Source: Paludibacteraceae bacterium
GTDB lineage: Bacteria > Bacteroidota > Bacteroidia > Bacteroidales > Paludibacteraceae
Reading direction: 5' to 3'
Length of the DNA: 52,642 nucleotides
NCBI GenBank assembly: GCA_017457295.1
Contig: JAFTHS010000012.1
Span: 1 to 52,642 of the forward strand
In this document: in pieces, positions 1 to 52,642 of the stretch
Layout of the letters: each line of letters begins with the position of its first letter
How positions within the stretch are numbered: position 1 is the stretch's first letter
Notes under the pieces: generated by a model
Seen by the model: the letters and a program-made list of their open reading frames with translations, nothing else
Database searches by the model: none
Told to the model about the DNA's origin: nothing
Made by a program: the position numbers and the translations under genes

Positions 1-1071
1 TCCTACCCAACTGAGCAGCATCTTGTCGTTACGCTTGTACTGCTTGAATGGCAACATACAAAGGAATACCGCTATAGGGCGTGAGATGAAAATCATCACA
101 ATACTGATAATCAAACATGGCAGCAAGACCTCTAATTGGAATAACTCATGCGGACGCACCATCAAACCTAAGACAAGGAAAATAACTAACTGACTCAGCC
201 ATGTCAGTCCATCGAAGAAACTGCGCGTTTGGCGTTTACGAGTGAACTTGCTATTACCAATCACCAGACCACCGATATACACTGCCAGATAGGTGTTACC
301 CTTTAGGAAATAGGTAATACTAAAGATGAAGATACATGCTGTAAGCACCATAAGAGGATACAGTGACTCGTTGCCAAGGTCCGCCTTGCGCATGATACTA
401 ACAATACCTTTACCAAAAATAAAACCAAGAACCGCACCCATAATCAGCTGAATAACAATATCCTGTATCACAGAAAGCGCTGTCACTTGATGGCTGGTTG
501 CAGTCACAATACCAATCATAGTAGTGGTAAGCACATACGCCATAGGGTCGTTGGCACCTGACTCCAACTCCAGCAACGGACGAAGGTTGTGCTTAAGTCC
601 TATTTTGTTGGTACGAAGAATAGAGAATACCGAAGCAGAGTCAGTGGATGACATCGTGGATGCCATTAGCATTGCCACAGCAATACTCACACTTGCCACT
701 GAATGTAGCCAACCGAAAACATAGTAAGTAATCACACCTGTCACGAGCATGGTGATTAGCACACCGATAGTCGCTAAAGTTAGACCAGGCACCATCACAG
801 GGCGGATATCCGAAAGTTTGGTATCCAAACCACCCGAGAAAAGGATAATACACAACGCGATTGTGCCAATGGCTTGGGCAGAGCCCACATTCAGCATATA
901 ACCCACTCCGTCGTCGTTGATGAGGCGTCCGATACCGTCAGGACCGAACAACATACCCACTGCCAAGAAGAGCAACAGAGCAGGTACACCAAACTTATAG
1001 CCGATTTTGTCGGTAAAAATGCTCGCAAAAAAGAGGAGCGATAGTACGAGGAGAATGAGTTCTACTTGCAT
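1..1071 (-). CDS. K+/Na+:H+ antiporter, NhaP2/CvrA-type (3' end outside window)
   Basis: The frame is open for 357 codons from an ATG at 1071 to the window edge, so the C-terminus is missing. The protein begins MQVELILLVLSLLFFASIF and is a chain of hydrophobic segments, with conserved stretches reading SSTDSASVFSILR and LESGANDPMAYVLT. These match the CPA1 cation:proton antiporter core, including the acidic pair in the ND region thought to carry protons. Family members of the NhaP2 type usually carry a C-terminal TrkA-C/CorC-like cytoplasmic region, which would lie beyond position 1. It sits in the inner membrane and exchanges K+ or Na+ for H+. It follows the thioredoxin-like gene on the same strand, 81 bp downstream. 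The family is clear; the ion is not. Confidence 0.88.
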   Translation of the reverse strand, partial: MQVELILLVLSLLFFASIFTDKIGYKFGVPALLLFLAVGMLFGPDGIGRLINDDGVGYMLNVGSAQAIGTIALCIILFSGGLDTKLSDIRPVMVPGLTLATIGVLITMLVTGVITYYVFGWLHSVASVSIAVAMLMASTMSSTDSASVFSILRTNKIGLKHNLRPLLELESGANDPMAYVLTTTMIGIVTATSHQVTALSVIQDIVIQLIMGAVLGFIFGKGIVSIMRKADLGNESLYPLMVLTACIFIFSITYFLKGNTYLAVYIGGLVIGNSKFTRKRQTRSFFDGLTWLSQLVIFLVLGLMVRPHELFQLEVLLPCLIISIVMIFISRPIAVFLCMLPFKQYKRNDKMLLSWVG

Positions 1072-1089
1072 GTTTTTTTATAAATGATG

Positions 1090-1130
1090 TCGCCTGTTGG
1101 CGAGGTTGTGTCTCTTCGCCCATTGGGCGA
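1090..1130. repeat. Pair of short inverted repeats between trx-like and antiporter genes
   Basis: Two similar palindromes lie in the 81 bp gap: TCGCC-tgtt-GGCGA at 1090-1103 and TCGCCC-att-GGGCGA at 1116-1130. Neither is followed by a clear T-run on the minus strand, so they are not textbook terminators. They could be a processing site or weak attenuator between the two genes. Confidence 0.5.
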
Positions 1131-1152
1131 CATTACTTCGGCTTATCCGACA

Positions 1153-1584
1153 TTACTCTACCCCAAGAATCTGCTTGATAGCTTCTTGCCAGTAGTCTAG
1201 TTCATGGTAGCCCTGAGCAATACGTGGACCGCCTTCCATGGGGCAGAAGACTACCGTAGGATAACTGCGCACACCAAATAACGCAGCCACTTCGGGCTCT
1301 TTCTCTGCGTCTAACGTATAAACATAGACCTTGCCTTCGTATTGTTTGGCTACTTGCTCCAAAATAGGATGCAATTTCTTGCACCAACCGCACCATGTGG
1401 TGGAGAAATCAATCAAACAAGGTTTATCACCGATGTATTTCCATTGGGGTTGTTGACCCGATGAGAGATCGTATTTACAAACTTTCGCCTTAAAATCAGC
1501 AGTAGAGAGATAAGTCAATCCCTCTGCCATGGATATAAGGGAAAGAAATGTCATTAAAATAGTAAAAATGAATCTTTTTCGCAT
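1153..1584 (-). CDS. Exported thioredoxin-like protein
   Basis: This 143-residue protein starts with a signal peptide (about residues 1-20, MRKRFIFTILMTFLSLISMA). A thioredoxin fold follows, with the redox motif W64-C-G-W-C68-K and the cis-proline loop at Pro109 (SYPT). A WCGWCK active site is usual in periplasmic thioredoxin-like reductants rather than in cytoplasmic TrxA (WCGPCK, found here at 25.5 kb). It probably reduces or isomerises disulfides in the periplasm; its partner is unknown. A good promoter sits just upstream (1604-1635), leaving a short leader. The antiporter gene follows on the same strand and may be read from the same transcript. Confidence 0.85.
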   Translation of the reverse strand: MRKRFIFTILMTFLSLISMAEGLTYLSTADFKAKVCKYDLSSGQQPQWKYIGDKPCLIDFSTTWCGWCKKLHPILEQVAKQYEGKVYVYTLDAEKEPEVAALFGVRSYPTVVFCPMEGGPRIAQGYHELDYWQEAIKQILGVE

Positions 1585-1603
1585 AATTTTAGGTATTTGG
1601 GTG

Positions 1604-1635
1604 CAAAGTTACAAAAAAAAATGTATATGTGCAAA
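1604..1635 (-). promoter_or_regulatory. Bacteroidota-type promoter for the exported thioredoxin
   Basis: On the minus strand TTTG (1635-1632), a 20 bp spacer and TAACTTTG (1611-1604) match the -33/-7 consensus of the Bacteroidota primary sigma factor. The -7 element ends 20 bp before the start codon. Confidence 0.75.
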
Positions 1636-1726
1636 AAAATTTTTTTTTATTGCCATATGCCACATTTTTTTGCAGGAATTTCGGGGGAATACGCAGCAGG
1701 CGGAGTCCGAAGTTACAAAAAAATCG

Positions 1727-1734
1727 TAACTTTG
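1727..1734 (+). promoter_or_regulatory. Probable -7 element for aroB
   Basis: TAACTTTG lies 20 bp before the aroB ATG and fits the -7 consensus. No good TTTG is present 19-20 bp upstream, so only half of the promoter is convincing. Confidence 0.45.
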
Positions 1735-1753
1735 CAAACTTTTTGATAGAAGC

Positions 1754-2809
1754 ATGTTAATTTCTGACTTTCATACAACATTAGTACCTCTCTTGAGCTG
1801 TGTACCAAAGCAACAGATTTTTGTTTTTGTGGATGCCAATACTGCAGAGCATTGCCTGCCTGTCGTGGTAGAAGAATACCCAGTTTTGCAATCAGCGCCA
1901 GTGTTAGTATTGCCCGCTGGAGAAGAAAATAAATCGTTGCACACGGCGGAACTAGCATGGAGTTTCTTGTTTGAACATCATGCTACGCGCCAAGCAGTTG
2001 TTATCAATATAGGAGGTGGCATGGTGACTGATTTAGGTGGCTTTGTAGCATCCACCTATATGCGTGGTATTCGTTGCATCAATATTCCTACCACACTATT
2101 GGCTATGGTGGATGCCTCATCAGGAGGCAAAACAGGGCTCAACTGTTGTGGCATAAAGAATGGGGTGGGCACTTTCTCTCAACCAATGGAAACACTAATC
2201 TATCCTGCTTTTCTATCAACGCTGTCAAGTCAAGATTTATTGAGTGGATTAGCAGAAATGATTAAGCATGGATTGATAAGAAGTGAAAAACATTTGCGCG
2301 ACTTGATGGCCTTGCTGCCCGATTTAGATTTGCAATACTCAAGTGTTATCGAAGATAGTATCGCAATAAAAAAAGCCATTGTTGATGCCGATTTCAAGGA
2401 GAATAATATACGTAGAGCTCTAAATTTTGGTCATACTATCGGTCATGCCATAGAAGAAGCATATGCTGCAGAAGCGAATGCCATAGCGCATGGATATTGT
2501 GTCATGTGGGGAATGGTGGCAGAATTGTATCTCAGTGTAATCAAACTAGGATGCCCTCGTTCTGTGCTCACTGATATGAGCCATTTGATGATAGAATATT
2601 ATGGACGACCAATGTGTAATTGCCGACAACGTGAGCAATTGATAACGTGGATGTTACATGACAAGAAAAACTTTGTAGCGTCAAATGGAAGCGATAGCCA
2701 ACCACAGATCTCTTTTACCTTGCTTCGTGATATTGGTTGTCCTATAGTAGATCAAGTGGTTTCGAAAGAAGAATTGAACGAAGCGTTGGAATATCTGTTC
2801 AGTCTTTAG
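1754..2809 (+). CDS. aroB: 3-dehydroquinate synthase
   Basis: AroB converts DAHP to 3-dehydroquinate, the second step of the shikimate pathway, using NAD+ and a divalent metal. The 351-residue length is normal. The NAD-binding stretch GGGMVTDLGGF lies at 88-98, LLAMVDASSGGKTGLN at 115-130, AEMIKHG at 167-173 and LNFGHTIGHAIE at 223-234. By alignment from memory the metal ligands are Glu168, His227 and His246. The gene stands alone on the plus strand. Its last 11 bp overlap the end of the convergent glycosyltransferase gene, with no terminator between them. Other shikimate genes are not in the window. Confidence 0.97.
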   Translation: MLISDFHTTLVPLLSCVPKQQIFVFVDANTAEHCLPVVVEEYPVLQSAPVLVLPAGEENKSLHTAELAWSFLFEHHATRQAVVINIGGGMVTDLGGFVASTYMRGIRCINIPTTLLAMVDASSGGKTGLNCCGIKNGVGTFSQPMETLIYPAFLSTLSSQDLLSGLAEMIKHGLIRSEKHLRDLMALLPDLDLQYSSVIEDSIAIKKAIVDADFKENNIRRALNFGHTIGHAIEEAYAAEANAIAHGYCVMWGMVAELYLSVIKLGCPRSVLTDMSHLMIEYYGRPMCNCRQREQLITWMLHDKKNFVASNGSDSQPQISFTLLRDIGCPIVDQVVSKEELNEALEYLFSL

Positions 2810-3617
2810 GAGAATTGATGTACTCCGCTATTGTGATTTGATTGACTAGTGTACGCTCTTTATCAAAAAACCACCCCCATTTGTTGAAATAGCGACACAT
2901 GTTTATAATATGTATCCACAACATTTTGAGTGATTTATATGATCCTCGTTCGTGATTATGGATAATAGTAACATGTGGAAAAAATACGGTCAAATAGTTT
3001 TGATGAATACGTCGAGTCAGGTCTATATCTTCGGGGTACATAAAGAATCGCTCATCAAACAATCGCGCCTCTTGGACCGCTTTGGTCCGCAAAAGCATGA
3101 AACATCCACTTAGATAGGGAATATTCATTATTTTGTTGTATCCAGATTGGCGTAATTCATATTGGTTATTACGCTTCCTTGTCCAAGATTTAGGCAAGAA
3201 TCGTCTGCCAAACACATCGAATGGTGTGGGCAATAACTTGCATAGATATTGCAATTCGCCATTGGGATAAATCACCCTGGGAGCTATTAAACCTATTTCT
3301 TGATGTTGTAGAATAAACTGCAGTAAAGTTGTAATTACATCAGATGTTACTACAATATCTGGATTGACCACCAAATGAAAAGGAATATCATCATATATAC
3401 TTTCTCGAATGGCAATGTTGTGTGCTGCCCCATACCCCAGATTTTGGTTGTTGAAGATATATTTTACTTGATTGGATAAAACTGGTGGCTCTTGCAAGGT
3501 AGGTGAATTGTCAACCCAATAGATACGTCGAACGTGACTGCATTCCAGCAGCGCACGAGTAAGGGTAGTTACTTGCTTCCAATCGGGATTATATAGAACG
3601 ATAGATACGTTTAGCAT
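2799..3617 (-). CDS. Family 2 glycosyltransferase (rhamnosyltransferase-like)
   Basis: This 272-residue GT-A fold enzyme starts MLNVSIVLYNPDW. It carries the nucleotide-sugar stretch VVNPDIVV (Asn85-Pro-Asp87, the DxD equivalent), a central YLSGCFMLLR segment, and the late motif FFMYPEDIDLTRRI that holds the catalytic-base Asp in WbbL-type transferases. It should add a sugar to a lipid-linked glycan at the cytoplasmic face of the inner membrane. The donor cannot be read from sequence; dTDP-rhamnose is typical of near relatives. It is the last gene of the five-gene polysaccharide unit, overlapping the upstream GT4 gene by 7 bp. Confidence 0.88.
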   Translation of the reverse strand: MLNVSIVLYNPDWKQVTTLTRALLECSHVRRIYWVDNSPTLQEPPVLSNQVKYIFNNQNLGYGAAHNIAIRESIYDDIPFHLVVNPDIVVTSDVITTLLQFILQHQEIGLIAPRVIYPNGELQYLCKLLPTPFDVFGRRFLPKSWTRKRNNQYELRQSGYNKIMNIPYLSGCFMLLRTKAVQEARLFDERFFMYPEDIDLTRRIHQNYLTVFFPHVTIIHNHERGSYKSLKMLWIHIINMCRYFNKWGWFFDKERTLVNQITIAEYINSPKD

Positions 3618-4732
3618 CCTTCTGGCAAGAATTCGTTTAGTTTATCTTTGTATAATTGAATAATAATCTTTTCATCATACATTTGAAGAACTCGCTCTCT
3701 TCCATTGTGTCCAAAGACTTCTCTAACTTCATTGGACAACGAGAGCATGTGCATCATACAAGCAATCAAACTACTGGTATTTTGTGGCTCACATAAGAAA
3801 CCATTAGTGCCATCAACAACTATCTCTCTACATCCTGGCACATTAGAAGCAATAATTGGTCTTTCCATAGCTGCAGCTTCTAGCAAGACACGCGAAACAC
3901 CTTCTCTATAGGAGGGTAATACAATGCAATGTGCTTGTTCTATATAAGGTTGCACGTTTGATGTCTCTCCTAAGTATTTGATAGCTCCCGATTGCTCCCA
4001 CTCACTCATTTGTTGGCTATTGACAGATGCTGGATTATTAGCACCCAATTGTCCGAGAATCTTGAATTGTACTTTTGGATATTGTTTCTTTACCACTTTT
4101 GCGGCTTCTACAAATTCGCCTACTCCTTTATCCCAAAGTACACGTCCTATAAACAAAAAACTGAAAGGGCAATCGGGTGACTTGATAGTGGATTTATATT
4201 TCTCAAGATTCACTCCTTCACCATTTATGAGGCGTGTTTTGAATTGAGCTACAATATTCTCTTCCACGAAAAGTGTCTTGTCATCTTGATTGAGAAACCA
4301 AACCTCTTTAGCTCCTCGCAGTGAAAAACGATACAAACATTTTGCAACTCGATTAATCCATCCTTTGCGAATAAAAGTGTAACCTAATCCTGTTATAACC
4401 GAGATTTGAGGAGTCTTGGCTAATCGAGCAGCCCATCCACCATAGATAGTTGGTTTAATAGTATAGTGAAAAATAAAATCAAATTGTTCTTCTTTGTATA
4501 TTTTCTTTAGGGTAGTAACTAGTTGCAAATCTACGAAAGGATTCATTCCTTTGCAATCAATATCAACAGGAATTAGGCGTATTTGATTTTGCTTAAGGGC
4601 AGTAATATCACTGTCTTTTGGGGCTATAACCACTACTTCGTGTCCAAGATGTGCTAACTCAGCCATTACTCCTAATCGGAAGTTGCACATGGTTTGTAAA
4701 CTATTGCCTACAAATGCTATTTTATGTGACAT
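3611..4732 (-). CDS. Family 4 glycosyltransferase (PglA/CapM-like)
   Basis: This 373-residue GT-B fold retaining glycosyltransferase has an N-terminal acceptor domain with HYTIKPTIYGGWAA (about 89-102), the hinge-side GEGVNLEKY (171-179), and the donor-binding EGVSRVLLEAAAMERP (277-292). The TIKP-x-IYG signature is typical of PglA- and CapM-like enzymes that add HexNAc to undecaprenyl-linked glycans, but the specificity here is inferred only. The gene lies 5 bp after the upstream GT4 gene and overlaps the next GT2 gene, which fits translational coupling within the operon. Confidence 0.88.
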   Translation of the reverse strand: MSHKIAFVGNSLQTMCNFRLGVMAELAHLGHEVVVIAPKDSDITALKQNQIRLIPVDIDCKGMNPFVDLQLVTTLKKIYKEEQFDFIFHYTIKPTIYGGWAARLAKTPQISVITGLGYTFIRKGWINRVAKCLYRFSLRGAKEVWFLNQDDKTLFVEENIVAQFKTRLINGEGVNLEKYKSTIKSPDCPFSFLFIGRVLWDKGVGEFVEAAKVVKKQYPKVQFKILGQLGANNPASVNSQQMSEWEQSGAIKYLGETSNVQPYIEQAHCIVLPSYREGVSRVLLEAAAMERPIIASNVPGCREIVVDGTNGFLCEPQNTSSLIACMMHMLSLSNEVREVFGHNGRERVLQMYDEKIIIQLYKDKLNEFLPEGC

Positions 4733-4737
4733 AATAT

Positions 4738-5853
4738 TCAGATAGTTTGTATTATTTGTTGAATTTGGTTACTCGTTTTTTCCCAGCTATATAAGCTCAG
4801 TCGTCCTATTTGTTTGGTAATAAGCTCACTATAATCATTTGTCTTTACAAATTGTACTAGCGTATTAGCAATGTTTTCAATATCGTAAGGATTAAAGTAT
4901 ATTGCAGCATCACCTGCCACCTCAGGCAATGATGCCTGGTTGCTTAATAGTAGCGGTATTTTGTAGAAATAAGCCTCAAGTACTGGAATTCCAAAGCCTT
5001 CACTGAGTGATGGAAATACTAAGGCTTTTGCCTGACGAAAAAACTCGGCTAATTGCTCATCGCTCAACCATCCAGTTAGTTGAATTGTTTTTTTTGTGCG
5101 ATTAAGTTGTTCTATCTCACGGAGTTGCTCTGGCTTAAACATCTTTGTGTTTCCTACAATGACAAATCCCCATCCGTTTGGTATGTCGTTTTGACAATGC
5201 TTAATCGCTGCAATCAGTCGTGCCAGATTCTTATGACCACGTGAACTGCCAACATATAGGATATATTCTTGAAAATCTGCACTGATGGAGACCTCATTTG
5301 TTGGCAAAGCATTACTCAAAAGATGTTCCCACCCCTCATAAATGACATGGATTTTATCCTCAAACTGTTTACCATAGCATCGAATAATTTCTGATTGAGT
5401 ATATTTGGATACCGCTACAACCTTTCGTGCTCGTTTTAGTCCGATTTTTACTACCCAACGTAGGTACCATCGTTTCAAACTACTAAATCGTCCGAGTTGT
5501 TCTGGAAATTGTTCGTAAATGAGGTCATGAATTACATACACTGCTGGTAGTCGTAATGCAATAGGATATTGATTACTTGGAATAAATGCTGCATCGAAAG
5601 GAGTATGAGTGCGCAAGTAACGAGCAAATTGTATATCTCTCAAAGGTCCTATTGGAGCGATATTTGCTTCTTCAATTGCAATACCTTTATCTATAAATCG
5701 TTGAAGATAGTTTGCAGGGCACTCATCGGGGCGCAGTAAAAGAGTGTATTTGTTTTTCGTACAATCCAAATGCAACACTACATTCAGAATGTATTGTGTT
5801 AGTCCGTCTATACGACGCGACATGGTGGTGCCATCTATGAGTATATGTTTCAT
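4738..5853 (-). CDS. Family 4 glycosyltransferase
   Basis: This 371-residue GT-B fold protein starts MKHILIDGTTMSRRIDGLTQY, whose GxTQY-type loop contacts the donor. VIHDLIYEQFPE at about 107-118, GSSRGHKNL at 202-210 and EGFGIPVLEA at 285-294 are hallmark GT4 motifs, the last binding the nucleotide sugar through two glutamates. It resembles mannosyl- and glucosyltransferases of O-antigen or capsule clusters. It overlaps the GT2 gene upstream by 4 bp (ATGA-type) and is followed 5 bp later by another GT4. The donor and linkage are unknown. Confidence 0.88.
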   Translation of the reverse strand: MKHILIDGTTMSRRIDGLTQYILNVVLHLDCTKNKYTLLLRPDECPANYLQRFIDKGIAIEEANIAPIGPLRDIQFARYLRTHTPFDAAFIPSNQYPIALRLPAVYVIHDLIYEQFPEQLGRFSSLKRWYLRWVVKIGLKRARKVVAVSKYTQSEIIRCYGKQFEDKIHVIYEGWEHLLSNALPTNEVSISADFQEYILYVGSSRGHKNLARLIAAIKHCQNDIPNGWGFVIVGNTKMFKPEQLREIEQLNRTKKTIQLTGWLSDEQLAEFFRQAKALVFPSLSEGFGIPVLEAYFYKIPLLLSNQASLPEVAGDAAIYFNPYDIENIANTLVQFVKTNDYSELITKQIGRLSLYSWEKTSNQIQQIIQTI

Positions 5854-6758
5854 ATATATCGTCTTATGAGCATCTTGATTAAGAGCAAGATGGTGGAATC
5901 AAAAAGTTGAAAGTGATTTTTGCAGATGCAGTATACGCGCTTAATATAGTTATATTTAGGCATTTCCAAAAACACGTGTATCACATGTTGGTCTTCCAAT
6001 GTGAGTTTTTGCTTAAAATGTTCAACAAATGCACGCAATCCTTCCAAATGTGCTTGGCTAACCAATGGTATAGAGCGATTTTGCCACATCAATATGATTT
6101 TCCTGCGAATACTACCTGGGGCATTTCCTGTTACGTTACTCTCATGTTGACGATAATACATTAATGACTGATGTAGGTAATGCACTTCTCCAAGCGTTAT
6201 TCCTAATAATAGTAATACATGGTCATGCATGGCATATTCCTCTAGAGGCTGACGTAGCAATTTGCACATACGTTGATTAAATATTGCAGCAGCGCCTTGA
6301 ATGCCTGTATTGAGAAATAGTGTTTGCCGTAGGGTGGTTGGAAAGGTCAATGTGTTTTTATCTGAAATAATTCCTTGCTGAGGATTCCAAAGGTATGCAT
6401 TTGAATAAACCACTTGCGGTACATCTTGATTATACCGACTGATTTCGGTAAGCATATCCTCCACTTTGCTAGGCAACCAAATGTCGTCTTGATCGCAGAA
6501 CATAGCAAAGTCAGCAGTAGAACAATCTACCAAATGTATAAAATTACGTGCAACTCCTAAATGTTGCACACCGTCTTCTACTAAAACGATACGTTGATCT
6601 TCTTTTGAGAGTCGATGTAAAATGGCTATGGTTGAGTCTGTTGATCCATCATCGTGCACCAATAAACGCCAATCAGTATATGTTTGGTTGATGATGCTAC
6701 GCACTTGTTCTTCTACAAAAGCTTCGCCATTATATGTCGCCATTAATATATCAACCAT
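5850..6758 (-). CDS. Family 2 glycosyltransferase (rhamnosyltransferase-like)
   Basis: This 302-residue GT-A enzyme opens with VDILMATYNGEAFVEEQVRS. HDDGSTDSTI lies at 35-44, and FCDQDDIWLPSKVE at 87-100 contains the metal and nucleotide Asp residues. The QDDIW motif is common in WsaF/RfbN-like rhamnosyltransferases. The C-terminal third is basic and partly hydrophobic, suggesting membrane contact. Its start overlaps the end of the Wzy-like polymerase gene by 8 bp. Confidence 0.87.
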   Translation of the reverse strand: MVDILMATYNGEAFVEEQVRSIINQTYTDWRLLVHDDGSTDSTIAILHRLSKEDQRIVLVEDGVQHLGVARNFIHLVDCSTADFAMFCDQDDIWLPSKVEDMLTEISRYNQDVPQVVYSNAYLWNPQQGIISDKNTLTFPTTLRQTLFLNTGIQGAAAIFNQRMCKLLRQPLEEYAMHDHVLLLLGITLGEVHYLHQSLMYYRQHESNVTGNAPGSIRRKIILMWQNRSIPLVSQAHLEGLRAFVEHFKQKLTLEDQHVIHVFLEMPKYNYIKRVYCICKNHFQLFDSTILLLIKMLIRRYI

Positions 6759-7962
6759 TGCGTTTAATCAGATTAGAAAATAGGTTATACTTACTAATGA
6801 TAAACGGCAGTAATGCGGCTACAAGATACTGGATATTTTGCGACAAAACTGTAAAAAATGTATCACCAATAAACTGCATTACAATACTTCCTGCTAAGAT
6901 AGCGTACAATATCAGCGCAAAGTCGCTATTGTCTTCCGAAGTCTTAAATAAGTAGCCAAACAACAACCCTAATATGACTGCAAACACCATTACACCCGTT
7001 TTCCCAAAGTCTTTGTAGAACGGATACAATGTCGTATATGTGTTCGATCCGAATACAAACTCTCCTACTTCCACGCGTTTGAACTCCAATATTGGGTCCA
7101 CTGGCTTAGTGTGTCCGCCATCTATGGCAGATTTTAAGGCATAGAACAATCTAAATGTATTCTCGCCCCAATGTTCGGCAGATTTAGGTTTCAGGTTGGT
7201 ATTTAGGTTTCCTAAACTACTTGTTAAATACAATGCGGCAAATTTCTTTGGTGTGGTATATGAACCACGTATAGTCTGAATACCAACGAATAGAAATATC
7301 ATCACTACTCCGCCTATCGCTAAATGCCAAAGCTTCAGTATCTTGCGGCGTGTAAGAATAATCGCGCTTGCCAAAAATAGAATCATAAAATTCATCTTAC
7401 CCATCGATATAAACGCGTAAAACAAGTTTATGAAAAACAACAGTACTACACGCCCCAGATTCTTTTTGCTCACTACTTGCAATTCCATGATATAACTCAC
7501 CATCCAGAATATCACAAAGAATCCTGTGGTTCGTATACCATTATTTCCTGCCACGTTGGCATCGCGTAATGCGCTAAACGGGTTACCGCCGCTGCGAGCC
7601 ACTACCAGCAGTACAGAAAAGACCATCAAGGGCAATGTGAATAGCGACAAGTAATAATATATGTCACGCGCAGTCACACTGGTACGAATATCTTTGAAAA
7701 TCGGTTTTATATATACTGACTGTACGCACCAAGATGGAATACAAAACAATGCCAACCAGCAGGTTATTACCGAGCATGTCTCATTCGTAAGTGGGTGCAA
7801 ACCGTGATCTATCCAACGATATGCCAACAGACTTACCAACCATATACCGCTAGCCAACACCGATGGAGCGTACCAACGATGGCGTGCAAATAAGAGACTA
7901 AACGCAAACAATAATATGCAGATTACTATCAGTTTGGTCATGGTGTTTTTATAGTCATTCAT
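6751..7962 (-). CDS. Oligosaccharide repeat-unit polymerase (Wzy-like)
   Basis: This is a polytopic inner-membrane protein of 403 residues with about ten hydrophobic helices and a large loop near residues 240-300, as in O-antigen polymerases. Sequence identity in Wzy proteins is low. The call rests on topology, a weakly conserved R-x-T-G-F-F region after the loop near residue 145, and the position heading four glycosyltransferase genes. It would polymerise lipid-linked repeat units in the periplasm. ATG at 7962 leaves only about 10 bp after the -7 element; ATG at 7941 (MTKLIVICIL) is an alternative. No flippase, initiating transferase or sugar-nucleotide genes are in the cluster. Confidence 0.75.
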   Translation of the reverse strand: MNDYKNTMTKLIVICILLFAFSLLFARHRWYAPSVLASGIWLVSLLAYRWIDHGLHPLTNETCSVITCWLALFCIPSWCVQSVYIKPIFKDIRTSVTARDIYYYLSLFTLPLMVFSVLLVVARSGGNPFSALRDANVAGNNGIRTTGFFVIFWMVSYIMELQVVSKKNLGRVVLLFFINLFYAFISMGKMNFMILFLASAIILTRRKILKLWHLAIGGVVMIFLFVGIQTIRGSYTTPKKFAALYLTSSLGNLNTNLKPKSAEHWGENTFRLFYALKSAIDGGHTKPVDPILEFKRVEVGEFVFGSNTYTTLYPFYKDFGKTGVMVFAVILGLLFGYLFKTSEDNSDFALILYAILAGSIVMQFIGDTFFTVLSQNIQYLVAALLPFIISKYNLFSNLIKRNG

Positions 7963-7972
7963 AATGACCCCG

Positions 7973-8003
7973 CAAAGGTACTACTTTTTTTTGATATATC
8001 AAA
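7973..8003 (-). promoter_or_regulatory. Promoter for the polysaccharide unit
   Basis: TTTG (8003-8000), a 19 bp spacer and TACCTTTG (7980-7973) on the minus strand match the Bacteroidota consensus. The -33 box lies inside the T-run of the rpsP terminator, so the end of rpsP transcription and the start of this unit are physically interlocked. Confidence 0.75.
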
Positions 8004-8035
8004 AAAAAAGAGCCCAAAACTGTGTTTTGAGCTCT
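8001..8035 (-). terminator. Intrinsic terminator of rpsP
   Basis: A hairpin at 8009-8035 (AGAGC-c-CAAAAC, loop TGT, GTTTTG-a-GCTCT) is followed on the minus strand by nine T residues (8009-8001). It lies about 30 bp after the rpsP stop codon. Confidence 0.8.
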
Positions 8036-8064
8036 AATCATAGGCAAAAACCTATTTTTTTTGA

Positions 8065-8610
8065 TTACTCAGCAGCCTCAGTTGCTTCTGCTTCTGCAGT
8101 AGCAGCTTCTTGAGCAGCCTCTACGGCAGCAGCAGCGAGTGCATCAGCAGCCTCTTGGCGCTTCTTTGCTACCTCAGCAGCTTTAGCCTTGTTGGTCTCT
8201 ACTTCTTGAGCGAGCAATGCTTTTGCAGCAGCAGCTTTCTTGTCTGCCTCTGCTTGGCTGATCTTACCATTCTTAGCATCTTTTTGTGCTTTCCAAGCGT
8301 CGAAACGCTTTTGAGCCTCTTCTGCAGAGAATGCACCCTTAGCTACACCGCCGTTCAAGTGCTTCATCAGCATAACGCCCTCACCAGAGAGGATGTTGCG
8401 AGCGGTCTCTGTAGGTTGAGCACCTACGTTTACCCAGTACAATGCACGATCAAATTTCAAATCTACGGTTGCAGGGTTGGTGTTTGGGTTGTAAGAGCCA
8501 ATGCGCTCAATGATTTTGCCATCACGTGGCGAGCGGCTGTCTGCTACTACGATGTGGTAGTAAGCGTAGTCTTTGTGACCATGACGAGCCAAACGAATTT
8601 TTGTTGCCAT
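8065..8610 (-). CDS. rpsP: 30S ribosomal protein S16
   Basis: The first 85 residues or so are a standard S16 domain: [20 protein letters not shown], then [22 protein letters not shown]16 binds 16S rRNA early in 30S assembly. The protein is 181 residues, about twice the bacterial norm. The second half is a low-complexity Ala/Glu/Lys-rich helix-prone tail ([15 protein letters not shown] onward), an extension known in Bacteroidota S16. A leader of about 85 nt separates the start from the promoter. It contains the small hairpin CAACT-gctcg-AGTTG (8633-8647), a possible regulatory or stabilising structure. The gene is monocistronic, with its own promoter and terminator. Confidence 0.97.
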
Positions 8611-8702
8611 TTGTTTTGTTGTTTGTGGGCTACAACTGCTCGAGTTGCCTGCCCCAGTTAATAATTAATGTTAATGGTACGCCTTTTACTCGAAAAAGCG
8701 TG

Positions 8703-8734
8703 CAAAGGTACTACTTTTTTTTCATTCCACCAAA
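8703..8734 (-). promoter_or_regulatory. rpsP: Promoter for rpsP
   Basis: TTTG (8734-8731), a 20 bp spacer and TACCTTTG (8710-8703) on the minus strand are an exact match to the Bacteroidota consensus spacing. Confidence 0.8.
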
Positions 8735-8806
8735 AAATCTTTCTTTTTTCTGAAAAATCGTTGTGTTTTTTTTGAACAGATGCTTTTATATTTCAAAAAA
8801 AAATAC

Positions 8807-8814
8807 TACCTTTG
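8807..8814 (+). promoter_or_regulatory. Probable -7 element for the YccF-family gene
   Basis: TACCTTTG lies 58 bp upstream of the start codon on the plus strand. The best upstream TTTG (8771-8774) is too far away, so the -33 element is weak or absent. Confidence 0.45.
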
Positions 8815-8872
8815 TCCCCTGAATTATATATTGGTTATTTTTGTTGAACCACAAAAGTTTTAGTGTACAAAT

Positions 8873-9241
8873 ATGAAATTTCTAGGTAATCTTGTTTGGC
8901 TCATTATGGGCGGTCTGCTCACGGCTGTGATGTATTGGTTTGCGGGATTGTTGATGTGCATCACCATTATTGGCATCCCATTTGGTGTCCAACTCTTCAA
9001 GATTGGCATGCTTTCTCTTTGGCCGTTTGGCCATGAGTTAATGCCCAAGTCTAATGATGGGGGCTGCATGCAATTGGTCTTCAATATCTTGTGGATTGTC
9101 CTTGGGTGGTGGGAGATTGCTTTGACGCACCTCACTTTCGGACTGATTCTTTGCTGCACTATCGTTGGTATTCCTTGGGGAATGCAGCATTTCAAGTTAG
9201 CCCTTGCCTCTCTCATTCCTTTCGGCAAAGAAGTAGTGTGA
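8873..9241 (+). CDS. YccF-family small membrane protein
   Basis: The 122-residue protein is an internal duplication of the YccF domain. The first copy is at about residues 1-56, with the stretch ITIIGIPFGVQLFKIG and the ending LWPFGHELM. The second is at about 75-122, with CTIVGIPWGMQHFKLA and the ending LIPFGKEVV. Each copy holds a membrane helix and a GIPxG-x-QxFK motif. The family is widespread and membrane-located, with no firmly established function. The stop codon lies 1 bp from the end of the convergent dusB gene. No functional partner is evident nearby. Confidence 0.85.
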   Translation: MKFLGNLVWLIMGGLLTAVMYWFAGLLMCITIIGIPFGVQLFKIGMLSLWPFGHELMPKSNDGGCMQLVFNILWIVLGWWEIALTHLTFGLILCCTIVGIPWGMQHFKLALASLIPFGKEVV

Positions 9242-9242
9242 T

Positions 9243-10202
9243 TTATCCCCACTTTTCTACAATGTCGTCCATTATTTGGAAGACTTCGGCTTTGGTATCT
9301 GCGCGGAGTAGGGCGATACGTGTTTGGCGGAAATCATACAAACATTTGAAGGCAGGCGAAGCGGCAAAATGGCGACGGCTATGCACTATACCCTTGCGCT
9401 CATCGCCAATCCATTGGATGCTGCGCTCTACGTGTTCCTTCAGTATATCCACGCACCATTGCATGCTGCGAGGAGATAGCAATTCACCCGTTGTGAGGTA
9501 GTGCTGCATATCTTCGAAAATCCAAGGGCAACCGAAAGTAGCCCGTCCGACCATGATAGCATCTACTCCGAATTCATCGAAGCATTTCTTTGCTTGTTCC
9601 GGAGTGGTGATATCGCCATTGCCGATAATAGGAATGTGAATACGAGGGTTGTTCTTCACTTCTCGAATCAGCGACCAGTCCGCTTCGCCACGATACATCT
9701 GCGAGCGTGTGCGGCCGTGGATAGCCAATTCGGCAATACCGCAGTCTTGCAGGGGCTCTGCAATATCGGTTATAATACGATTGTTGTCATCCCAACCCAA
9801 ACGAGTTTTGACTGTAACTGGGGTATGAACTGCCTTCACTACCGCGCGAGTGATATCTAACATTTTAGGAATATCTTTCAATAGTCCTGCACCTGCTCCT
9901 TTTCCTGCCACTTTCTTGACAGGACAACCAAAGTTTATATCGATGAAATCGGGCTTTGCTTGCTCCACAATACGTGCTGCATCAGCCATGCTTTCGGGTT
10001 CGCGACCATATATTTGTATGGCTACAGGGCGCTCCTCATCGCTAATCTGCAATTTGCGCGTGGTGGATGCCACATCGCGTACGAGGGCATCGGCATTCAC
10101 AAACTCGGTATATACACGCGTCGCACCAAACTGCTTGCAGAGCAGGCGGAAGGCAGGATCGGTGACATCCTCCATGGGGGCGAGGTATAATTGATGGCTC
10201 AT
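9243..10202 (-). CDS. dusB: tRNA-dihydrouridine synthase
   Basis: This FMN-dependent enzyme reduces specific uridines in the tRNA D-loop to dihydrouridine with NADPH. The 319-residue TIM-barrel protein begins MSHQLYLAPMEDVTDPAFR. The catalytic cysteine is Cys93 in DINFGCPVKKVAGKGAGAGLL, followed by VKTRLGWDD, IHGRTRSQMYRGEADW and the FMN-phosphate-binding GNGDI and MVGRATFGCPWIF. The ACxxK-type position of other Dus groups is replaced by GCPVKK, typical of DusB/Dus-family proteins in Bacteroidota. It is the last gene of the gldD-led minus-strand unit, 62 bp after the 7TM-HD gene. Confidence 0.93.
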   Translation of the reverse strand: MSHQLYLAPMEDVTDPAFRLLCKQFGATRVYTEFVNADALVRDVASTTRKLQISDEERPVAIQIYGREPESMADAARIVEQAKPDFIDINFGCPVKKVAGKGAGAGLLKDIPKMLDITRAVVKAVHTPVTVKTRLGWDDNNRIITDIAEPLQDCGIAELAIHGRTRSQMYRGEADWSLIREVKNNPRIHIPIIGNGDITTPEQAKKCFDEFGVDAIMVGRATFGCPWIFEDMQHYLTTGELLSPRSMQWCVDILKEHVERSIQWIGDERKGIVHSRRHFAASPAFKCLYDFRQTRIALLRADTKAEVFQIMDDIVEKWG

Positions 10203-10264
10203 ATGTTTGGATATTGGACGCCCTACGGGCTATAGGGTACTGACTATGGGATGTTGGCTATGGG
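10203..10264. repeat. Low-complexity intergenic stretch with CTATGGG/CTATAGGG units
   Basis: The 62 bp gap between dusB and the 7TM-HD gene holds CTATAGGG (10230-10237), CTATGGG (10244-10250) and CTATGGG (10258-10264), plus the small palindrome GCCC-tac-GGGC (10220-10230). The spacing is irregular (about 14 bp) and the function is unknown. Confidence 0.4.
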
Positions 10265-12163
10265 TTATTGGGTAATGGTGGGGTAGGTGATACGGTGGTG
10301 GTTAATTTCGATGAGTTTTTGCTTAAAGACAATGCGAATGTCCTCAAGGTCTTTGAATGACAATTTTGTTTCGGCAAACTGTCCGTCCGCCACTTGTGCA
10401 TCAATCATCTGATCTACCATAGTGGAGATACTATCTTCGGTCAGTTCGTTGAGTGTACGTGAACGTGCTTCGATGGCATCAGCCATCATGAGGATGGCTG
10501 CCTCTTTGCTATGAGGTTTAGGACCAGGATATGCATAGTCTTCTTTGCGCACGTCTTGTGCTGTCTTGCCTTGCTCTTTGGCTTGATTAACAGCCGAATT
10601 ATAGAAATAGCGTGTTACTGATGTGCCGTGGTGGGATTTGATAAAGTGGATAATCACTTCGGGCAAACGGTGCCTACGTGCAATGCGTTCTCCGTCTGTA
10701 ACATGCTCAATAATCACTTTGGCAGCTTCGGCATATGGCATTGACTGAAGGGGATTGTGGTCTGTCTGGTTTTCGATAAAATATTCGGGGTGTGCCATCT
10801 TACCTATATCATGATATAGCGCGCCCGTGCGCACGAGTAGCACTTTTGCTCCAATGCGTTTGGCAGCTTCGGTAGCAAGATTGCTGACCTGCAACGAGTG
10901 TTGGAATGTACCAGGTGCTTTCTCTGCGAACTCCAACATGAGATTAGAATTAACATTAGTGAGTTCGACAAGCGTGATATTGCTTACCAATCCGAAGGTG
11001 CGCTCGAAGAGGAAAATCAATCCGTATGCACAGATAACCAATACAGCATTGATAGCAAAATAGATATAATAGCGGTATTCCACATTCATTATATCGCCTG
11101 TTACCAACATGGTAGTGGCAGTATAGATAATACTATAGATGAGGAACAAGAATAGTGCTGTTTGTGCCAATTGTGCGCGTTGGGTCATGTCGCGCAAACT
11201 GATTACAGCCACAATGCCCGCAATAGCCTGAATCGATATGAATACATAAGGTGCAGGGGCTGCAATAGAAACAATAAATGTAGTGATGAGATGGATAAAG
11301 ATAGCCGTGCGAGAGTCATAGAACACGCGCGTGATGATAGGCACCCATGCAAAAGGAATCAGGTAGATAAGCCCTACTGCCGTATGTTGCAATACTACGA
11401 AGGAGATGGCGATAATAATGCCCATCAATATGCAAAAGAACAACGTGTTACGCAGATTGTCCAATAACTTGCGGCGATAAGTATGGAGATATAGTACGAA
11501 AAGAATAATCAGAAAGATAATGTATGCCGCTATACCAATGGTGGAAGTCAAGGATTGGCGGTGTGATATATTCTGCTCTTTTACTGTTCTTCGGAGCGAC
11601 TCAAGAATCTGGTAGGTGCGATCTGATACGATTTCACCCGTGTCAATAATCTTCTCTCCTTGTTGTACCATGCCTTGTGTGAGGGAGATAGAAGATAGCA
11701 GGTTCTGACGCATATTCTCCGATGTAATTGAGTCATATTGCAAGTTTGGGCGTATATTTTGTGCTGTGGCTTCGTATGCTGTCTTGGGAGTGTACAATTG
11801 GGACACTGGAACCTGAGTGGCCACTCGATTATCAATCACAGATACATTGGTGCACCCCATGGAGCGCAGTTTATCCATTTCGGCTAATGGGAGCACATAA
11901 ATAGCGTGTTGCTTTGCTGTTGTGTCAAGTGTGTAGCATGGTGTATAGTCACGCAACACTTCTTGGCGTTCTATATCCAATTGGGCTTCCGTCTTGTATA
12001 TGGCAAAATTGGATTCTGCGGTTACAAGGCCGTATGCCCACGGTTGCCCTATTTCAAAGTGGTATTTGAATGGGTTGCTATACTTAGGTGCTAAATAGAT
12101 AGATAGTGCAGCCAAAGCAGCAAAGGATAGTACCTGTAAAGAAATGCGAATGGAAGACTTCAT
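10265..12163 (-). CDS. 7TM-HD family phosphodiesterase (PgpH/YqfF-like)
   Basis: The protein is 632 residues from ATG 12163 (MKSSIRISLQVLSFAAL); the longer reading upstream from 12205 lacks coding character. It has an N-terminal membrane anchor, a large extracytoplasmic domain (about 25-200), seven membrane helices (about 205-390) and a cytoplasmic HD domain. His422 (QHSLQVSNLA) and His451-Asp452 (LYHDIGKM) are the metal ligands, with later IKSHHGTS and MMADAIEARSRT segments. Characterised relatives (Listeria PgpH) hydrolyse cyclic di-AMP, so c-di-AMP turnover in response to an envelope signal is the likely role. No diadenylate cyclase is in the window. It lies between tadA and dusB on the same strand. 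Confidence 0.88.
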   Translation of the reverse strand: MKSSIRISLQVLSFAALAALSIYLAPKYSNPFKYHFEIGQPWAYGLVTAESNFAIYKTEAQLDIERQEVLRDYTPCYTLDTTAKQHAIYVLPLAEMDKLRSMGCTNVSVIDNRVATQVPVSQLYTPKTAYEATAQNIRPNLQYDSITSENMRQNLLSSISLTQGMVQQGEKIIDTGEIVSDRTYQILESLRRTVKEQNISHRQSLTSTIGIAAYIIFLIILFVLYLHTYRRKLLDNLRNTLFFCILMGIIIAISFVVLQHTAVGLIYLIPFAWVPIITRVFYDSRTAIFIHLITTFIVSIAAPAPYVFISIQAIAGIVAVISLRDMTQRAQLAQTALFLFLIYSIIYTATTMLVTGDIMNVEYRYYIYFAINAVLVICAYGLIFLFERTFGLVSNITLVELTNVNSNLMLEFAEKAPGTFQHSLQVSNLATEAAKRIGAKVLLVRTGALYHDIGKMAHPEYFIENQTDHNPLQSMPYAEAAKVIIEHVTDGERIARRHRLPEVIIHFIKSHHGTSVTRYFYNSAVNQAKEQGKTAQDVRKEDYAYPGPKPHSKEAAILMMADAIEARSRTLNELTEDSISTMVDQMIDAQVADGQFAETKLSFKDLEDIRIVFKQKLIEINHHRITYPTITQ

Positions 12164-12188
12164 TGGATTATGAATTTTGAATTGTGAG

Positions 12189-12623
12189 TTATCTTTTTTT
12201 AGCAAAGAAGGATTGCATTAGTTCGCGGCATTCGGGTTCTAAAACTCCCGATGAAATCGTGCATTTTGGATGCAAAGCGTTAGGTGCAAAGACGGTAAAG
12301 CCGCGTTTTTCATCCGCTGCTCCATACACTACACGACGTATTTGCGCCCATCCGATAGCACCTGCGCACATGACACATGGTTCTACGGTAACGTATAGGG
12401 TGCATTGTGGGAGATATTTGCCTCCGAGAGTGTTGGCCGCTGCGGTAATGGCTTGCATCTCGGCATGAGCTGTGACATCAGCAAGGGTTTCGGTAAGGTT
12501 GTGTCCACGCCCTACTACTTGCCCCTCTGCCACAATCACACACCCTACAGGTACTTCCCCCATAGCGTATGCTTTTTGCGCTTCTGCTAAAGCCAATTGC
12601 ATATAACGGCTGTCATTCTCCAT
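12189..12623 (-). CDS. tadA: tRNA-specific adenosine deaminase (TadA-like)
   Basis: A 144-residue zinc cytidine-deaminase fold protein from ATG 12623 (MENDSRYMQLALAEAQ). Zinc-site motifs are His53-Ala-Glu55 (TAHAEMQAI) and Pro82-Cys83-x-x-Cys86 (EPCVMCAGA), followed by RVVYGAADEKRG, typical of TadA, which makes inosine at the wobble position of tRNA-Arg(ACG). The in-frame upstream extension to 12662 overlaps the GGGP synthase gene and is less likely. The chosen start still overlaps that gene by 11 bp, suggesting translational coupling. A second deaminase at 51 kb is a guanine-deaminase type, so this one is the better TadA candidate. Confidence 0.9.
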   Translation of the reverse strand: MENDSRYMQLALAEAQKAYAMGEVPVGCVIVAEGQVVGRGHNLTETLADVTAHAEMQAITAAANTLGGKYLPQCTLYVTVEPCVMCAGAIGWAQIRRVVYGAADEKRGFTVFAPNALHPKCTISSGVLEPECRELMQSFFAKKR

Positions 12624-13341
12624 ATTTATTTCGTTTAATTCGCACAAAATCTCCAATCTCATCGGGATGTTGTTCGAAATGGTTGCCTATAACTACTATG
12701 TCTGCTCCAGCATCGAAAGCACGTATCATGGCTTCGGGTGTGCAGATGCCTCCTCCTACGATTAGGGGCACTTGCAGTTGCTTGCGTACCGCATGTATAA
12801 TGTCTGAGGAAACGGGCGTTTTAGCTCCACTGCCTGCCTCAAGGTAGATGAGTTGCTTGCCAAGTAATTGTCCCGCTACTGCCGTTTGTACGATAGTAGA
12901 TATGTCTGTTTGAGGTACGGATTGCGTGTTTGTTGCGATTTCAACGCTACTTTTGCGTCCTCCGTCAATGAGTAGATAGCCCATTGGAATAGTCTCAATA
13001 CCCGACTGAAGTATGGTAGTAGCCATCTGGATATGTGGCTCGATAAGCAACTGCGGAAGGCGCGAGGTGAGCACCGATAGGAAGAGTAGTGCGTCAGCTT
13101 TTGCGGTGAATTGGGTGATATTGCCAGGGAAAAGTACAATAGGTCGTGAAGTATGTTTTCGCAACTCTTCCACACAAGTGTCGCATTGATTGCCCGTGCT
13201 GCCTCCTACAAAAATCAAGTCTGGCAGCGAGAGGAAAGGATATAGCGCTTGTACCGAAGATTGTTTTTCGGGGTCAATGAGCAAAGCCAACAGTTTGTGT
13301 GATTGGGCTTGCGCTGTGCGTATTTGCTGAATTACTGCCAT
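12613..13341 (-). CDS. Geranylgeranylglyceryl/heptaprenylglyceryl phosphate synthase family (PcrB-like)
   Basis: A 242-residue TIM-barrel prenyltransferase from ATG 13341 (MAVIQQIRTAQAQ). The longer frame to 13428 lies within gldD and is rejected. Motifs are LLALLIDPEK (18-26), FVGGSTGN, PIVLFPGN, GYLLIDGG, YLEAGSGA and VPLIVGGGI, all phosphate-binding loops of this family. It joins a polyprenyl diphosphate to sn-glycerol-1-phosphate by an ether bond. The reaction is the first committed step of archaeal membrane lipids; Bacteroidota carry homologues whose product in vivo is poorly known. Its start overlaps the gldD stop by 10 bp and its end overlaps tadA. Confidence 0.9.
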   Translation of the reverse strand: MAVIQQIRTAQAQSHKLLALLIDPEKQSSVQALYPFLSLPDLIFVGGSTGNQCDTCVEELRKHTSRPIVLFPGNITQFTAKADALLFLSVLTSRLPQLLIEPHIQMATTILQSGIETIPMGYLLIDGGRKSSVEIATNTQSVPQTDISTIVQTAVAGQLLGKQLIYLEAGSGAKTPVSSDIIHAVRKQLQVPLIVGGGICTPEAMIRAFDAGADIVVIGNHFEQHPDEIGDFVRIKRNKYGE

Positions 13342-13904
13342 TTCATCGATTCTATCAGCATGCGTACATCGTGGCGCATGTAGTCGTATATGGGGGCTAA
13401 TGAGTCTTGGTTGGGGATTGTGTTGCAATAGACCGAACCTCGGAAGAAATGTTCGGTGGAATCGGTCAAAATGAACTGAAATGGTGATGCTGTGTTGCCA
13501 TGTAGTTCGAAATATACTCCATATACTCGTTCGTCGGGATTAGCGAACTCTTGTTCGGGAATAGCAGAAGCAATAGTGCTATGGCTGAATAGGAACTCTT
13601 GTGCGTCACGAGAAAGTATGCGGAGGTTGTTGTTGATAGGTTTGTAGCTACAGTGGATAGTAGTGTTGAGGGTAGGATAGTGGATGTCAATCCAATACTT
13701 ATCGCTATCTTTCTCTAGAGGGTGTACCTCTGCATTGGTGGATAGTCGGAAAGCATATGGATAGTGGTTTGGAGCATACCATGTGTAGGCCGTATCTGGG
13801 ATGTCGATACGGAAGTATCCATATGGTTTGGGTACAGCAGGTTTGCTACAAGATACGAATCCCAAAGTCAATAGAAAGAGCAGTATGTATATACCTCGCC
13901 TCAT
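13332..13904 (-). CDS. gldD: Gliding motility/type IX secretion lipoprotein GldD
   Basis: A 190-residue lipoprotein from ATG 13904 (MRRGIYILLFLLTLGFVSC), with lipobox LGFVSC and lipidated Cys19. An ATG at 13913 is possible. The mature part matches GldD: PKPYGYFRIDIPD near the N-terminus, KYWIDIHYP in the centre, and the C-terminal stretch FILTDSTEHFFRGSVYCNT followed by DSLAPIYDYMRHD. GldD is needed for gliding and type IX secretion in Flavobacterium and is kept in non-gliding T9SS bacteria. Its presence supports T9SS sorting of the tail-bearing proteins at 34-46 kb. It is the first gene of a five-gene unit. Confidence 0.9.
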   Translation of the reverse strand: MRRGIYILLFLLTLGFVSCSKPAVPKPYGYFRIDIPDTAYTWYAPNHYPYAFRLSTNAEVHPLEKDSDKYWIDIHYPTLNTTIHCSYKPINNNLRILSRDAQEFLFSHSTIASAIPEQEFANPDERVYGVYFELHGNTASPFQFILTDSTEHFFRGSVYCNTIPNQDSLAPIYDYMRHDVRMLIESMKWQ

Positions 13905-13922
13905 AAAAAACATATCAGCAGG

Positions 13923-13954
13923 CAAAGGTACTGCTTTTTTTGCAAATTTGCAAA
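13923..13954 (-). promoter_or_regulatory. Promoter of the gldD unit
   Basis: TTTG (13954-13951), a 20 bp spacer and TACCTTTG (13930-13923) on the minus strand fit the consensus exactly. The transcript should begin only about 5-15 nt before the gldD start codon. The promoter is squeezed between gldD and the end of the upstream leucine-rich repeat gene. Confidence 0.78.
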
Positions 13955-13969
13955 TTTTAGGTATGCGAT

Positions 13970-15064
13970 TTATCTTTTTTGTCCAGAGATGGTGAAGGTT
14001 GCACCATCACGGAAAATAAGAATTTGGTTGTTTTGAAGACACTTTTTTCCGTTGAAATCGGAAGAATTGGACATGTTGTTGGGGTTGGTAGAGGTGTTTT
14101 CGATGTCGGTAGTTGGTGGAGTGGGCTCAATGAAATTGAAGAATTCGCTCCAATAAGGGGCAGTCTGATAGCGTTCGGTGGCATTGAGCGGAATATAAAT
14201 AGGAATAGAGCGATCTACACTATCAAACGTGTGTTCATAGATAGTAGGAGGAATGGTGTCTTGCAAAGAAATATAGGATAACGAGGAGCAACGACTAAAC
14301 GCACTGTCGCCTATCGTTTGTATGCTATCACCCTCAAAAACGAGCGAATCCAACGATGTGCAATTGAGAAAAGCACCTGGACCAATCATGTGTACTTTCT
14401 TGGGAATAGAAATACCGCCGAGATCCGTAGCATAGCACAAGAGAAAATCGCCAATTTCCTCCAATTCATCGGGGAAAAAGTAGGTTTTAATCTTCTTAGG
14501 TGTGGTATTATATTTGCCATATAGACGCTTGTCGTAGGCATGAGAATCATCGATATATGAACGATTGAGGAAACTGGCGGAAGCATAGCCATACGTAACG
14601 ATAATGGTATCAAGCGCATCATTATAGGCGATCATACGGGTGATGCCTTTAAAATAGCGAAGATTGTAGCAATTATAGAGTATGCCATTTTCGGATTCAG
14701 CATAGCCCTCACCCTCGTACTCAAAGCGCAAAAGAGATGGCATTTGAGCGAAAGCATCTCTGCCAAACTTCTTGACAGAGGCAGGGATAACAACTTCGGT
14801 AAGTTCTTGTTCTTCAAAAGCATAACTGTCAATCGAAGTGATGCTGTCGGGGAAAGAAACAGAGGCGATGGTGATGTTGTTATTGGTGGTCCATGCAGGA
14901 TACTTGTATAGTTGCATTTTGCCCTTCCCCGTAATGTCGAGATGGCGGGTTTCGGTATCAAAAGACCAATAAAGAGAATCACCACAAGCACCTGTGATGG
15001 TGTCTGCCCAAAGCGATATGCTCAGTAGGCAGCAAATGGATAGGTATATTGTTCGAAGCATCAT
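13970..15064 (-). CDS. BspA-like leucine-rich repeat protein, exported
   Basis: A 364-residue protein from ATG 15064 with a signal peptide (MMLRTIYLSICCLLSISLWA). An N-terminal segment (GDSLYWSFDTETRHLDITGKG) typical of BspA proteins is followed by LRR_5-type repeats such as SITSIDSYAFEEQELTEVVI and IQTIGDSAFSRCSSLSYISL. The C-terminal tail (KCLQNNQILIFRDG... ending TISGQKR) resembles tails that replace or mimic T9SS sorting domains in this group. BspA-like proteins are surface adhesins binding host or bacterial proteins; the ligand here is unknown. The gene has its own promoter and diverges from the mannose-1-phosphate guanylyltransferase gene. Confidence 0.85.
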   Translation of the reverse strand: MMLRTIYLSICCLLSISLWADTITGACGDSLYWSFDTETRHLDITGKGKMQLYKYPAWTTNNNITIASVSFPDSITSIDSYAFEEQELTEVVIPASVKKFGRDAFAQMPSLLRFEYEGEGYAESENGILYNCYNLRYFKGITRMIAYNDALDTIIVTYGYASASFLNRSYIDDSHAYDKRLYGKYNTTPKKIKTYFFPDELEEIGDFLLCYATDLGGISIPKKVHMIGPGAFLNCTSLDSLVFEGDSIQTIGDSAFSRCSSLSYISLQDTIPPTIYEHTFDSVDRSIPIYIPLNATERYQTAPYWSEFFNFIEPTPPTTDIENTSTNPNNMSNSSDFNGKKCLQNNQILIFRDGATFTISGQKR

Positions 15065-15073
15065 AATCTGTTG

Positions 15074-15105
15074 CAAAGGTAATATATTTTTGCGAATTAC
15101 ACAAA
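15074..15105 (-). promoter_or_regulatory. Promoter of the LRR gene
   Basis: TTTG (15105-15102), a 20 bp spacer and TACCTTTG (15081-15074) on the minus strand. The two candidate ATGs (15064, 15061) start only about 10-13 bp after the -7 element, so the mRNA has almost no leader. Confidence 0.78.
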
Positions 15106-15170
15106 TAAACTACGAAAAATCATATTATAACATCCTTTGCATTAGGGTGAAAATTGCTGTTTGTCTTGTT

Positions 15171-15236
15171 TATCTACCGTATATCTACCGTATATCTATC
15201 GTATATCTAACGTGTATCTATCGTGTATCTATCGTA
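15171..15236. repeat. Six tandem copies of an 11 bp repeat
   Basis: Consensus TATCTAYCGTR: TATCTACCGTA twice, TATCTATCGTA, TATCTAACGTG, TATCTATCGTG, TATCTATCGTA. The 66 bp tract lies about 70 bp upstream of the plus-strand promoter. The period is close to one helical turn, so every copy would face the same side of the DNA. Confidence 0.85.
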
Positions 15237-15306
15237 ATATACAGCATATAGCAGGCAGATGATTTTTGTAGAATTACGCTTTTTTGAAAAAGATTTTCGC
15301 GTGCGC

Positions 15307-15337
15307 TTGCGTATATGAAAAAAAAGTAGTATCTTTG
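15307..15337 (+). promoter_or_regulatory. Promoter of the glycogen/mannose unit
   Basis: TTGC (15307-15310), a 19 bp spacer and TATCTTTG (15330-15337) fit the consensus with one mismatch in the -33 box. It gives a leader of about 85 nt. Confidence 0.65.
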
Positions 15338-15429
15338 CAGGCTAATTGGAGAAATAGGCAGTATTTTTGAAGAAAACAACATAAACAACAAGTCAAAGTG
15401 GATTCAATAAACAAAACTATATACATACC

Positions 15430-16563
15430 ATGAACAAAAACAATTATTGTGTAATTATGGCAGGAGGCGTGGGCAGTCGCTTCTGGCCATTTAGCAGAAA
15501 TCAGAAGCCAAAGCAGTTCTTGGACTTCTTTGGTACGGGGCGGAGTCTGCTGCAAATGACCATTGACCGCTTTCGGCCGATTGTTCCAATCGAGAACATC
15601 TTGATTGTAACCAATGTGCTGTATCGCGACCAAGTGCTGGAGCAGATTCCTGACATGAAGGCTGATCAAGTGCTTTGTGAGCCTGCTCGCCGCAATACTG
15701 CTCCATGTATCGCCTATGCTGTGGCGCGTATCCAAGCAATGGAAAAAGCAAAAAGCGCAGCACAAGACATAGGTAAAGCAAAGATTGTAGTGGCACCAAG
15801 CGACCACTTGATACTGCAAGAAGAGACATTTAGACAAACAATTCAACAAGGATTTGACTTTGTAGAAAGTAATGATGCGTTGCTCACTTTGGGCATGAAA
15901 CCTACGCGCCCCGAGACTGGATATGGGTATATTCAGATGGGAGAGGTGGTTGAACACGATGATGAGCGAGCAAGTGTTGGCGAAGGTATTTGCAAAGTGA
16001 AAGCATTTACAGAGAAGCCAAACTTGGAATTGGCAAAAGTGTTTCTTGAGAGTGGCGACTTCCTCTGGAATTCAGGAATCTTTCTTTGGAGTTTGGAGTC
16101 AATTCGCACAGCGTTCAACGAGTTCTTGCCGGAAGTGGCGAGCAAGTTTAAAGAAGGTGCAGATGTGATGGGTACTTCTCGAGAAGATGAGTTTATCCAA
16201 GCGATGTTCCCGACTTGTCCGAGCATATCTATTGACTATGGCGTGATGGAAAAAGCGAAGAATGTGTATGTGATACCGAGCGACTTTGGCTGGAGTGACC
16301 TGGGTACTTGGGGTTCGCTATACGAGTTGAGCGATAAGGATGAGAATGAGAATGTGACACTTCACTCAGAGGCAACCTACTACGATAGTCATGGCAATAT
16401 AGTGACCCTGCCCAAAGGACACTTGGCTGTGGTGCAAGGACTGGAGAATTGCATTGTGGCAGAGTCGGATGGCGTGCTGCTGATATGCAAACGCGATGCA
16501 GAACAGCAGATACGGCAGTTCTTTGTGGATGCCGAAATCAAACACGGAGGGAAGTTTAGCTGA
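15430..16563 (+). CDS. manC: Mannose-1-phosphate guanylyltransferase
   Basis: It makes GDP-mannose from mannose-1-phosphate and GTP. The 377-residue protein has the nucleotidyltransferase signature MAGGVGSRFWPFSR (10-23) followed by KPKQFLDFFG, VAPSDHLIL, the sugar-binding FTEKPNLELAKVFLESG and FLWNSGIFLW, and GWSDLGTWGSLYE. It ends after the transferase domain, so it lacks the phosphomannose isomerase half of the bifunctional AlgA/ManC form. It could supply the polysaccharide unit at 3-8 kb, but it heads a cluster of glycogen genes, 39 bp before the debranching enzyme. The symbol is given by function. Confidence 0.9.
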   Translation: MNKNNYCVIMAGGVGSRFWPFSRNQKPKQFLDFFGTGRSLLQMTIDRFRPIVPIENILIVTNVLYRDQVLEQIPDMKADQVLCEPARRNTAPCIAYAVARIQAMEKAKSAAQDIGKAKIVVAPSDHLILQEETFRQTIQQGFDFVESNDALLTLGMKPTRPETGYGYIQMGEVVEHDDERASVGEGICKVKAFTEKPNLELAKVFLESGDFLWNSGIFLWSLESIRTAFNEFLPEVASKFKEGADVMGTSREDEFIQAMFPTCPSISIDYGVMEKAKNVYVIPSDFGWSDLGTWGSLYELSDKDENENVTLHSEATYYDSHGNIVTLPKGHLAVVQGLENCIVAESDGVLLICKRDAEQQIRQFFVDAEIKHGGKFS

Positions 16564-16602
16564 TTTACTATTTAACAACGTACTAAATTACGATTCTAAT
16601 AT

Positions 16603-18543
16603 ATGAGTTATTTGAATTTTGATAAGACCTTGCTCATTAATCTATATCGCAGTTTGAGCAAAGAGATGATACGCACCAATCGTGCAGGAGCATACAACTC
16701 CACCACATTGGTTGATTGCAATACTCGTAAGTATCATGGTCAGTTGGTACTGCCATTGGCAGGGGAACTGCCCGAAAACAATTACGTGCTCCTGAGCAGT
16801 CTGGATGAGACTGTGATTCAACACGGTGCTGAATTTAACTTGGGTATCCACAAGTATGGTTGGAATAATTTCTCACCCAATGGACACAAGTATATTCGTG
16901 AATTTGATTGCGAAGTAATCAGTAAAACGACCTACCGTGTGGGTGGTGTGGTTCTGACCAAAGAACGTATGCTGGTGAGTTTTGAGCCACGCGTGCTGAT
17001 TCGCTACACGCTGGTAGAAGCACACTCGCCAACTACTCTGCGCCTGAAGCCATTGTTGGCATTCCGCAGCGTGCACGAGTTGTCGAAAGAAAATGCGACT
17101 GCCAATGCCGACATGCGTGAGGTAGAGAACGGTCGCGCAAATAGAATGTATAGCCCGTTCCCAGAGCTGTTTATGCAATGCTCGAAGAAAGTGGAATATA
17201 CCCATGCGCCTACTTGGTACAAAGATATAGAGTACTACAAAGAGCAAGAGCGCGGCTTTGAGTACAAAGAAGATCAGTTGGCTCCCGGATGGTTTGAGAT
17301 GCCAATGAAGAAAGGCGAAAGTGTGATATTCTCCGCAGGTATCAGCGAGGTAAACACCAAGACATTGAAGACACTTTGGAAGAAAGAATTGGACCGCCGT
17401 GTGGCACGCAACAACATGTTCGGTTGCTTGAAAAATGCAGCCCAACAATTCTATAAACGCGAAGGCGACAAATGTTATTTGCTGGCGGGTTATCCATGGT
17501 TTAAGGCCTCAGCACGCGAAGAGTTTTTGGCTCTGCCAGGTTGTACAATGGGTATTGGTCGCCCCGAATATTGGGATGCAATAGTGAACAAAACCGCTGT
17601 GGAAGAAATACGTGCATTCATGGAAGGCAGACCTCATAAATTGGCAGGAATGGATGAACCCGATGCATTATTATGGTTTATTCATGCAATACAAGAGTAT
17701 GCGGCATACACCTCGCTGGAAGAGGCCACACGATTGTATGGTCAGCTGATTATAGACATCATGCTGTTTATCCGCGGGCAACATCACCCACGCCTATTCT
17801 TGCATAGCAATGGTCTGCTTTGGGTGGAAGGCAAAGATCGTCCTGCCACATGGATGAACGCAGTGGAGGATGGTCGTCCGATTACTCCTCGCACAGGTTA
17901 TGTGGTGGAGATAAATGCATTGTGGTACAACGCACGACTGTTTACTGCAACGATTCAACGCCAACTAGGCAAAGAGCAGATAGCAGATTTGATGGAATAT
18001 CAAGCAGAGATTACAAAGGATAGTTTTGTAAAGACCTTCTGGAACGGCGTATATCTGGATGATTATGTGGACGGCGACTATCATAATAAAGAGGTTCGTC
18101 CGAACCAGATCATCGCAGCATCGCTTCCATACTCTCCATTAGACAGACGCCAATGCAAAGCTGTGGTGGATATTTGTACGAAAGAGTTGTACACCCCCAA
18201 GGGCTTGCGTACTATTTCGCCAAAGAGTGGCGACTATCGTCCTGAGTATATCGGCGGTCAGTTGGAGCGCGATAGAAACTTCCACAATGGTCCAGTATGG
18301 CCATGGACAATAGCAGCATACGCGATTGCGTATCTGAAAGTATATCAACATTCGGGCGAGAACTTTATCCGTCGTTTGTTGATGGGCTACGAGGCAGAGA
18401 TGAGCGAACTGTGTGTAGGTACGCTGAACGAGTTGTACGACGGCAACCCACCATTCCGCGGACACGGCGGTATGAGTTATGCTCCAAGTGTAGCCAGTGT
18501 GATAGAAGTATGTAACACCCTTAAACAATACGAAGAAAAATGA
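16603..18543 (+). CDS. Glycogen debranching enzyme (amylo-alpha-1,6-glucosidase type)
   Basis: A 646-residue cytoplasmic protein with the GDE N-terminal domain (TNRAGAYNSTTLVDCNTRKY at about 25-44) and the (alpha/alpha)6 glucosidase domain (DALLWFIHAIQEYA, WVEGKDRPATWMNAVED, PRTGYVVEINALWYNA). The end holds NGPVWPWTIAAYAIAY and FRGHGGMSYAPSVASV. It removes alpha-1,6 branch glucosyl units from glycogen. Its stop codon overlaps the start of the next gene (ATGA), a strong sign of coupling with the GT4 enzyme. There is no signal peptide. Confidence 0.92.
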   Translation: MSYLNFDKTLLINLYRSLSKEMIRTNRAGAYNSTTLVDCNTRKYHGQLVLPLAGELPENNYVLLSSLDETVIQHGAEFNLGIHKYGWNNFSPNGHKYIREFDCEVISKTTYRVGGVVLTKERMLVSFEPRVLIRYTLVEAHSPTTLRLKPLLAFRSVHELSKENATANADMREVENGRANRMYSPFPELFMQCSKKVEYTHAPTWYKDIEYYKEQERGFEYKEDQLAPGWFEMPMKKGESVIFSAGISEVNTKTLKTLWKKELDRRVARNNMFGCLKNAAQQFYKREGDKCYLLAGYPWFKASAREEFLALPGCTMGIGRPEYWDAIVNKTAVEEIRAFMEGRPHKLAGMDEPDALLWFIHAIQEYAAYTSLEEATRLYGQLIIDIMLFIRGQHHPRLFLHSNGLLWVEGKDRPATWMNAVEDGRPITPRTGYVVEINALWYNARLFTATIQRQLGKEQIADLMEYQAEITKDSFVKTFWNGVYLDDYVDGDYHNKEVRPNQIIAASLPYSPLDRRQCKAVVDICTKELYTPKGLRTISPKSGDYRPEYIGGQLERDRNFHNGPVWPWTIAAYAIAYLKVYQHSGENFIRRLLMGYEAEMSELCVGTLNELYDGNPPFRGHGGMSYAPSVASVIEVCNTLKQYEEK

Positions 18544-19799
18544 AAGCACTGATGTTCGGTTGGGAGTTTCCCCCTCATATCTTGGGCGGACTCGGAACTG
18601 CAAGCTACGGTTTGACGCGCGGTATGGCGCAACAAGAAGATATGGAGATCACTTTCGTGATTCCAAAACCATGGGGCGATGAAGATCAGTCGTTCCTAAA
18701 GATTATTGGTGCGAATAGTGTGCCTATCGTATGGAAAGATAATGATTATGACTATGTGCGCCAACGCATGGAAGGTAAGATGTCGCCCGAAGAATACTAC
18801 CATTTGCGCAATGGTATTCACTATGACTACTCGCGCATCGGTACGGATGATTTGGGTTGTGTAGGTTTCTCGGGACGTTATCCTGATAATCTGTTGGAAG
18901 AGATTGGCAACTACGAGGCCGTAGCAAGCGTTTTGGCACATAGTTTGGAGTTTGATATTATCCATAGCCACGACTGGCTGACCTATCCATCGGGGGTGTT
19001 TGCAAAGCAAATATCGGGCAAGCCGTTGGTTATTCACGTGCACGCAACAGACTTCGACCGTAGTCGTGGTAATGTAAACCCAACGGTGTATGCGATAGAG
19101 AAACGCGGTATGGATGAGGCAGACCATATCATGTGTGTGAGCGATTTGACACGCCGTACCGTAATTGAGAAATACGGTCAAGATCCTCGCAAAGTGAGCA
19201 CTGTACACAACGCTGTGGAGCCATTGGCAAACCCAGAGGAGTTTGTAAAACATGAAAGAAAAGATAAGTTGGTGACTTTCCTTGGTCGTATCACGATGCA
19301 GAAAGGTCCTGAATATTTCGTGGAAGCAGCAGCGCGTGTATTGGCAAAGACCGATGGCGTGCGCTTTGTGATGGCAGGTAGCGGCGATATGATGAATAAG
19401 ATGATTGATTTGGTGGCACAACGTGGCATTGCAGATAAGTTCCACTTCCCTGGTTTTATGCGCGGACGACAAGTGCAAGAAGTATTGGCAGATTCGGATG
19501 TATATATCATGCCGAGTGTAAGTGAGCCATTTGGTATTTCGCCACTGGAGGCCATGCAGGTGGGTTGCCCATCGATTATCTCGCATCAATCGGGTTGTGC
19601 GGAGATTCTCTCGCATGCTATCAAAACCGATTACTGGGATATAGATGCAATGGCAGATGCCATCTATGCCATCGTGAAGTACCCAGCTATGTACAAATCG
19701 CTGCGTGAGTTGGGTCGCGATGAGGTGAACAATATCAAATGGTATGATGCTGGACTGAAGGTACGTAGAATATACGATATGGTCATCAGCGGACATTAA
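18540..19799 (+). CDS. GT4/GT5-like glycogen synthase
   Basis: A 419-residue GT-B glycosyltransferase. MKALMFGWEFPPHILGGLGT holds the donor-phosphate loop (GGLGT at 16-20) common to glycogen and starch synthases. SHDWLTYPSGVFAK, FLGRITMQKGPEYFVEA and SEPFGISPLEAMQVGCPSI are the other GT motifs. Bacteroidota use this short form as their glycogen synthase, next to the debranching and GH57 genes. The nucleotide donor (UDP- or ADP-glucose) cannot be read from the sequence. Confidence 0.88.
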   Translation: MKALMFGWEFPPHILGGLGTASYGLTRGMAQQEDMEITFVIPKPWGDEDQSFLKIIGANSVPIVWKDNDYDYVRQRMEGKMSPEEYYHLRNGIHYDYSRIGTDDLGCVGFSGRYPDNLLEEIGNYEAVASVLAHSLEFDIIHSHDWLTYPSGVFAKQISGKPLVIHVHATDFDRSRGNVNPTVYAIEKRGMDEADHIMCVSDLTRRTVIEKYGQDPRKVSTVHNAVEPLANPEEFVKHERKDKLVTFLGRITMQKGPEYFVEAAARVLAKTDGVRFVMAGSGDMMNKMIDLVAQRGIADKFHFPGFMRGRQVQEVLADSDVYIMPSVSEPFGISPLEAMQVGCPSIISHQSGCAEILSHAIKTDYWDIDAMADAIYAIVKYPAMYKSLRELGRDEVNNIKWYDAGLKVRRIYDMVISGH

Positions 19800-19837
19800 G
19801 TAACTAAAAAATGTATAACTAAGAAAATAATAAAGTC

Positions 19838-21163
19838 ATGAAAAATATTTGTTTTTGCTTTCAAATGCATGCGCCTTATAGTTTGAAGCGCTATCGTTTT
19901 TTTGAGATTGGTCAAGATCATTACTACTATGATGATATGCAGACCGAAGATCGTGTAGCATCGCTCATCAGTACATCGTATATGCCATTGTGCAAGACTT
20001 TGGCTGAGATGATTCGTTTGTCCAAAGGCAGATTCCACTGCGCGCTGAGTGTGTCGGGAACAATGTTGGAAATGTTTGAGCAATATGATCCCGAGATGAT
20101 TGATGTGCTGAAAGAGTTGGCTGGTACGGGTTGTGTAGAATTTGTGGTAACTCCATACTCCTATTCGCTTGCAAGCGTTTATAGCGACACTGAGGCAGCA
20201 GAGCAACTGGTGAAACAACAGGCACAGGTAAAGCAACTATTGGGTGTAGAGTCCACTACTGCAGGATTGACAGAATTGTTATATTCCGATGAGATTGCTA
20301 TTCAATTGCATAAGATGGGCTTCAAAGCTGTGATGACCGAAGGTGCAAAGCATATTCTGAGTTGGAAGAGTCCAAACTATGTATATAGCAGCAGTGCAGC
20401 ACCTAAATTGAAAGTATTGCTCCGTAACAGCAATTTGAGCGACGAGATTGCATTCCACTTCTCTGACCCAGCATGGCATAACTTCCCAATGGATGCAGAG
20501 AAATATGCGAACACTTTGGCTGCATTACCAGAAGATGAACAAGTAGTGAATATTTGGGTGGGTGCAGAGACTTTTGGTATGCGTCAAGATGCTGCCACTG
20601 GTATCTTTGACTTCCTTAAGGCATTGCCATACTATGCTTTGGAACAAAGTATGGGCTTTATGACCCCAAGTGAGGTAGCAAAGAAAATAGCAGCGAAGGA
20701 TGCGGTGGTAGTGCCTTATCCATTGACATGGGCTGGCGAGGCAAAGGATTTGAGTACATACAATGGCAATGACCTACAACAAGAAGCATTGCAAAAACTC
20801 TATGCCGTAGCTGAACGTGTACACCTCTGCCAAGACAAGCAACTGAAGCATGACTGGTTGATTCTGCAAGATGTGAACTACTTGCACTATATGAATCATA
20901 TTGACCAAGGTGCTACACAATTTGAGTCGGCATATGACGCGTTCATCAACTATATGAATATTCTTTCCGACTTCTTGCAACGCGTGGAAGAGCAATATCC
21001 TACTACTATTGAGAACGAGGAATTGAACGAGTTGCTCAAGACCATTCAAAATCAAGAGAAGGAGATTGAGCGTCTTGAGAAGCAATTGAAAGAAGCCAAG
21101 AAGGAAGCGAAGAAAGACGCTCCTAAAAAGGTATGCGCTAAGAAAGCTGCGAAAAAAGAATAA
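19838..21163 (+). CDS. GH57-family protein with variant catalytic motif and Lys-rich tail
   Basis: A 441-residue cytoplasmic protein. Motifs of the short Bacteroidota GH57 alpha-amylase-like family are visible: an N-terminal QMHAPYSLKRYRFFEIGQ where HxHQP is usual, TPYSYSLAS, GLTELLYSDEIA with the nucleophile-position Glu146, and WVGAETFGMRQ (240-250). In relatives I recall, the last motif reads close to MDYETFGEHQ. The acidic Asp is therefore Gly242 here, and His is Arg. Residues about 390-441 form a coiled coil ending in a Lys/Ala-rich tail. It follows the glycogen synthase by 38 bp. It may be a degenerate enzyme, a glycogen-binding protein, or an enzyme using another acid. Confidence 0.82.
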   Translation: MKNICFCFQMHAPYSLKRYRFFEIGQDHYYYDDMQTEDRVASLISTSYMPLCKTLAEMIRLSKGRFHCALSVSGTMLEMFEQYDPEMIDVLKELAGTGCVEFVVTPYSYSLASVYSDTEAAEQLVKQQAQVKQLLGVESTTAGLTELLYSDEIAIQLHKMGFKAVMTEGAKHILSWKSPNYVYSSSAAPKLKVLLRNSNLSDEIAFHFSDPAWHNFPMDAEKYANTLAALPEDEQVVNIWVGAETFGMRQDAATGIFDFLKALPYYALEQSMGFMTPSEVAKKIAAKDAVVVPYPLTWAGEAKDLSTYNGNDLQQEALQKLYAVAERVHLCQDKQLKHDWLILQDVNYLHYMNHIDQGATQFESAYDAFINYMNILSDFLQRVEEQYPTTIENEELNELLKTIQNQEKEIERLEKQLKEAKKEAKKDAPKKVCAKKAAKKE

Positions 21164-21172
21164 GGTACATAG

Positions 21173-23185
21173 ATGAAGATTAGACACATAATAGTGCTTG
21201 TGGCTATTATGTGCGGTGGTGTAGGTCTGTTTGCTGCAGAGAAATCTGTGCCTACTATCATGCGCACATGGCAATTCGATCCATGGACGGGTATCGCGGA
21301 TACCCTGTCCATGGTAGATACATCGTATATGCATTTGCCTATGCGTGATGTGCTGAATGATTATTCTATATCCAACATCACCAATTCTAATCTCATATCC
21401 CCTACGCAGTCGCGCGTCTATTTTGATCGTGATCGACGTGCAGATTTCATCTTTGCAGATGCTTACACACCCTATATCATTGCACCAAAGAATGTGAAAT
21501 TCTATCATACCACTACTCCTTATTCGAGTGTGGGGTATAAGAAAGGATTTGTAACTGACTTAGATCAAAATGATTTGAGTTTTATGTTCACGGGTAATGT
21601 AACACGTCGTACCAACTTGGGCATGACCATAGATTATTTGAACTCTTATGGGCGTTTCGCTTCGCAAGAAGGAAAGACGGTGTTTGGTTCGGTATTTGGT
21701 AGTTATAATGGTGATCACTACTCGCTGCAAGCAGCCTTTACATGGAATACATTGAGCAATTTTGAGAATGGTGGTTTGCTTAATCCAAGTGATTTGCAAG
21801 GTAATCTTGAGCCCGAAGACATGCCTGTGAAGATGCAGGGCATGTCAGCATTTCGTTATTTGTCGGGGTACTTGAATCACTATTATAGCATATGCGTAGA
21901 ACGTGAGCGTAAGGTGAATTATCGTGAGCGTGATGAAGATGGCAATTGGGTGAAGAAAGACTCGATAAAGATTGAATACGTGCCTGTAACTACTTTCCGC
22001 CATGTGTTTGAGACGGTGGATGCTACTAAACGGTATGTGGAGAAACGAGCAAATCAAGGATATTATCCAAATATATATCGAAATCCTACCACTACCAAAG
22101 ATACCGCATCATGCCTGACTATCAAGAACACACTTTCGGTGACTTTTGAGGAAGAGTTCAATACTTGGCTGAAATTTGGTGCTATGGTGTATGCTACAAA
22201 CGAGGTGCAACGCCATATGTCGCCTATTGGGCAGGCAATAGAATTACCCGTATTAGGTGATTCTCCTTTCGGCTATCCTGATAGTCTATTTTTTCCATCT
22301 ACTATGCATGCTATGCCTGACACGCTATATGGAGAACGTTGGACCAATAATACCTATATTGGGGCTGCTCTCTATAAGAATAGAGGTAAACATATTCACT
22401 ATGGATTTGATGGTAATGTATGCTTACTTGGATATAAGTTGGGAGAGTTTCAGGTGAATGGACATCTGGATGCAGGATTCCGATTGGGTAAAGATTCTAT
22501 GACACTCGCTGCCAAGGCATATATCAAGAATGAAACTCCAGATTTTTATCTCCAACGTTATCGTAGCAATCACTATCAGTGGGATAATGATTTTAGCAAA
22601 ACATATCGTTTCTATGTAGGAGGGGAGGTAGCTTATCCGACCAAGTGGATAAAGCCCAAACTGAATGTGTCGTTTGAGAATATTACGCGGTATATCTATT
22701 TCGCAGAGGATGGAATTCCCCAACAGGTGGATGGTAGTATTCAGGTGTTGGCTGCTGATTTGCAATTGAATATCACTACACCGTGGGTGAATTTGGATAA
22801 TAGTGTTGTGTATCAACACTCATCTTCTGCGGCTCTTCCTCTGCCTGCTTTGACTTTGTACAACAATTTGTACTATCATGGCACTTGGGTAAAAGCTCTG
22901 GATGTACAAATGGGCGTGGATATGCGCTTCTTTACCAAGTATTATGCTCCTATATTAAATCCTGCACTTGGACAGTTTTGTGTGCAGAATGCAGAACAAG
23001 TAGGCAATTACCCAGTGATGAATGTATATGCCAATTTTTATGTAAAGCATATTCGACTGAAGTTGTTTGCGCAATATCAGCATTTTAATGCTTCGTTTAT
23101 GAATAAACAATATTTTGGAATGCCCAACTATCCTATGGCACCCGATATGTTCCGTGCAGGATTATCGTGGCATTTTTATAAATAA
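21173..23185 (+). CDS. Putative outer-membrane porin (Porin_10 type)
   Basis: A 670-residue protein with a signal peptide (MKIRHIIVLVAIMCGGVGLFAAE). The early segment DTSYMHLPMRDVLNDYSISN, then AYTPYIIAPKNVKFYHT and TPYSSVGYKKG, are characteristic of the Bacteroidota 'putative porin' family. The rest is a run of alternating amphipathic strands, and the last residues, LSWHFYK, end in an aromatic-rich strand like an outer-membrane barrel. It lies 9 bp after the GH57 gene, so it is probably cotranscribed with it. The solute passed is unknown. Confidence 0.85.
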   Translation: MKIRHIIVLVAIMCGGVGLFAAEKSVPTIMRTWQFDPWTGIADTLSMVDTSYMHLPMRDVLNDYSISNITNSNLISPTQSRVYFDRDRRADFIFADAYTPYIIAPKNVKFYHTTTPYSSVGYKKGFVTDLDQNDLSFMFTGNVTRRTNLGMTIDYLNSYGRFASQEGKTVFGSVFGSYNGDHYSLQAAFTWNTLSNFENGGLLNPSDLQGNLEPEDMPVKMQGMSAFRYLSGYLNHYYSICVERERKVNYRERDEDGNWVKKDSIKIEYVPVTTFRHVFETVDATKRYVEKRANQGYYPNIYRNPTTTKDTASCLTIKNTLSVTFEEEFNTWLKFGAMVYATNEVQRHMSPIGQAIELPVLGDSPFGYPDSLFFPSTMHAMPDTLYGERWTNNTYIGAALYKNRGKHIHYGFDGNVCLLGYKLGEFQVNGHLDAGFRLGKDSMTLAAKAYIKNETPDFYLQRYRSNHYQWDNDFSKTYRFYVGGEVAYPTKWIKPKLNVSFENITRYIYFAEDGIPQQVDGSIQVLAADLQLNITTPWVNLDNSVVYQHSSSAALPLPALTLYNNLYYHGTWVKALDVQMGVDMRFFTKYYAPILNPALGQFCVQNAEQVGNYPVMNVYANFYVKHIRLKLFAQYQHFNASFMNKQYFGMPNYPMAPDMFRAGLSWHFYK

Positions 23186-23239
23186 GATTAAGAACCTTAG
23201 TGCTATTGGAAATTATAGTTTAGATGTTAGAATTTATTT

Positions 23240-25528
23240 ATGCAACAAACACCTAATTTACATACAATTCTTACTTATGCTCGCGAAGAAGCGGGTCGAT
23301 TGGGCTGTGTAGAGATTATGCCCGATCATTTTATGTTGGGAATTCTTCGTTTGGAAGCAGGTAAGGCCTTTGAGCTGCTGATGCAGGCAGGTATGGACCC
23401 TGTGGCTTTCAAGCAAAAAATAGATGAACGTTTGCTACAAAGTGCTTCTACACAAACACAGAAGTTATCTCGTGCTAGCGAACGAATAATTCGTTTGACG
23501 GGAATAGAGGCGCGTAACTATCAAGCAGAGACTTGTGGATCTGTGCATTTACTGATGGGTATGTTGCGTGATCGTATCAATTTCCCCGCAATGTATCTTG
23601 AGCAGCAGCATGGCATTGATTATGAGTGTATAGAACGCTTATATCCTAAGCCAGATCCACTGCCACAAGGGGAACTGACCATGGAAGAAACTCCGCAAGA
23701 AAGGGAAACAACTATCCATATTTTTGGTCCAGAGGTGGGTGGTAAGAAGAAGTCTAAGACTGACACTCCTGCACTAACTAAATACGGACGTGACCTGACT
23801 TTGCAACCTGCTAAAGGAGAACTGGATCCCGTGATAGGCAGGCAAGTAGAGATAGACCGCGTTGTGCAAATCTTATCTCGCCGCAAGAAGAATAATCCTA
23901 TTCTTATTGGTGAACCAGGAGTGGGTAAGTCGGCTATTGTGGAGGGCTTAGCCCTGCGTATTGCTGGCAAGGAGATTCCGATGCTAGAGGGGAAACGAAT
24001 CATCTCGTTGGATATAGCTTCTATGGTGGCAGGAACTACCTATAGAGGACAATTTGAAGAGCGTATTAAAACTGTCATAAAAGAACTGAATGACCATCCT
24101 GAAATTATTCTCTTTGTGGATGAAATTCATACGCTGATAGGTGCGGGTAATGCGCAAGGGTCGTTGGATGCTGCTAATATTCTTAAGCCTGCATTGGCAC
24201 GTGGCGAAGTGCAATGTATAGGTGCTACTACTCTGAGCGAATATCGCACTAGTATTGAAAAGGATGGAGCATTGGAACGTCGTTTCCAAAAAGTGATTGT
24301 ACAGCCCACTTCATTGGATGAGACCTATACCATTCTGACACGGCTGAGCGATACCTATGCACAATTTCATCATGTGCACTATACGCCAGAGGCCTTGCGC
24401 GCTTGTGTGAACCTTACTGACAGATATATCACTGACCGTTATTTCCCAGACAAAGCCATTGATGCGATGGATGAAGCGGGGGCATGTAAAATGGAGATAA
24501 GGAAACAAGCATTGGAAGATAATAAGAGCGTAAATGATGAGTCGGCAGCTGCGGTGGAGATTACGGAGTCTGATGTGGCACGTGTGGTGAGCCAGATGTC
24601 GGGGGTACCCGTACAACGTGTGGCGCAAGCAGAGGGTGAAAGACTTCGACAGATGTCGGCGGTGCTTCAGCAGCGTGTGATAGGGCAGGATGAGGCCGTA
24701 CAGAAAGTGGTGAAAGCGATTCAGCGTTCACGTATGGGGCTACGAGATCCTCGCAAACCGATAGGAACATTCTTTTTATTGGGTCCTACAGGTGTAGGCA
24801 AGACTCACTTGGCACAATGCTTGGCTGAGGAAATGTTCGGTAGTCGCAATGCGATTGTACGATTTGACATGTCGGAGTATATGGAGAAGCATACTGTCAG
24901 TTTGTTGGTAGGTGCGCCTCCAGGTTATGTGGCACATGAGGATGGTGGTAAACTGACTGAGGCGGTGCATCGTAAATCATATTCCATTGTGCTCTTTGAT
25001 GAAATAGAAAAAGCACACCCTGACATATTCAATGTGCTATTGCAAGTCATGGATGAGGGGCGACTGACAGATCGTCAGGGGCATGTGGTGGACTTTAAGA
25101 ATACTATCATCATTTTGACTAGTAATGTGGGAACGCGTCAACTTAACGATTTTGGTGCAGGCATAGGTTTTGGCGCAGATGATATGGATGCAAAAGCATC
25201 CGAACGTATGCTAACGAAGGCATTGCAACGAACATTCCCACCTGAGTTTGTGAATAGACTGGATAATGTGATTGTTTTTCATCGTTTGAGTGATGATGCT
25301 TTGGCACAGATTTTGCGTCTTGAATTAAACCCATTGTTGGCGCGTGTAGAGGCTATGGGCTATCAATTAGAGTTAACCAAAGAAACTCAGAACGAGATTT
25401 TGCGTCTTGCACGTGATACTCAATATGGGGCGCGTCCTCTCAAGCGTGCTATTCAAACATTGGTAGAAGACCCTCTGACAGATATGCTACTGGCAGGAGA
25501 AATAGATAATAAAATAATAAAAATATAA
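23240..25528 (+). CDS. ATP-dependent Clp protease ATP-binding subunit (ClpA/ClpC type)
   Basis: A 762-residue AAA+ unfoldase. An N-terminal Clp_N repeat domain (about 1-140) leads to a first ATPase domain (Walker A GEPGVGKS 224-231, Walker [10 protein letters not shown] about 291-299). After a short linker comes the second (GPTGVGKT 515-522, [13 protein letters not shown]) and the D2-small domain. The loop GIGFG near residue 638 is in the place of the ClpP-docking tripeptide. The linker near 415-445 is too short to hold the coiled-coil M domain or UVR motif of ClpC/ClpB, so it looks ClpA-like. No ClpS or ClpP gene is nearby. Thioredoxin follows after 5 bp. Confidence 0.9.
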
Positions 25529-25533
25529 CAACT

Positions 25534-25848
25534 ATGGCAAAAGAAATTACAGATTCCAATTTCCAAGAGTTATTGGGTGAGGGTAAACCCCTCGTAGTAG
25601 ATTTTTGGGCTCCTTGGTGTGGCCCATGTAAAATGATTTCCCCTATCATTGATGAGTTGGCGGAAGAGTATGCAGATCGTATCATTGTAGGCAAAGTGAA
25701 TGTAGATGAGAATGATGAGACATGTGCTGCGTATGGCATTATGAACATTCCTACAATCCTATTCTTTAAGAATGGAGAATTGGTTCATCGTCAAGTAGGT
25801 GCGATTAGAAAACCTGATTTGCAAAAGCTTTTTGATGAACTTTTGTGA
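25534..25848 (+). CDS. trxA: Thioredoxin
   Basis: A 104-residue cytoplasmic thioredoxin of normal length. The active site is WCGPCK in VVDFWAPWCGPCKMISP, with cis-proline in MNIPTILFFKNG and a C-terminal helix KPDLQKLFDELL. It reduces disulfides in ribonucleotide reductase and other partners using thioredoxin reductase. It starts 5 bp after the clp stop and is probably on the same mRNA. No terminator is evident before the next promoter, 16 bp downstream. Confidence 0.96.
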   Translation: MAKEITDSNFQELLGEGKPLVVDFWAPWCGPCKMISPIIDELAEEYADRIIVGKVNVDENDETCAAYGIMNIPTILFFKNGELVHRQVGAIRKPDLQKLFDELL

Positions 25849-25863
25849 TTTTTTGCAAAATAA

Positions 25864-25895
25864 TTTGCTTATTTGGAAAAAAAGCAGTAATTTTG
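25864..25895 (+). promoter_or_regulatory. Promoter of the tRNA-Arg/rpoD transcript
   Basis: TTTG (25864-25867), a 20 bp spacer and TAATTTTG (25888-25895) match the consensus. No other promoter is seen before the rpoD start. Confidence 0.75.
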
Positions 25896-25910
25896 CACCC
25901 AAATTGCCCA

Positions 25911-25937
25911 TATAGGCATCGGTTTTGTGTGCCTATA
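25911..25937 (+). other. Leader hairpin upstream of tRNA-Arg
   Basis: An 8 bp perfect stem TATAGGCA (25911-25918) / TGCCTATA (25930-25937) with an 11 nt loop begins about 10 nt after the expected transcription start. There is no T-run, so it is not a normal terminator. It could affect processing of the tRNA precursor. Confidence 0.5.
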
Positions 25938-26033
25938 GGGGTAGTTTTGCGCGTATAAGTGTTAAAAAGGGCATCTCAAGAAGCGTTGGGTGTTGTGCTG
26001 CAACAGTCATTGTGTGAGATGGCCGAACGCGAG

Positions 26034-26107
26034 GGTCTGGTAGCTCAGCTGGATAGAGCAACAGCCTTCTAAGCTGTGGGTCTCGGGTTCGAATCCCGAC
26101 CGGATCA
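26034..26107 (+). tRNA. tRNA-Arg (anticodon UCU)
   Basis: A 74 nt cloverleaf. The acceptor GGTCTGG pairs with CCGGATC (two G-U pairs), the D stem is GCTC/GAGC, the anticodon stem ACAGC/GCTGT flanks loop CTTCTAA with anticodon TCT, the variable loop has 5 nt and the T arm is TCGGG-TTCGAAT-CCCGA. The CCA end is not encoded; the DNA continues ACAAGG. It decodes AGA and AGG arginine codons. Confidence 0.96.
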
Positions 26108-26157
26108 CAAGGTGATATAAGGATCACTGTATTAGTATTAATCATTAATTGTACTAC

Positions 26158-27018
26158 ATGCGTCAACTAAAAATTACAAAGTCAATCACTAATCGTGAGT
26201 CGGCTTCCTTAGACAAGTTCTTGCAAGAAATTGGACGAGAGCCGTTGATTACGGTGGATGAAGAAGTAGAATTGGCTAGACGTATCCACAATGGAGATCA
26301 TGCCGCAGTAGAGAAACTTGTGAAAGCAAATCTACGCTTTGTTGTTTCAGTCGCTAAGCAGTATCAAAATCAAGGATTGAGCCTTCCTGACCTAATTGAC
26401 GAAGGCAACCTTGGGCTTATTAAAGCAGCAGAAAAGTTTGATGAAACACGTGGTTTTAAGTTCATCTCCTATGCCGTTTGGTGGATTCGCCAATCTATTT
26501 TGCAAGCTCTGGCAGAGCAGTCGCGTATTGTGCGCCTTCCGCTGAATCAAGTAGGTTCGCTGGGCAAGATTAACAAGGCATACTTGCGCTTTGAGCAAGA
26601 GCATGAGCGTAAGCCGAGTGCTGAGGAATTGGCAGAGATCTTGGATATGCCGATTGATAAGATTGCTGATTCGCTGAAGATGTCAGGTCGTCAGGTTAGT
26701 GTGGATGCGCCTTTTGTGGAGGGAGAGGATAATAGTTTGATTGATGTGATGGTAAACGAAGATTCGCCTAATGCCGATCACATTCTTATCAACGAGTCGC
26801 TTTCTCGTGAGATTGATCGTGCGTTAGCAACACTGACGGTGCGTGAAGCCGATATTATTAGAAAGTTCTTTGGTATTGGTGTTCCTGAGAAGACGTTGGA
26901 AGAGATAGGTATAGAACTAGATCTTACACGTGAGCGTGTTCGACAAATCAAAGAGAAGTCTATTCGCAAACTGAAATCTAGTTCGCGTAGCAAGATCCTC
27001 AAGACATACTTAGGATAA
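26158..27018 (+). CDS. rpoD: Primary RNA polymerase sigma factor (RpoD/SigA)
   Basis: A 286-residue sigma-70 from ATG 26158 ([20 protein letters not shown]), the short form normal in Bacteroidota, without a large region 1.1 or NCR. Region 1.2 is YTxx-like [19 protein letters not shown]. Region 2 carries [20 protein letters not shown] and [13 protein letters not shown], with the segment around [14 protein letters not shown] in region 3. Region 4 has [20 protein letters not shown]. It should read the TTTG/TAnnTTTG promoters listed here. The gene starts 50 bp after tRNA-Arg with no promoter between them, so its mRNA may be freed by tRNA 3'-end processing. Confidence 0.96.
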
Positions 27019-27031
27019 TTCAGGGCGTAAT

Positions 27032-27065
27032 AAAAAAGGAGTTCATAAGTTGGACTCCTTTTTTT
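27032..27065. terminator. Bidirectional terminator between rpoD and the HAD gene
   Basis: AAAAAAGGAGT (27032-27042) pairs with ACTCCTTTTTT (27054-27064) around an 11 nt loop, giving a GC-containing stem with a T-run on both strands. It ends rpoD (plus) and the 20 kb SusCD operon (minus). Confidence 0.9.
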
Positions 27066-27076
27066 GTAGTGTTAAT

Positions 27077-27679
27077 TTAAGATAATGTTACTTTGGATAG
27101 TTCGCGTTTGGCTTGTTCCGTAGATTGAAATTGTACGGCATGTATGCCGATATTTTGTGCAGCAATCACATTATTTACGTTGTCGTCGAAGAATACACAC
27201 TCCTCTGGAGCAAGTTGATAGCGATTTAATAGAATATGATATATTTTGGCATCAGGTTTGGTCACTCTCTCTTCTCCTGACATCACAATACCATCCATCA
27301 ATTGGAATATACTGTATTTATCCTTTACTTGAATAAATGTTTCTGTTGACCAATTAGTTAGACCGTAAATAGCATAGCCCTGCTGTTTAAGTTGGAGAAT
27401 CCAGTCATACATACCTGGAATGGTGTCTCCCATCATATCAATCCAGCGCTCCCAATACAATCTGATCTCCTTCTCCCATTGAGGATATTGTGCGATTTTT
27501 TCTGCCACTCCTTGTTCGAAAGGTTTGCCCGCGTCCATTTGCATATTCCAATCCATGGTACAGATATTGCTAAGGAACCAATCTGCCGAATCTTTATCTC
27601 CGAAATAGGTATCGTAGAGATGGTGAGGATTCCAGTCCACAAGGACTCCACCAAAATCGAAAATAATATTTTTAATCAT
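27077..27679 (-). CDS. HAD-superfamily hydrolase (YihX-like)
   Basis: A 200-residue subfamily IA HAD protein. Motif I is IIFDFGGVLVDWNP, with nucleophile Asp8 and Gly at the +2 position; YihX, an alpha-glucose-1-phosphate phosphatase, has the same DxG pattern. Motif II is LTNWS, motif III Lys lies in RVTKPDAKIY, and motif IV is CVFFDDNVNNV. It is cytoplasmic. As the last gene of the operon, 5 bp after the esterase gene, it may dephosphorylate an imported or released phosphate ester such as glycerol phosphate or glucose-1-phosphate. That substrate is inference from context. Confidence 0.85.
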   Translation of the reverse strand: MIKNIIFDFGGVLVDWNPHHLYDTYFGDKDSADWFLSNICTMDWNMQMDAGKPFEQGVAEKIAQYPQWEKEIRLYWERWIDMMGDTIPGMYDWILQLKQQGYAIYGLTNWSTETFIQVKDKYSIFQLMDGIVMSGEERVTKPDAKIYHILLNRYQLAPEECVFFDDNVNNVIAAQNIGIHAVQFQSTEQAKRELSKVTLS

Positions 27680-27684
27680 ACGAA

Positions 27685-28551
27685 TTATTGTATTTGCTGC
27701 AAAATAAATTGATTCATTGCTGCTTCAAAAATTTCCTTTTGTGCTATTTGTTTGGAGAATCCCCATCCGTGTGCACCAGTGGGTAAAAGTAGCATTTCTG
27801 CTTTTACATGATGGAGCGTGAGTGCCTGATACATGCGTATGGCGTTTTCAACCATCACAGTAGGGTCGTCTTGACAATGCACGATAAAGCAAGGAGGTGT
27901 ATTCTCGTTGACGCATTTTTCGGCGGACCACGCATCACGAAGTTGCTGAGAAGGATTCTCACCTAAGAGTTGCTTGCATGAGCCCTTGTGGGTAATGGTA
28001 GCGTCCATACTGATTACAGGATAGACCAAGATACCAAAATCGGGGCGCGATTTTTGGTCATAGTATTTGGTGACTAAAGTAGCAGCAAGGTGTCCACCAG
28101 CGGAGAATCCAATCACTCCGATACGATTGGTAGGAATGCCCCATGTGGTGGCGCTATCACGCAATATATGCATGGCTTTTACCGCATCGGATAGAGGAAT
28201 ATCATGGTGCTGGTTAGGCATGCGATATTTAAGCACAGCTACGGCGATGTTACGTGGAGTGAAATAATTGGCTACCGCTTCTCCCTCGTTAGGAATAGAG
28301 GTGAAGACGTATCCTCCGCCTGGGCAAGTGAGAATCATGGCCGTAGGTTGCTCCTTAGGCAGATAAATATCCATGCGTGGTTCGGATGTTTTGTAGAGTC
28401 GTTTGTTTTTCTCTATTTCATCGCTGGCCACATATCCATTGTCATTAGGTTTGACACCATCGGGATAAAGTTGGATGGTATAGTTGGGTACAGCAGCAAA
28501 CAAGTTAGCCGCGAAGAACAATGAGCCAAGAGCCAAGAGTAAGCGTTTCAT
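27685..28551 (-). CDS. Exported alpha/beta-hydrolase esterase (BD-FAE/acetyl-esterase type)
   Basis: A 288-residue protein with signal peptide MKRLLLALGSLFFAANLFA. The oxyanion stretch TCPGGGYVFTS (75-85), nucleophile Ser150 in GFSAGG, acid Asp228 or Asp229 (HCQDDPT) and His261 (GAHGWGF) give a complete catalytic triad. Relatives annotated as acetyl-xylan esterase or feruloyl-esterase-like remove acyl groups from glycans. In this operon it could remove an acyl ornament (O-acetyl or perhaps D-alanyl) from the imported glycan. It starts 12 bp after the transporter gene. Periplasmic by its signal; no lipobox. Confidence 0.87.
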   Translation of the reverse strand: MKRLLLALGSLFFAANLFAAVPNYTIQLYPDGVKPNDNGYVASDEIEKNKRLYKTSEPRMDIYLPKEQPTAMILTCPGGGYVFTSIPNEGEAVANYFTPRNIAVAVLKYRMPNQHHDIPLSDAVKAMHILRDSATTWGIPTNRIGVIGFSAGGHLAATLVTKYYDQKSRPDFGILVYPVISMDATITHKGSCKQLLGENPSQQLRDAWSAEKCVNENTPPCFIVHCQDDPTVMVENAIRMYQALTLHHVKAEMLLLPTGAHGWGFSKQIAQKEIFEAAMNQFILQQIQ

Positions 28552-28563
28552 GTTGAATTTGAG

Positions 28564-29964
28564 TTATAAGTTATTTTTTCGGGATTTGTTCCATACAACA
28601 CAAACGAGTAGTACAGATAGAGTTGCGGCGATGATCCAAAACCAGAGTGCTTGTGTAAAATCGTACCGATAGATAGGATTTTCACCTTCTACGGAGATGA
28701 GCACCTTGTTGGCATCGATGAGTACACCTGATGCGATATCTTGTAGACCAGCTGCTGCATAGCTGGCAATACCTACAATACCTAAAGCGGCCCCAGAAGC
28801 TTCACGAGAAACGATATCTACAGCCATCAATCCGCCCAAGAAACAGATTAATACACCAATAGCAATACCAAAGAGAACCATTGCCAAGATATTTACCCAT
28901 AGCGCATTCCCGCCAAAAGCAAATAAGATGAGTGCAATAACTTCCATAATACCTGCTACAACAGCAGGAAGATATCTACTACCTTTGAACATCGTATCAG
29001 AAATCCAGCCAGAGAATACGGTACCTACAATACCTAATAAGGCATTAATAGAAATTATTTGTGTAGCCAAAGCAAGGTCAAACCCTTTGACTTCTTGCAA
29101 ATATAATACTCCCCAACCATTAATCGCGTAGCGACTAATGTACATAAAAGCTGAAGCTGCAGCCAGTACCCAAACATATGGATTACGAAGAACATCACGT
29201 TGCGCAGATTTAGTATTTATAGTTTTGGCATTTTCACTCTCTGTTTCTTCTCCAGCCCACACAGCTACAGATGGGAGTCCTTTTGCTTGTGGTGAATCAT
29301 GAAGCATAAAGATGATTAATACTACTCCTAAAGCACCTGCTATAGCCGCACCGATAAATCCATATTGCCACCCTGCGACACTAACCAATCCACCTACAAA
29401 AAGGAACGAAAGGAACTCTCCTATATTATGGCTTGCAGAGAAGAAGCCATAGAAGGTACCTCGATTAGATTTTGAATACCAACGTGATAAAGCCACAATA
29501 CTCGGTGGAGCACCCATACTTTGCGCCCAACCATTAATTCCCCATAGAATAGCGAATAGCAAATAGAATGCTGAAATAGATACCAATGTTTGAGTTAAAG
29601 TTAGCACTCCTAGTATTCCAACTGTAATATTAGCAACTGTTGAAACCAAGATACCCGTAGCCATAAACTTTCGGATATTGCTATAATCTGCTAAAAAGCC
29701 ATTAATAAACTTACCGATAGCATAGGTGAAGAGCAACGCGGAAGATATTACACCCAACTGCGATGCATCTAAAATACCTGCGTCCATTATCGGCTTTTTA
29801 ACCACATTGAGACTTGTTCGACAAACATAATAGAGGCTATACCCCAACGTTATTGCAATAAAAGAAGACCATTGCAAACGTCGGAATCGTTTATTAATAA
29901 CCTTTTGATCATCAGACACCAATGGTTGTGCTGGTGATTGCTTGTAAAAGGAAAATAGTGACAT
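28564..29964 (-). CDS. MFS organophosphate:phosphate antiporter (GlpT/UhpT/UhpC-like)
   Basis: A 466-residue 12-helix transporter. The OPA-family signature is in helix 1 (GYSLYYVCRTSLNVVKKP) with Arg49. Arg278 lies in helix 7 (FMYISRYAINGWGVLYL). These fit the two arginines that bind phosphate in E. coli GlpT (Arg45, Arg269). Other family marks are GWAQSMGAPPSIVALSRWYS and SASHNIGEFLSF. It would take up glycerol-3-phosphate or a sugar phosphate in exchange for phosphate. It overlaps the glycerophosphodiesterase stop codon (TAATG), so enzyme and transporter are coupled. GlpT-type is favoured over UhpT-type by that neighbour. Confidence 0.87.
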   Translation of the reverse strand: MSLFSFYKQSPAQPLVSDDQKVINKRFRRLQWSSFIAITLGYSLYYVCRTSLNVVKKPIMDAGILDASQLGVISSALLFTYAIGKFINGFLADYSNIRKFMATGILVSTVANITVGILGVLTLTQTLVSISAFYLLFAILWGINGWAQSMGAPPSIVALSRWYSKSNRGTFYGFFSASHNIGEFLSFLFVGGLVSVAGWQYGFIGAAIAGALGVVLIIFMLHDSPQAKGLPSVAVWAGEETESENAKTINTKSAQRDVLRNPYVWVLAAASAFMYISRYAINGWGVLYLQEVKGFDLALATQIISINALLGIVGTVFSGWISDTMFKGSRYLPAVVAGIMEVIALILFAFGGNALWVNILAMVLFGIAIGVLICFLGGLMAVDIVSREASGAALGIVGIASYAAAGLQDIASGVLIDANKVLISVEGENPIYRYDFTQALWFWIIAATLSVLLVCVVWNKSRKNNL

Positions 29965-30863
29965 TAATGTAGATTGTGTGCTTTAAGATAAGAGATTAAA
30001 AACTCTGGACGATCTGTTTGGATAATAGATGCTCCCAAAGTGTTGATAAGGTAGCCATAATGTGCTTCTGGATCCAAAAGTGCTTGGTCATCCTCATGAC
30101 CACCGCATAAAGTATCCCATAGACAATTTACCCATATGCGAGAAGTGCCTTTTAATAAATCAGCAGCTTGTATCATATAAGTAGGCTCTTCACGGAATGT
30201 AAGTTCAAACGCGCAGCGGTTGGCTGATATATGGCCTTTTAGAATATCAATATCTTCTGATTTATTGATAGCTACTATTGGCATATAAATCAGCTCATCA
30301 AGATATTTGCCATAGAGAGAATCTACCTCATTGGCAGGTCTGCGGCCTTTCATGATGATTTGTCGTGTGGTACCTGTTTCTTCTAGCAATGGCACGACAA
30401 GGTCGAAATAGCGATCGGCTTTATCCAAATTGATCAATACTTTTCCTTTGCACGCCAGCAAAACCTCACGCAATGTAGGGATATGATAACGCGTGCGGAT
30501 ATTCACTCCATTCTTGAGTTTGAATTGTTGGATGCTATCCAGAGTCATTTCGCTCACACGTCCTTTGCCAGTAGTTGTGCGATCTATTTTGGAGTCATGC
30601 ATAAGAATTAACTGACTATCAGCAGTACATTGGATATCAATTTCTAGGATATCAACCCCCATCTCAATAGCACTATTAATAGCCTCCATAGAATTTTCTG
30701 GATAGTTGCGCCAATCAGCTCGATGCGAAACTACCAATACTTGCTTGCTAGTCGGATTAAGCAATTCCTGACGAATTTGTTCGGAGCGAGGTGTCTCATT
30801 ACATGCTGTGACACTACACAATAGTAGTGCCAAAGGTATCAAATTAAGCCATTTCATATCCAT
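29964..30863 (-). CDS. Lipoprotein glycerophosphodiester phosphodiesterase
   Basis: A 299-residue GDPD-fold protein. Signal and lipobox LLLCSVTAC give lipidated Cys21. Catalytic residues are His47-Arg48 (SHRADWRNYPEN, with Glu56), Glu74 and Asp76 (DILEIDIQCT) and His89 (ILMHD), followed by DRTTTGKG. GDPDs cleave glycerophosphodiesters to sn-glycerol-3-phosphate and an alcohol. GlpQ of Bacillus subtilis is known to shorten glycerophosphate teichoic acid from the end. Here the product would be released in the periplasm or at the surface beside the OPA transporter. It shares TAATG junctions with both neighbours. Confidence 0.92.
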   Translation of the reverse strand: MDMKWLNLIPLALLLCSVTACNETPRSEQIRQELLNPTSKQVLVVSHRADWRNYPENSMEAINSAIEMGVDILEIDIQCTADSQLILMHDSKIDRTTTGKGRVSEMTLDSIQQFKLKNGVNIRTRYHIPTLREVLLACKGKVLINLDKADRYFDLVVPLLEETGTTRQIIMKGRRPANEVDSLYGKYLDELIYMPIVAINKSEDIDILKGHISANRCAFELTFREEPTYMIQAADLLKGTSRIWVNCLWDTLCGGHEDDQALLDPEAHYGYLINTLGASIIQTDRPEFLISYLKAHNLH

Positions 30864-32272
30864 TACATTTTAGCAACGATATTACGTTTACGAGCAATCT
30901 CTGCTTTGAAGCCCATAACATGGCTCTCTACAGATACATCGATGGTAGAGCTAAGGTATTTCTCATCGTGGTTAGCCACTGCAAGTACGAAATCCTTCAT
31001 AATACCCCAATCACCACCAGCATGGCCTTCGTATCCTGGGAGTTTGGAGATATCCTCATCCCAAATATATTGTTTTCCTGTTAAGAAATCTGTAAGTGTA
31101 AACGTCTTCATATCACCTACGATATCAGCCTTAGTACCCATGATACGCGTTTTGCGGCCACCAGAAGATGTCATTGCCTCCACAGACATCGAAGCAGTCA
31201 CTTGATCTTCGAATTGCATATTGCATACGTAGTGATCTACTTGGTCATTCTCGCTACGGAACACGCAACGACCATAATCTGTTGTACGCAAATATTCCTT
31301 AATTTTGATATCTTTTGCTGCTCTATCTTTTGGCAAGTTATCAAATACATATAGATAGCGATGTTGCTTGACGTAAATACGTTGTGCAGAGAATGGACAT
31401 TGGCTCTCTACAGCGCAATCTTCGCATCTGTCCGCAGCTCCAGCAGGTTCGTTTTGACGTTTGAAGAAACTGAGGTCGCCGAAAGCAGTCACTTGTTTGC
31501 AGGGCTTGTTGAGTAGCCAACGAACGATATCCAAGTCGTGGCAAGCCTTAGCGAGAATTAGTGGTGTAGTTTGTTTAGCAGATTGCCAGTTACCACGTAC
31601 GTAGGAGTGAGCAAAGTGATGGAAGCGAATAGGCTCTAAATGTTGGATACTTAAAACATCACCTACTCGTCCCTCGTCCAATACGCGCTTGAGCGCACGG
31701 AAATAAGGTGAATAACGCAATACGTGGCAAACACCTACAATACGACCATATTTTTTGGCTTGCTTGAGAATGTTTTTACACTCTTTTTCGGTTTGTGCGA
31801 TAGGTTTTTCCAAAAGCACATCATATCCAGCAGCCAAAGCAACCATACATGGATCATAGTGGAGGTTATCTGGAGTGGCGATAATGACAGCATCCGCAAA
31901 CTTGGGTAAGTTAAATACCTCTTTCCAATCCCCAAAACAATGTTCAGGAGCTATGCCGTAGAGGTTTTTCATCAAATCACGTCGTGTAGAATTGATGTCA
32001 GCTACACCTACAATCTTCAGTGCTTTAGAGTATTCGCTAGAATAACTAGCATATACGCTACCACGTGATCCTGCACCAATAACGATAGCTGTAACTGGTT
32101 TGTCCACTTTAGCTTCTTGATCTGGCAGACCAAATGCTAATCTTTCTTGATTCTTTTTGAGAGGAGTTGTTTGTGCGTTTGCTGATTGAATTAGTGACGC
32201 ACCAGGTACAGCATCTAATGCAAGGACTGCTGCACCTGCACCCATCATTTTGAGAAATTCTGCTCGTGTCAT
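30863..32272 (-). CDS. Exported Gfo/Idh/MocA-family oxidoreductase
   Basis: A 469-residue protein. The N-terminus MTRAEFLKMMGAGAAVLALD resembles a Tat signal, but Ala replaces the second arginine (TRAEFLK where SRRxFLK is usual). The Rossmann loop is AIVIGAGSRGSV (62-73), the sugar-binding EKPIAQTEKE starts at Glu155, and KACHDLDIVRWLL holds the family His245. Cys283, Cys286 and Cys292 (CEDCAVESQCP) form a likely metal-binding cluster. The family acts on NAD(P)-linked sugars, and GH109-like members remove alpha-GalNAc by a redox route, so sugar release without classical hydrolysis is possible. The substrate is unknown. Confidence 0.88.
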   Translation of the reverse strand: MTRAEFLKMMGAGAAVLALDAVPGASLIQSANAQTTPLKKNQERLAFGLPDQEAKVDKPVTAIVIGAGSRGSVYASYSSEYSKALKIVGVADINSTRRDLMKNLYGIAPEHCFGDWKEVFNLPKFADAVIIATPDNLHYDPCMVALAAGYDVLLEKPIAQTEKECKNILKQAKKYGRIVGVCHVLRYSPYFRALKRVLDEGRVGDVLSIQHLEPIRFHHFAHSYVRGNWQSAKQTTPLILAKACHDLDIVRWLLNKPCKQVTAFGDLSFFKRQNEPAGAADRCEDCAVESQCPFSAQRIYVKQHRYLYVFDNLPKDRAAKDIKIKEYLRTTDYGRCVFRSENDQVDHYVCNMQFEDQVTASMSVEAMTSSGGRKTRIMGTKADIVGDMKTFTLTDFLTGKQYIWDEDISKLPGYEGHAGGDWGIMKDFVLAVANHDEKYLSSTIDVSVESHVMGFKAEIARKRNIVAKM

Positions 32273-32284
32273 AATGATATTATA

Positions 32285-34366
32285 TTATTCGTTTTTATTT
32301 ACGTGTACAATCTCCTTGCCTGCTACTCTGATAGTAAGTGAAGACCATTCTTTAGGTAGAATCGGGGTATATACTTGTTTCAATCCTTTATCTGTGATCT
32401 CCAAACCTGCGAAACCGAAAATGATTGCTTGCAGTGTACCACCTGCTCCAGTAATAAAATAGGGATTAGTGCCTCCGTTGAACTCAGCTATCACGCGGAA
32501 AGGAGGATTAAGATTGGGTAAATAGGAATCATAGAAATAATGCAATGCTTGCTCCGCTTTCCCCAATCGTGCATAAAGTACGCTATATACAGATTTAGAC
32601 ATAGCAGGTGTCTTCTTTACAGGTACTTTAGCGATATAATACTCTAGGTTTTTACGAATTTGTGCAGTGTCAGTAACAATACGCAAAGGATACGCAAGGA
32701 GAGATACATCAGCTTGCTTGGTGACTTGACCATTATAAGTATCATATTCCTTGATTACCCCATTGTCAAGGTATTGGAATTGGAAAGCATTGGCAGTTGT
32801 ATTCCATTCCTTTTTAGGTTTAATGCCTAAGACATGCGCTGCTTGGGTGGCATAATAGAGATTGGTTTTGGCAACACCAAGCGTGTATGCGTTGTTATCA
32901 ATTAGTTTACCACCTAAATCATTAGCACTCCATTCGTCAGCACCAATGACATTATATAGATTAGCACGTCCTAATTCATCGTATTCTGCGCGTGATACCC
33001 AAAAGTCAGCAGGCTCTGCGATGAGGGAGTAGCCCTTTTCACGGAGCCACTCTTTGTCTTGTGTCACGCAATAGTATTGCCAAGCTGCAATAGCCACATC
33101 GCCTGTGATATGATGCTCTGCATTGGGATACATATTATGTGGAGCTACTTCTTCTTGTCCGCTATCGGCACTTTCCCATGGGAAGAGAGCGCCTTTGTAG
33201 CCATAGAAATAGGCCTTTTGCTTAGCACGATCTAATCGTTGGAATCGATAGTCTAAAGTCTCTTTGGCAAATTGTGGTTGCAGCACTAAGAGCACAGGAT
33301 ACATCCATGTCTCCGTATCCCAAAAGCAGTGTCCGTTGTAGCCTAGTCCGCTGAGTCCCATAGGTGAACATGACCACGCGTTTCCCTCTCGATAGAAAGC
33401 ATAGTGATGGTAGAGCATAGAGTGGATATCCTGCTGTGCTTGTGGGTCACCAGTAATTTGAATATCGCTCATCCATAGCTTATCCCATGCTGTATTATGA
33501 CGCTTCCATAAGCGTTCATAGCCTTCGGTCAGTTGATAGACTGTGAGACGCTCCACTTCGTTACGTACGTCGGGTACGGTATTGCTACCCATGATATTGC
33601 CCACAATAGCTATATGAAGAGTATCGCCTTGCTTGAGGATTTGGTCGAACTCCATGGTATGGCGTCCTACTCCACGATCTGTACGATGGCGAATCGTGTG
33701 TTCCACTCCACCAGACTTGTTGTCTGGGAAGAGAAATGCAGAAGTAGCAGCCAATTGATGACGACCAGTAGGACTCTGTGCGGTAGTAGTCATCACTACG
33801 TAGCGTGGATACGTAGTAGTATATGGATTGGCTTTGTTGTCAATATAGGAGAAGTAATCCTCTGGATTACGCAATGCCTCGTGAGCACGATGTTGGTTAA
33901 GCACTTGCAAGTGACAGTTTTTATTCGCAACGATAGTAATATCCATCATATAACCAAACGGCATTTGACGTAGTGCTACGGTGGTATATTCTACCTGTAT
34001 GATATCCTGAAAGTTAAAGGTACCTTTATGCGAAGCATTACGCATATCAAATGATTGGTGATAGTTATGAATATTGCCACGTTCACAACGTTGACCATCT
34101 ACCTTCAGTTCTACTTCTAATGGATTGATATTAGGGAAATAGTTGTTGACACGTCCTGAAGCATAGATATCATAGATACCTCCCACTACGAGTTTGTCAA
34201 TCTTGAGTGGTGAACGCGAACTAATAATACCAATTTGTCCGTTGGCTGAAGTAATACCATAGTAGTCACCTTGTAAGGGGTTTTCTACCTCAATAATCCA
34301 AGGGTCTTGTGCCATGCTGTATAGAGCAAAAGCATATGCGAATAAAGTTAAGAGCCAGTGCTTCAT
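32285..34366 (-). CDS. Secreted GH65-family alpha-glucoside-active enzyme
   Basis: A 693-residue protein with signal peptide MKHWLLTLFAYAFALYSMAQ. An N-terminal beta-sandwich (about 25-260) precedes an (alpha/alpha)6 barrel. GYNGHCFWDTETWMYP (342-357) is the GH65 substrate signature. VIGADEWS carries the general acid Glu478, followed by LIDNNAYTLG. AEFNGGTNPYFITGAGGTLQ (627-646) has Glu628 where hydrolases place a base, and the phosphorylases' phosphate-binding sequence is not evident. Hydrolysis of an alpha-glucoside is thus favoured over phosphorolysis. Characterised hydrolase relatives cleave kojibiose or Glc-alpha-1,2-Gal-hydroxylysine. It sits between the EEP fusion (5 bp) and the oxidoreductase (12 bp). 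Confidence 0.85.
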   Translation of the reverse strand: MKHWLLTLFAYAFALYSMAQDPWIIEVENPLQGDYYGITSANGQIGIISSRSPLKIDKLVVGGIYDIYASGRVNNYFPNINPLEVELKVDGQRCERGNIHNYHQSFDMRNASHKGTFNFQDIIQVEYTTVALRQMPFGYMMDITIVANKNCHLQVLNQHRAHEALRNPEDYFSYIDNKANPYTTTYPRYVVMTTTAQSPTGRHQLAATSAFLFPDNKSGGVEHTIRHRTDRGVGRHTMEFDQILKQGDTLHIAIVGNIMGSNTVPDVRNEVERLTVYQLTEGYERLWKRHNTAWDKLWMSDIQITGDPQAQQDIHSMLYHHYAFYREGNAWSCSPMGLSGLGYNGHCFWDTETWMYPVLLVLQPQFAKETLDYRFQRLDRAKQKAYFYGYKGALFPWESADSGQEEVAPHNMYPNAEHHITGDVAIAAWQYYCVTQDKEWLREKGYSLIAEPADFWVSRAEYDELGRANLYNVIGADEWSANDLGGKLIDNNAYTLGVAKTNLYYATQAAHVLGIKPKKEWNTTANAFQFQYLDNGVIKEYDTYNGQVTKQADVSLLAYPLRIVTDTAQIRKNLEYYIAKVPVKKTPAMSKSVYSVLYARLGKAEQALHYFYDSYLPNLNPPFRVIAEFNGGTNPYFITGAGGTLQAIIFGFAGLEITDKGLKQVYTPILPKEWSSLTIRVAGKEIVHVNKNE

Positions 34367-34371
34367 AGTAA

Positions 34372-36789
34372 TTATCGAATAATCTTGTGTTGGTTAACGA
34401 TATATAAACCACTAGGTAGTGGAGAAAGGTCAATGGTCTCATTGTTGGAACTCAACACGCATTGGCCTGCCAGGTTATATACTAGCACATTAGGTACACC
34501 TGTCACTACGTATTGGTATTCGCCTACTCGCTGGATGCCATCTTGAGGTTGTACCTCGGTGATTGAGGTCACACCTTCCTTGTACTCCAATGCTCCCACG
34601 CATGCTTTGATAGCTCGAGTATTGTGTATTTGGTCGTATTTCAAATAGTTTGATTTACTACCATCTCCGTCAATATCGAATCCAAATGCTGATTCACACA
34701 AGCGGTGATTGGTAGTGAGATAACATAGATTGAATCCATTCAGCATCTTGCTCTTCAGCACATATGTACCATTCTCTCGAACATCTGCTGTAAAGACTTT
34801 TCCATTCCATAAGCCAGCAATGGTATTGACCAAGTCGTTTTCCCAGTCTGCTATACTTTCGCTGCTAGAAAGTAGGTTCTCGGAATTGCGCCAAAGGGTT
34901 TCTGCATTAGCTATAGTATAGTCCACATACTCGTATTCAGTGTCGCTCGCTTTCTCTGCGTTGGCTAACAACAGGTTATTCATCATGCACGACTTACCCT
35001 GTGCGATACGCAATGCGCCACCACCAAAAGTTGCTTTTGTACCCGCAAATACGGTATGGTTGCCTATGAACGAGCAGTGTGCGATATTGAAGAGTTGTGT
35101 ATCATTATTCATCTTGGCATAAAGTCCTGCGCCGCCAAAGTCTTTAGTAGCAGTAGCAAGTCCCTTCTTGGCAATCAGTTGGTTGTTTAAGAAGGAGTTG
35201 TTGACCAAGTGCGCAGCAGCACTATATTGGTCAGCCACGATGGTGAGCGCACCTTGCTTATTAGAGATATTATCGTAGAAACCATTGCATTGGATATTCA
35301 ATACGCGACCGCCATTCACATATAGAGCAGCACCTGTAGGGGAGCCATTGTGGTGGAATTTGCTGTCGATAATGGTCAAAGACTCCATCGTTTCCGCATA
35401 GATAGCGCCACCTGATGTTTTAGCAGTATCGTTGTTAAAGACACAATTCTCGATATAGGTGTCGTGCGTATTGGCATATAAAGCACCTGCATTGGTGGTA
35501 GATTGGCTATTGGAGAAGCGGCAATTGTAGAGATTCAGTTTGCTGCCGTTGATGGCCAATAATCCACCTCCCAAAGCACTTGTAGAAGAACCATTCTCCA
35601 AGTGCAAATTATATAATGTCAGCGAATAATATTGTGGGATATTAAACACTTGTTTCGCCTCTTTTTGACGCAATTTAGATACACCGACCACGTCGCTGAA
35701 TTGCTTGTCGTAGCCACCGACAAAGGTCAAACTAACCGTAGGTTGGATGGTGGCATCAAGTTCGTATTCACCCTGAGCCAAGTAGATGGTATCATTCATA
35801 GTGGCTTTAGCCACAGCAACCAATAGTTCGTCGGTATTGGTGACTTGGTAGCTAGTAGGCGAAGGAGTTTCCTGGAATTTGTAGCGCACCAACACAGGGA
35901 AGTGATCCGATGGTGCGAGGGCGCGATTATAATCCTCGGTGATAATTTCTCGGCTCAGTGGTACGATATTGTCATAAAACTGATAGTCGAACTCGCTACC
36001 TGAGCAGTTGGCATTGGTAGCAGGATACCAGTTGGATCCTGTATGCGTGATATTGCCTTTCGGATTACATGTTGTAGTGGTATGTAGCGCAGCATCGTAG
36101 AATTGGCTCATATAATTGCGATAGGTATCCTCGTGCGAGCGATGCATATTGAAGTCCCCCACCAACACCACAGGTGTTTCTCCCACTAATTCACGCAACA
36201 TACGAGCGTTGAGTTCTGCTCCATAGACGCCAGATGAAGCAAGACTATAATTCATATGCGTGCACGCAAAATAGAACTCTGTTTGCGATGCATTATCGCG
36301 GAATAAAATCCATTCTAAGGTTCGTGCGATGGTATTGGCATCGCCAAAGTATTTCCAGCTAAGACCCGGTGTAGATGGATGCTCGTTGATATACCACATA
36401 CCTTTGTCCACCACCGTGTATTTGCTTTTCTTGTAGAAGATAGCATTGTACGAGTAGTTCTTGCCTTCTCTTTCCACGGCATAGTTATCATAATCAGGCA
36501 ACATGTCAATCAGGTCCTGCAATTGTGATTTGCCTGTCTGAGAATCCTTGTTGTTACCAGTCACTTCTTGGAAACCAACGATGTCGAAATCATAGTCTTT
36601 GACAATGTTGGTGACTGCTGTTCTACGGTTTGCCCATAATTTGTCGCCTGTATCACCATTATTCGCATTGACATAGCGAATGTTATAGGTGGCAAAACGA
36701 TGCACTCCGGCCTCTTCAGCCATAGCAGGCGCAATGCCTGCTATGGTGAGAGTCAGAGCGAATATTATTTTCAAAAAATCTACTCGCAT
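34372..36789 (-). CDS. Secreted EEP-family phosphodiesterase fused to a beta-helix domain
   Basis: An 805-residue protein with signal peptide (about 1-24, ending APAMA). Residues 30-305 are an endonuclease/exonuclease/phosphatase (DNase I-like) domain with its full active site: Asn36 (TYNIRY), Glu75 (GFQEV), His178 (CTHMN), Asp212 and Asn214 (VGDFNM), Asp295-His296 (SDHFPVL). Residues about 315-690 are right-handed beta-helix rungs (GGALYANTHDTYIENCVF and alike). The end, VYNLAGQCVLSS...LPSGLYIV...KIIR, resembles a T9SS sorting domain. The family cleaves phosphodiesters in DNA, sphingomyelin or other phospho-alcohols. Here a phosphoglycerol polymer is plausible; extracellular DNA is the alternative. 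Confidence 0.85.
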   Translation of the reverse strand: MRVDFLKIIFALTLTIAGIAPAMAEEAGVHRFATYNIRYVNANNGDTGDKLWANRRTAVTNIVKDYDFDIVGFQEVTGNNKDSQTGKSQLQDLIDMLPDYDNYAVEREGKNYSYNAIFYKKSKYTVVDKGMWYINEHPSTPGLSWKYFGDANTIARTLEWILFRDNASQTEFYFACTHMNYSLASSGVYGAELNARMLRELVGETPVVLVGDFNMHRSHEDTYRNYMSQFYDAALHTTTTCNPKGNITHTGSNWYPATNANCSGSEFDYQFYDNIVPLSREIITEDYNRALAPSDHFPVLVRYKFQETPSPTSYQVTNTDELLVAVAKATMNDTIYLAQGEYELDATIQPTVSLTFVGGYDKQFSDVVGVSKLRQKEAKQVFNIPQYYSLTLYNLHLENGSSTSALGGGLLAINGSKLNLYNCRFSNSQSTTNAGALYANTHDTYIENCVFNNDTAKTSGGAIYAETMESLTIIDSKFHHNGSPTGAALYVNGGRVLNIQCNGFYDNISNKQGALTIVADQYSAAAHLVNNSFLNNQLIAKKGLATATKDFGGAGLYAKMNNDTQLFNIAHCSFIGNHTVFAGTKATFGGGALRIAQGKSCMMNNLLLANAEKASDTEYEYVDYTIANAETLWRNSENLLSSSESIADWENDLVNTIAGLWNGKVFTADVRENGTYVLKSKMLNGFNLCYLTTNHRLCESAFGFDIDGDGSKSNYLKYDQIHNTRAIKACVGALEYKEGVTSITEVQPQDGIQRVGEYQYVVTGVPNVLVYNLAGQCVLSSNNETIDLSPLPSGLYIVNQHKIIR

Positions 36790-36798
36790 AATTGATTG

Positions 36799-38406
36799 TT
36801 ATTTAATGATTTTTACACCATTGCAGATGTACATACCACTTGGCAATGCTTGGAAGTCTTTACCAATAGCTTGACCTTGCAATGTATAATAGATACCATC
36901 TTGGATAGCATTTGCAGCTACGTTCTCAACACCAGTTGCAGGAGCTTGTGCATTCACATCAACAGAACCAGACATGGTAGTAGCAGCGCGTTTGTAGCCG
37001 CGTTGATCTACAGTGAGGTCCATCACATCGGTCACAGCTTTTTCCATATTCCATGCAGCTACAGCAGTTTGCAAATCAGCTACAGCCAAGCTAGTTGCTT
37101 GTTCTGCAAGAGGCATAAATGATTGAGAGAAGCCACCATTATTTGCCAATACGGAAGTACCAAAGATCTTCTCTTGAGTATTTACATCATCAGCAGAAGT
37201 AGTCAACTTATCAGTTGCAGCAAAAGTTACACCAGCACCATTGAGGTTCATTGTACCGAAGATATTATAACCAGCGGTCTGAACCTTACATGTTCCGTAT
37301 TGTATTTCTACTACAGATTTATTCGAATTATAGTTATCTGCCGCTGCAGGATTTACCATGATGTTATTAGCAAAATAAGTAGTTGAGAATTGACCAGCAC
37401 GATATGCACCACCTACCCATTTATCCTTATCAGTACCCACATTGTTAACAAACGTATTATTAATCAAATACGCTTGTGGAGCGTTTGAACCATCATTTTG
37501 AGCACCACCCAGAGCAATCACACCACCGCGATTAACTGTACCTGCTGTTACGGTACAGTTGATCATATACAATGTTCCACCTGTATCTGCTAGAGAAAGT
37601 GTACCACCATAATTACCAGTAGTGGCGTTGTCGGTAAACTCGCAACGCTCAAACAACGCTAAAGTATTATTCAGTGCGCCTCCAGCCTCATCTGTATTAG
37701 ATGAGTTAGATTCACGAGCACGAATAAGAACTGCAGAACCTGCACCAGGACTTCTGTTACCCTCAAATACACAATCAAATACGCGCACTTGTGAACCCCA
37801 AACAACGAGAGCAGCGTTGTTTTGTGCTTCTGGAGCAATATTGTTGATAAACTTGCAGAAATGAAGATCCAACTTTGTGTGTTTTGCAAAGAGCATATTA
37901 CCCCAGTACTTGCCATCTTGACGCGCACCATCACGGAAAGTAACACCCCAGATTTGTGTCAGAGGAGCATCCTTGTAGAATTGGCCGTCCTTTTTTTCAC
38001 CTTCTTGACCAGCAAGACCTACATATACGAAAGCATAGTCCTTATTGTCACCCTTGCCGTCGTTATCCAAGTCAGCGGAGAATACAGATTGGCCTGCAGT
38101 AGTATAGTCAATATCGGTGTTAGTACCAGTCATAGTAGTAGGATAACCACCTTTGATGATTACGCCTTGTGTGATATTCCACTTATTGGTAGTTCCATCA
38201 GGTGCATACTTACCTTCCATCAAATAGAACTCGTCGCCTACTTCTGCTCCCGCAACAGAAGCACCCAAATATTCACCAGCAGCTGCATTCTCCCAAGAAG
38301 AACCGTCAGCATCGCCATTCCCCTCTGGAGAGAAGAAATACTTTGTTTGTGCATTAGCGCCTACTCCAACTGCTAATGCAAGCATTAAGAATAAAGATTT
38401 TTTCAT
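36799..38406 (-). CDS. Surface beta-helix protein with C-terminal sorting-like tail
   Basis: A 535-residue protein with signal peptide MKKSLFLMLALAVGVGANAQ. The body is a right-handed parallel beta-helix (GVTFRDGARQDGKYWGNMLF, CEFTDNATTGNYGGTLSLAD, FVNNVGTDKDKWVGGAYRAG). The last 40 residues (IQDGIYYTLQGQAIGKDF...LPSGMYICNGVKIIK) match the tail of the EEP fusion. No catalytic motif of a known polysaccharide lyase or hydrolase is evident. It may bind or cleave the glycan at the cell surface. It lies 86 bp after susD, behind a hairpin, and 9 bp before the EEP fusion. Confidence 0.8.
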   Translation of the reverse strand: MKKSLFLMLALAVGVGANAQTKYFFSPEGNGDADGSSWENAAAGEYLGASVAGAEVGDEFYLMEGKYAPDGTTNKWNITQGVIIKGGYPTTMTGTNTDIDYTTAGQSVFSADLDNDGKGDNKDYAFVYVGLAGQEGEKKDGQFYKDAPLTQIWGVTFRDGARQDGKYWGNMLFAKHTKLDLHFCKFINNIAPEAQNNAALVVWGSQVRVFDCVFEGNRSPGAGSAVLIRARESNSSNTDEAGGALNNTLALFERCEFTDNATTGNYGGTLSLADTGGTLYMINCTVTAGTVNRGGVIALGGAQNDGSNAPQAYLINNTFVNNVGTDKDKWVGGAYRAGQFSTTYFANNIMVNPAAADNYNSNKSVVEIQYGTCKVQTAGYNIFGTMNLNGAGVTFAATDKLTTSADDVNTQEKIFGTSVLANNGGFSQSFMPLAEQATSLAVADLQTAVAAWNMEKAVTDVMDLTVDQRGYKRAATTMSGSVDVNAQAPATGVENVAANAIQDGIYYTLQGQAIGKDFQALPSGMYICNGVKIIK

Positions 38407-38456
38407 AATAATAAAATTTAATTGTTAATAAATGATTTGTTAAATTATAATAGGAT

Positions 38457-38486
38457 GGAATTCGCTCTCCGTAAAGAACGAATTCC
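38457..38486. other. Hairpin between susD and the beta-helix gene
   Basis: A perfect 8 bp inverted repeat, GGAATTCG (38457-38464) / CGAATTCC (38479-38486), with a 14 nt loop sits 7 bp after the susD stop. There is no T-run on the minus strand, so it is more likely an mRNA 3'-end stabiliser or attenuator that keeps susCD message above that of the downstream genes. Confidence 0.6.
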
Positions 38487-38492
38487 GACCAA

Positions 38493-40256
38493 TTAATTTG
38501 CAAATGTCAAACCATCGTTCCAGCCAGGGTTTTGAGTCAATGCACCGTTGGTAAGTACGCGCTCGTTGGTAGGAATAGGATAGAGATAATCTTTGTTTTC
38601 ATCGAATTGGAAATTCAGCGTACTGAATGCCCACATGTTGCCTAAAGTGCCGTTGGTAAGGATAACATCACTACCCAAATAGAGTTTGGTGATACCAATA
38701 CCGCCTCCTCCTGTTTGTCCCTCTTCCATGAGGTTGATGCTTGCCTTACCAGAACCCGTCATATCGTATTTGCCAGGTCCTGGGAAATAGATACCTAAAT
38801 AGGGTTGGGTAAATGCCTTACCCTCGCGCCAACGCATGATATCCCAATAGTGTAATCCCTCGAGTGGTGTCTCAATGAGTCGCTCACGGCGAATCTCCAT
38901 GATTACCCCCTTGTTGGCAGATTGAGATACATTAGGATAGCACTTCTCCATATACGCACATGGATTAGCATTAGCTGTAGCCATATCCAAGTGAGGCATA
39001 CCTACACGGTCGCGCAACACATTGATACTCTTGTCCAAATCAGCCTGTGTGAGTGTACCTAATTCAGCCTTAGCCTCAGCAAAGTTAAGCAATACCTCAC
39101 CCATACGGAAGATTGGCAAACAAACCAAAGAAGCATCCCACGTATTGTATTTCTTCTCCATGACATACTTGATATACTTGTATCCAGTAGAAGACTGCTT
39201 GAGATCCACAGGGTAGGTCTTAGTCTCGCCATATTGGATGTATCCAGGAGTGTGAATGGTCTGCGCCATACGAGGATCGCGATTTTTACACTCCTCTACA
39301 TATCCCAACGTATCATAGCCCTGTATGTCAGTAAAGCGAGTGCCATCGACATTGAGATACATATTTACATGGCGTTTGGTAAAGCCCGTAGTACGAGCCA
39401 CAGACCAAGCATTAGCATTGTTCTTGATGTTCAAGTCTGCACTATAGCAGCGTGCCCAGATAAACTCTTTAGGATTAGCATTGAGCGAAGCAAACAAATC
39501 GCGATAGGGTTGCTCACCATCTGAATAAATAGTATAGCCACTCTCGTTCATCAATATCTCAGCGGCTTCTGCTGATGTAGCGAGCAAGTCCTCCCAAGGT
39601 AGATTATTGGGATTGAAGGTTTTGCCAGCATGATACTTACGGAAGGTACCTTCAAACAAGCAAACACGTGACTTAAGTGCCAATGCAGTCCACTTATTTA
39701 CCTCATATGGAGTGTGAGTTTCTGGCAGATTTTCAATAGCGAAATCCAAATCAGCAATGATACTATCCACTACCAACTGACGGCTATCACGAGGTTTTGC
39801 CAATAGTTCTTTGTCATCAGAATTCACTACTTGGCTGTACCAAGGTACATCGCCATAGTTACGTACCTTCGAGAAATAGAAATATGCACGGAAGAAGCGC
39901 GCCACACCATCGTAATGCGCACGCGCGTCCTCGTCATCGCAGTTGGATGAATAAGAGAGGTAGAAATTGATTTTGCGTAGTACTTCCCAGTTCCACTTGC
40001 TGTCTGTCTCAGGGATGAGGCGTGTGCCTTGTACATCACGACTAGGAACAGGAGCTACAAAGTGATCACCTTCCTCCTCATACATTTCTGTGCCAGTAGG
40101 CATGAGTTTGTAGAAGTAGTTGGTGTATAAGCGCAATTCTTGTTCAGAAGAGAAATAGGTCTCAGGTGCCAATTTATCTTCTGGGTACTTATCCATACTA
40201 CATGCAGCAAGCAGGAGTACAGAAGTTAAGACAACAAAAAATGATATTTTTTTCAT
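38493..40256 (-). CDS. SusD/RagB-family outer-membrane lipoprotein
   Basis: A 587-residue protein, lipidated at Cys19 (LLLAACS). The N-terminal pattern MDKYPEDKLAPETYFSSEQE, the TPR-rich SusD domain (DVPWYSQVVNSDDKELLAKP; NKWTALALKSRVCLFEGTFRKY) and the C-terminal part (GVIMEIRRERLIETPLEGLHYWDIMRWREGK) are classic. SusD proteins cap the SusC channel and bind the incoming ligand on the cell surface. It directly follows susC (16 bp). Ligand specificity cannot be read from sequence. Confidence 0.96.
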   Translation of the reverse strand: MKKISFFVVLTSVLLLAACSMDKYPEDKLAPETYFSSEQELRLYTNYFYKLMPTGTEMYEEEGDHFVAPVPSRDVQGTRLIPETDSKWNWEVLRKINFYLSYSSNCDDEDARAHYDGVARFFRAYFYFSKVRNYGDVPWYSQVVNSDDKELLAKPRDSRQLVVDSIIADLDFAIENLPETHTPYEVNKWTALALKSRVCLFEGTFRKYHAGKTFNPNNLPWEDLLATSAEAAEILMNESGYTIYSDGEQPYRDLFASLNANPKEFIWARCYSADLNIKNNANAWSVARTTGFTKRHVNMYLNVDGTRFTDIQGYDTLGYVEECKNRDPRMAQTIHTPGYIQYGETKTYPVDLKQSSTGYKYIKYVMEKKYNTWDASLVCLPIFRMGEVLLNFAEAKAELGTLTQADLDKSINVLRDRVGMPHLDMATANANPCAYMEKCYPNVSQSANKGVIMEIRRERLIETPLEGLHYWDIMRWREGKAFTQPYLGIYFPGPGKYDMTGSGKASINLMEEGQTGGGGIGITKLYLGSDVILTNGTLGNMWAFSTLNFQFDENKDYLYPIPTNERVLTNGALTQNPGWNDGLTFAN

Positions 40257-40272
40257 ACTATTTTCCTCCTTA

Positions 40273-43200
40273 TTAGAATGTAGCAGTTAGACCAAATGTA
40301 AATGACTTAGCAAAGCCATAGGTAATAGCCTGCGTGAGTGCTGCAGCGGATTCTGGGTCGATGGTATTGCAGTATTTCTTGAGAGGAGAAGTGTACCAGA
40401 GGTTCTCTCCTGAGAAATAGATACGGAACTCAGAGAATACCTTCTTCCAGCAAGGAAGAGTATAGCCAACGGTCAAGTTCTTGAATCGCAGATACCCAAT
40501 GTTTTGTAAATATCGATCATTAGGTTGACCTAACGAGTTTTGAGAACCAAGAGCTTCGTATGCGCGGTAGCGTGGGAAATATGCATCTGGATTATGCTCG
40601 CTCCAAACGAGATCCATAAATCCTTCAGGAATCAGACCTTGGTAAGGACGTGAATATGGTCCCCAGAAAGTGGTAGCCTCGTTGGTAGGATACCAGTCGC
40701 GACGACCTACACCTTGCCAGAACATAGAGAAATCGAAACCGAAGTAGTCGAAGCCGAGACGGAAATTGTAGCTATAGCGTGGAAGGCTATTACCGATAAC
40801 TACGCGATCTCCATAGTCATCTGCTGTAGCCGCACCATTATCAATTGCACCGTCGCCATCGAGGTCAAGATAAATAAGATCGCCTGCGCGTGCACCAGTC
40901 TTGCCGTCCACAGTCACGAGGTTGATATCGCCGTATACGAGCGATTGGTCCACTTCGTATGCAGCAGCTGCTTCATCGGAAGCGAATAGACCACCCGTCT
41001 TGAAGCCCCAGATCTCGCCGAGTCGCATACCCTCGTAGTAGCCCGCTTCGATAACCTTGGTGGGGTTGTCGAACTTGGTGATAGTAGATTGATAGTCACC
41101 CAAACCTGCACTGACTTCGTATTCGAAGTCATGGCCACCAAGTTTCTTATTATCGCGCCAAGAGAGCGCAATCTCCCAACCGATGGTTTGCATGTCAGCA
41201 GCATTGATTTTTGGAGCACTTGCGCCATAAATGGATGGTAAACCTTTACCAGCCACCAACATATCGGTAGTATTGCGGATATAGAAGTCACCAGTGAAGT
41301 TCAAGCGATTGCGGAAAAAGCCCCAGTCCACACCTATGTCATAGGTGGTCATTTTCTCCCATGTGAGGTCGCCCGAGTTAGGTGCACTCTCTGTAGCATA
41401 TTGCAACGCAGTAGCACCATCTAAGGTGATCTTTTGCTCGAAGATGTTATCAACAGAGATAGTTTGATATGCATCGTAATACCCCACTAATTGGTTGCCC
41501 AATTGACCAGCAGAGAAACGCAATTTGCTATTGCTCCAAACATCTGAGATTGGCTCCCAGAATGATTCTTCACTCATACGCCAACCCATACTACCAGCAG
41601 GGAACACGCCCCAGCGGTGACCTTTGGAGAAACGTGAAGAACCATCGGCACGAACAGACATCTCAAAGAGATATTTGCCAGCATAGTCGTAGTTGATACG
41701 TCCGAACACACCATTGGTGACAGCCTCTTGTACTTTTTCGCTGAGTTCGTTTAATTCACCAGTAGCAAAGTTGAAGTTGCTGAGGTCTTCGGTGAGAAGG
41801 TCAAGACGATCAACTACCAAGTCGTGGTAGCGATAATTCTCTCCATTGAAACCTGCCATCATAGTAAGATGATGTTGTCCCCATGTAGGATTCCATGTGA
41901 GGTAGATATTGTAGTTGTGCGTGTTGTAACGCGCTAAAGTCTGTTTGTAGTAATCCACTGAGCGCCAGCTATCCATGAGGATAAGATCGCCACTGACATT
42001 GTCGGTGTAAGGCACTTTAACGGAGCGATTGCTAATCTCTTTCATGCGCCACTTGAAGGAATAATCAGCAGTCAGGGTGAGGTTCTTTGCCAAATCAATA
42101 TCCAAACGATTTTGGATAACCATCTCGTTGTTTTTCTCAGCGTTCTTGTGTCCGCCATATTGCAGCAAGGCATTCATACCATCACCCACCGTACCAGCGC
42201 CATTATATACAAAATAGTTCATATACACTGGTGTGCCGTCGGGGTTGTTGGCTGGCACGAAAGGCAAAGCGTGTAACGAACCTACACGGAAGACCTCGCG
42301 TACAGACTCGGTACCTGGGTAAGTGTATTTAGAGTTGAAGAAACTGAAGTTAACGCCATAGCGCAACCAAGGGCGGATATTGATATTCACTTTTGCACGG
42401 GTGGAGAAGTTCTGCCATTTGTCGGTATTGATAGCGATCATACCATCCTCGTTGTAATAGCGTCCGCTGACATAGTAGTTGACCTTTTCGTTGCCACCTG
42501 TGACAGAAATGTTGTAGTCCTGCATAGGGCGGTTTTTCTTGTAGTAGTGGTCGTACCAATTGCAGTTGGCATAATACTTGTATCGCCCATCCGATTGTGC
42601 TACAGCCCAAGGACGTTCAGGGTCTTCTTCGGTTTGGCCATAGCGCATCCACAATTCAGCATAATCGGCTTCGTTGTAGGTGGTCATGTTGTAGTTGGCA
42701 TGATGGTGCATAAAGAGGTCGTTGATATACGCAGACATGAAACCATCGGTGATGAAATCGGTACTGGTGGTTTGCGTTTTCCAACCTGCTTTAGCATCAA
42801 GAGTAACAGTAGGAGCCTTGCCCTCTGCACCCTTTTTGGTAGTAACGAGGATGACACCAGCCGCCGCTTTGGCACCGTAGATAGCAGATGCAGATGCATC
42901 TTTGAGCACGGAGATTGACTCTACGTCGTTGTTGTTGACACGCTTTAGGTCCATCTCCACACCATCTACCAATATCAACGGTTTTACACCACTATTGATA
43001 GAAGCTACACCACGAATGTCAATTTTGAAGTCAGAGTTAGGACTACCGGCATTCATTGTAATATTGAGTGAGGGATCGGCACCTTGAAGAGCCGTTGCCA
43101 TGTTTTGGGTAGGACGACCTGCCACTTCTTCTGCGGTTACCACAGATACAGCACCTGTAAGGTTCACCTTCTTTTGTGCACCATATCCGACTACCACGAC

Positions 43201-43761
43201 CTCATCTAGTTGCTCAGCATCCTCTTGCAATGTGACATTATAAGACGTGGTTGTAGCAGCAACACGCAATTCATAGGTTTTATAGCCTATATATGAAATT
43301 TGAAGATATTGACCAGGTTTGACATTGCTCAACGAAAAGTTACCATCAAAATCGGTGATTGTACCATTATCGGTATTTTTCACACGAACGGTAGCTCCAA
43401 TAATAGGGAAATTGGTAGCATCAACTACTACACCATCTATGGTTTTCCCTACTACTGATTGCTCTTTTTCTTTGTTGGAAAGTGCTATCACATTGTTATC
43501 CATGATGGTATAAACAATGGTAGTCCCCTGGAATAAAGTATTGAGTGCAACTTCCAGAGGGGTTTGGTCGAAAGCAACAGAAACTATATGATCTAGACCT
43601 ACTAGACTAGTAGAATTATAGAAGAAATGATATCCAGAAGCTTGTTCGAATGGTTGCAATACATCACGAATCGGTTTTTCCGATATGTTCAATGTGACAC
43701 TTTGTGCCATCATTGTGATGGCGCAGCAGATAGAAAAGAATATAAATAATATGCGTTTCAT
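40273..43761 (-). CDS. SusC/RagA-family TonB-dependent transporter with STN domain
   Basis: An 1162-residue outer-membrane receptor. After the signal peptide, residues about 21-97 form an STN (secretin/TonB short N-terminal) domain, which talks to a FecR anti-sigma factor. A carboxypeptidase-regulatory-like beta domain follows (about 105-180), then the TonB box LDEVVVVGYG (185-194), plug (GAVSVVTAEEVAGRPTQNMA onward; GVKPLILVDGVEMD) and 22-strand barrel ending FGLTATF with terminal Phe. The STN domain and the sigma/FecR pair at the operon head indicate that ligand passage induces the locus by transmembrane signalling. It forms a pair with the SusD gene. Confidence 0.96.
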   Translation of the reverse strand: MKRILFIFFSICCAITMMAQSVTLNISEKPIRDVLQPFEQASGYHFFYNSTSLVGLDHIVSVAFDQTPLEVALNTLFQGTTIVYTIMDNNVIALSNKEKEQSVVGKTIDGVVVDATNFPIIGATVRVKNTDNGTITDFDGNFSLSNVKPGQYLQISYIGYKTYELRVAATTTSYNVTLQEDAEQLDEVVVVGYGAQKKVNLTGAVSVVTAEEVAGRPTQNMATALQGADPSLNITMNAGSPNSDFKIDIRGVASINSGVKPLILVDGVEMDLKRVNNNDVESISVLKDASASAIYGAKAAAGVILVTTKKGAEGKAPTVTLDAKAGWKTQTTSTDFITDGFMSAYINDLFMHHHANYNMTTYNEADYAELWMRYGQTEEDPERPWAVAQSDGRYKYYANCNWYDHYYKKNRPMQDYNISVTGGNEKVNYYVSGRYYNEDGMIAINTDKWQNFSTRAKVNINIRPWLRYGVNFSFFNSKYTYPGTESVREVFRVGSLHALPFVPANNPDGTPVYMNYFVYNGAGTVGDGMNALLQYGGHKNAEKNNEMVIQNRLDIDLAKNLTLTADYSFKWRMKEISNRSVKVPYTDNVSGDLILMDSWRSVDYYKQTLARYNTHNYNIYLTWNPTWGQHHLTMMAGFNGENYRYHDLVVDRLDLLTEDLSNFNFATGELNELSEKVQEAVTNGVFGRINYDYAGKYLFEMSVRADGSSRFSKGHRWGVFPAGSMGWRMSEESFWEPISDVWSNSKLRFSAGQLGNQLVGYYDAYQTISVDNIFEQKITLDGATALQYATESAPNSGDLTWEKMTTYDIGVDWGFFRNRLNFTGDFYIRNTTDMLVAGKGLPSIYGASAPKINAADMQTIGWEIALSWRDNKKLGGHDFEYEVSAGLGDYQSTITKFDNPTKVIEAGYYEGMRLGEIWGFKTGGLFASDEAAAAYEVDQSLVYGDINLVTVDGKTGARAGDLIYLDLDGDGAIDNGAATADDYGDRVVIGNSLPRYSYNFRLGFDYFGFDFSMFWQGVGRRDWYPTNEATTFWGPYSRPYQGLIPEGFMDLVWSEHNPDAYFPRYRAYEALGSQNSLGQPNDRYLQNIGYLRFKNLTVGYTLPCWKKVFSEFRIYFSGENLWYTSPLKKYCNTIDPESAAALTQAITYGFAKSFTFGLTATF

Positions 43762-43772
43762 AATCTTATCAG

Positions 43773-44213
43773 TTATTTAATAGTGTCTTGAACAGTAATT
43801 GTAATAGGAATTTCAACTTTGTAGAACTCCCAATTAGGATACTGTAATTTACCAAAGAAATACAGTTTCACTTCTCCAGGCTCGGTAAGTACAATGGGAG
43901 ATGATGTAGCCACATACTTTCCTGCTTCGTTTTGAGCAAAGGTTTGAAAATCTGCAGTTAATTCATGATTACCAAACCACCAACTGGCATAAAACCAATA
44001 CTGGTTATCATCCTCAAAAAGCTCTTCTGAGCCTGTTGTAAGACGTTCTATAGAACAAGTGATAGTATCCCCTATAGCATAGGAATCTAGTTGAGGAGAA
44101 ATTGTGATATTGCTGAATGTAGGAAGAACCACGGTTGACCTCGGCTCACAAGAAGCCAAAGTCAACGCCGTGATAACCATCAACAATATGCATTTAGCAA
44201 ATTGTTTCATCAT
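43773..44213 (-). CDS. Small lipoprotein of unknown function in SusCD operon
   Basis: A 146-residue protein with signal peptide and lipobox LTLASC (lipidated Cys22, MMKQFAKCILLMVITALTLA before it). The mature part is about 120 residues, rich in beta-strand-forming residues (FSNITISPQLDSYAIGDTIT; TEPGEVKLYFFGKLQYPNWE), suggesting a single immunoglobulin-like or carbohydrate-binding-module-like sandwich with surface aromatics (YWFYASWWFG). I recognise no family. It lies between the beta-helix gene and susC, so it could be an extra surface glycan-binding lipoprotein acting with SusD. Confidence 0.75.
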   Translation of the reverse strand: MMKQFAKCILLMVITALTLASCEPRSTVVLPTFSNITISPQLDSYAIGDTITCSIERLTTGSEELFEDDNQYWFYASWWFGNHELTADFQTFAQNEAGKYVATSSPIVLTEPGEVKLYFFGKLQYPNWEFYKVEIPITITVQDTIK

Positions 44214-44222
44214 AAGAAATTA

Positions 44223-45848
44223 TTATTTAATAGAAATTTTGTGCGTACCTTGCTCAGTAACAACGATATACATACCAGTTGTCAAGTCGTTGATTGTAGT
44301 ATCGATTTGACGCCCCAGCATATCGTAAACAGCCAACACTTGTGCTGCAATAATATTTTCTACAGAAGTAATTGTAGATTGCTTGAAAATAATGGCTAAA
44401 GTGATGTTGCTTTCTACTGCAGGGATGGTGTAAACACCTTCAACTGCCTCAAGAGCGGTGCTGTTAAGCACTATTTGGTCGAGCACATAACCTGAAGCAG
44501 GAGTAGCAACTACATTAGCTGTGAAGCCCTCTGGCACTTGCATTTCGCCCGCTGCGAGTGAGACGGATTGTCCGAGGAATTCGAGTGTAGCTGTACCATT
44601 CTCAATAGCCTCTACAGTAGCGGTATAAACAGTATGTTCAACTGCACCGAGGTCAATGTTTGCACCTTGTTTACGAACGTTGCCATAAACATCTTTATCG
44701 CCTACGAAATAGGTCAATGCCTCCTTGCTTCCTGCATTGTAGAGAGGCGAAGTCCATGTAAAACTATAATCATCGTTGAATTGAGGATCGTTCTCAGCGC
44801 TAAGAGCGATGTAATCTGCTCCAAGGTCCGTTGTACCTTGCAATGCGTTGCTAGCAAAAGTGCCGTTGGATGCATAGTGCTTGAGGTAAGGCATTACTTG
44901 ATTAACCAATGTGTCATTGTGTGTATTGCCCCAGATTACATTGTTTACAAACAACTTACCATTGTAATTTGTAGCGGTATTGTCAGAAGCACGGAAACCT
45001 GCCCAAGTAACACGATCAGCTGTTGTTGTATTGTGGTTATTACCTACAATAGTAGTGTTAATCACATTATTGTATTTTCTAGCTTGTACACCACCAATAT
45101 TACCATCGGCGTGGTTACCTACAACCAAGCAGTTGTATACTGCACCACCTGCAGCAGCGATATCAATACCACCTACGTCTTTTTTACATACGTTGTTGCG
45201 TACGATACTGTTGTGCAATTGACCAATATTGTGCAAATATACACCACCACCATTGCCAGTAGCCTCGTTATTTTCAACCAAGCAGTTGATAGCTACACCT
45301 GCAGTACGGATACCACCACCGTGAGTAGCCTTGTTGTTACGAACAATACAGTTAATAGCGCAAGTATCACCATTTGAGTTTTGGGCGATACCACCACCAG
45401 CACATTGTGTTGCAGGATCATAGGTAAAGGTGTTATTTTGTACCAAGCAATTGATTACACGACCATTCTTGAGCAGTGCCACACCAGCACCTAAGTTGCC
45501 GGCTAGAGCTTCAGTGAGTTTACCATTTTGGATTGTGAAGTTATCCCAGATAGTTAATGTTGTAAAGTTATTAGGTTGGTTCAACACGCGACCATTGGCT
45601 TTTGCATCGAGAATAGAAGCGTGCTCAGTTTGCGCAGTGAAATCTTCGTTCCAACCACCTGAAACATACACACCATCTTTCATGATGAAATTACCTTCGT
45701 AGGTACCAGCTTGCACCAAAACGGTGTCACCGCTGTTGGCTGCATCTACAGCTGCTTGCAAGTCGTTGCCTGCTTTTACTTGTACTTGAGTAGCCATAAG
45801 GCTTGCACTAGCAAAGATGCTTAGTGCCAAAAAATAAAGTTTCTTCAT
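44223..45848 (-). CDS. Surface right-handed beta-helix protein with T9SS-type tail
   Basis: A 541-residue protein with signal peptide MKKLYFLALSIFASASLMA. It starts the helix with VKAGNDLQAAVDAANSGDTV and continues with rungs such as CLVENNEATGNGGGVYLHN and SIVRNNVCKKDVGGIDIA. It closes with the family stretch KDVYGNVRKQGANIDLGAVE (about residues 386-405). A beta-sandwich (about 410-490) and a T9SS type-A-like sorting tail follow (VYDMLGRQIDTTI...LTTGMYIV...HKISIK). No clear catalytic motif. It is the first structural gene after fecR, so it may be a surface adhesin or glycan-binding protein. Confidence 0.82.
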   Translation of the reverse strand: MKKLYFLALSIFASASLMATQVQVKAGNDLQAAVDAANSGDTVLVQAGTYEGNFIMKDGVYVSGGWNEDFTAQTEHASILDAKANGRVLNQPNNFTTLTIWDNFTIQNGKLTEALAGNLGAGVALLKNGRVINCLVQNNTFTYDPATQCAGGGIAQNSNGDTCAINCIVRNNKATHGGGIRTAGVAINCLVENNEATGNGGGVYLHNIGQLHNSIVRNNVCKKDVGGIDIAAAGGAVYNCLVVGNHADGNIGGVQARKYNNVINTTIVGNNHNTTTADRVTWAGFRASDNTATNYNGKLFVNNVIWGNTHNDTLVNQVMPYLKHYASNGTFASNALQGTTDLGADYIALSAENDPQFNDDYSFTWTSPLYNAGSKEALTYFVGDKDVYGNVRKQGANIDLGAVEHTVYTATVEAIENGTATLEFLGQSVSLAAGEMQVPEGFTANVVATPASGYVLDQIVLNSTALEAVEGVYTIPAVESNITLAIIFKQSTITSVENIIAAQVLAVYDMLGRQIDTTINDLTTGMYIVVTEQGTHKISIK

Positions 45849-45893
45849 GATACTTTAAGTTTTTTCGAGTTAATATTAATGTTGACTAAAAAA

Positions 45894-46859
45894 TTATATT
45901 CGTTTATGTAGATAAACCGTATCTGTATCGTAATAGTAGCGTATTCCCGAAGTCATGGATAGTACCTCTAATACATTACGCAAGCTACTTTGCCCAAGAT
46001 AACCAGTAAAACGCTCTTTCTTGAGTTCATCGGAAGTGATGACGATACGTATATTATAATTACGTGCGAGTTCTCCAGCAATTTCTTCGAGTGTTTGGTT
46101 GTTATATCGCACTTCATTGTTGAGCCAGCAGAGGTAGTTGTTGGAGTCTACACGATGCTTCGATAGAGCCAAGGTGTGTTTGTCAAACACCATTCGGTTG
46201 TCGGGCTCCATCAATAGTTCAGCTGCGCCCGCTTGCACACGCACTTTGCCCTCCACTAATACCACGGATACCGTTTGCTCTTCTTCGTGATTTCGTACAT
46301 TGAAAGAGGTGCCTAAGCACTCTACTTCGACGTCATTTGCATACACTATGAAAGGATGATCTGTGTCTTTTCCCACATCAAAAAACGCCTCGCCCTGCAA
46401 GAATACTTTTCGCTTGCCATCAATCATGGAGTAGTTGTATTGCAGTTTGGTTTTAGCATTTAACACAACATGTGTCCCATCAGGTAAAGTAACATTGCTG
46501 CGTTCTCCTATGTTGGTAGCCACCTCAAACATACCCGTCATATGCTCCATGCGGAAGGTGTAGTGATACACCGCTGCTCCCACACACATGGCCACCATGA
46601 CAGAGCATATCATCATCACTCGTTTCCAAATAGGCATTCGAGAACGGATTGCAGGAGCAGTGGTATTGTTGCGGAATACATTGTTAATCACTCTGTCACG
46701 TACAATATCTGGCATCACTTCGTCTGCCATTTCGATGGAAGTACGCACCCATTCATCTACGTTCTGGTCGTTTTTTATTAGATACAGTAAGTGCTCCTTC
46801 TCCATATTGGATAAGTTGCCTTGTAAATATTTTTCAGCTAATTTTTTCATGCTTACCAT
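45894..46859 (-). CDS. FecR-family anti-sigma factor
   Basis: A 321-residue protein. The N-terminal cytoplasmic part (MVSMKKLAEKYLQGNLSNME; ATG 46850 also possible) binds the sigma factor. One membrane helix lies at about 80-102 (WKRVMMICSVMVAMCVGAAV). The periplasmic FecR domain holds GERSNVTLPDGTHVVLNAKT and GEAFFDVGKDTDHPFIVYAN, and the C-terminal secretin-like DUF4974 domain VRYNNQTLEEIAGELARNYN. It relays the SusC STN signal to the ECF factor encoded 26 bp upstream. Together these three form a FecIRA-type switch for the operon. Confidence 0.95.
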   Translation of the reverse strand: MVSMKKLAEKYLQGNLSNMEKEHLLYLIKNDQNVDEWVRTSIEMADEVMPDIVRDRVINNVFRNNTTAPAIRSRMPIWKRVMMICSVMVAMCVGAAVYHYTFRMEHMTGMFEVATNIGERSNVTLPDGTHVVLNAKTKLQYNYSMIDGKRKVFLQGEAFFDVGKDTDHPFIVYANDVEVECLGTSFNVRNHEEEQTVSVVLVEGKVRVQAGAAELLMEPDNRMVFDKHTLALSKHRVDSNNYLCWLNNEVRYNNQTLEEIAGELARNYNIRIVITSDELKKERFTGYLGQSSLRNVLEVLSMTSGIRYYYDTDTVYLHKRI

Positions 46860-46885
46860 ATTGCCGTATAAGTTGTTTAGGTTGG

Positions 46886-47395
46886 TTAGTCGTTTAATTT
46901 TTCTCTTAGTTGCTTTAATGCTAAAGTGATATGCACCTCTACTGTTTTTTCGCTGATATTAAGTATTTGTGCTATCTCTTTATTCGTTTTGTGCTTAAAA
47001 CGAGATAAGACAAACACTCGTTGTCTTTGAGGAGGCATCTGCATTACAAGGTCTTTGATGTACTCCTCCAAGAATTTAGCATCTTGCCCTTCCTCTTGCA
47101 TGTTATCGACCTCTTCTTCTTGTGATTGGAGGTAATCTGCATATACTCGTTTCACCATCTCATGGTCGCAGTAGTTGACAAATGTATTTTTGGCAGTAGT
47201 GAACAAATATGATAGCACTCTGTCTTGCGATTTTAGATTTCCCCAATGTTCCCAAAGTTTGGTAAATGTGGTCTGAAGTATTTCCTCAGACAAATAGGTA
47301 TCTCCTTTGGAAATTACCATTGCGAAACTATAAATGCGTCCGCTATATTGTTTGTATATTTGTTCGAATTCTATTTGTTCTGGTGTTTTTTTCAT
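46886..47395 (-). CDS. ECF RNA polymerase sigma factor (sigma-70 family)
   Basis: A 169-residue two-domain ECF sigma. Region 2 is YSGRIYSFAMVISKGDTYLS and EEILQTTFTKLWEHW (about 15-56), and region 4 is MPPQRQRVFVLSRFKHKTNK and EIAQILNISEKTVEVHITLA. It heads the 14-gene minus-strand operon with FecR and diverges from tatA. Bacteroidota ECF/FecR pairs switch on the linked SusCD operon when ligand binds SusC. A -7-like TACCTTTG lies 35 bp upstream. Confidence 0.95.
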   Translation of the reverse strand: MKKTPEQIEFEQIYKQYSGRIYSFAMVISKGDTYLSEEILQTTFTKLWEHWGNLKSQDRVLSYLFTTAKNTFVNYCDHEMVKRVYADYLQSQEEEVDNMQEEGQDAKFLEEYIKDLVMQMPPQRQRVFVLSRFKHKTNKEIAQILNISEKTVEVHITLALKQLREKLND

Positions 47396-47429
47396 ACTAT
47401 TAAAATGGCAGATGCCGATTTCAGCAAAA

Positions 47430-47437
47430 CAAAGGTA
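47430..47437 (-). promoter_or_regulatory. Probable -7 element for the ECF sigma gene
   Basis: TACCTTTG on the minus strand lies 35 bp before the sigma start. No TTTG sits at the right distance upstream, so activity may be low or need another factor. Confidence 0.4.
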
Positions 47438-47521
47438 AGACAGCTGAAAAGGTGCTGTCCCCTAATCAACGCAAAGATTTTTATAAAAAAGTTGCTTTTT
47501 GAGTGTTTTTTGATGTGAAAA

Positions 47522-47553
47522 TTTGTGCGAGTCAAATAATTGTATTACTTTTG
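47522..47553 (+). promoter_or_regulatory. Promoter of tatAC
   Basis: TTTG (47522-47525), a 20 bp spacer and TACTTTTG (47546-47553) match the consensus. The start codon of tatA follows 35 bp later. Confidence 0.78.
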
Positions 47554-47588
47554 CCCTGAATTACGTAACCATAACACATATTTTTATT

Positions 47589-47765
47589 ATGATTGGAACA
47601 ACTGAAATCATTGTCATTGCACTCGTTATTTTGTTGCTTTTTGGAGGCGCAAAGATTCCTCAATTGATGAAGGGTCTTGGCAAAGGCATTCATGAGTACA
47701 AGAAAGGTCTTTCAGGAGAAGATATTGACGATGAGAAGTCGTCAAAAAATAACGACGACAAGTAA
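47589..47765 (+). CDS. tatA: Sec-independent translocase subunit TatA/E
   Basis: A 58-residue protein from ATG 47589 (MIGTTEIIVIALVILLLFGG). The upstream in-frame extension overlaps the promoter and is rejected. One membrane helix is followed by the FGxxKxP-type hinge (FGGAKIPQLMKGLGKGIHEY), an amphipathic helix and an acidic/lysine tail, as in TatA. It forms the variable-size pore of the twin-arginine system that exports folded proteins. tatC starts at its stop codon. No tatB is seen; TatA-TatC systems work without it in many bacteria. Confidence 0.94.
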   Translation: MIGTTEIIVIALVILLLFGGAKIPQLMKGLGKGIHEYKKGLSGEDIDDEKSSKNNDDK

Positions 47766-48574
47766 TGCCCGATACCTCAAAAGATTTACCTCTTAGTGGG
47801 CATCTTGAAGAGCTAAGAAAGATTGTTGGCAGGTGTGTAATAGTGTGGATATTAGCTGCACTATTGTGCTTTGCGTGTAAGGATGTGCTTTTCCGTATTA
47901 TCTTTGCTCCTGCTCAAAGCGATTTTCTGGTTTTTCAGGCGTTGCAATATCTGTCATCATTGTGGCATATACCATCGCTATCGCCAGGTGAGTTTACTCC
48001 GCATTTCATAGCAACAGAGTTAACTGCGCAGTTTATGACGCATATCACAGTGTCGCTGGTGGCGTCTGCCGTGCTATGCACTCCATTTATCATATATGAG
48101 TTGTTTCAGTTTGTAGCTCCAGCTTTGCGACAGACAAATAGGAGATTGTCTGCGTTGGTGATAGTGCTGAGTTCGCTGCTATTTATAATGGGAATAACTC
48201 TTAACTACTTTGTGATATTTCCCTTTGCCTATCGCTTTTTGAGTTCGTATCAAGTACAGCCAGACATAGTCAATCAGATTACGATTTCATCGTATATTTC
48301 CCTGTTTGTGGTGCTATCGTTGCTGATGGGTTTGCTGTTTGAATTGCCTGTGATAGCATATATATTGGCAAAGTGGGGGTTGGTGACGGGCGAGCAAATG
48401 CGTCATTATCGCAAATATGCTCTGGTAGCGATATTGCTATTGTCTGCCATCATAACTCCGACTGCAGATGCAATCACGCTTCTGTTGGTGACATTGCCTG
48501 TGTATGCTCTGTATCTATTCTCGATTGCTGTAGCCAAAAGAGTGACAATCAATCGTCAGCGAGTAGAGTCATAA
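47765..48574 (+). CDS. tatC: Sec-independent translocase subunit TatC
   Basis: A 269-residue six-helix membrane protein starting MPDTSKDLPLSGHLEELRKI, where the HLEELR motif is the twin-arginine signal receptor. FVAPALRQTNRR, the PFAYRFLSSYQ region, ELPVIAYILAKWGLV and SAIITPTADAITLLLVTLPV are other TatC marks. It overlaps the last base of tatA and its 3' end overlaps the convergent alkaline phosphatase by 19 bp. Likely cargo in this window is the Gfo/Idh protein at 30.9-32.3 kb, if its degenerate signal is used. Confidence 0.96.
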   Translation: MPDTSKDLPLSGHLEELRKIVGRCVIVWILAALLCFACKDVLFRIIFAPAQSDFLVFQALQYLSSLWHIPSLSPGEFTPHFIATELTAQFMTHITVSLVASAVLCTPFIIYELFQFVAPALRQTNRRLSALVIVLSSLLFIMGITLNYFVIFPFAYRFLSSYQVQPDIVNQITISSYISLFVVLSLLMGLLFELPVIAYILAKWGLVTGEQMRHYRKYALVAILLLSAIITPTADAITLLLVTLPVYALYLFSIAVAKRVTINRQRVES

Positions 48575-49947
48575 ATCATAGGTGTTAGACGGGCGTTGTC
48601 GTACCAACCTGTAAAGCGCTCTGCTCCCACCCCGATAGCAAAAACGGGCGTAGCTGTAGCAGTATGGCCATGGGAACTCCAGTCAATGTGTGCATAACGA
48701 TTGAGTATCTCTAAGGCAGTTGCAGCCAAGGCGTTTACTTCCTTATATAGCGTCTTGACATTGCCTTCATTCTTCTTTGTCTGATTAAATGCCTCACGCA
48801 ATAGCGCATCATCTGCAGCGGTAACCTCTACCGCGGTGTATAATCCCATGTATTTCGACAAACAGGCGCGTACGTCGTCCCACGTGAGTTGGCTGCCCAG
48901 TTGCTCATATAGAAGCTTGATAGCATCGGAGATATAGCTCGATGATTTGCGCTGATGTTGGAGCACTTGTAGGTTGAGCGTATAGTCGCTATTGCCCAAT
49001 GCCATACCGCCTGTCTCGTGGTCGGCTGCCACGATAATTAGCGTTTCGTCGGGATGTTGCTCATAGAAATGATATGCCACCGCTAATGCACGGTCGAAAT
49101 CGATGGTCTCATGGATATTGGTGGCGGCGTCATTGCCATGACCAGAATAGTCAATTTTGCCACCCTCTACCATTATAAAAAAACGCTCGCGCGAGGACAT
49201 ATAGTTGATTGACGCATCCACCAATTGCTCTAAACTTAAGTCTCCCTTCTCACGGTCAATGGCGAAAGGCAGGGCATCGCCATGTGCAGAGCGGTCTTGT
49301 AGGCAAGAAGCGGGAACCAAGATCATCTTCTGGCTATCCATATTGGCTTTCGCCTCATCGTAACCACCTGCCAAGAAATATCCGTTTTGTTCGCAATAGT
49401 CGTAGAGATTAGGCGAAGTAGGCATATGTTTGTCCTGTGGAACATGAAATCCACCACCAGCAAAGAAATCAAACCCTGATTCAGCCAATTGTCGTCCAAT
49501 AGCGTAATAATCATCTCGCGATGGTGTGTGCGCATAGAAGGGTGAGGGCGTAGCATGGTCGATGGGCACAGTGGTAACAATACCAATACCCCAACCTTCG
49601 TTGTGCAACTTGGTGGCTATACTGACCGCAGGAGTGCCATCCGGTGTCTGACCTACCATGCCATTGTTGGTTTTTTGTCCCGAAGCCAAACAGGTACCTG
49701 CTGCGGATGAGTCGGTAATAGCGTTGGACAAGGAGAAGGTAGGTGTCATTCCTACTACAGGAAATTGCGTCATCAACAATGGCACACGACCTATTCTGCC
49801 CTCTAATTCGGCTTGATACATTTCTGCGGCAAGGACTTGGTTAGGTCCCATACCATCACCTATGAAATAGAATACATACTTGGCTTGAGCCAAAGTGAGC
49901 ATGGTAAAGCATGAGATGCATGCGGATAGTAGTAAGAAACGTTTCAT
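48556..49947 (-). CDS. Exported alkaline phosphatase
   Basis: A 463-residue enzyme from ATG 49947 (MKRFLLLSACISCFTMLTLA); upstream in-frame codons overlap the pseudouridine synthase gene and are rejected. The metal-site Asp31 is in YFIGDGMGPNQV. The nucleophile Ser80 is in TDSSAAGTCLASGQKT, aligned with E. coli Ser102. VEGGKIDYSGHGND and AADHETGGMA supply the remaining metal ligands. It hydrolyses phosphomonoesters in the periplasm. It lies 29 bp after the rluA-family gene on the same strand. It could release phosphate from glycerol phosphate made by the nearby SusCD locus, but it is not in that operon. Confidence 0.92.
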   Translation of the reverse strand: MKRFLLLSACISCFTMLTLAQAKYVFYFIGDGMGPNQVLAAEMYQAELEGRIGRVPLLMTQFPVVGMTPTFSLSNAITDSSAAGTCLASGQKTNNGMVGQTPDGTPAVSIATKLHNEGWGIGIVTTVPIDHATPSPFYAHTPSRDDYYAIGRQLAESGFDFFAGGGFHVPQDKHMPTSPNLYDYCEQNGYFLAGGYDEAKANMDSQKMILVPASCLQDRSAHGDALPFAIDREKGDLSLEQLVDASINYMSSRERFFIMVEGGKIDYSGHGNDAATNIHETIDFDRALAVAYHFYEQHPDETLIIVAADHETGGMALGNSDYTLNLQVLQHQRKSSSYISDAIKLLYEQLGSQLTWDDVRACLSKYMGLYTAVEVTAADDALLREAFNQTKKNEGNVKTLYKEVNALAATALEILNRYAHIDWSSHGHTATATPVFAIGVGAERFTGWYDNARLTPMIYDSTR

Positions 49948-49976
49948 GAAGTTGTTGTATGGTTGTTTTAATTCAT

Positions 49977-50894
49977 TTATTGTGTAAATATTCGTGCAAA
50001 CTCTTTTGGGGTTGATGCTTCGAAACGCACTTTCTTCTCGGTCATAGGATGTATAAACTCTAGTGTGCGTGCGTGTAGGCATAGCCGATCTATGGGCGAG
50101 GACTCGTTGCCATGACCATACTTACGGTCGCCGACTACAGGATGTCCGATAGTTGCCATGTGCACGCGAATTTGGTTAGTGCGCCCTGTTTCGAGGTTCA
50201 GTTCCACGAGAGAGATTTCTGATTCTTGATTCTCGAGTCCCGACTCTAATTCTTGCAGCACTTTGTAGTGGGTGATAGCCAACTGTCCACCGTTGTCCAC
50301 AGGCGAGGAGGACACCATTGCAGTGTGTGGGTTCTCGGTGAGCCAAGAGGTGATTTTGCCTTCTTTTTGAGCGAGTTTGCCCTCTACCAATGCCACGTAT
50401 GTACGTTTGGTGACCAACTGACGCCAGTAGGTACGCATATATTCTTGCAATTCAGGAGACTTGGCAAATACCAACAGACCGCTGGTCTCGCGGTCGAGGC
50501 GGTGTACTACATGCACGGTGTTGCGGTTAGACTGCTTACGTACATAATCTTTTAGAATAGAGTAGGCAGTCATCTCGCTGCTCTTTGGGTTGTAAGGTAC
50601 GGTGAGTAGTCCGTTTTTCTTCTCCACCACGATGAGTGCATCATCTTCGTAGATGATACGCAGTTTAGGGTGACGGAGTTCAACGTTTCCGCGACCTTGT
50701 AGCACTTGCACCTTGTCCCCTGCCTTGAGCGGAGTGTCATGACGAGTTTGAATGCCAGCGTTTACAGTCACTCGTCGTTGGCTGAGCAACTGTTTCACGC
50801 TAGTGCGAGTCATTCCGCCTAGTTTGGATAGAAGGAAAGGCATCAACTCGGTCGCTGTCTCCACTCTAAAAGATGTATCTTGTTTGCGTTTCAT
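49977..50894 (-). CDS. RluA-family 23S rRNA/tRNA pseudouridine synthase
   Basis: A 305-residue enzyme. An N-terminal S4 RNA-binding domain (SVKQLLSQRRVTVNAGIQTR, about 32-60) is followed by the catalytic domain with HRLDRETSGLLVFAK (131-145), whose Asp134 attacks the uridine. Then come KRTYVALVEG, TGRTNQIRVHMATIGHPVVG and LCLHARTLEFIHP. Whether it is RluD-, RluC- or RluA-like cannot be fixed from sequence alone. It has its own promoter (50941-50972). Confidence 0.92.
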   Translation of the reverse strand: MKRKQDTSFRVETATELMPFLLSKLGGMTRTSVKQLLSQRRVTVNAGIQTRHDTPLKAGDKVQVLQGRGNVELRHPKLRIIYEDDALIVVEKKNGLLTVPYNPKSSEMTAYSILKDYVRKQSNRNTVHVVHRLDRETSGLLVFAKSPELQEYMRTYWRQLVTKRTYVALVEGKLAQKEGKITSWLTENPHTAMVSSSPVDNGGQLAITHYKVLQELESGLENQESEISLVELNLETGRTNQIRVHMATIGHPVVGDRKYGHGNESSPIDRLCLHARTLEFIHPMTEKKVRFEASTPKEFARIFTQ

Positions 50895-50940
50895 GCGTTT
50901 GTATATATATGAACTCGTTCGTATTTTGCTATTGGTGATG

Positions 50941-50972
50941 CAAAGGTAGTGAATTATTTTGAACTACGCAAA
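50941..50972 (-). promoter_or_regulatory. Promoter for the pseudouridine synthase gene
   Basis: TTTG (50972-50969), a 20 bp spacer and TACCTTTG (50948-50941) on the minus strand are an exact match to consensus. The start codon follows 46 bp later. Confidence 0.78.
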
Positions 50973-51005
50973 TAAATAGCAACATTATCTCTCATTCAAG
51001 GCGTG

Positions 51006-51509
51006 TTAATATTCTACCTTGTCTTCCTTCTCCGCCCATTTCCTAAATGCTCTTATTGCTTCCGAACGCATAAAATGGTCGCATTGGATAGAACGATCTG
51101 CATAGTTCAGCTCAAGCTGATCGTAGATAAACGAATCATCAAAGTTGATGGCCTTGGCATCGTCCTTGGTATTGCCATAGCAGATACGCTTGACTCCTGC
51201 CCAATACAATGCGCTCAAGCACATCGGACATGGCTCGCACGAACTATATACCGTGCAGCCGGTCAGCTGAAAAGTGCCCAACTTCTCACACGCACTACGT
51301 ATAGCCATCACCTCAGCATGAGCGGTTGGATCATTGTTGGGTACTACGCGGTTGGTGCCTGTGGCAATCACTTCGCCATCGCGAACGATAACGGCGCCAA
51401 ACGGACCTCCACCCGTGTCAATATTATCTTCAGAAAGGCGAATAGCCATTTCCATAAACTTCGCATCTTCTGCCGAGATGTGTACACTTTCTTCTAAGTA
51501 TTGTTTCAT
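51006..51509 (-). CDS. Nucleoside/guanine deaminase (GuaD-like)
   Basis: A 167-residue zinc deaminase. Zinc ligands lie in TAHAEVMAIRSACEKLG (His64, catalytic Glu66) and SSCEPCPMCLSALYWAG (Cys94, Cys97). The family-specific stretch is KRICYGNTKDDAKAINFDDS. The DxGGGPFGAVIVRDG start and the late FDDSF residues fit guanine deaminases of the B. subtilis GuaD type better than TadA. It turns guanine into xanthine in purine salvage. The gene lies 27 bp downstream of the PnuC-like gene on the same strand. Confidence 0.88.
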   Translation of the reverse strand: MKQYLEESVHISAEDAKFMEMAIRLSEDNIDTGGGPFGAVIVRDGEVIATGTNRVVPNNDPTAHAEVMAIRSACEKLGTFQLTGCTVYSSCEPCPMCLSALYWAGVKRICYGNTKDDAKAINFDDSFIYDQLELNYADRSIQCDHFMRSEAIRAFRKWAEKEDKVEY

Positions 51510-51536
51510 ATTCGAGATAAGGATTAATTCTATTGA

Positions 51537-52280
51537 TTATTTCTGCGCTTTGGATGCCTTGATCCATGCGATACCTGCTGCGCCATTCACCAACAGGAAG
51601 ACGGTAAAGAGCACAAAAGAAAAGGCATTGCCTATCAAGGCATAAAACATCATTCCCGCCAAGGCATATACCGTCCACCAGATCCATGCATCTATCCTTT
51701 GATAGATGAGGATGAAGTTGGCGAGCGTAGAGGATGCTATCATCAGTCCTCCTATCAGCTTCAAGATGATGTTATCGCTCCAATCATTGTGCTGAATAAC
51801 GAGTGTAGCCAGTGCATAGTCGGCTACGATGATAGCTACAAGTAACAACAGGGAGACGAGCATCTGCCCCGTAGGCAACCACTCCGGGTAGAAAGGCTGC
51901 TCTCGATCCGAGAGGGTGAGCGTCTGACGTCGCCAACGAAGGAAAGACATCAGCATAAAAGGGAAAAAGACTGCCAGTTGCAAAATCACCAGATCATAGT
52001 TGCCGAGCAAAAAGAATTGCGTGGCCAACAATACCGCCATCACCATACCACCCACAAAGCCAGTATAGTTTTTGGGATTTCGGATGGTGAGTACGTATGC
52101 CACCCCTATCACACTGGCAGGGATACCCACCACAAAAGCGGAATCATGCCACTGGAGCAACATTCCCCTCCACGCGGGCGCGCACGATTCTATTATATAT
52201 AATATAAGGAATAGCGCAGAGAAGATACCTATGGATAGTAGGCTATTGCGGGCGAATTCTTTGTAGAGGGCGGTTTTCAC
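51537..52280 (-). CDS. PnuC-like nicotinamide mononucleotide/riboside transporter
   Basis: A 247-residue membrane protein from GTG 52280 (VKTALYKEFARNSLLSIGIF). A longer reading to 52415 would run through the rpmE2 terminator and coding end, so GTG is favoured. About seven membrane helices are present. The last third, TLANFILIYQRIDAWIWWTV with ALIGNAFSFVLFTVFLLVNG, resembles PnuC transporters. It should take up vitamin B3 precursors; no NAD-related gene lies next to it, so the substrate is uncertain. The guanine-deaminase-like gene follows after 27 bp. Confidence 0.72.
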   Translation of the reverse strand: MKTALYKEFARNSLLSIGIFSALFLILYIIESCAPAWRGMLLQWHDSAFVVGIPASVIGVAYVLTIRNPKNYTGFVGGMVMAVLLATQFFLLGNYDLVILQLAVFFPFMLMSFLRWRRQTLTLSDREQPFYPEWLPTGQMLVSLLLLVAIIVADYALATLVIQHNDWSDNIILKLIGGLMIASSTLANFILIYQRIDAWIWWTVYALAGMMFYALIGNAFSFVLFTVFLLVNGAAGIAWIKASKAQK

Positions 52281-52311
52281 GGGGTATCTTGTTGAGGGTT
52301 TAGAGCTAAGG

Positions 52312-52340
52312 AAAAAAAAGGCGAGCCGAAGCTCGCCTTT
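52312..52340 (-). terminator. Intrinsic terminator of rpmE2
   Basis: GGCGAGC (52320-52326), a tetraloop (read TTCG on the minus strand) and GCTCGCC (52331-52337) form a perfect 7 bp stem followed by eight T residues on the minus strand. It begins 14 bp after the rpmE2 stop. Confidence 0.92.
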
Positions 52341-52353
52341 TGCAGTGTTATGA

Positions 52354-52605
52354 TTACTTGCGGCGGTTGCCGTAGCGAGACATAAACTTATCAACGCGAC
52401 CTGCAGTATCCACAAGTTTAGACTTACCAGTGTAGAATGGGTGACTGGTGTTGGAGATCTCCAACTTAATCAATGGATAAGTGGTGCCATCGATTTCGAT
52501 GGTGTCCTTCGTGTTAGCTGTAGAGCGACTGAAGAACTGTGTTCCATCGGACATATCTTTGAAAACTACAACGCGGTAGTTCTCTGGATGAATTCCTTTT
52601 TTCAT
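52354..52605 (-). CDS. rpmE2: 50S ribosomal protein L31 type B
   Basis: An 83-residue ribosomal protein starting [20 protein letters not shown]. The family stretch [20 protein letters not shown] is followed by [16 protein letters not shown]. It lacks the four zinc-binding cysteines of L31 type A, as expected of the zinc-free type B form. It is part of the large subunit at the central protuberance. It has its own terminator; its promoter should lie at or beyond the right edge, since only 37 bp of upstream sequence is present and no promoter is seen in it. Confidence 0.97.
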
Positions 52606-52642
52606 ACTTTTGTTTCCTTTCTTTAGCGCTTATTCAGCAGCA

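Follow-up and report, generated by a model that had tools for sequence, protein, structure and literature searches.

Gene content and transcription

We identified 14 open reading frames, all on the minus strand, at positions 27077-47395 of the window, by which we mean the whole 52,642-nucleotide stretch analysed here, from a draft genome of 145 contigs. The host is a ruminant-gut bacterium related to Paludibacter. Pfam (threshold E 0.001) and NCBIfam profile searches confirmed the SusC/SusD, GH65, GDPD, OPA, esterase, HAD and ECF families that an earlier note on this DNA had named. The first gene encodes an ECF sigma factor (46886-47395; Sigma70_r2/r4), followed by a FecR anti-sigma factor (45894-46859; FecR, FecR_C), a secreted beta-helix-like protein, BH2, that is probably a surface binding protein (44223-45848), a small surface lipoprotein with a lipobox recognized by eye (43773-44213), a SusC TonB-dependent transporter with an STN signalling domain (40273-43761; TIGR04056 859.5 bits, PF07660), a SusD lipoprotein (38493-40256; PF07980) and a second secreted beta-helix-like protein, BH1 (36799-38406). 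No Pfam family matched BH1, BH2 or the small lipoprotein at E 0.001, and for BH1 NCBIfam gave no match either; the beta-helix label was given by eye. The remaining genes encode an EEP-fold phosphoesterase, a GH65 glucosidase, a Gfo/Idh/MocA enzyme, a GDPD, an OPA carrier, an esterase and a HAD phosphatase. An alkaline phosphatase gene adjoins the operon.

Intergenic gaps computed from the coordinates range from -1 to 86 bp (0-86 in the earlier note), with 1-bp overlaps at OPA/GDPD and GDPD/Gfo-Idh and the widest gap between BH1 and SusD. The strong terminator described previously is borne out by a hairpin at 27032-27064 (-12.6 kcal/mol, z -4.3, equalled by none of 200 shuffles), which separates the operon from a convergent sigma-70 (rpoD-like) gene. 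Eleven sites in the window fit the Bacteroidetes promoter pattern, against 1.4 expected; its single minus-strand occurrence inside the operon lies within the ECF gene, which fits one transcript. A sigma-70-style promoter scan was uninformative (51 sites, 49 expected from shuffles).

SusC and SusD genes lie adjacent in one locus with a carbohydrate-active enzyme (GH65) and a regulator (ECF/FecR), as in a polysaccharide-utilisation locus (PUL), and the SusCD pair is accompanied by PME/PDE-type genes (EEP, GDPD), as in the phosphate-utilisation type (PUS).

Glycerophosphodiesterase, organophosphate carrier and esterase

The GDPD+DUF4996 lipoprotein (29964-30863; PF03009, PF16387) is a glycerophosphodiesterase by family, scoring 265.5 bits against structure 3i10. 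Its active-site residues H47, R48, E74, D76 and H89 are spaced as in the Bacillus subtilis teichoicase GlpQ (43/44/70/72/85). According to the portion of PMC7086022 consulted, GlpQ acts on unmodified wall teichoic acid (WTA) of its own kind, is stereospecific for sn-glycerol-3-phosphoryl ends, and does not belong to a foraging locus. It needs an unsubstituted glycerol C2, and substituents there block cleavage, which would give a reason for the glycosidases and esterase in this locus. The same source portion states that characterised GlpQ is unable to open intact lipoteichoic acid (LTA), the sn-glycerol-1-phosphate enantiomer; LTA would thus first need an endo-cut.

The neighbouring gene encodes an OPA-family organophosphate:phosphate antiporter (28564-29964; 160.8 bits against GlpT structure 1pw4). 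Equivalents of the GlpT phosphate-site residues R45, K80, H165 and R269 are kept, including both arginines noted earlier, and are also common to UhpT and UhpC. The carrier differs from GlpT at W138, W161, N162, D274 and Y362. Its sequence identity is 28.4% with UhpC, 26.0% with GlpT and 24.5% with UhpT, and its profile scores are 222.1 (PgtP), 219.2 (UhpC) and 207 bits (GlpT); the last falls outside the NCBIfam glpT equivalog TIGR00712 (cut-off 632.55), so that the protein is classed as OPA family only. The carrier is no closer to GlpT than to UhpC or UhpT, which weakens the case for the GlpT-type import raised previously. We infer glycerol 3-phosphate as the putative cargo.

Other leads on the carrier were set aside. 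E. coli references sat on long branches in an OPA tree, which placed nothing. Phenylalanine in place of W161 occurs in the window and in L044, L050, L087, L154 and L160, and fails as a mark of GH65 loci, being absent from L090 and L094, both GH65-type. Glucosamine 6-phosphate was considered as cargo because 4 of 22 congeners have a NagB/PIG-L gene in the stretch around OPA, as do L108, L109 and L111 (the L109 gene is 57% identical to that of L100). NagB is a general gene, with a PF01182 match in all 15 genomes searched; long NagB-domain frames occur elsewhere in the window's genome (contig C116) and in G480, G540, G551, G589, G611 and G626.

The exported BD-FAE-type esterase (27685-28551; PF20434) is proposed to remove D-alanyl or other acyl groups. 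In L046, a sister form of the locus within the genus, the esterase, a GDSL hydrolase and GDPD are fused in one protein, which suggests a common substrate for de-esterification and GDPD. The last gene encodes a HAD-IA phosphatase with no signal peptide recognized by eye (27077-27679; PF00702). Its type was found in 2 of 22 congeners, and a different HAD of the same Pfam family, lacking a BLAST match to it, in 8.

GH65 and the Tat-linked Gfo/Idh enzyme

The GH65 protein (32285-34366), predicted by eye to be periplasmic, scores 857.5 bits against the NCBIfam kojibiose hydrolase profile NF053734, only 7% above the cut-off of 800; for scale, the Flavobacterium johnsoniae-like GH65 of L035 scores 1114.3 bits. 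It matches structure 7fe3 (FjGH65A kojibiose hydrolase) at 716.7 bits and keeps the equivalents of W391, E392, E472, K538 and E616. These data support its membership of the alpha-1,2-glucosidase (kojibiose) group, in line with the kojibiose activity that the earlier note cited for some GH65 hydrolases. Of the FjGH65A +1/+2 subsite set, W391, E392 and K538 are kept, and R74, T407 and E475 are changed in all 18 rows of the genus, which form a separate clade (support 100/100) carrying a GGK insert. GH65 is a family of alpha-glucoside enzymes (PMC8537180), whose substrates, in the available part of that paper, include kojibiose and 2-O-alpha-glucosylglycerol; the altered +1 residues leave room for the latter.

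Next to it lies a Gfo/Idh/MocA NAD(P) enzyme with a Tat-like leader (30863-32272; PF01408). Next to the operon, on the plus strand, overlapping tatA (47589-47765, read by eye) and tatC (47765-48574; PF00902, 196.4 bits) genes were found. The 14-gene inventory of the earlier note is correct, and it gave the Gfo/Idh gene and adjacent tatAC no role. We propose that the Gfo/Idh protein is a glycoside-active enzyme exported by this TatC. Its relatives in the genus carry MERRDFLK or MTRKEFLQ leaders and keep EKP and CHDLD. Gfo/Idh and GH65 each occur in 19 of 178 genus genomes, 18 of them shared, and all 20 genomes with either also have an OPA. TatC is present in 19 of these 20 genomes and in 74 of the 158 others (Fisher p 1.8e-5, kinship ignored). 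The enzyme falls below the cut-offs for the glycoside 3-dehydrogenases BT_2158 and BT_2159 (39.1 and 42.4 bits versus 750 and 650).

EEP phosphoesterase and the SusCD clade

The EEP-fold protein (34372-36789; PF03372, 5.5e-15) has a long C-terminal part and a T9SS tail (weak match to TIGR04183, 24.3 bits, cut-off 23), and is proposed to be a surface phosphodiesterase. YNIR, QEV, THMN, GDFN and SDHFP motifs are present. Solved relatives are 3g6s and 4c1r, the latter a close relative named mannosyl-6-phosphatase. The DNase I fold reported previously is upheld; diester activity is a guess, and the enzyme may be a monoesterase.

A SusD search gave 46 hits, the window and L041 among them, of which 4 were left out. 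Among loci from other families found by SusD alone, EEP genes lie nearby in 12 of 20 near loci (from 15 genomes) and 1 of 20 far loci, using an EEP profile trained partly on six near loci. Without the weak hits L277 and L290, one per set, the counts are 11 and 0, and when BLAST references taken from other loci are used instead they are 7/20 and 0/20 (p 0.008). GDPD linkage was not significant (2/20 near, 0/20 far), leaving only the EEP link; both GDPD and OPA were found in only 2 of the 20 near loci, so the tie of this SusCD clade is with EEP and not with glycerol phosphate. Within the clade, L261 and L264 hold GH89+GH20+GH3, and L258 and L259 hold a phosphodiester glycosidase.

Conservation of the locus

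We compared 22 congener genomes fetched around OPA, in many of which the contig ends early. GDPD and esterase were each found in 19, GH65 and Gfo/Idh each in 17, and SusC with SusD in 14. Both GDPD and OPA share a stretch with GH65 in all 17 congeners that have it. BH1 relatives occur in 15, BH2 relatives in 13 (one to three copies at the same place), and small lipoprotein relatives in 13 (41-46% identical; 80% in G547). In 11 congeners these genes are likewise preceded by an ECF gene, 57-61% identical to that of the window. In G547, a nearest relative, ECF, FecR and BH2 were not found in the stretches covered. This recurrence of gene order places the 14-gene assembly beyond chance.

Co-occurrence in other Bacteroidales, named earlier as a check, extends beyond the genus. 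Of 65 loci outside it, 19 have GDPD and OPA on one strand and no more than 300 bp apart; the 19 include three near-identical loci and one distant pair (28% and 25%). This supports GDPD + OPA as a recurrent pairing of the kind seen in E. coli glpT-glpQ. OPA and SusC are both present in 17 of the 65. The Bacteroides locus L154 encodes SusC, SusD, two calcineurin-type phosphoesterases, two GDPDs, GH65 and OPA; its GH65 (NF053734, 860.2 bits) sits beside GDPD-OPA and falls outside the genus clade, and we read L154 as a separate combination. Among 11 GH65 loci from other Bacteroidales families, GDPD occurs in one (L041) and OPA in none, so GH65 alone implies no glycerol phosphate.

Comparison with known systems

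As far as the consulted parts of PMC8115612 go, the PUS of Flavobacterium johnsoniae and relatives resembles this locus in its PUL-like build, with SusCD-like pairs, phosphodiesterases/phosphatases and inner-membrane organophosphate transporters. PUSI and PUSII use calcineurin-type PDEs or PhoA, unlike the EEP + GDPD here, although a PF13653 (GDPD_2) domain is present in the PhoA1 protein of PUSII; as described there, PUS is induced by phosphate depletion and shows no GH65, Gfo/Idh or esterase. The main text of that paper uses none of the words GDPD, PF03009, GlpT and glycerol. The FjDexUL dextran locus shares SusCD and a GH65 kojibiose hydrolase with ours, but has GH66, GH31, GH97 and SusR, and the consulted portion of PMC10316084 names no phosphodiesterase; its GH65 keeps R74, T407 and E475 and lacks the GGK insert, the opposite of the window GH65. 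E. coli glpT-glpQ likewise places an OPA carrier (26% identical) beside a glycerophosphodiesterase, without outer-membrane SusCD or sugar-stripping enzymes.

The GH65 + GDPD + OPA locus is of an already known PUL/phosphate-utilisation type, and its gene combination appears to be new. In agreement with the earlier note, the literature searched yielded no PUL of this composition, nor any import locus for teichoic acids in Bacteroidota among open-licence papers judged by title.

Proposed function

We tentatively suggest, as a reading with a reasonable chance of being right, that the operon serves the SusCD-type uptake and degradation of a glycerol-phosphate polymer bearing alpha-glucose and ester groups; among such polymers, a Gram-positive teichoic acid is the most likely. 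WTA is the preferred candidate, since LTA in its intact state is not opened by the characterised GlpQ; this weakens the LTA half of the LTA/WTA substrate named in the earlier note. The consulted part of PMC7692742 describes kojibiose, D-alanine and alanyl-kojibiose on the glycerol phosphate of E. faecalis LTA, and C2 substituents of this kind would block GlpQ, which the debranching genes fit. There is a tension here: this published kojibiose evidence concerns LTA, and the WTA in the portion of PMC7086022 covered carries a single alpha-glucose, not kojibiose.

From the directly observed gene content, conservation, family membership, catalytic residues and linkage of parts, we infer the substrates, step order, cell compartments and EEP and Gfo/Idh chemistry as follows. 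SusD and the secreted beta-helix-like proteins would bind the polymer at the surface, where the T9SS-exported EEP enzyme would cut the chain, and SusC would import the fragments. In the periplasm, the esterase may strip ester groups, and GH65 with the Tat-exported Gfo/Idh enzyme may remove alpha-glucose, single or kojibiose-like, freeing the glycerol C2 hydroxyl. The lipoprotein GDPD would then release glycerol 3-phosphate, which the OPA carrier would import in exchange for phosphate. Ligand at SusC might signal through the STN domain to FecR and the ECF factor.

An unlikely alternative is a salvage system, chiefly a source of phosphate, for the headgroups of phospholipids or phosphoglycolipids (glycerophosphodiesters, glycerophospho-glucosides) that come from dying cells or ciliates. 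It draws on the Flavobacterium PUS, which pairs SusCD, PDE/PME and inner-membrane organophosphate transporters, with PUSI interpreted as acting on nucleic acids and lipid headgroups (consulted part of PMC8115612), on the adjoining alkaline phosphatase gene, and on the 7 of 24 OPA-bearing loci outside the genus that have no SusC in the stretch covered. SusCD and the T9SS-tailed EEP suggest a larger ligand, however; this form of the locus has GH65 and Gfo/Idh as constant members, and from family knowledge an ECF/FecR/STN relay points to ligand sensing rather than phosphate sensing. Osmoregulated periplasmic glucans (OPGs) of Proteobacteria carry phosphoglycerol and succinate on beta-glucan, and GDPD, esterase and glycosidases could remove phosphoglycerol, succinate and glucan, respectively. 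Congener G480 has a second SusCD, an endo-beta-1,2-glucanase relative (PF10091; 5gzk/5gzh, 550 bits) and a GH3 beta-glucosidase between OPA and an esterase 53% identical to the window's. We judge this substrate improbable, since the glucanase occurs in 1 of 22 congeners (2-6 kb beyond OPA covered for most; 18 others have the esterase there) and the core locus has GH65, of an alpha-glucoside family (PMC8537180), and no beta-glucanase.

A eukaryotic or host phosphoglycan, such as phosphomannan, a GPI-like glycan or collagen Glc-Gal, is very unlikely. The name of EEP relative 4c1r, the phosphodiester glycosidase and GH89/GH20 beside related SusCD, and an OPA carrier no closer to GlpT than to hexose-phosphate carriers are in its favour, yet the locus has no mannosidase match and GDPD points to glycerol phosphate. 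The collagen alternative of the earlier note is disfavoured by a GH65 match to PGGHG of 197.6 bits, versus 716.7 for kojibiose hydrolase. Least credible of all is a locus for alpha-1,2-branched dextran or a kojibiose-type glucan, with incidental phosphoesterases: FjGH65A, the nearest GH65 that has been characterised, belongs to a dextran PUL (consulted part of PMC10316084), but the operon has no Pfam match to GH31, GH66 or GH97, the genus GH65 clade is separate with its altered subsite, and GDPD and OPA accompany GH65 without exception in the congeners.

Extending the teichoic acid reading, we speculate, with considerable doubt, that this SusCD clade comprises outer-membrane importers of phosphodiester-linked wall polymers with EEP as common partner and exchangeable side-chain modules, through which gut Bacteroidales may graze Gram-positive teichoic acids, some loci bringing their own Tat translocase. 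GH65, Tat-exported Gfo/Idh, esterase, GDPD and OPA would be the module for alpha-glucosylated poly(glycerol phosphate), GH89+GH20+GH3 that for GlcNAc-decorated polymers, and the phosphodiester glycosidase that for sugar-1-phosphate links. Two points can be judged apart from this reading: the altered subclade of GH65 and the link between Gfo/Idh and Tat.

Teichoic acids are a large carbon and phosphate pool in guts rich in Gram-positive bacteria. If the teichoic acid reading is true, GH65 + Gfo/Idh + GDPD + OPA beside SusCD would mark such loci, the operon would name candidate enzymes for teichoic acid breakdown, and this bacterium would take part in cross-feeding or predation-like grazing on the cell walls of its neighbours.

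Operon organization and conservation

The window spans one complete contig from a Bacteroidales assembly of 2.19 Mb. All 14 minus-strand genes of the SusCD operon (27077-47395) claimed in the earlier note are present as described, with intergenic distances ranging from -1 to 86 bp, and the strong terminator it claimed corresponds to a hairpin at 27032-27064. The Bacteroidetes promoter pattern TTTG-N17-21-TAnnTTTG occurs 11 times in the window versus 1.4 expected; the scan of the window found none on the minus strand within the operon except one inside the ECF sigma gene. Among the matches listed, the nearest named records with a glycerophosphodiesterase (GDPD) of the window's type are Paludibacteraceae or Bacteroidales MAGs; where a source is stated, it is the gut or faeces of buffalo, deer, sheep, goat or horse.

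Among 178 genomes of the genus, the organophosphate:phosphate antiporter (OPA; threshold E <= 1e-60) is present in 31, and GH65 and Gfo/Idh are each present in 19 (together in 18); all 20 genomes carrying either of the latter also carry OPA. In 22 congeners the surroundings of OPA, read as far as the contigs extend, share the order ECF-FecR-BH2-lipoprotein-SusC-SusD-BH1-(HAD)-EEP-GH65-Gfo/Idh-GDPD-(NagB/PIG-L)-OPA-esterase, where BH1 (36799-38406) and BH2 (44223-45848) are secreted proteins judged beta-helix-like by eye, the lipoprotein gene lies at 43773-44213 and EEP is an EEP-fold phosphoesterase. Identities to the window proteins range from 31% (BH2) up to 95% (Gfo/Idh). The window's HAD is common to 2 congeners, and 8 of the 22 have a different one. 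Gfo/Idh is absent from the stretch around OPA in G600, the esterase was not found in the 2.5-3.5 kb beyond OPA in G540, G604 and G611, and the close relative G547 (L088, L207) lacks ECF, FecR and BH2 between the lipoprotein gene and tatC; the stretch of G551 begins within SusC. The same gene set and order recur across the congeners, and the composition of the locus is therefore a product of selection, not chance.

A NagB/PIG-L gene repeatedly adjoins OPA in the genus (L100 12922-14880; also L108, L109 and L111).

Predicted functions of the encoded proteins

The GH65 protein passes the kojibiose-hydrolase model (857.5 against a cut-off of 800) and is closest to the kojibiose hydrolase FjGH65A (7fe3; 716.7 bits, identical at 326 of 649 aligned positions), far from the collagen-type PGGHG (197.6 bits). 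The genus GH65 sequences examined (n=18) form a single clade with support of 100/100, and all 18 retain W391, E392, E472 and E616, of which E472 and E616 are catalytic. A GGK-containing insert of six residues follows the ADEW/ANEW motif, and at the FjGH65A positions R74 is replaced by S/T/P, T407 by Y and E475 by A/S/N/Q/M/T. According to PMC10316084, R74 blocks O6 of the +1 glucose. We read the genus enzymes as probable kojibiose-type alpha-glucosidases whose acceptor site appears altered and more open. Because the family includes 2-O-alpha-glucosylglycerol enzymes (PMC8537180), glucosylglycerol (phosphate), as found in glucosylated wall teichoic acid (WTA), is a fair guess for the substrate; that the lysine of the GGK insert binds the phosphate is only a guess.

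At the GlpT positions compared, OPA retains Y38, Y42, R45, Y76, K80, H165, Y266, R269 and Y393 and departs at W138, W161, N162, D274 and Y362. Its identity is 28.4% to UhpC, 26.0% to GlpT and 24.5% to UhpT. OPA likely binds the phosphate half of its cargo.

The earlier note gave no role to Gfo/Idh or to the Tat genes. Gfo/Idh begins with a Tat-like leader (MTRAEFLK in the window, MERRDFLK in L121), and the genus rows carry the fold's EKP and CHDLD residues. It has no close relative among solved structures (best 59.5 bits) and scores below the cut-offs of the NCBIfam glycoside 3-dehydrogenase models. On the plus strand, 193 bp from the ECF gene, lie tatA (by eye) and tatC (47589-48574). Where a genome carries GH65 or Gfo/Idh, TatC occurs in 19 of 20 cases, the sole exception being the 64% complete G618, versus 74 of 158 other genomes (Fisher p 1.8e-5, kinship uncorrected). 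Besides the window, 10 of 22 congeners have a tatC gene near the locus, at either end; these are 41-72% identical to that of the window, whose genome encodes another TatC on C36. Seven of 17 other tatC stretches were inspected gene by gene, by eye; a twin-arginine leader is seen on a neighbouring gene product in four, and three have a radical-SAM-like neighbour. We infer that Gfo/Idh is exported by Tat, folded around its cofactor.

An alkaline phosphatase gene (PF00245; 48556-50082, minus strand) adjoins tatC; tatC has such a neighbour in G547 too, and also in G551, there on a contig of its own (L256).

Related loci

A second form of the locus within the genus (L046, L103, L108, L109; SusC 49-51%, SusD 44-45%) retains BH1 relatives, EEP and OPA, and no GH65 or Gfo/Idh was seen in these four stretches. 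One protein of L046 (13115-15418) joins a BD-FAE esterase, a GDSL hydrolase and GDPD+DUF4996, and one of L103 (24-2990) fuses an EEP domain to GH3.

Outside the genus, GDPD lies less than 300 bp from OPA in 19 of 65 named loci, drawn from the best 80 (79 distinct) of at least 499 relatives, nearest to the query and thus not sampled at random; an identical OPA is shared by three of the pairs, and one pair (L166) is distant. The Bacteroides locus L154 combines SusC, SusD, two calcineurin-type phosphoesterases, two GDPDs, GH65 and OPA, with GH31 downstream, and its GH65 falls outside the genus clade. Among 11 GH65 loci from other families of the order, GDPD was found in L041 alone and OPA in none, which argues against a general link of GH65 to GDPD-OPA. 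L041 (1-19901) holds a SusCD pair at 36%, GH3, GH65, three DUF4434 proteins, a GH27-like protein, a SASA esterase, a calcineurin phosphoesterase and GDPD.

Searching 393 genomes of the order using only SusD gave hits in 33. EEP genes occur in 12 of 20 stretches around the nearest SusD matches versus 1 of 20 around further ones (7 versus 0 with BLAST references from outside the set), and GDPD-OPA in only 2 of the 20 near stretches. L258 and L259 have the order SusC-SusD-BH1 relative-phosphodiester glycosidase (PF09992; 7348-9891 and 10187-12664, respectively)-EEP, and L261 and L264 additionally contain GH89, GH20 and GH3. Judged from gene content, this SusCD clade is thus linked to phosphoester chemistry, while its partner glycosidases vary from locus to locus.

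Candidate substrates

The GDPD residues H47, R48, E74, D76 and H89 have spacing identical to the GlpQ active-site residues H43, R44, E70, D72 and H85 (PMC7086022). According to that paper, GlpQ cuts WTA (sn-glycerol-3-phosphate) from its end, requires a free C2 hydroxyl and is halted by glucosylated or alanylated units, which is the main argument for a layout in which sugars and esters would be stripped first and GDPD would act afterwards. According to the same source, GlpQ does not cut intact lipoteichoic acid (LTA), although it cuts LTA fragments after internal cleavage; this failure is what speaks most strongly against GDPD acting directly on intact LTA. A putative endo-acting EEP would reconcile LTA with these limits. 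Glycerophosphorylated, succinylated beta-glucans are a rival candidate that would suit the arrangement in G480 (L045 1901-11153), where OPA is separated from the esterase by a second SusCD, a relative of endo-beta-1,2-glucanase (5gzk, 550 bits) and GH3. Among the 22 congeners, the glucanase was found in G480 only. Teichoic acid is the likeliest candidate.

The phosphate utilisation system clusters of PMC8115612 likewise combine SusCD with phosphodiesterases and with transporters for organophosphates, which makes the general kind of locus a known one. In the open-licence literature we found no description of the combination of GH65, Gfo/Idh, GDPD, OPA and SusCD; no teichoic-acid utilisation locus, as judged in part by title; and, for GDPD with SusD in Bacteroides, a single match, an iron-stress study. 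The earlier interpretation is partly supported, and its teichoic acid is retained as a candidate rather than as the assigned substrate. Overall, the operon is a conserved SusCD variant that would serve a glucosylated, esterified glycerol-phosphate compound, with teichoic acid as the likeliest candidate.
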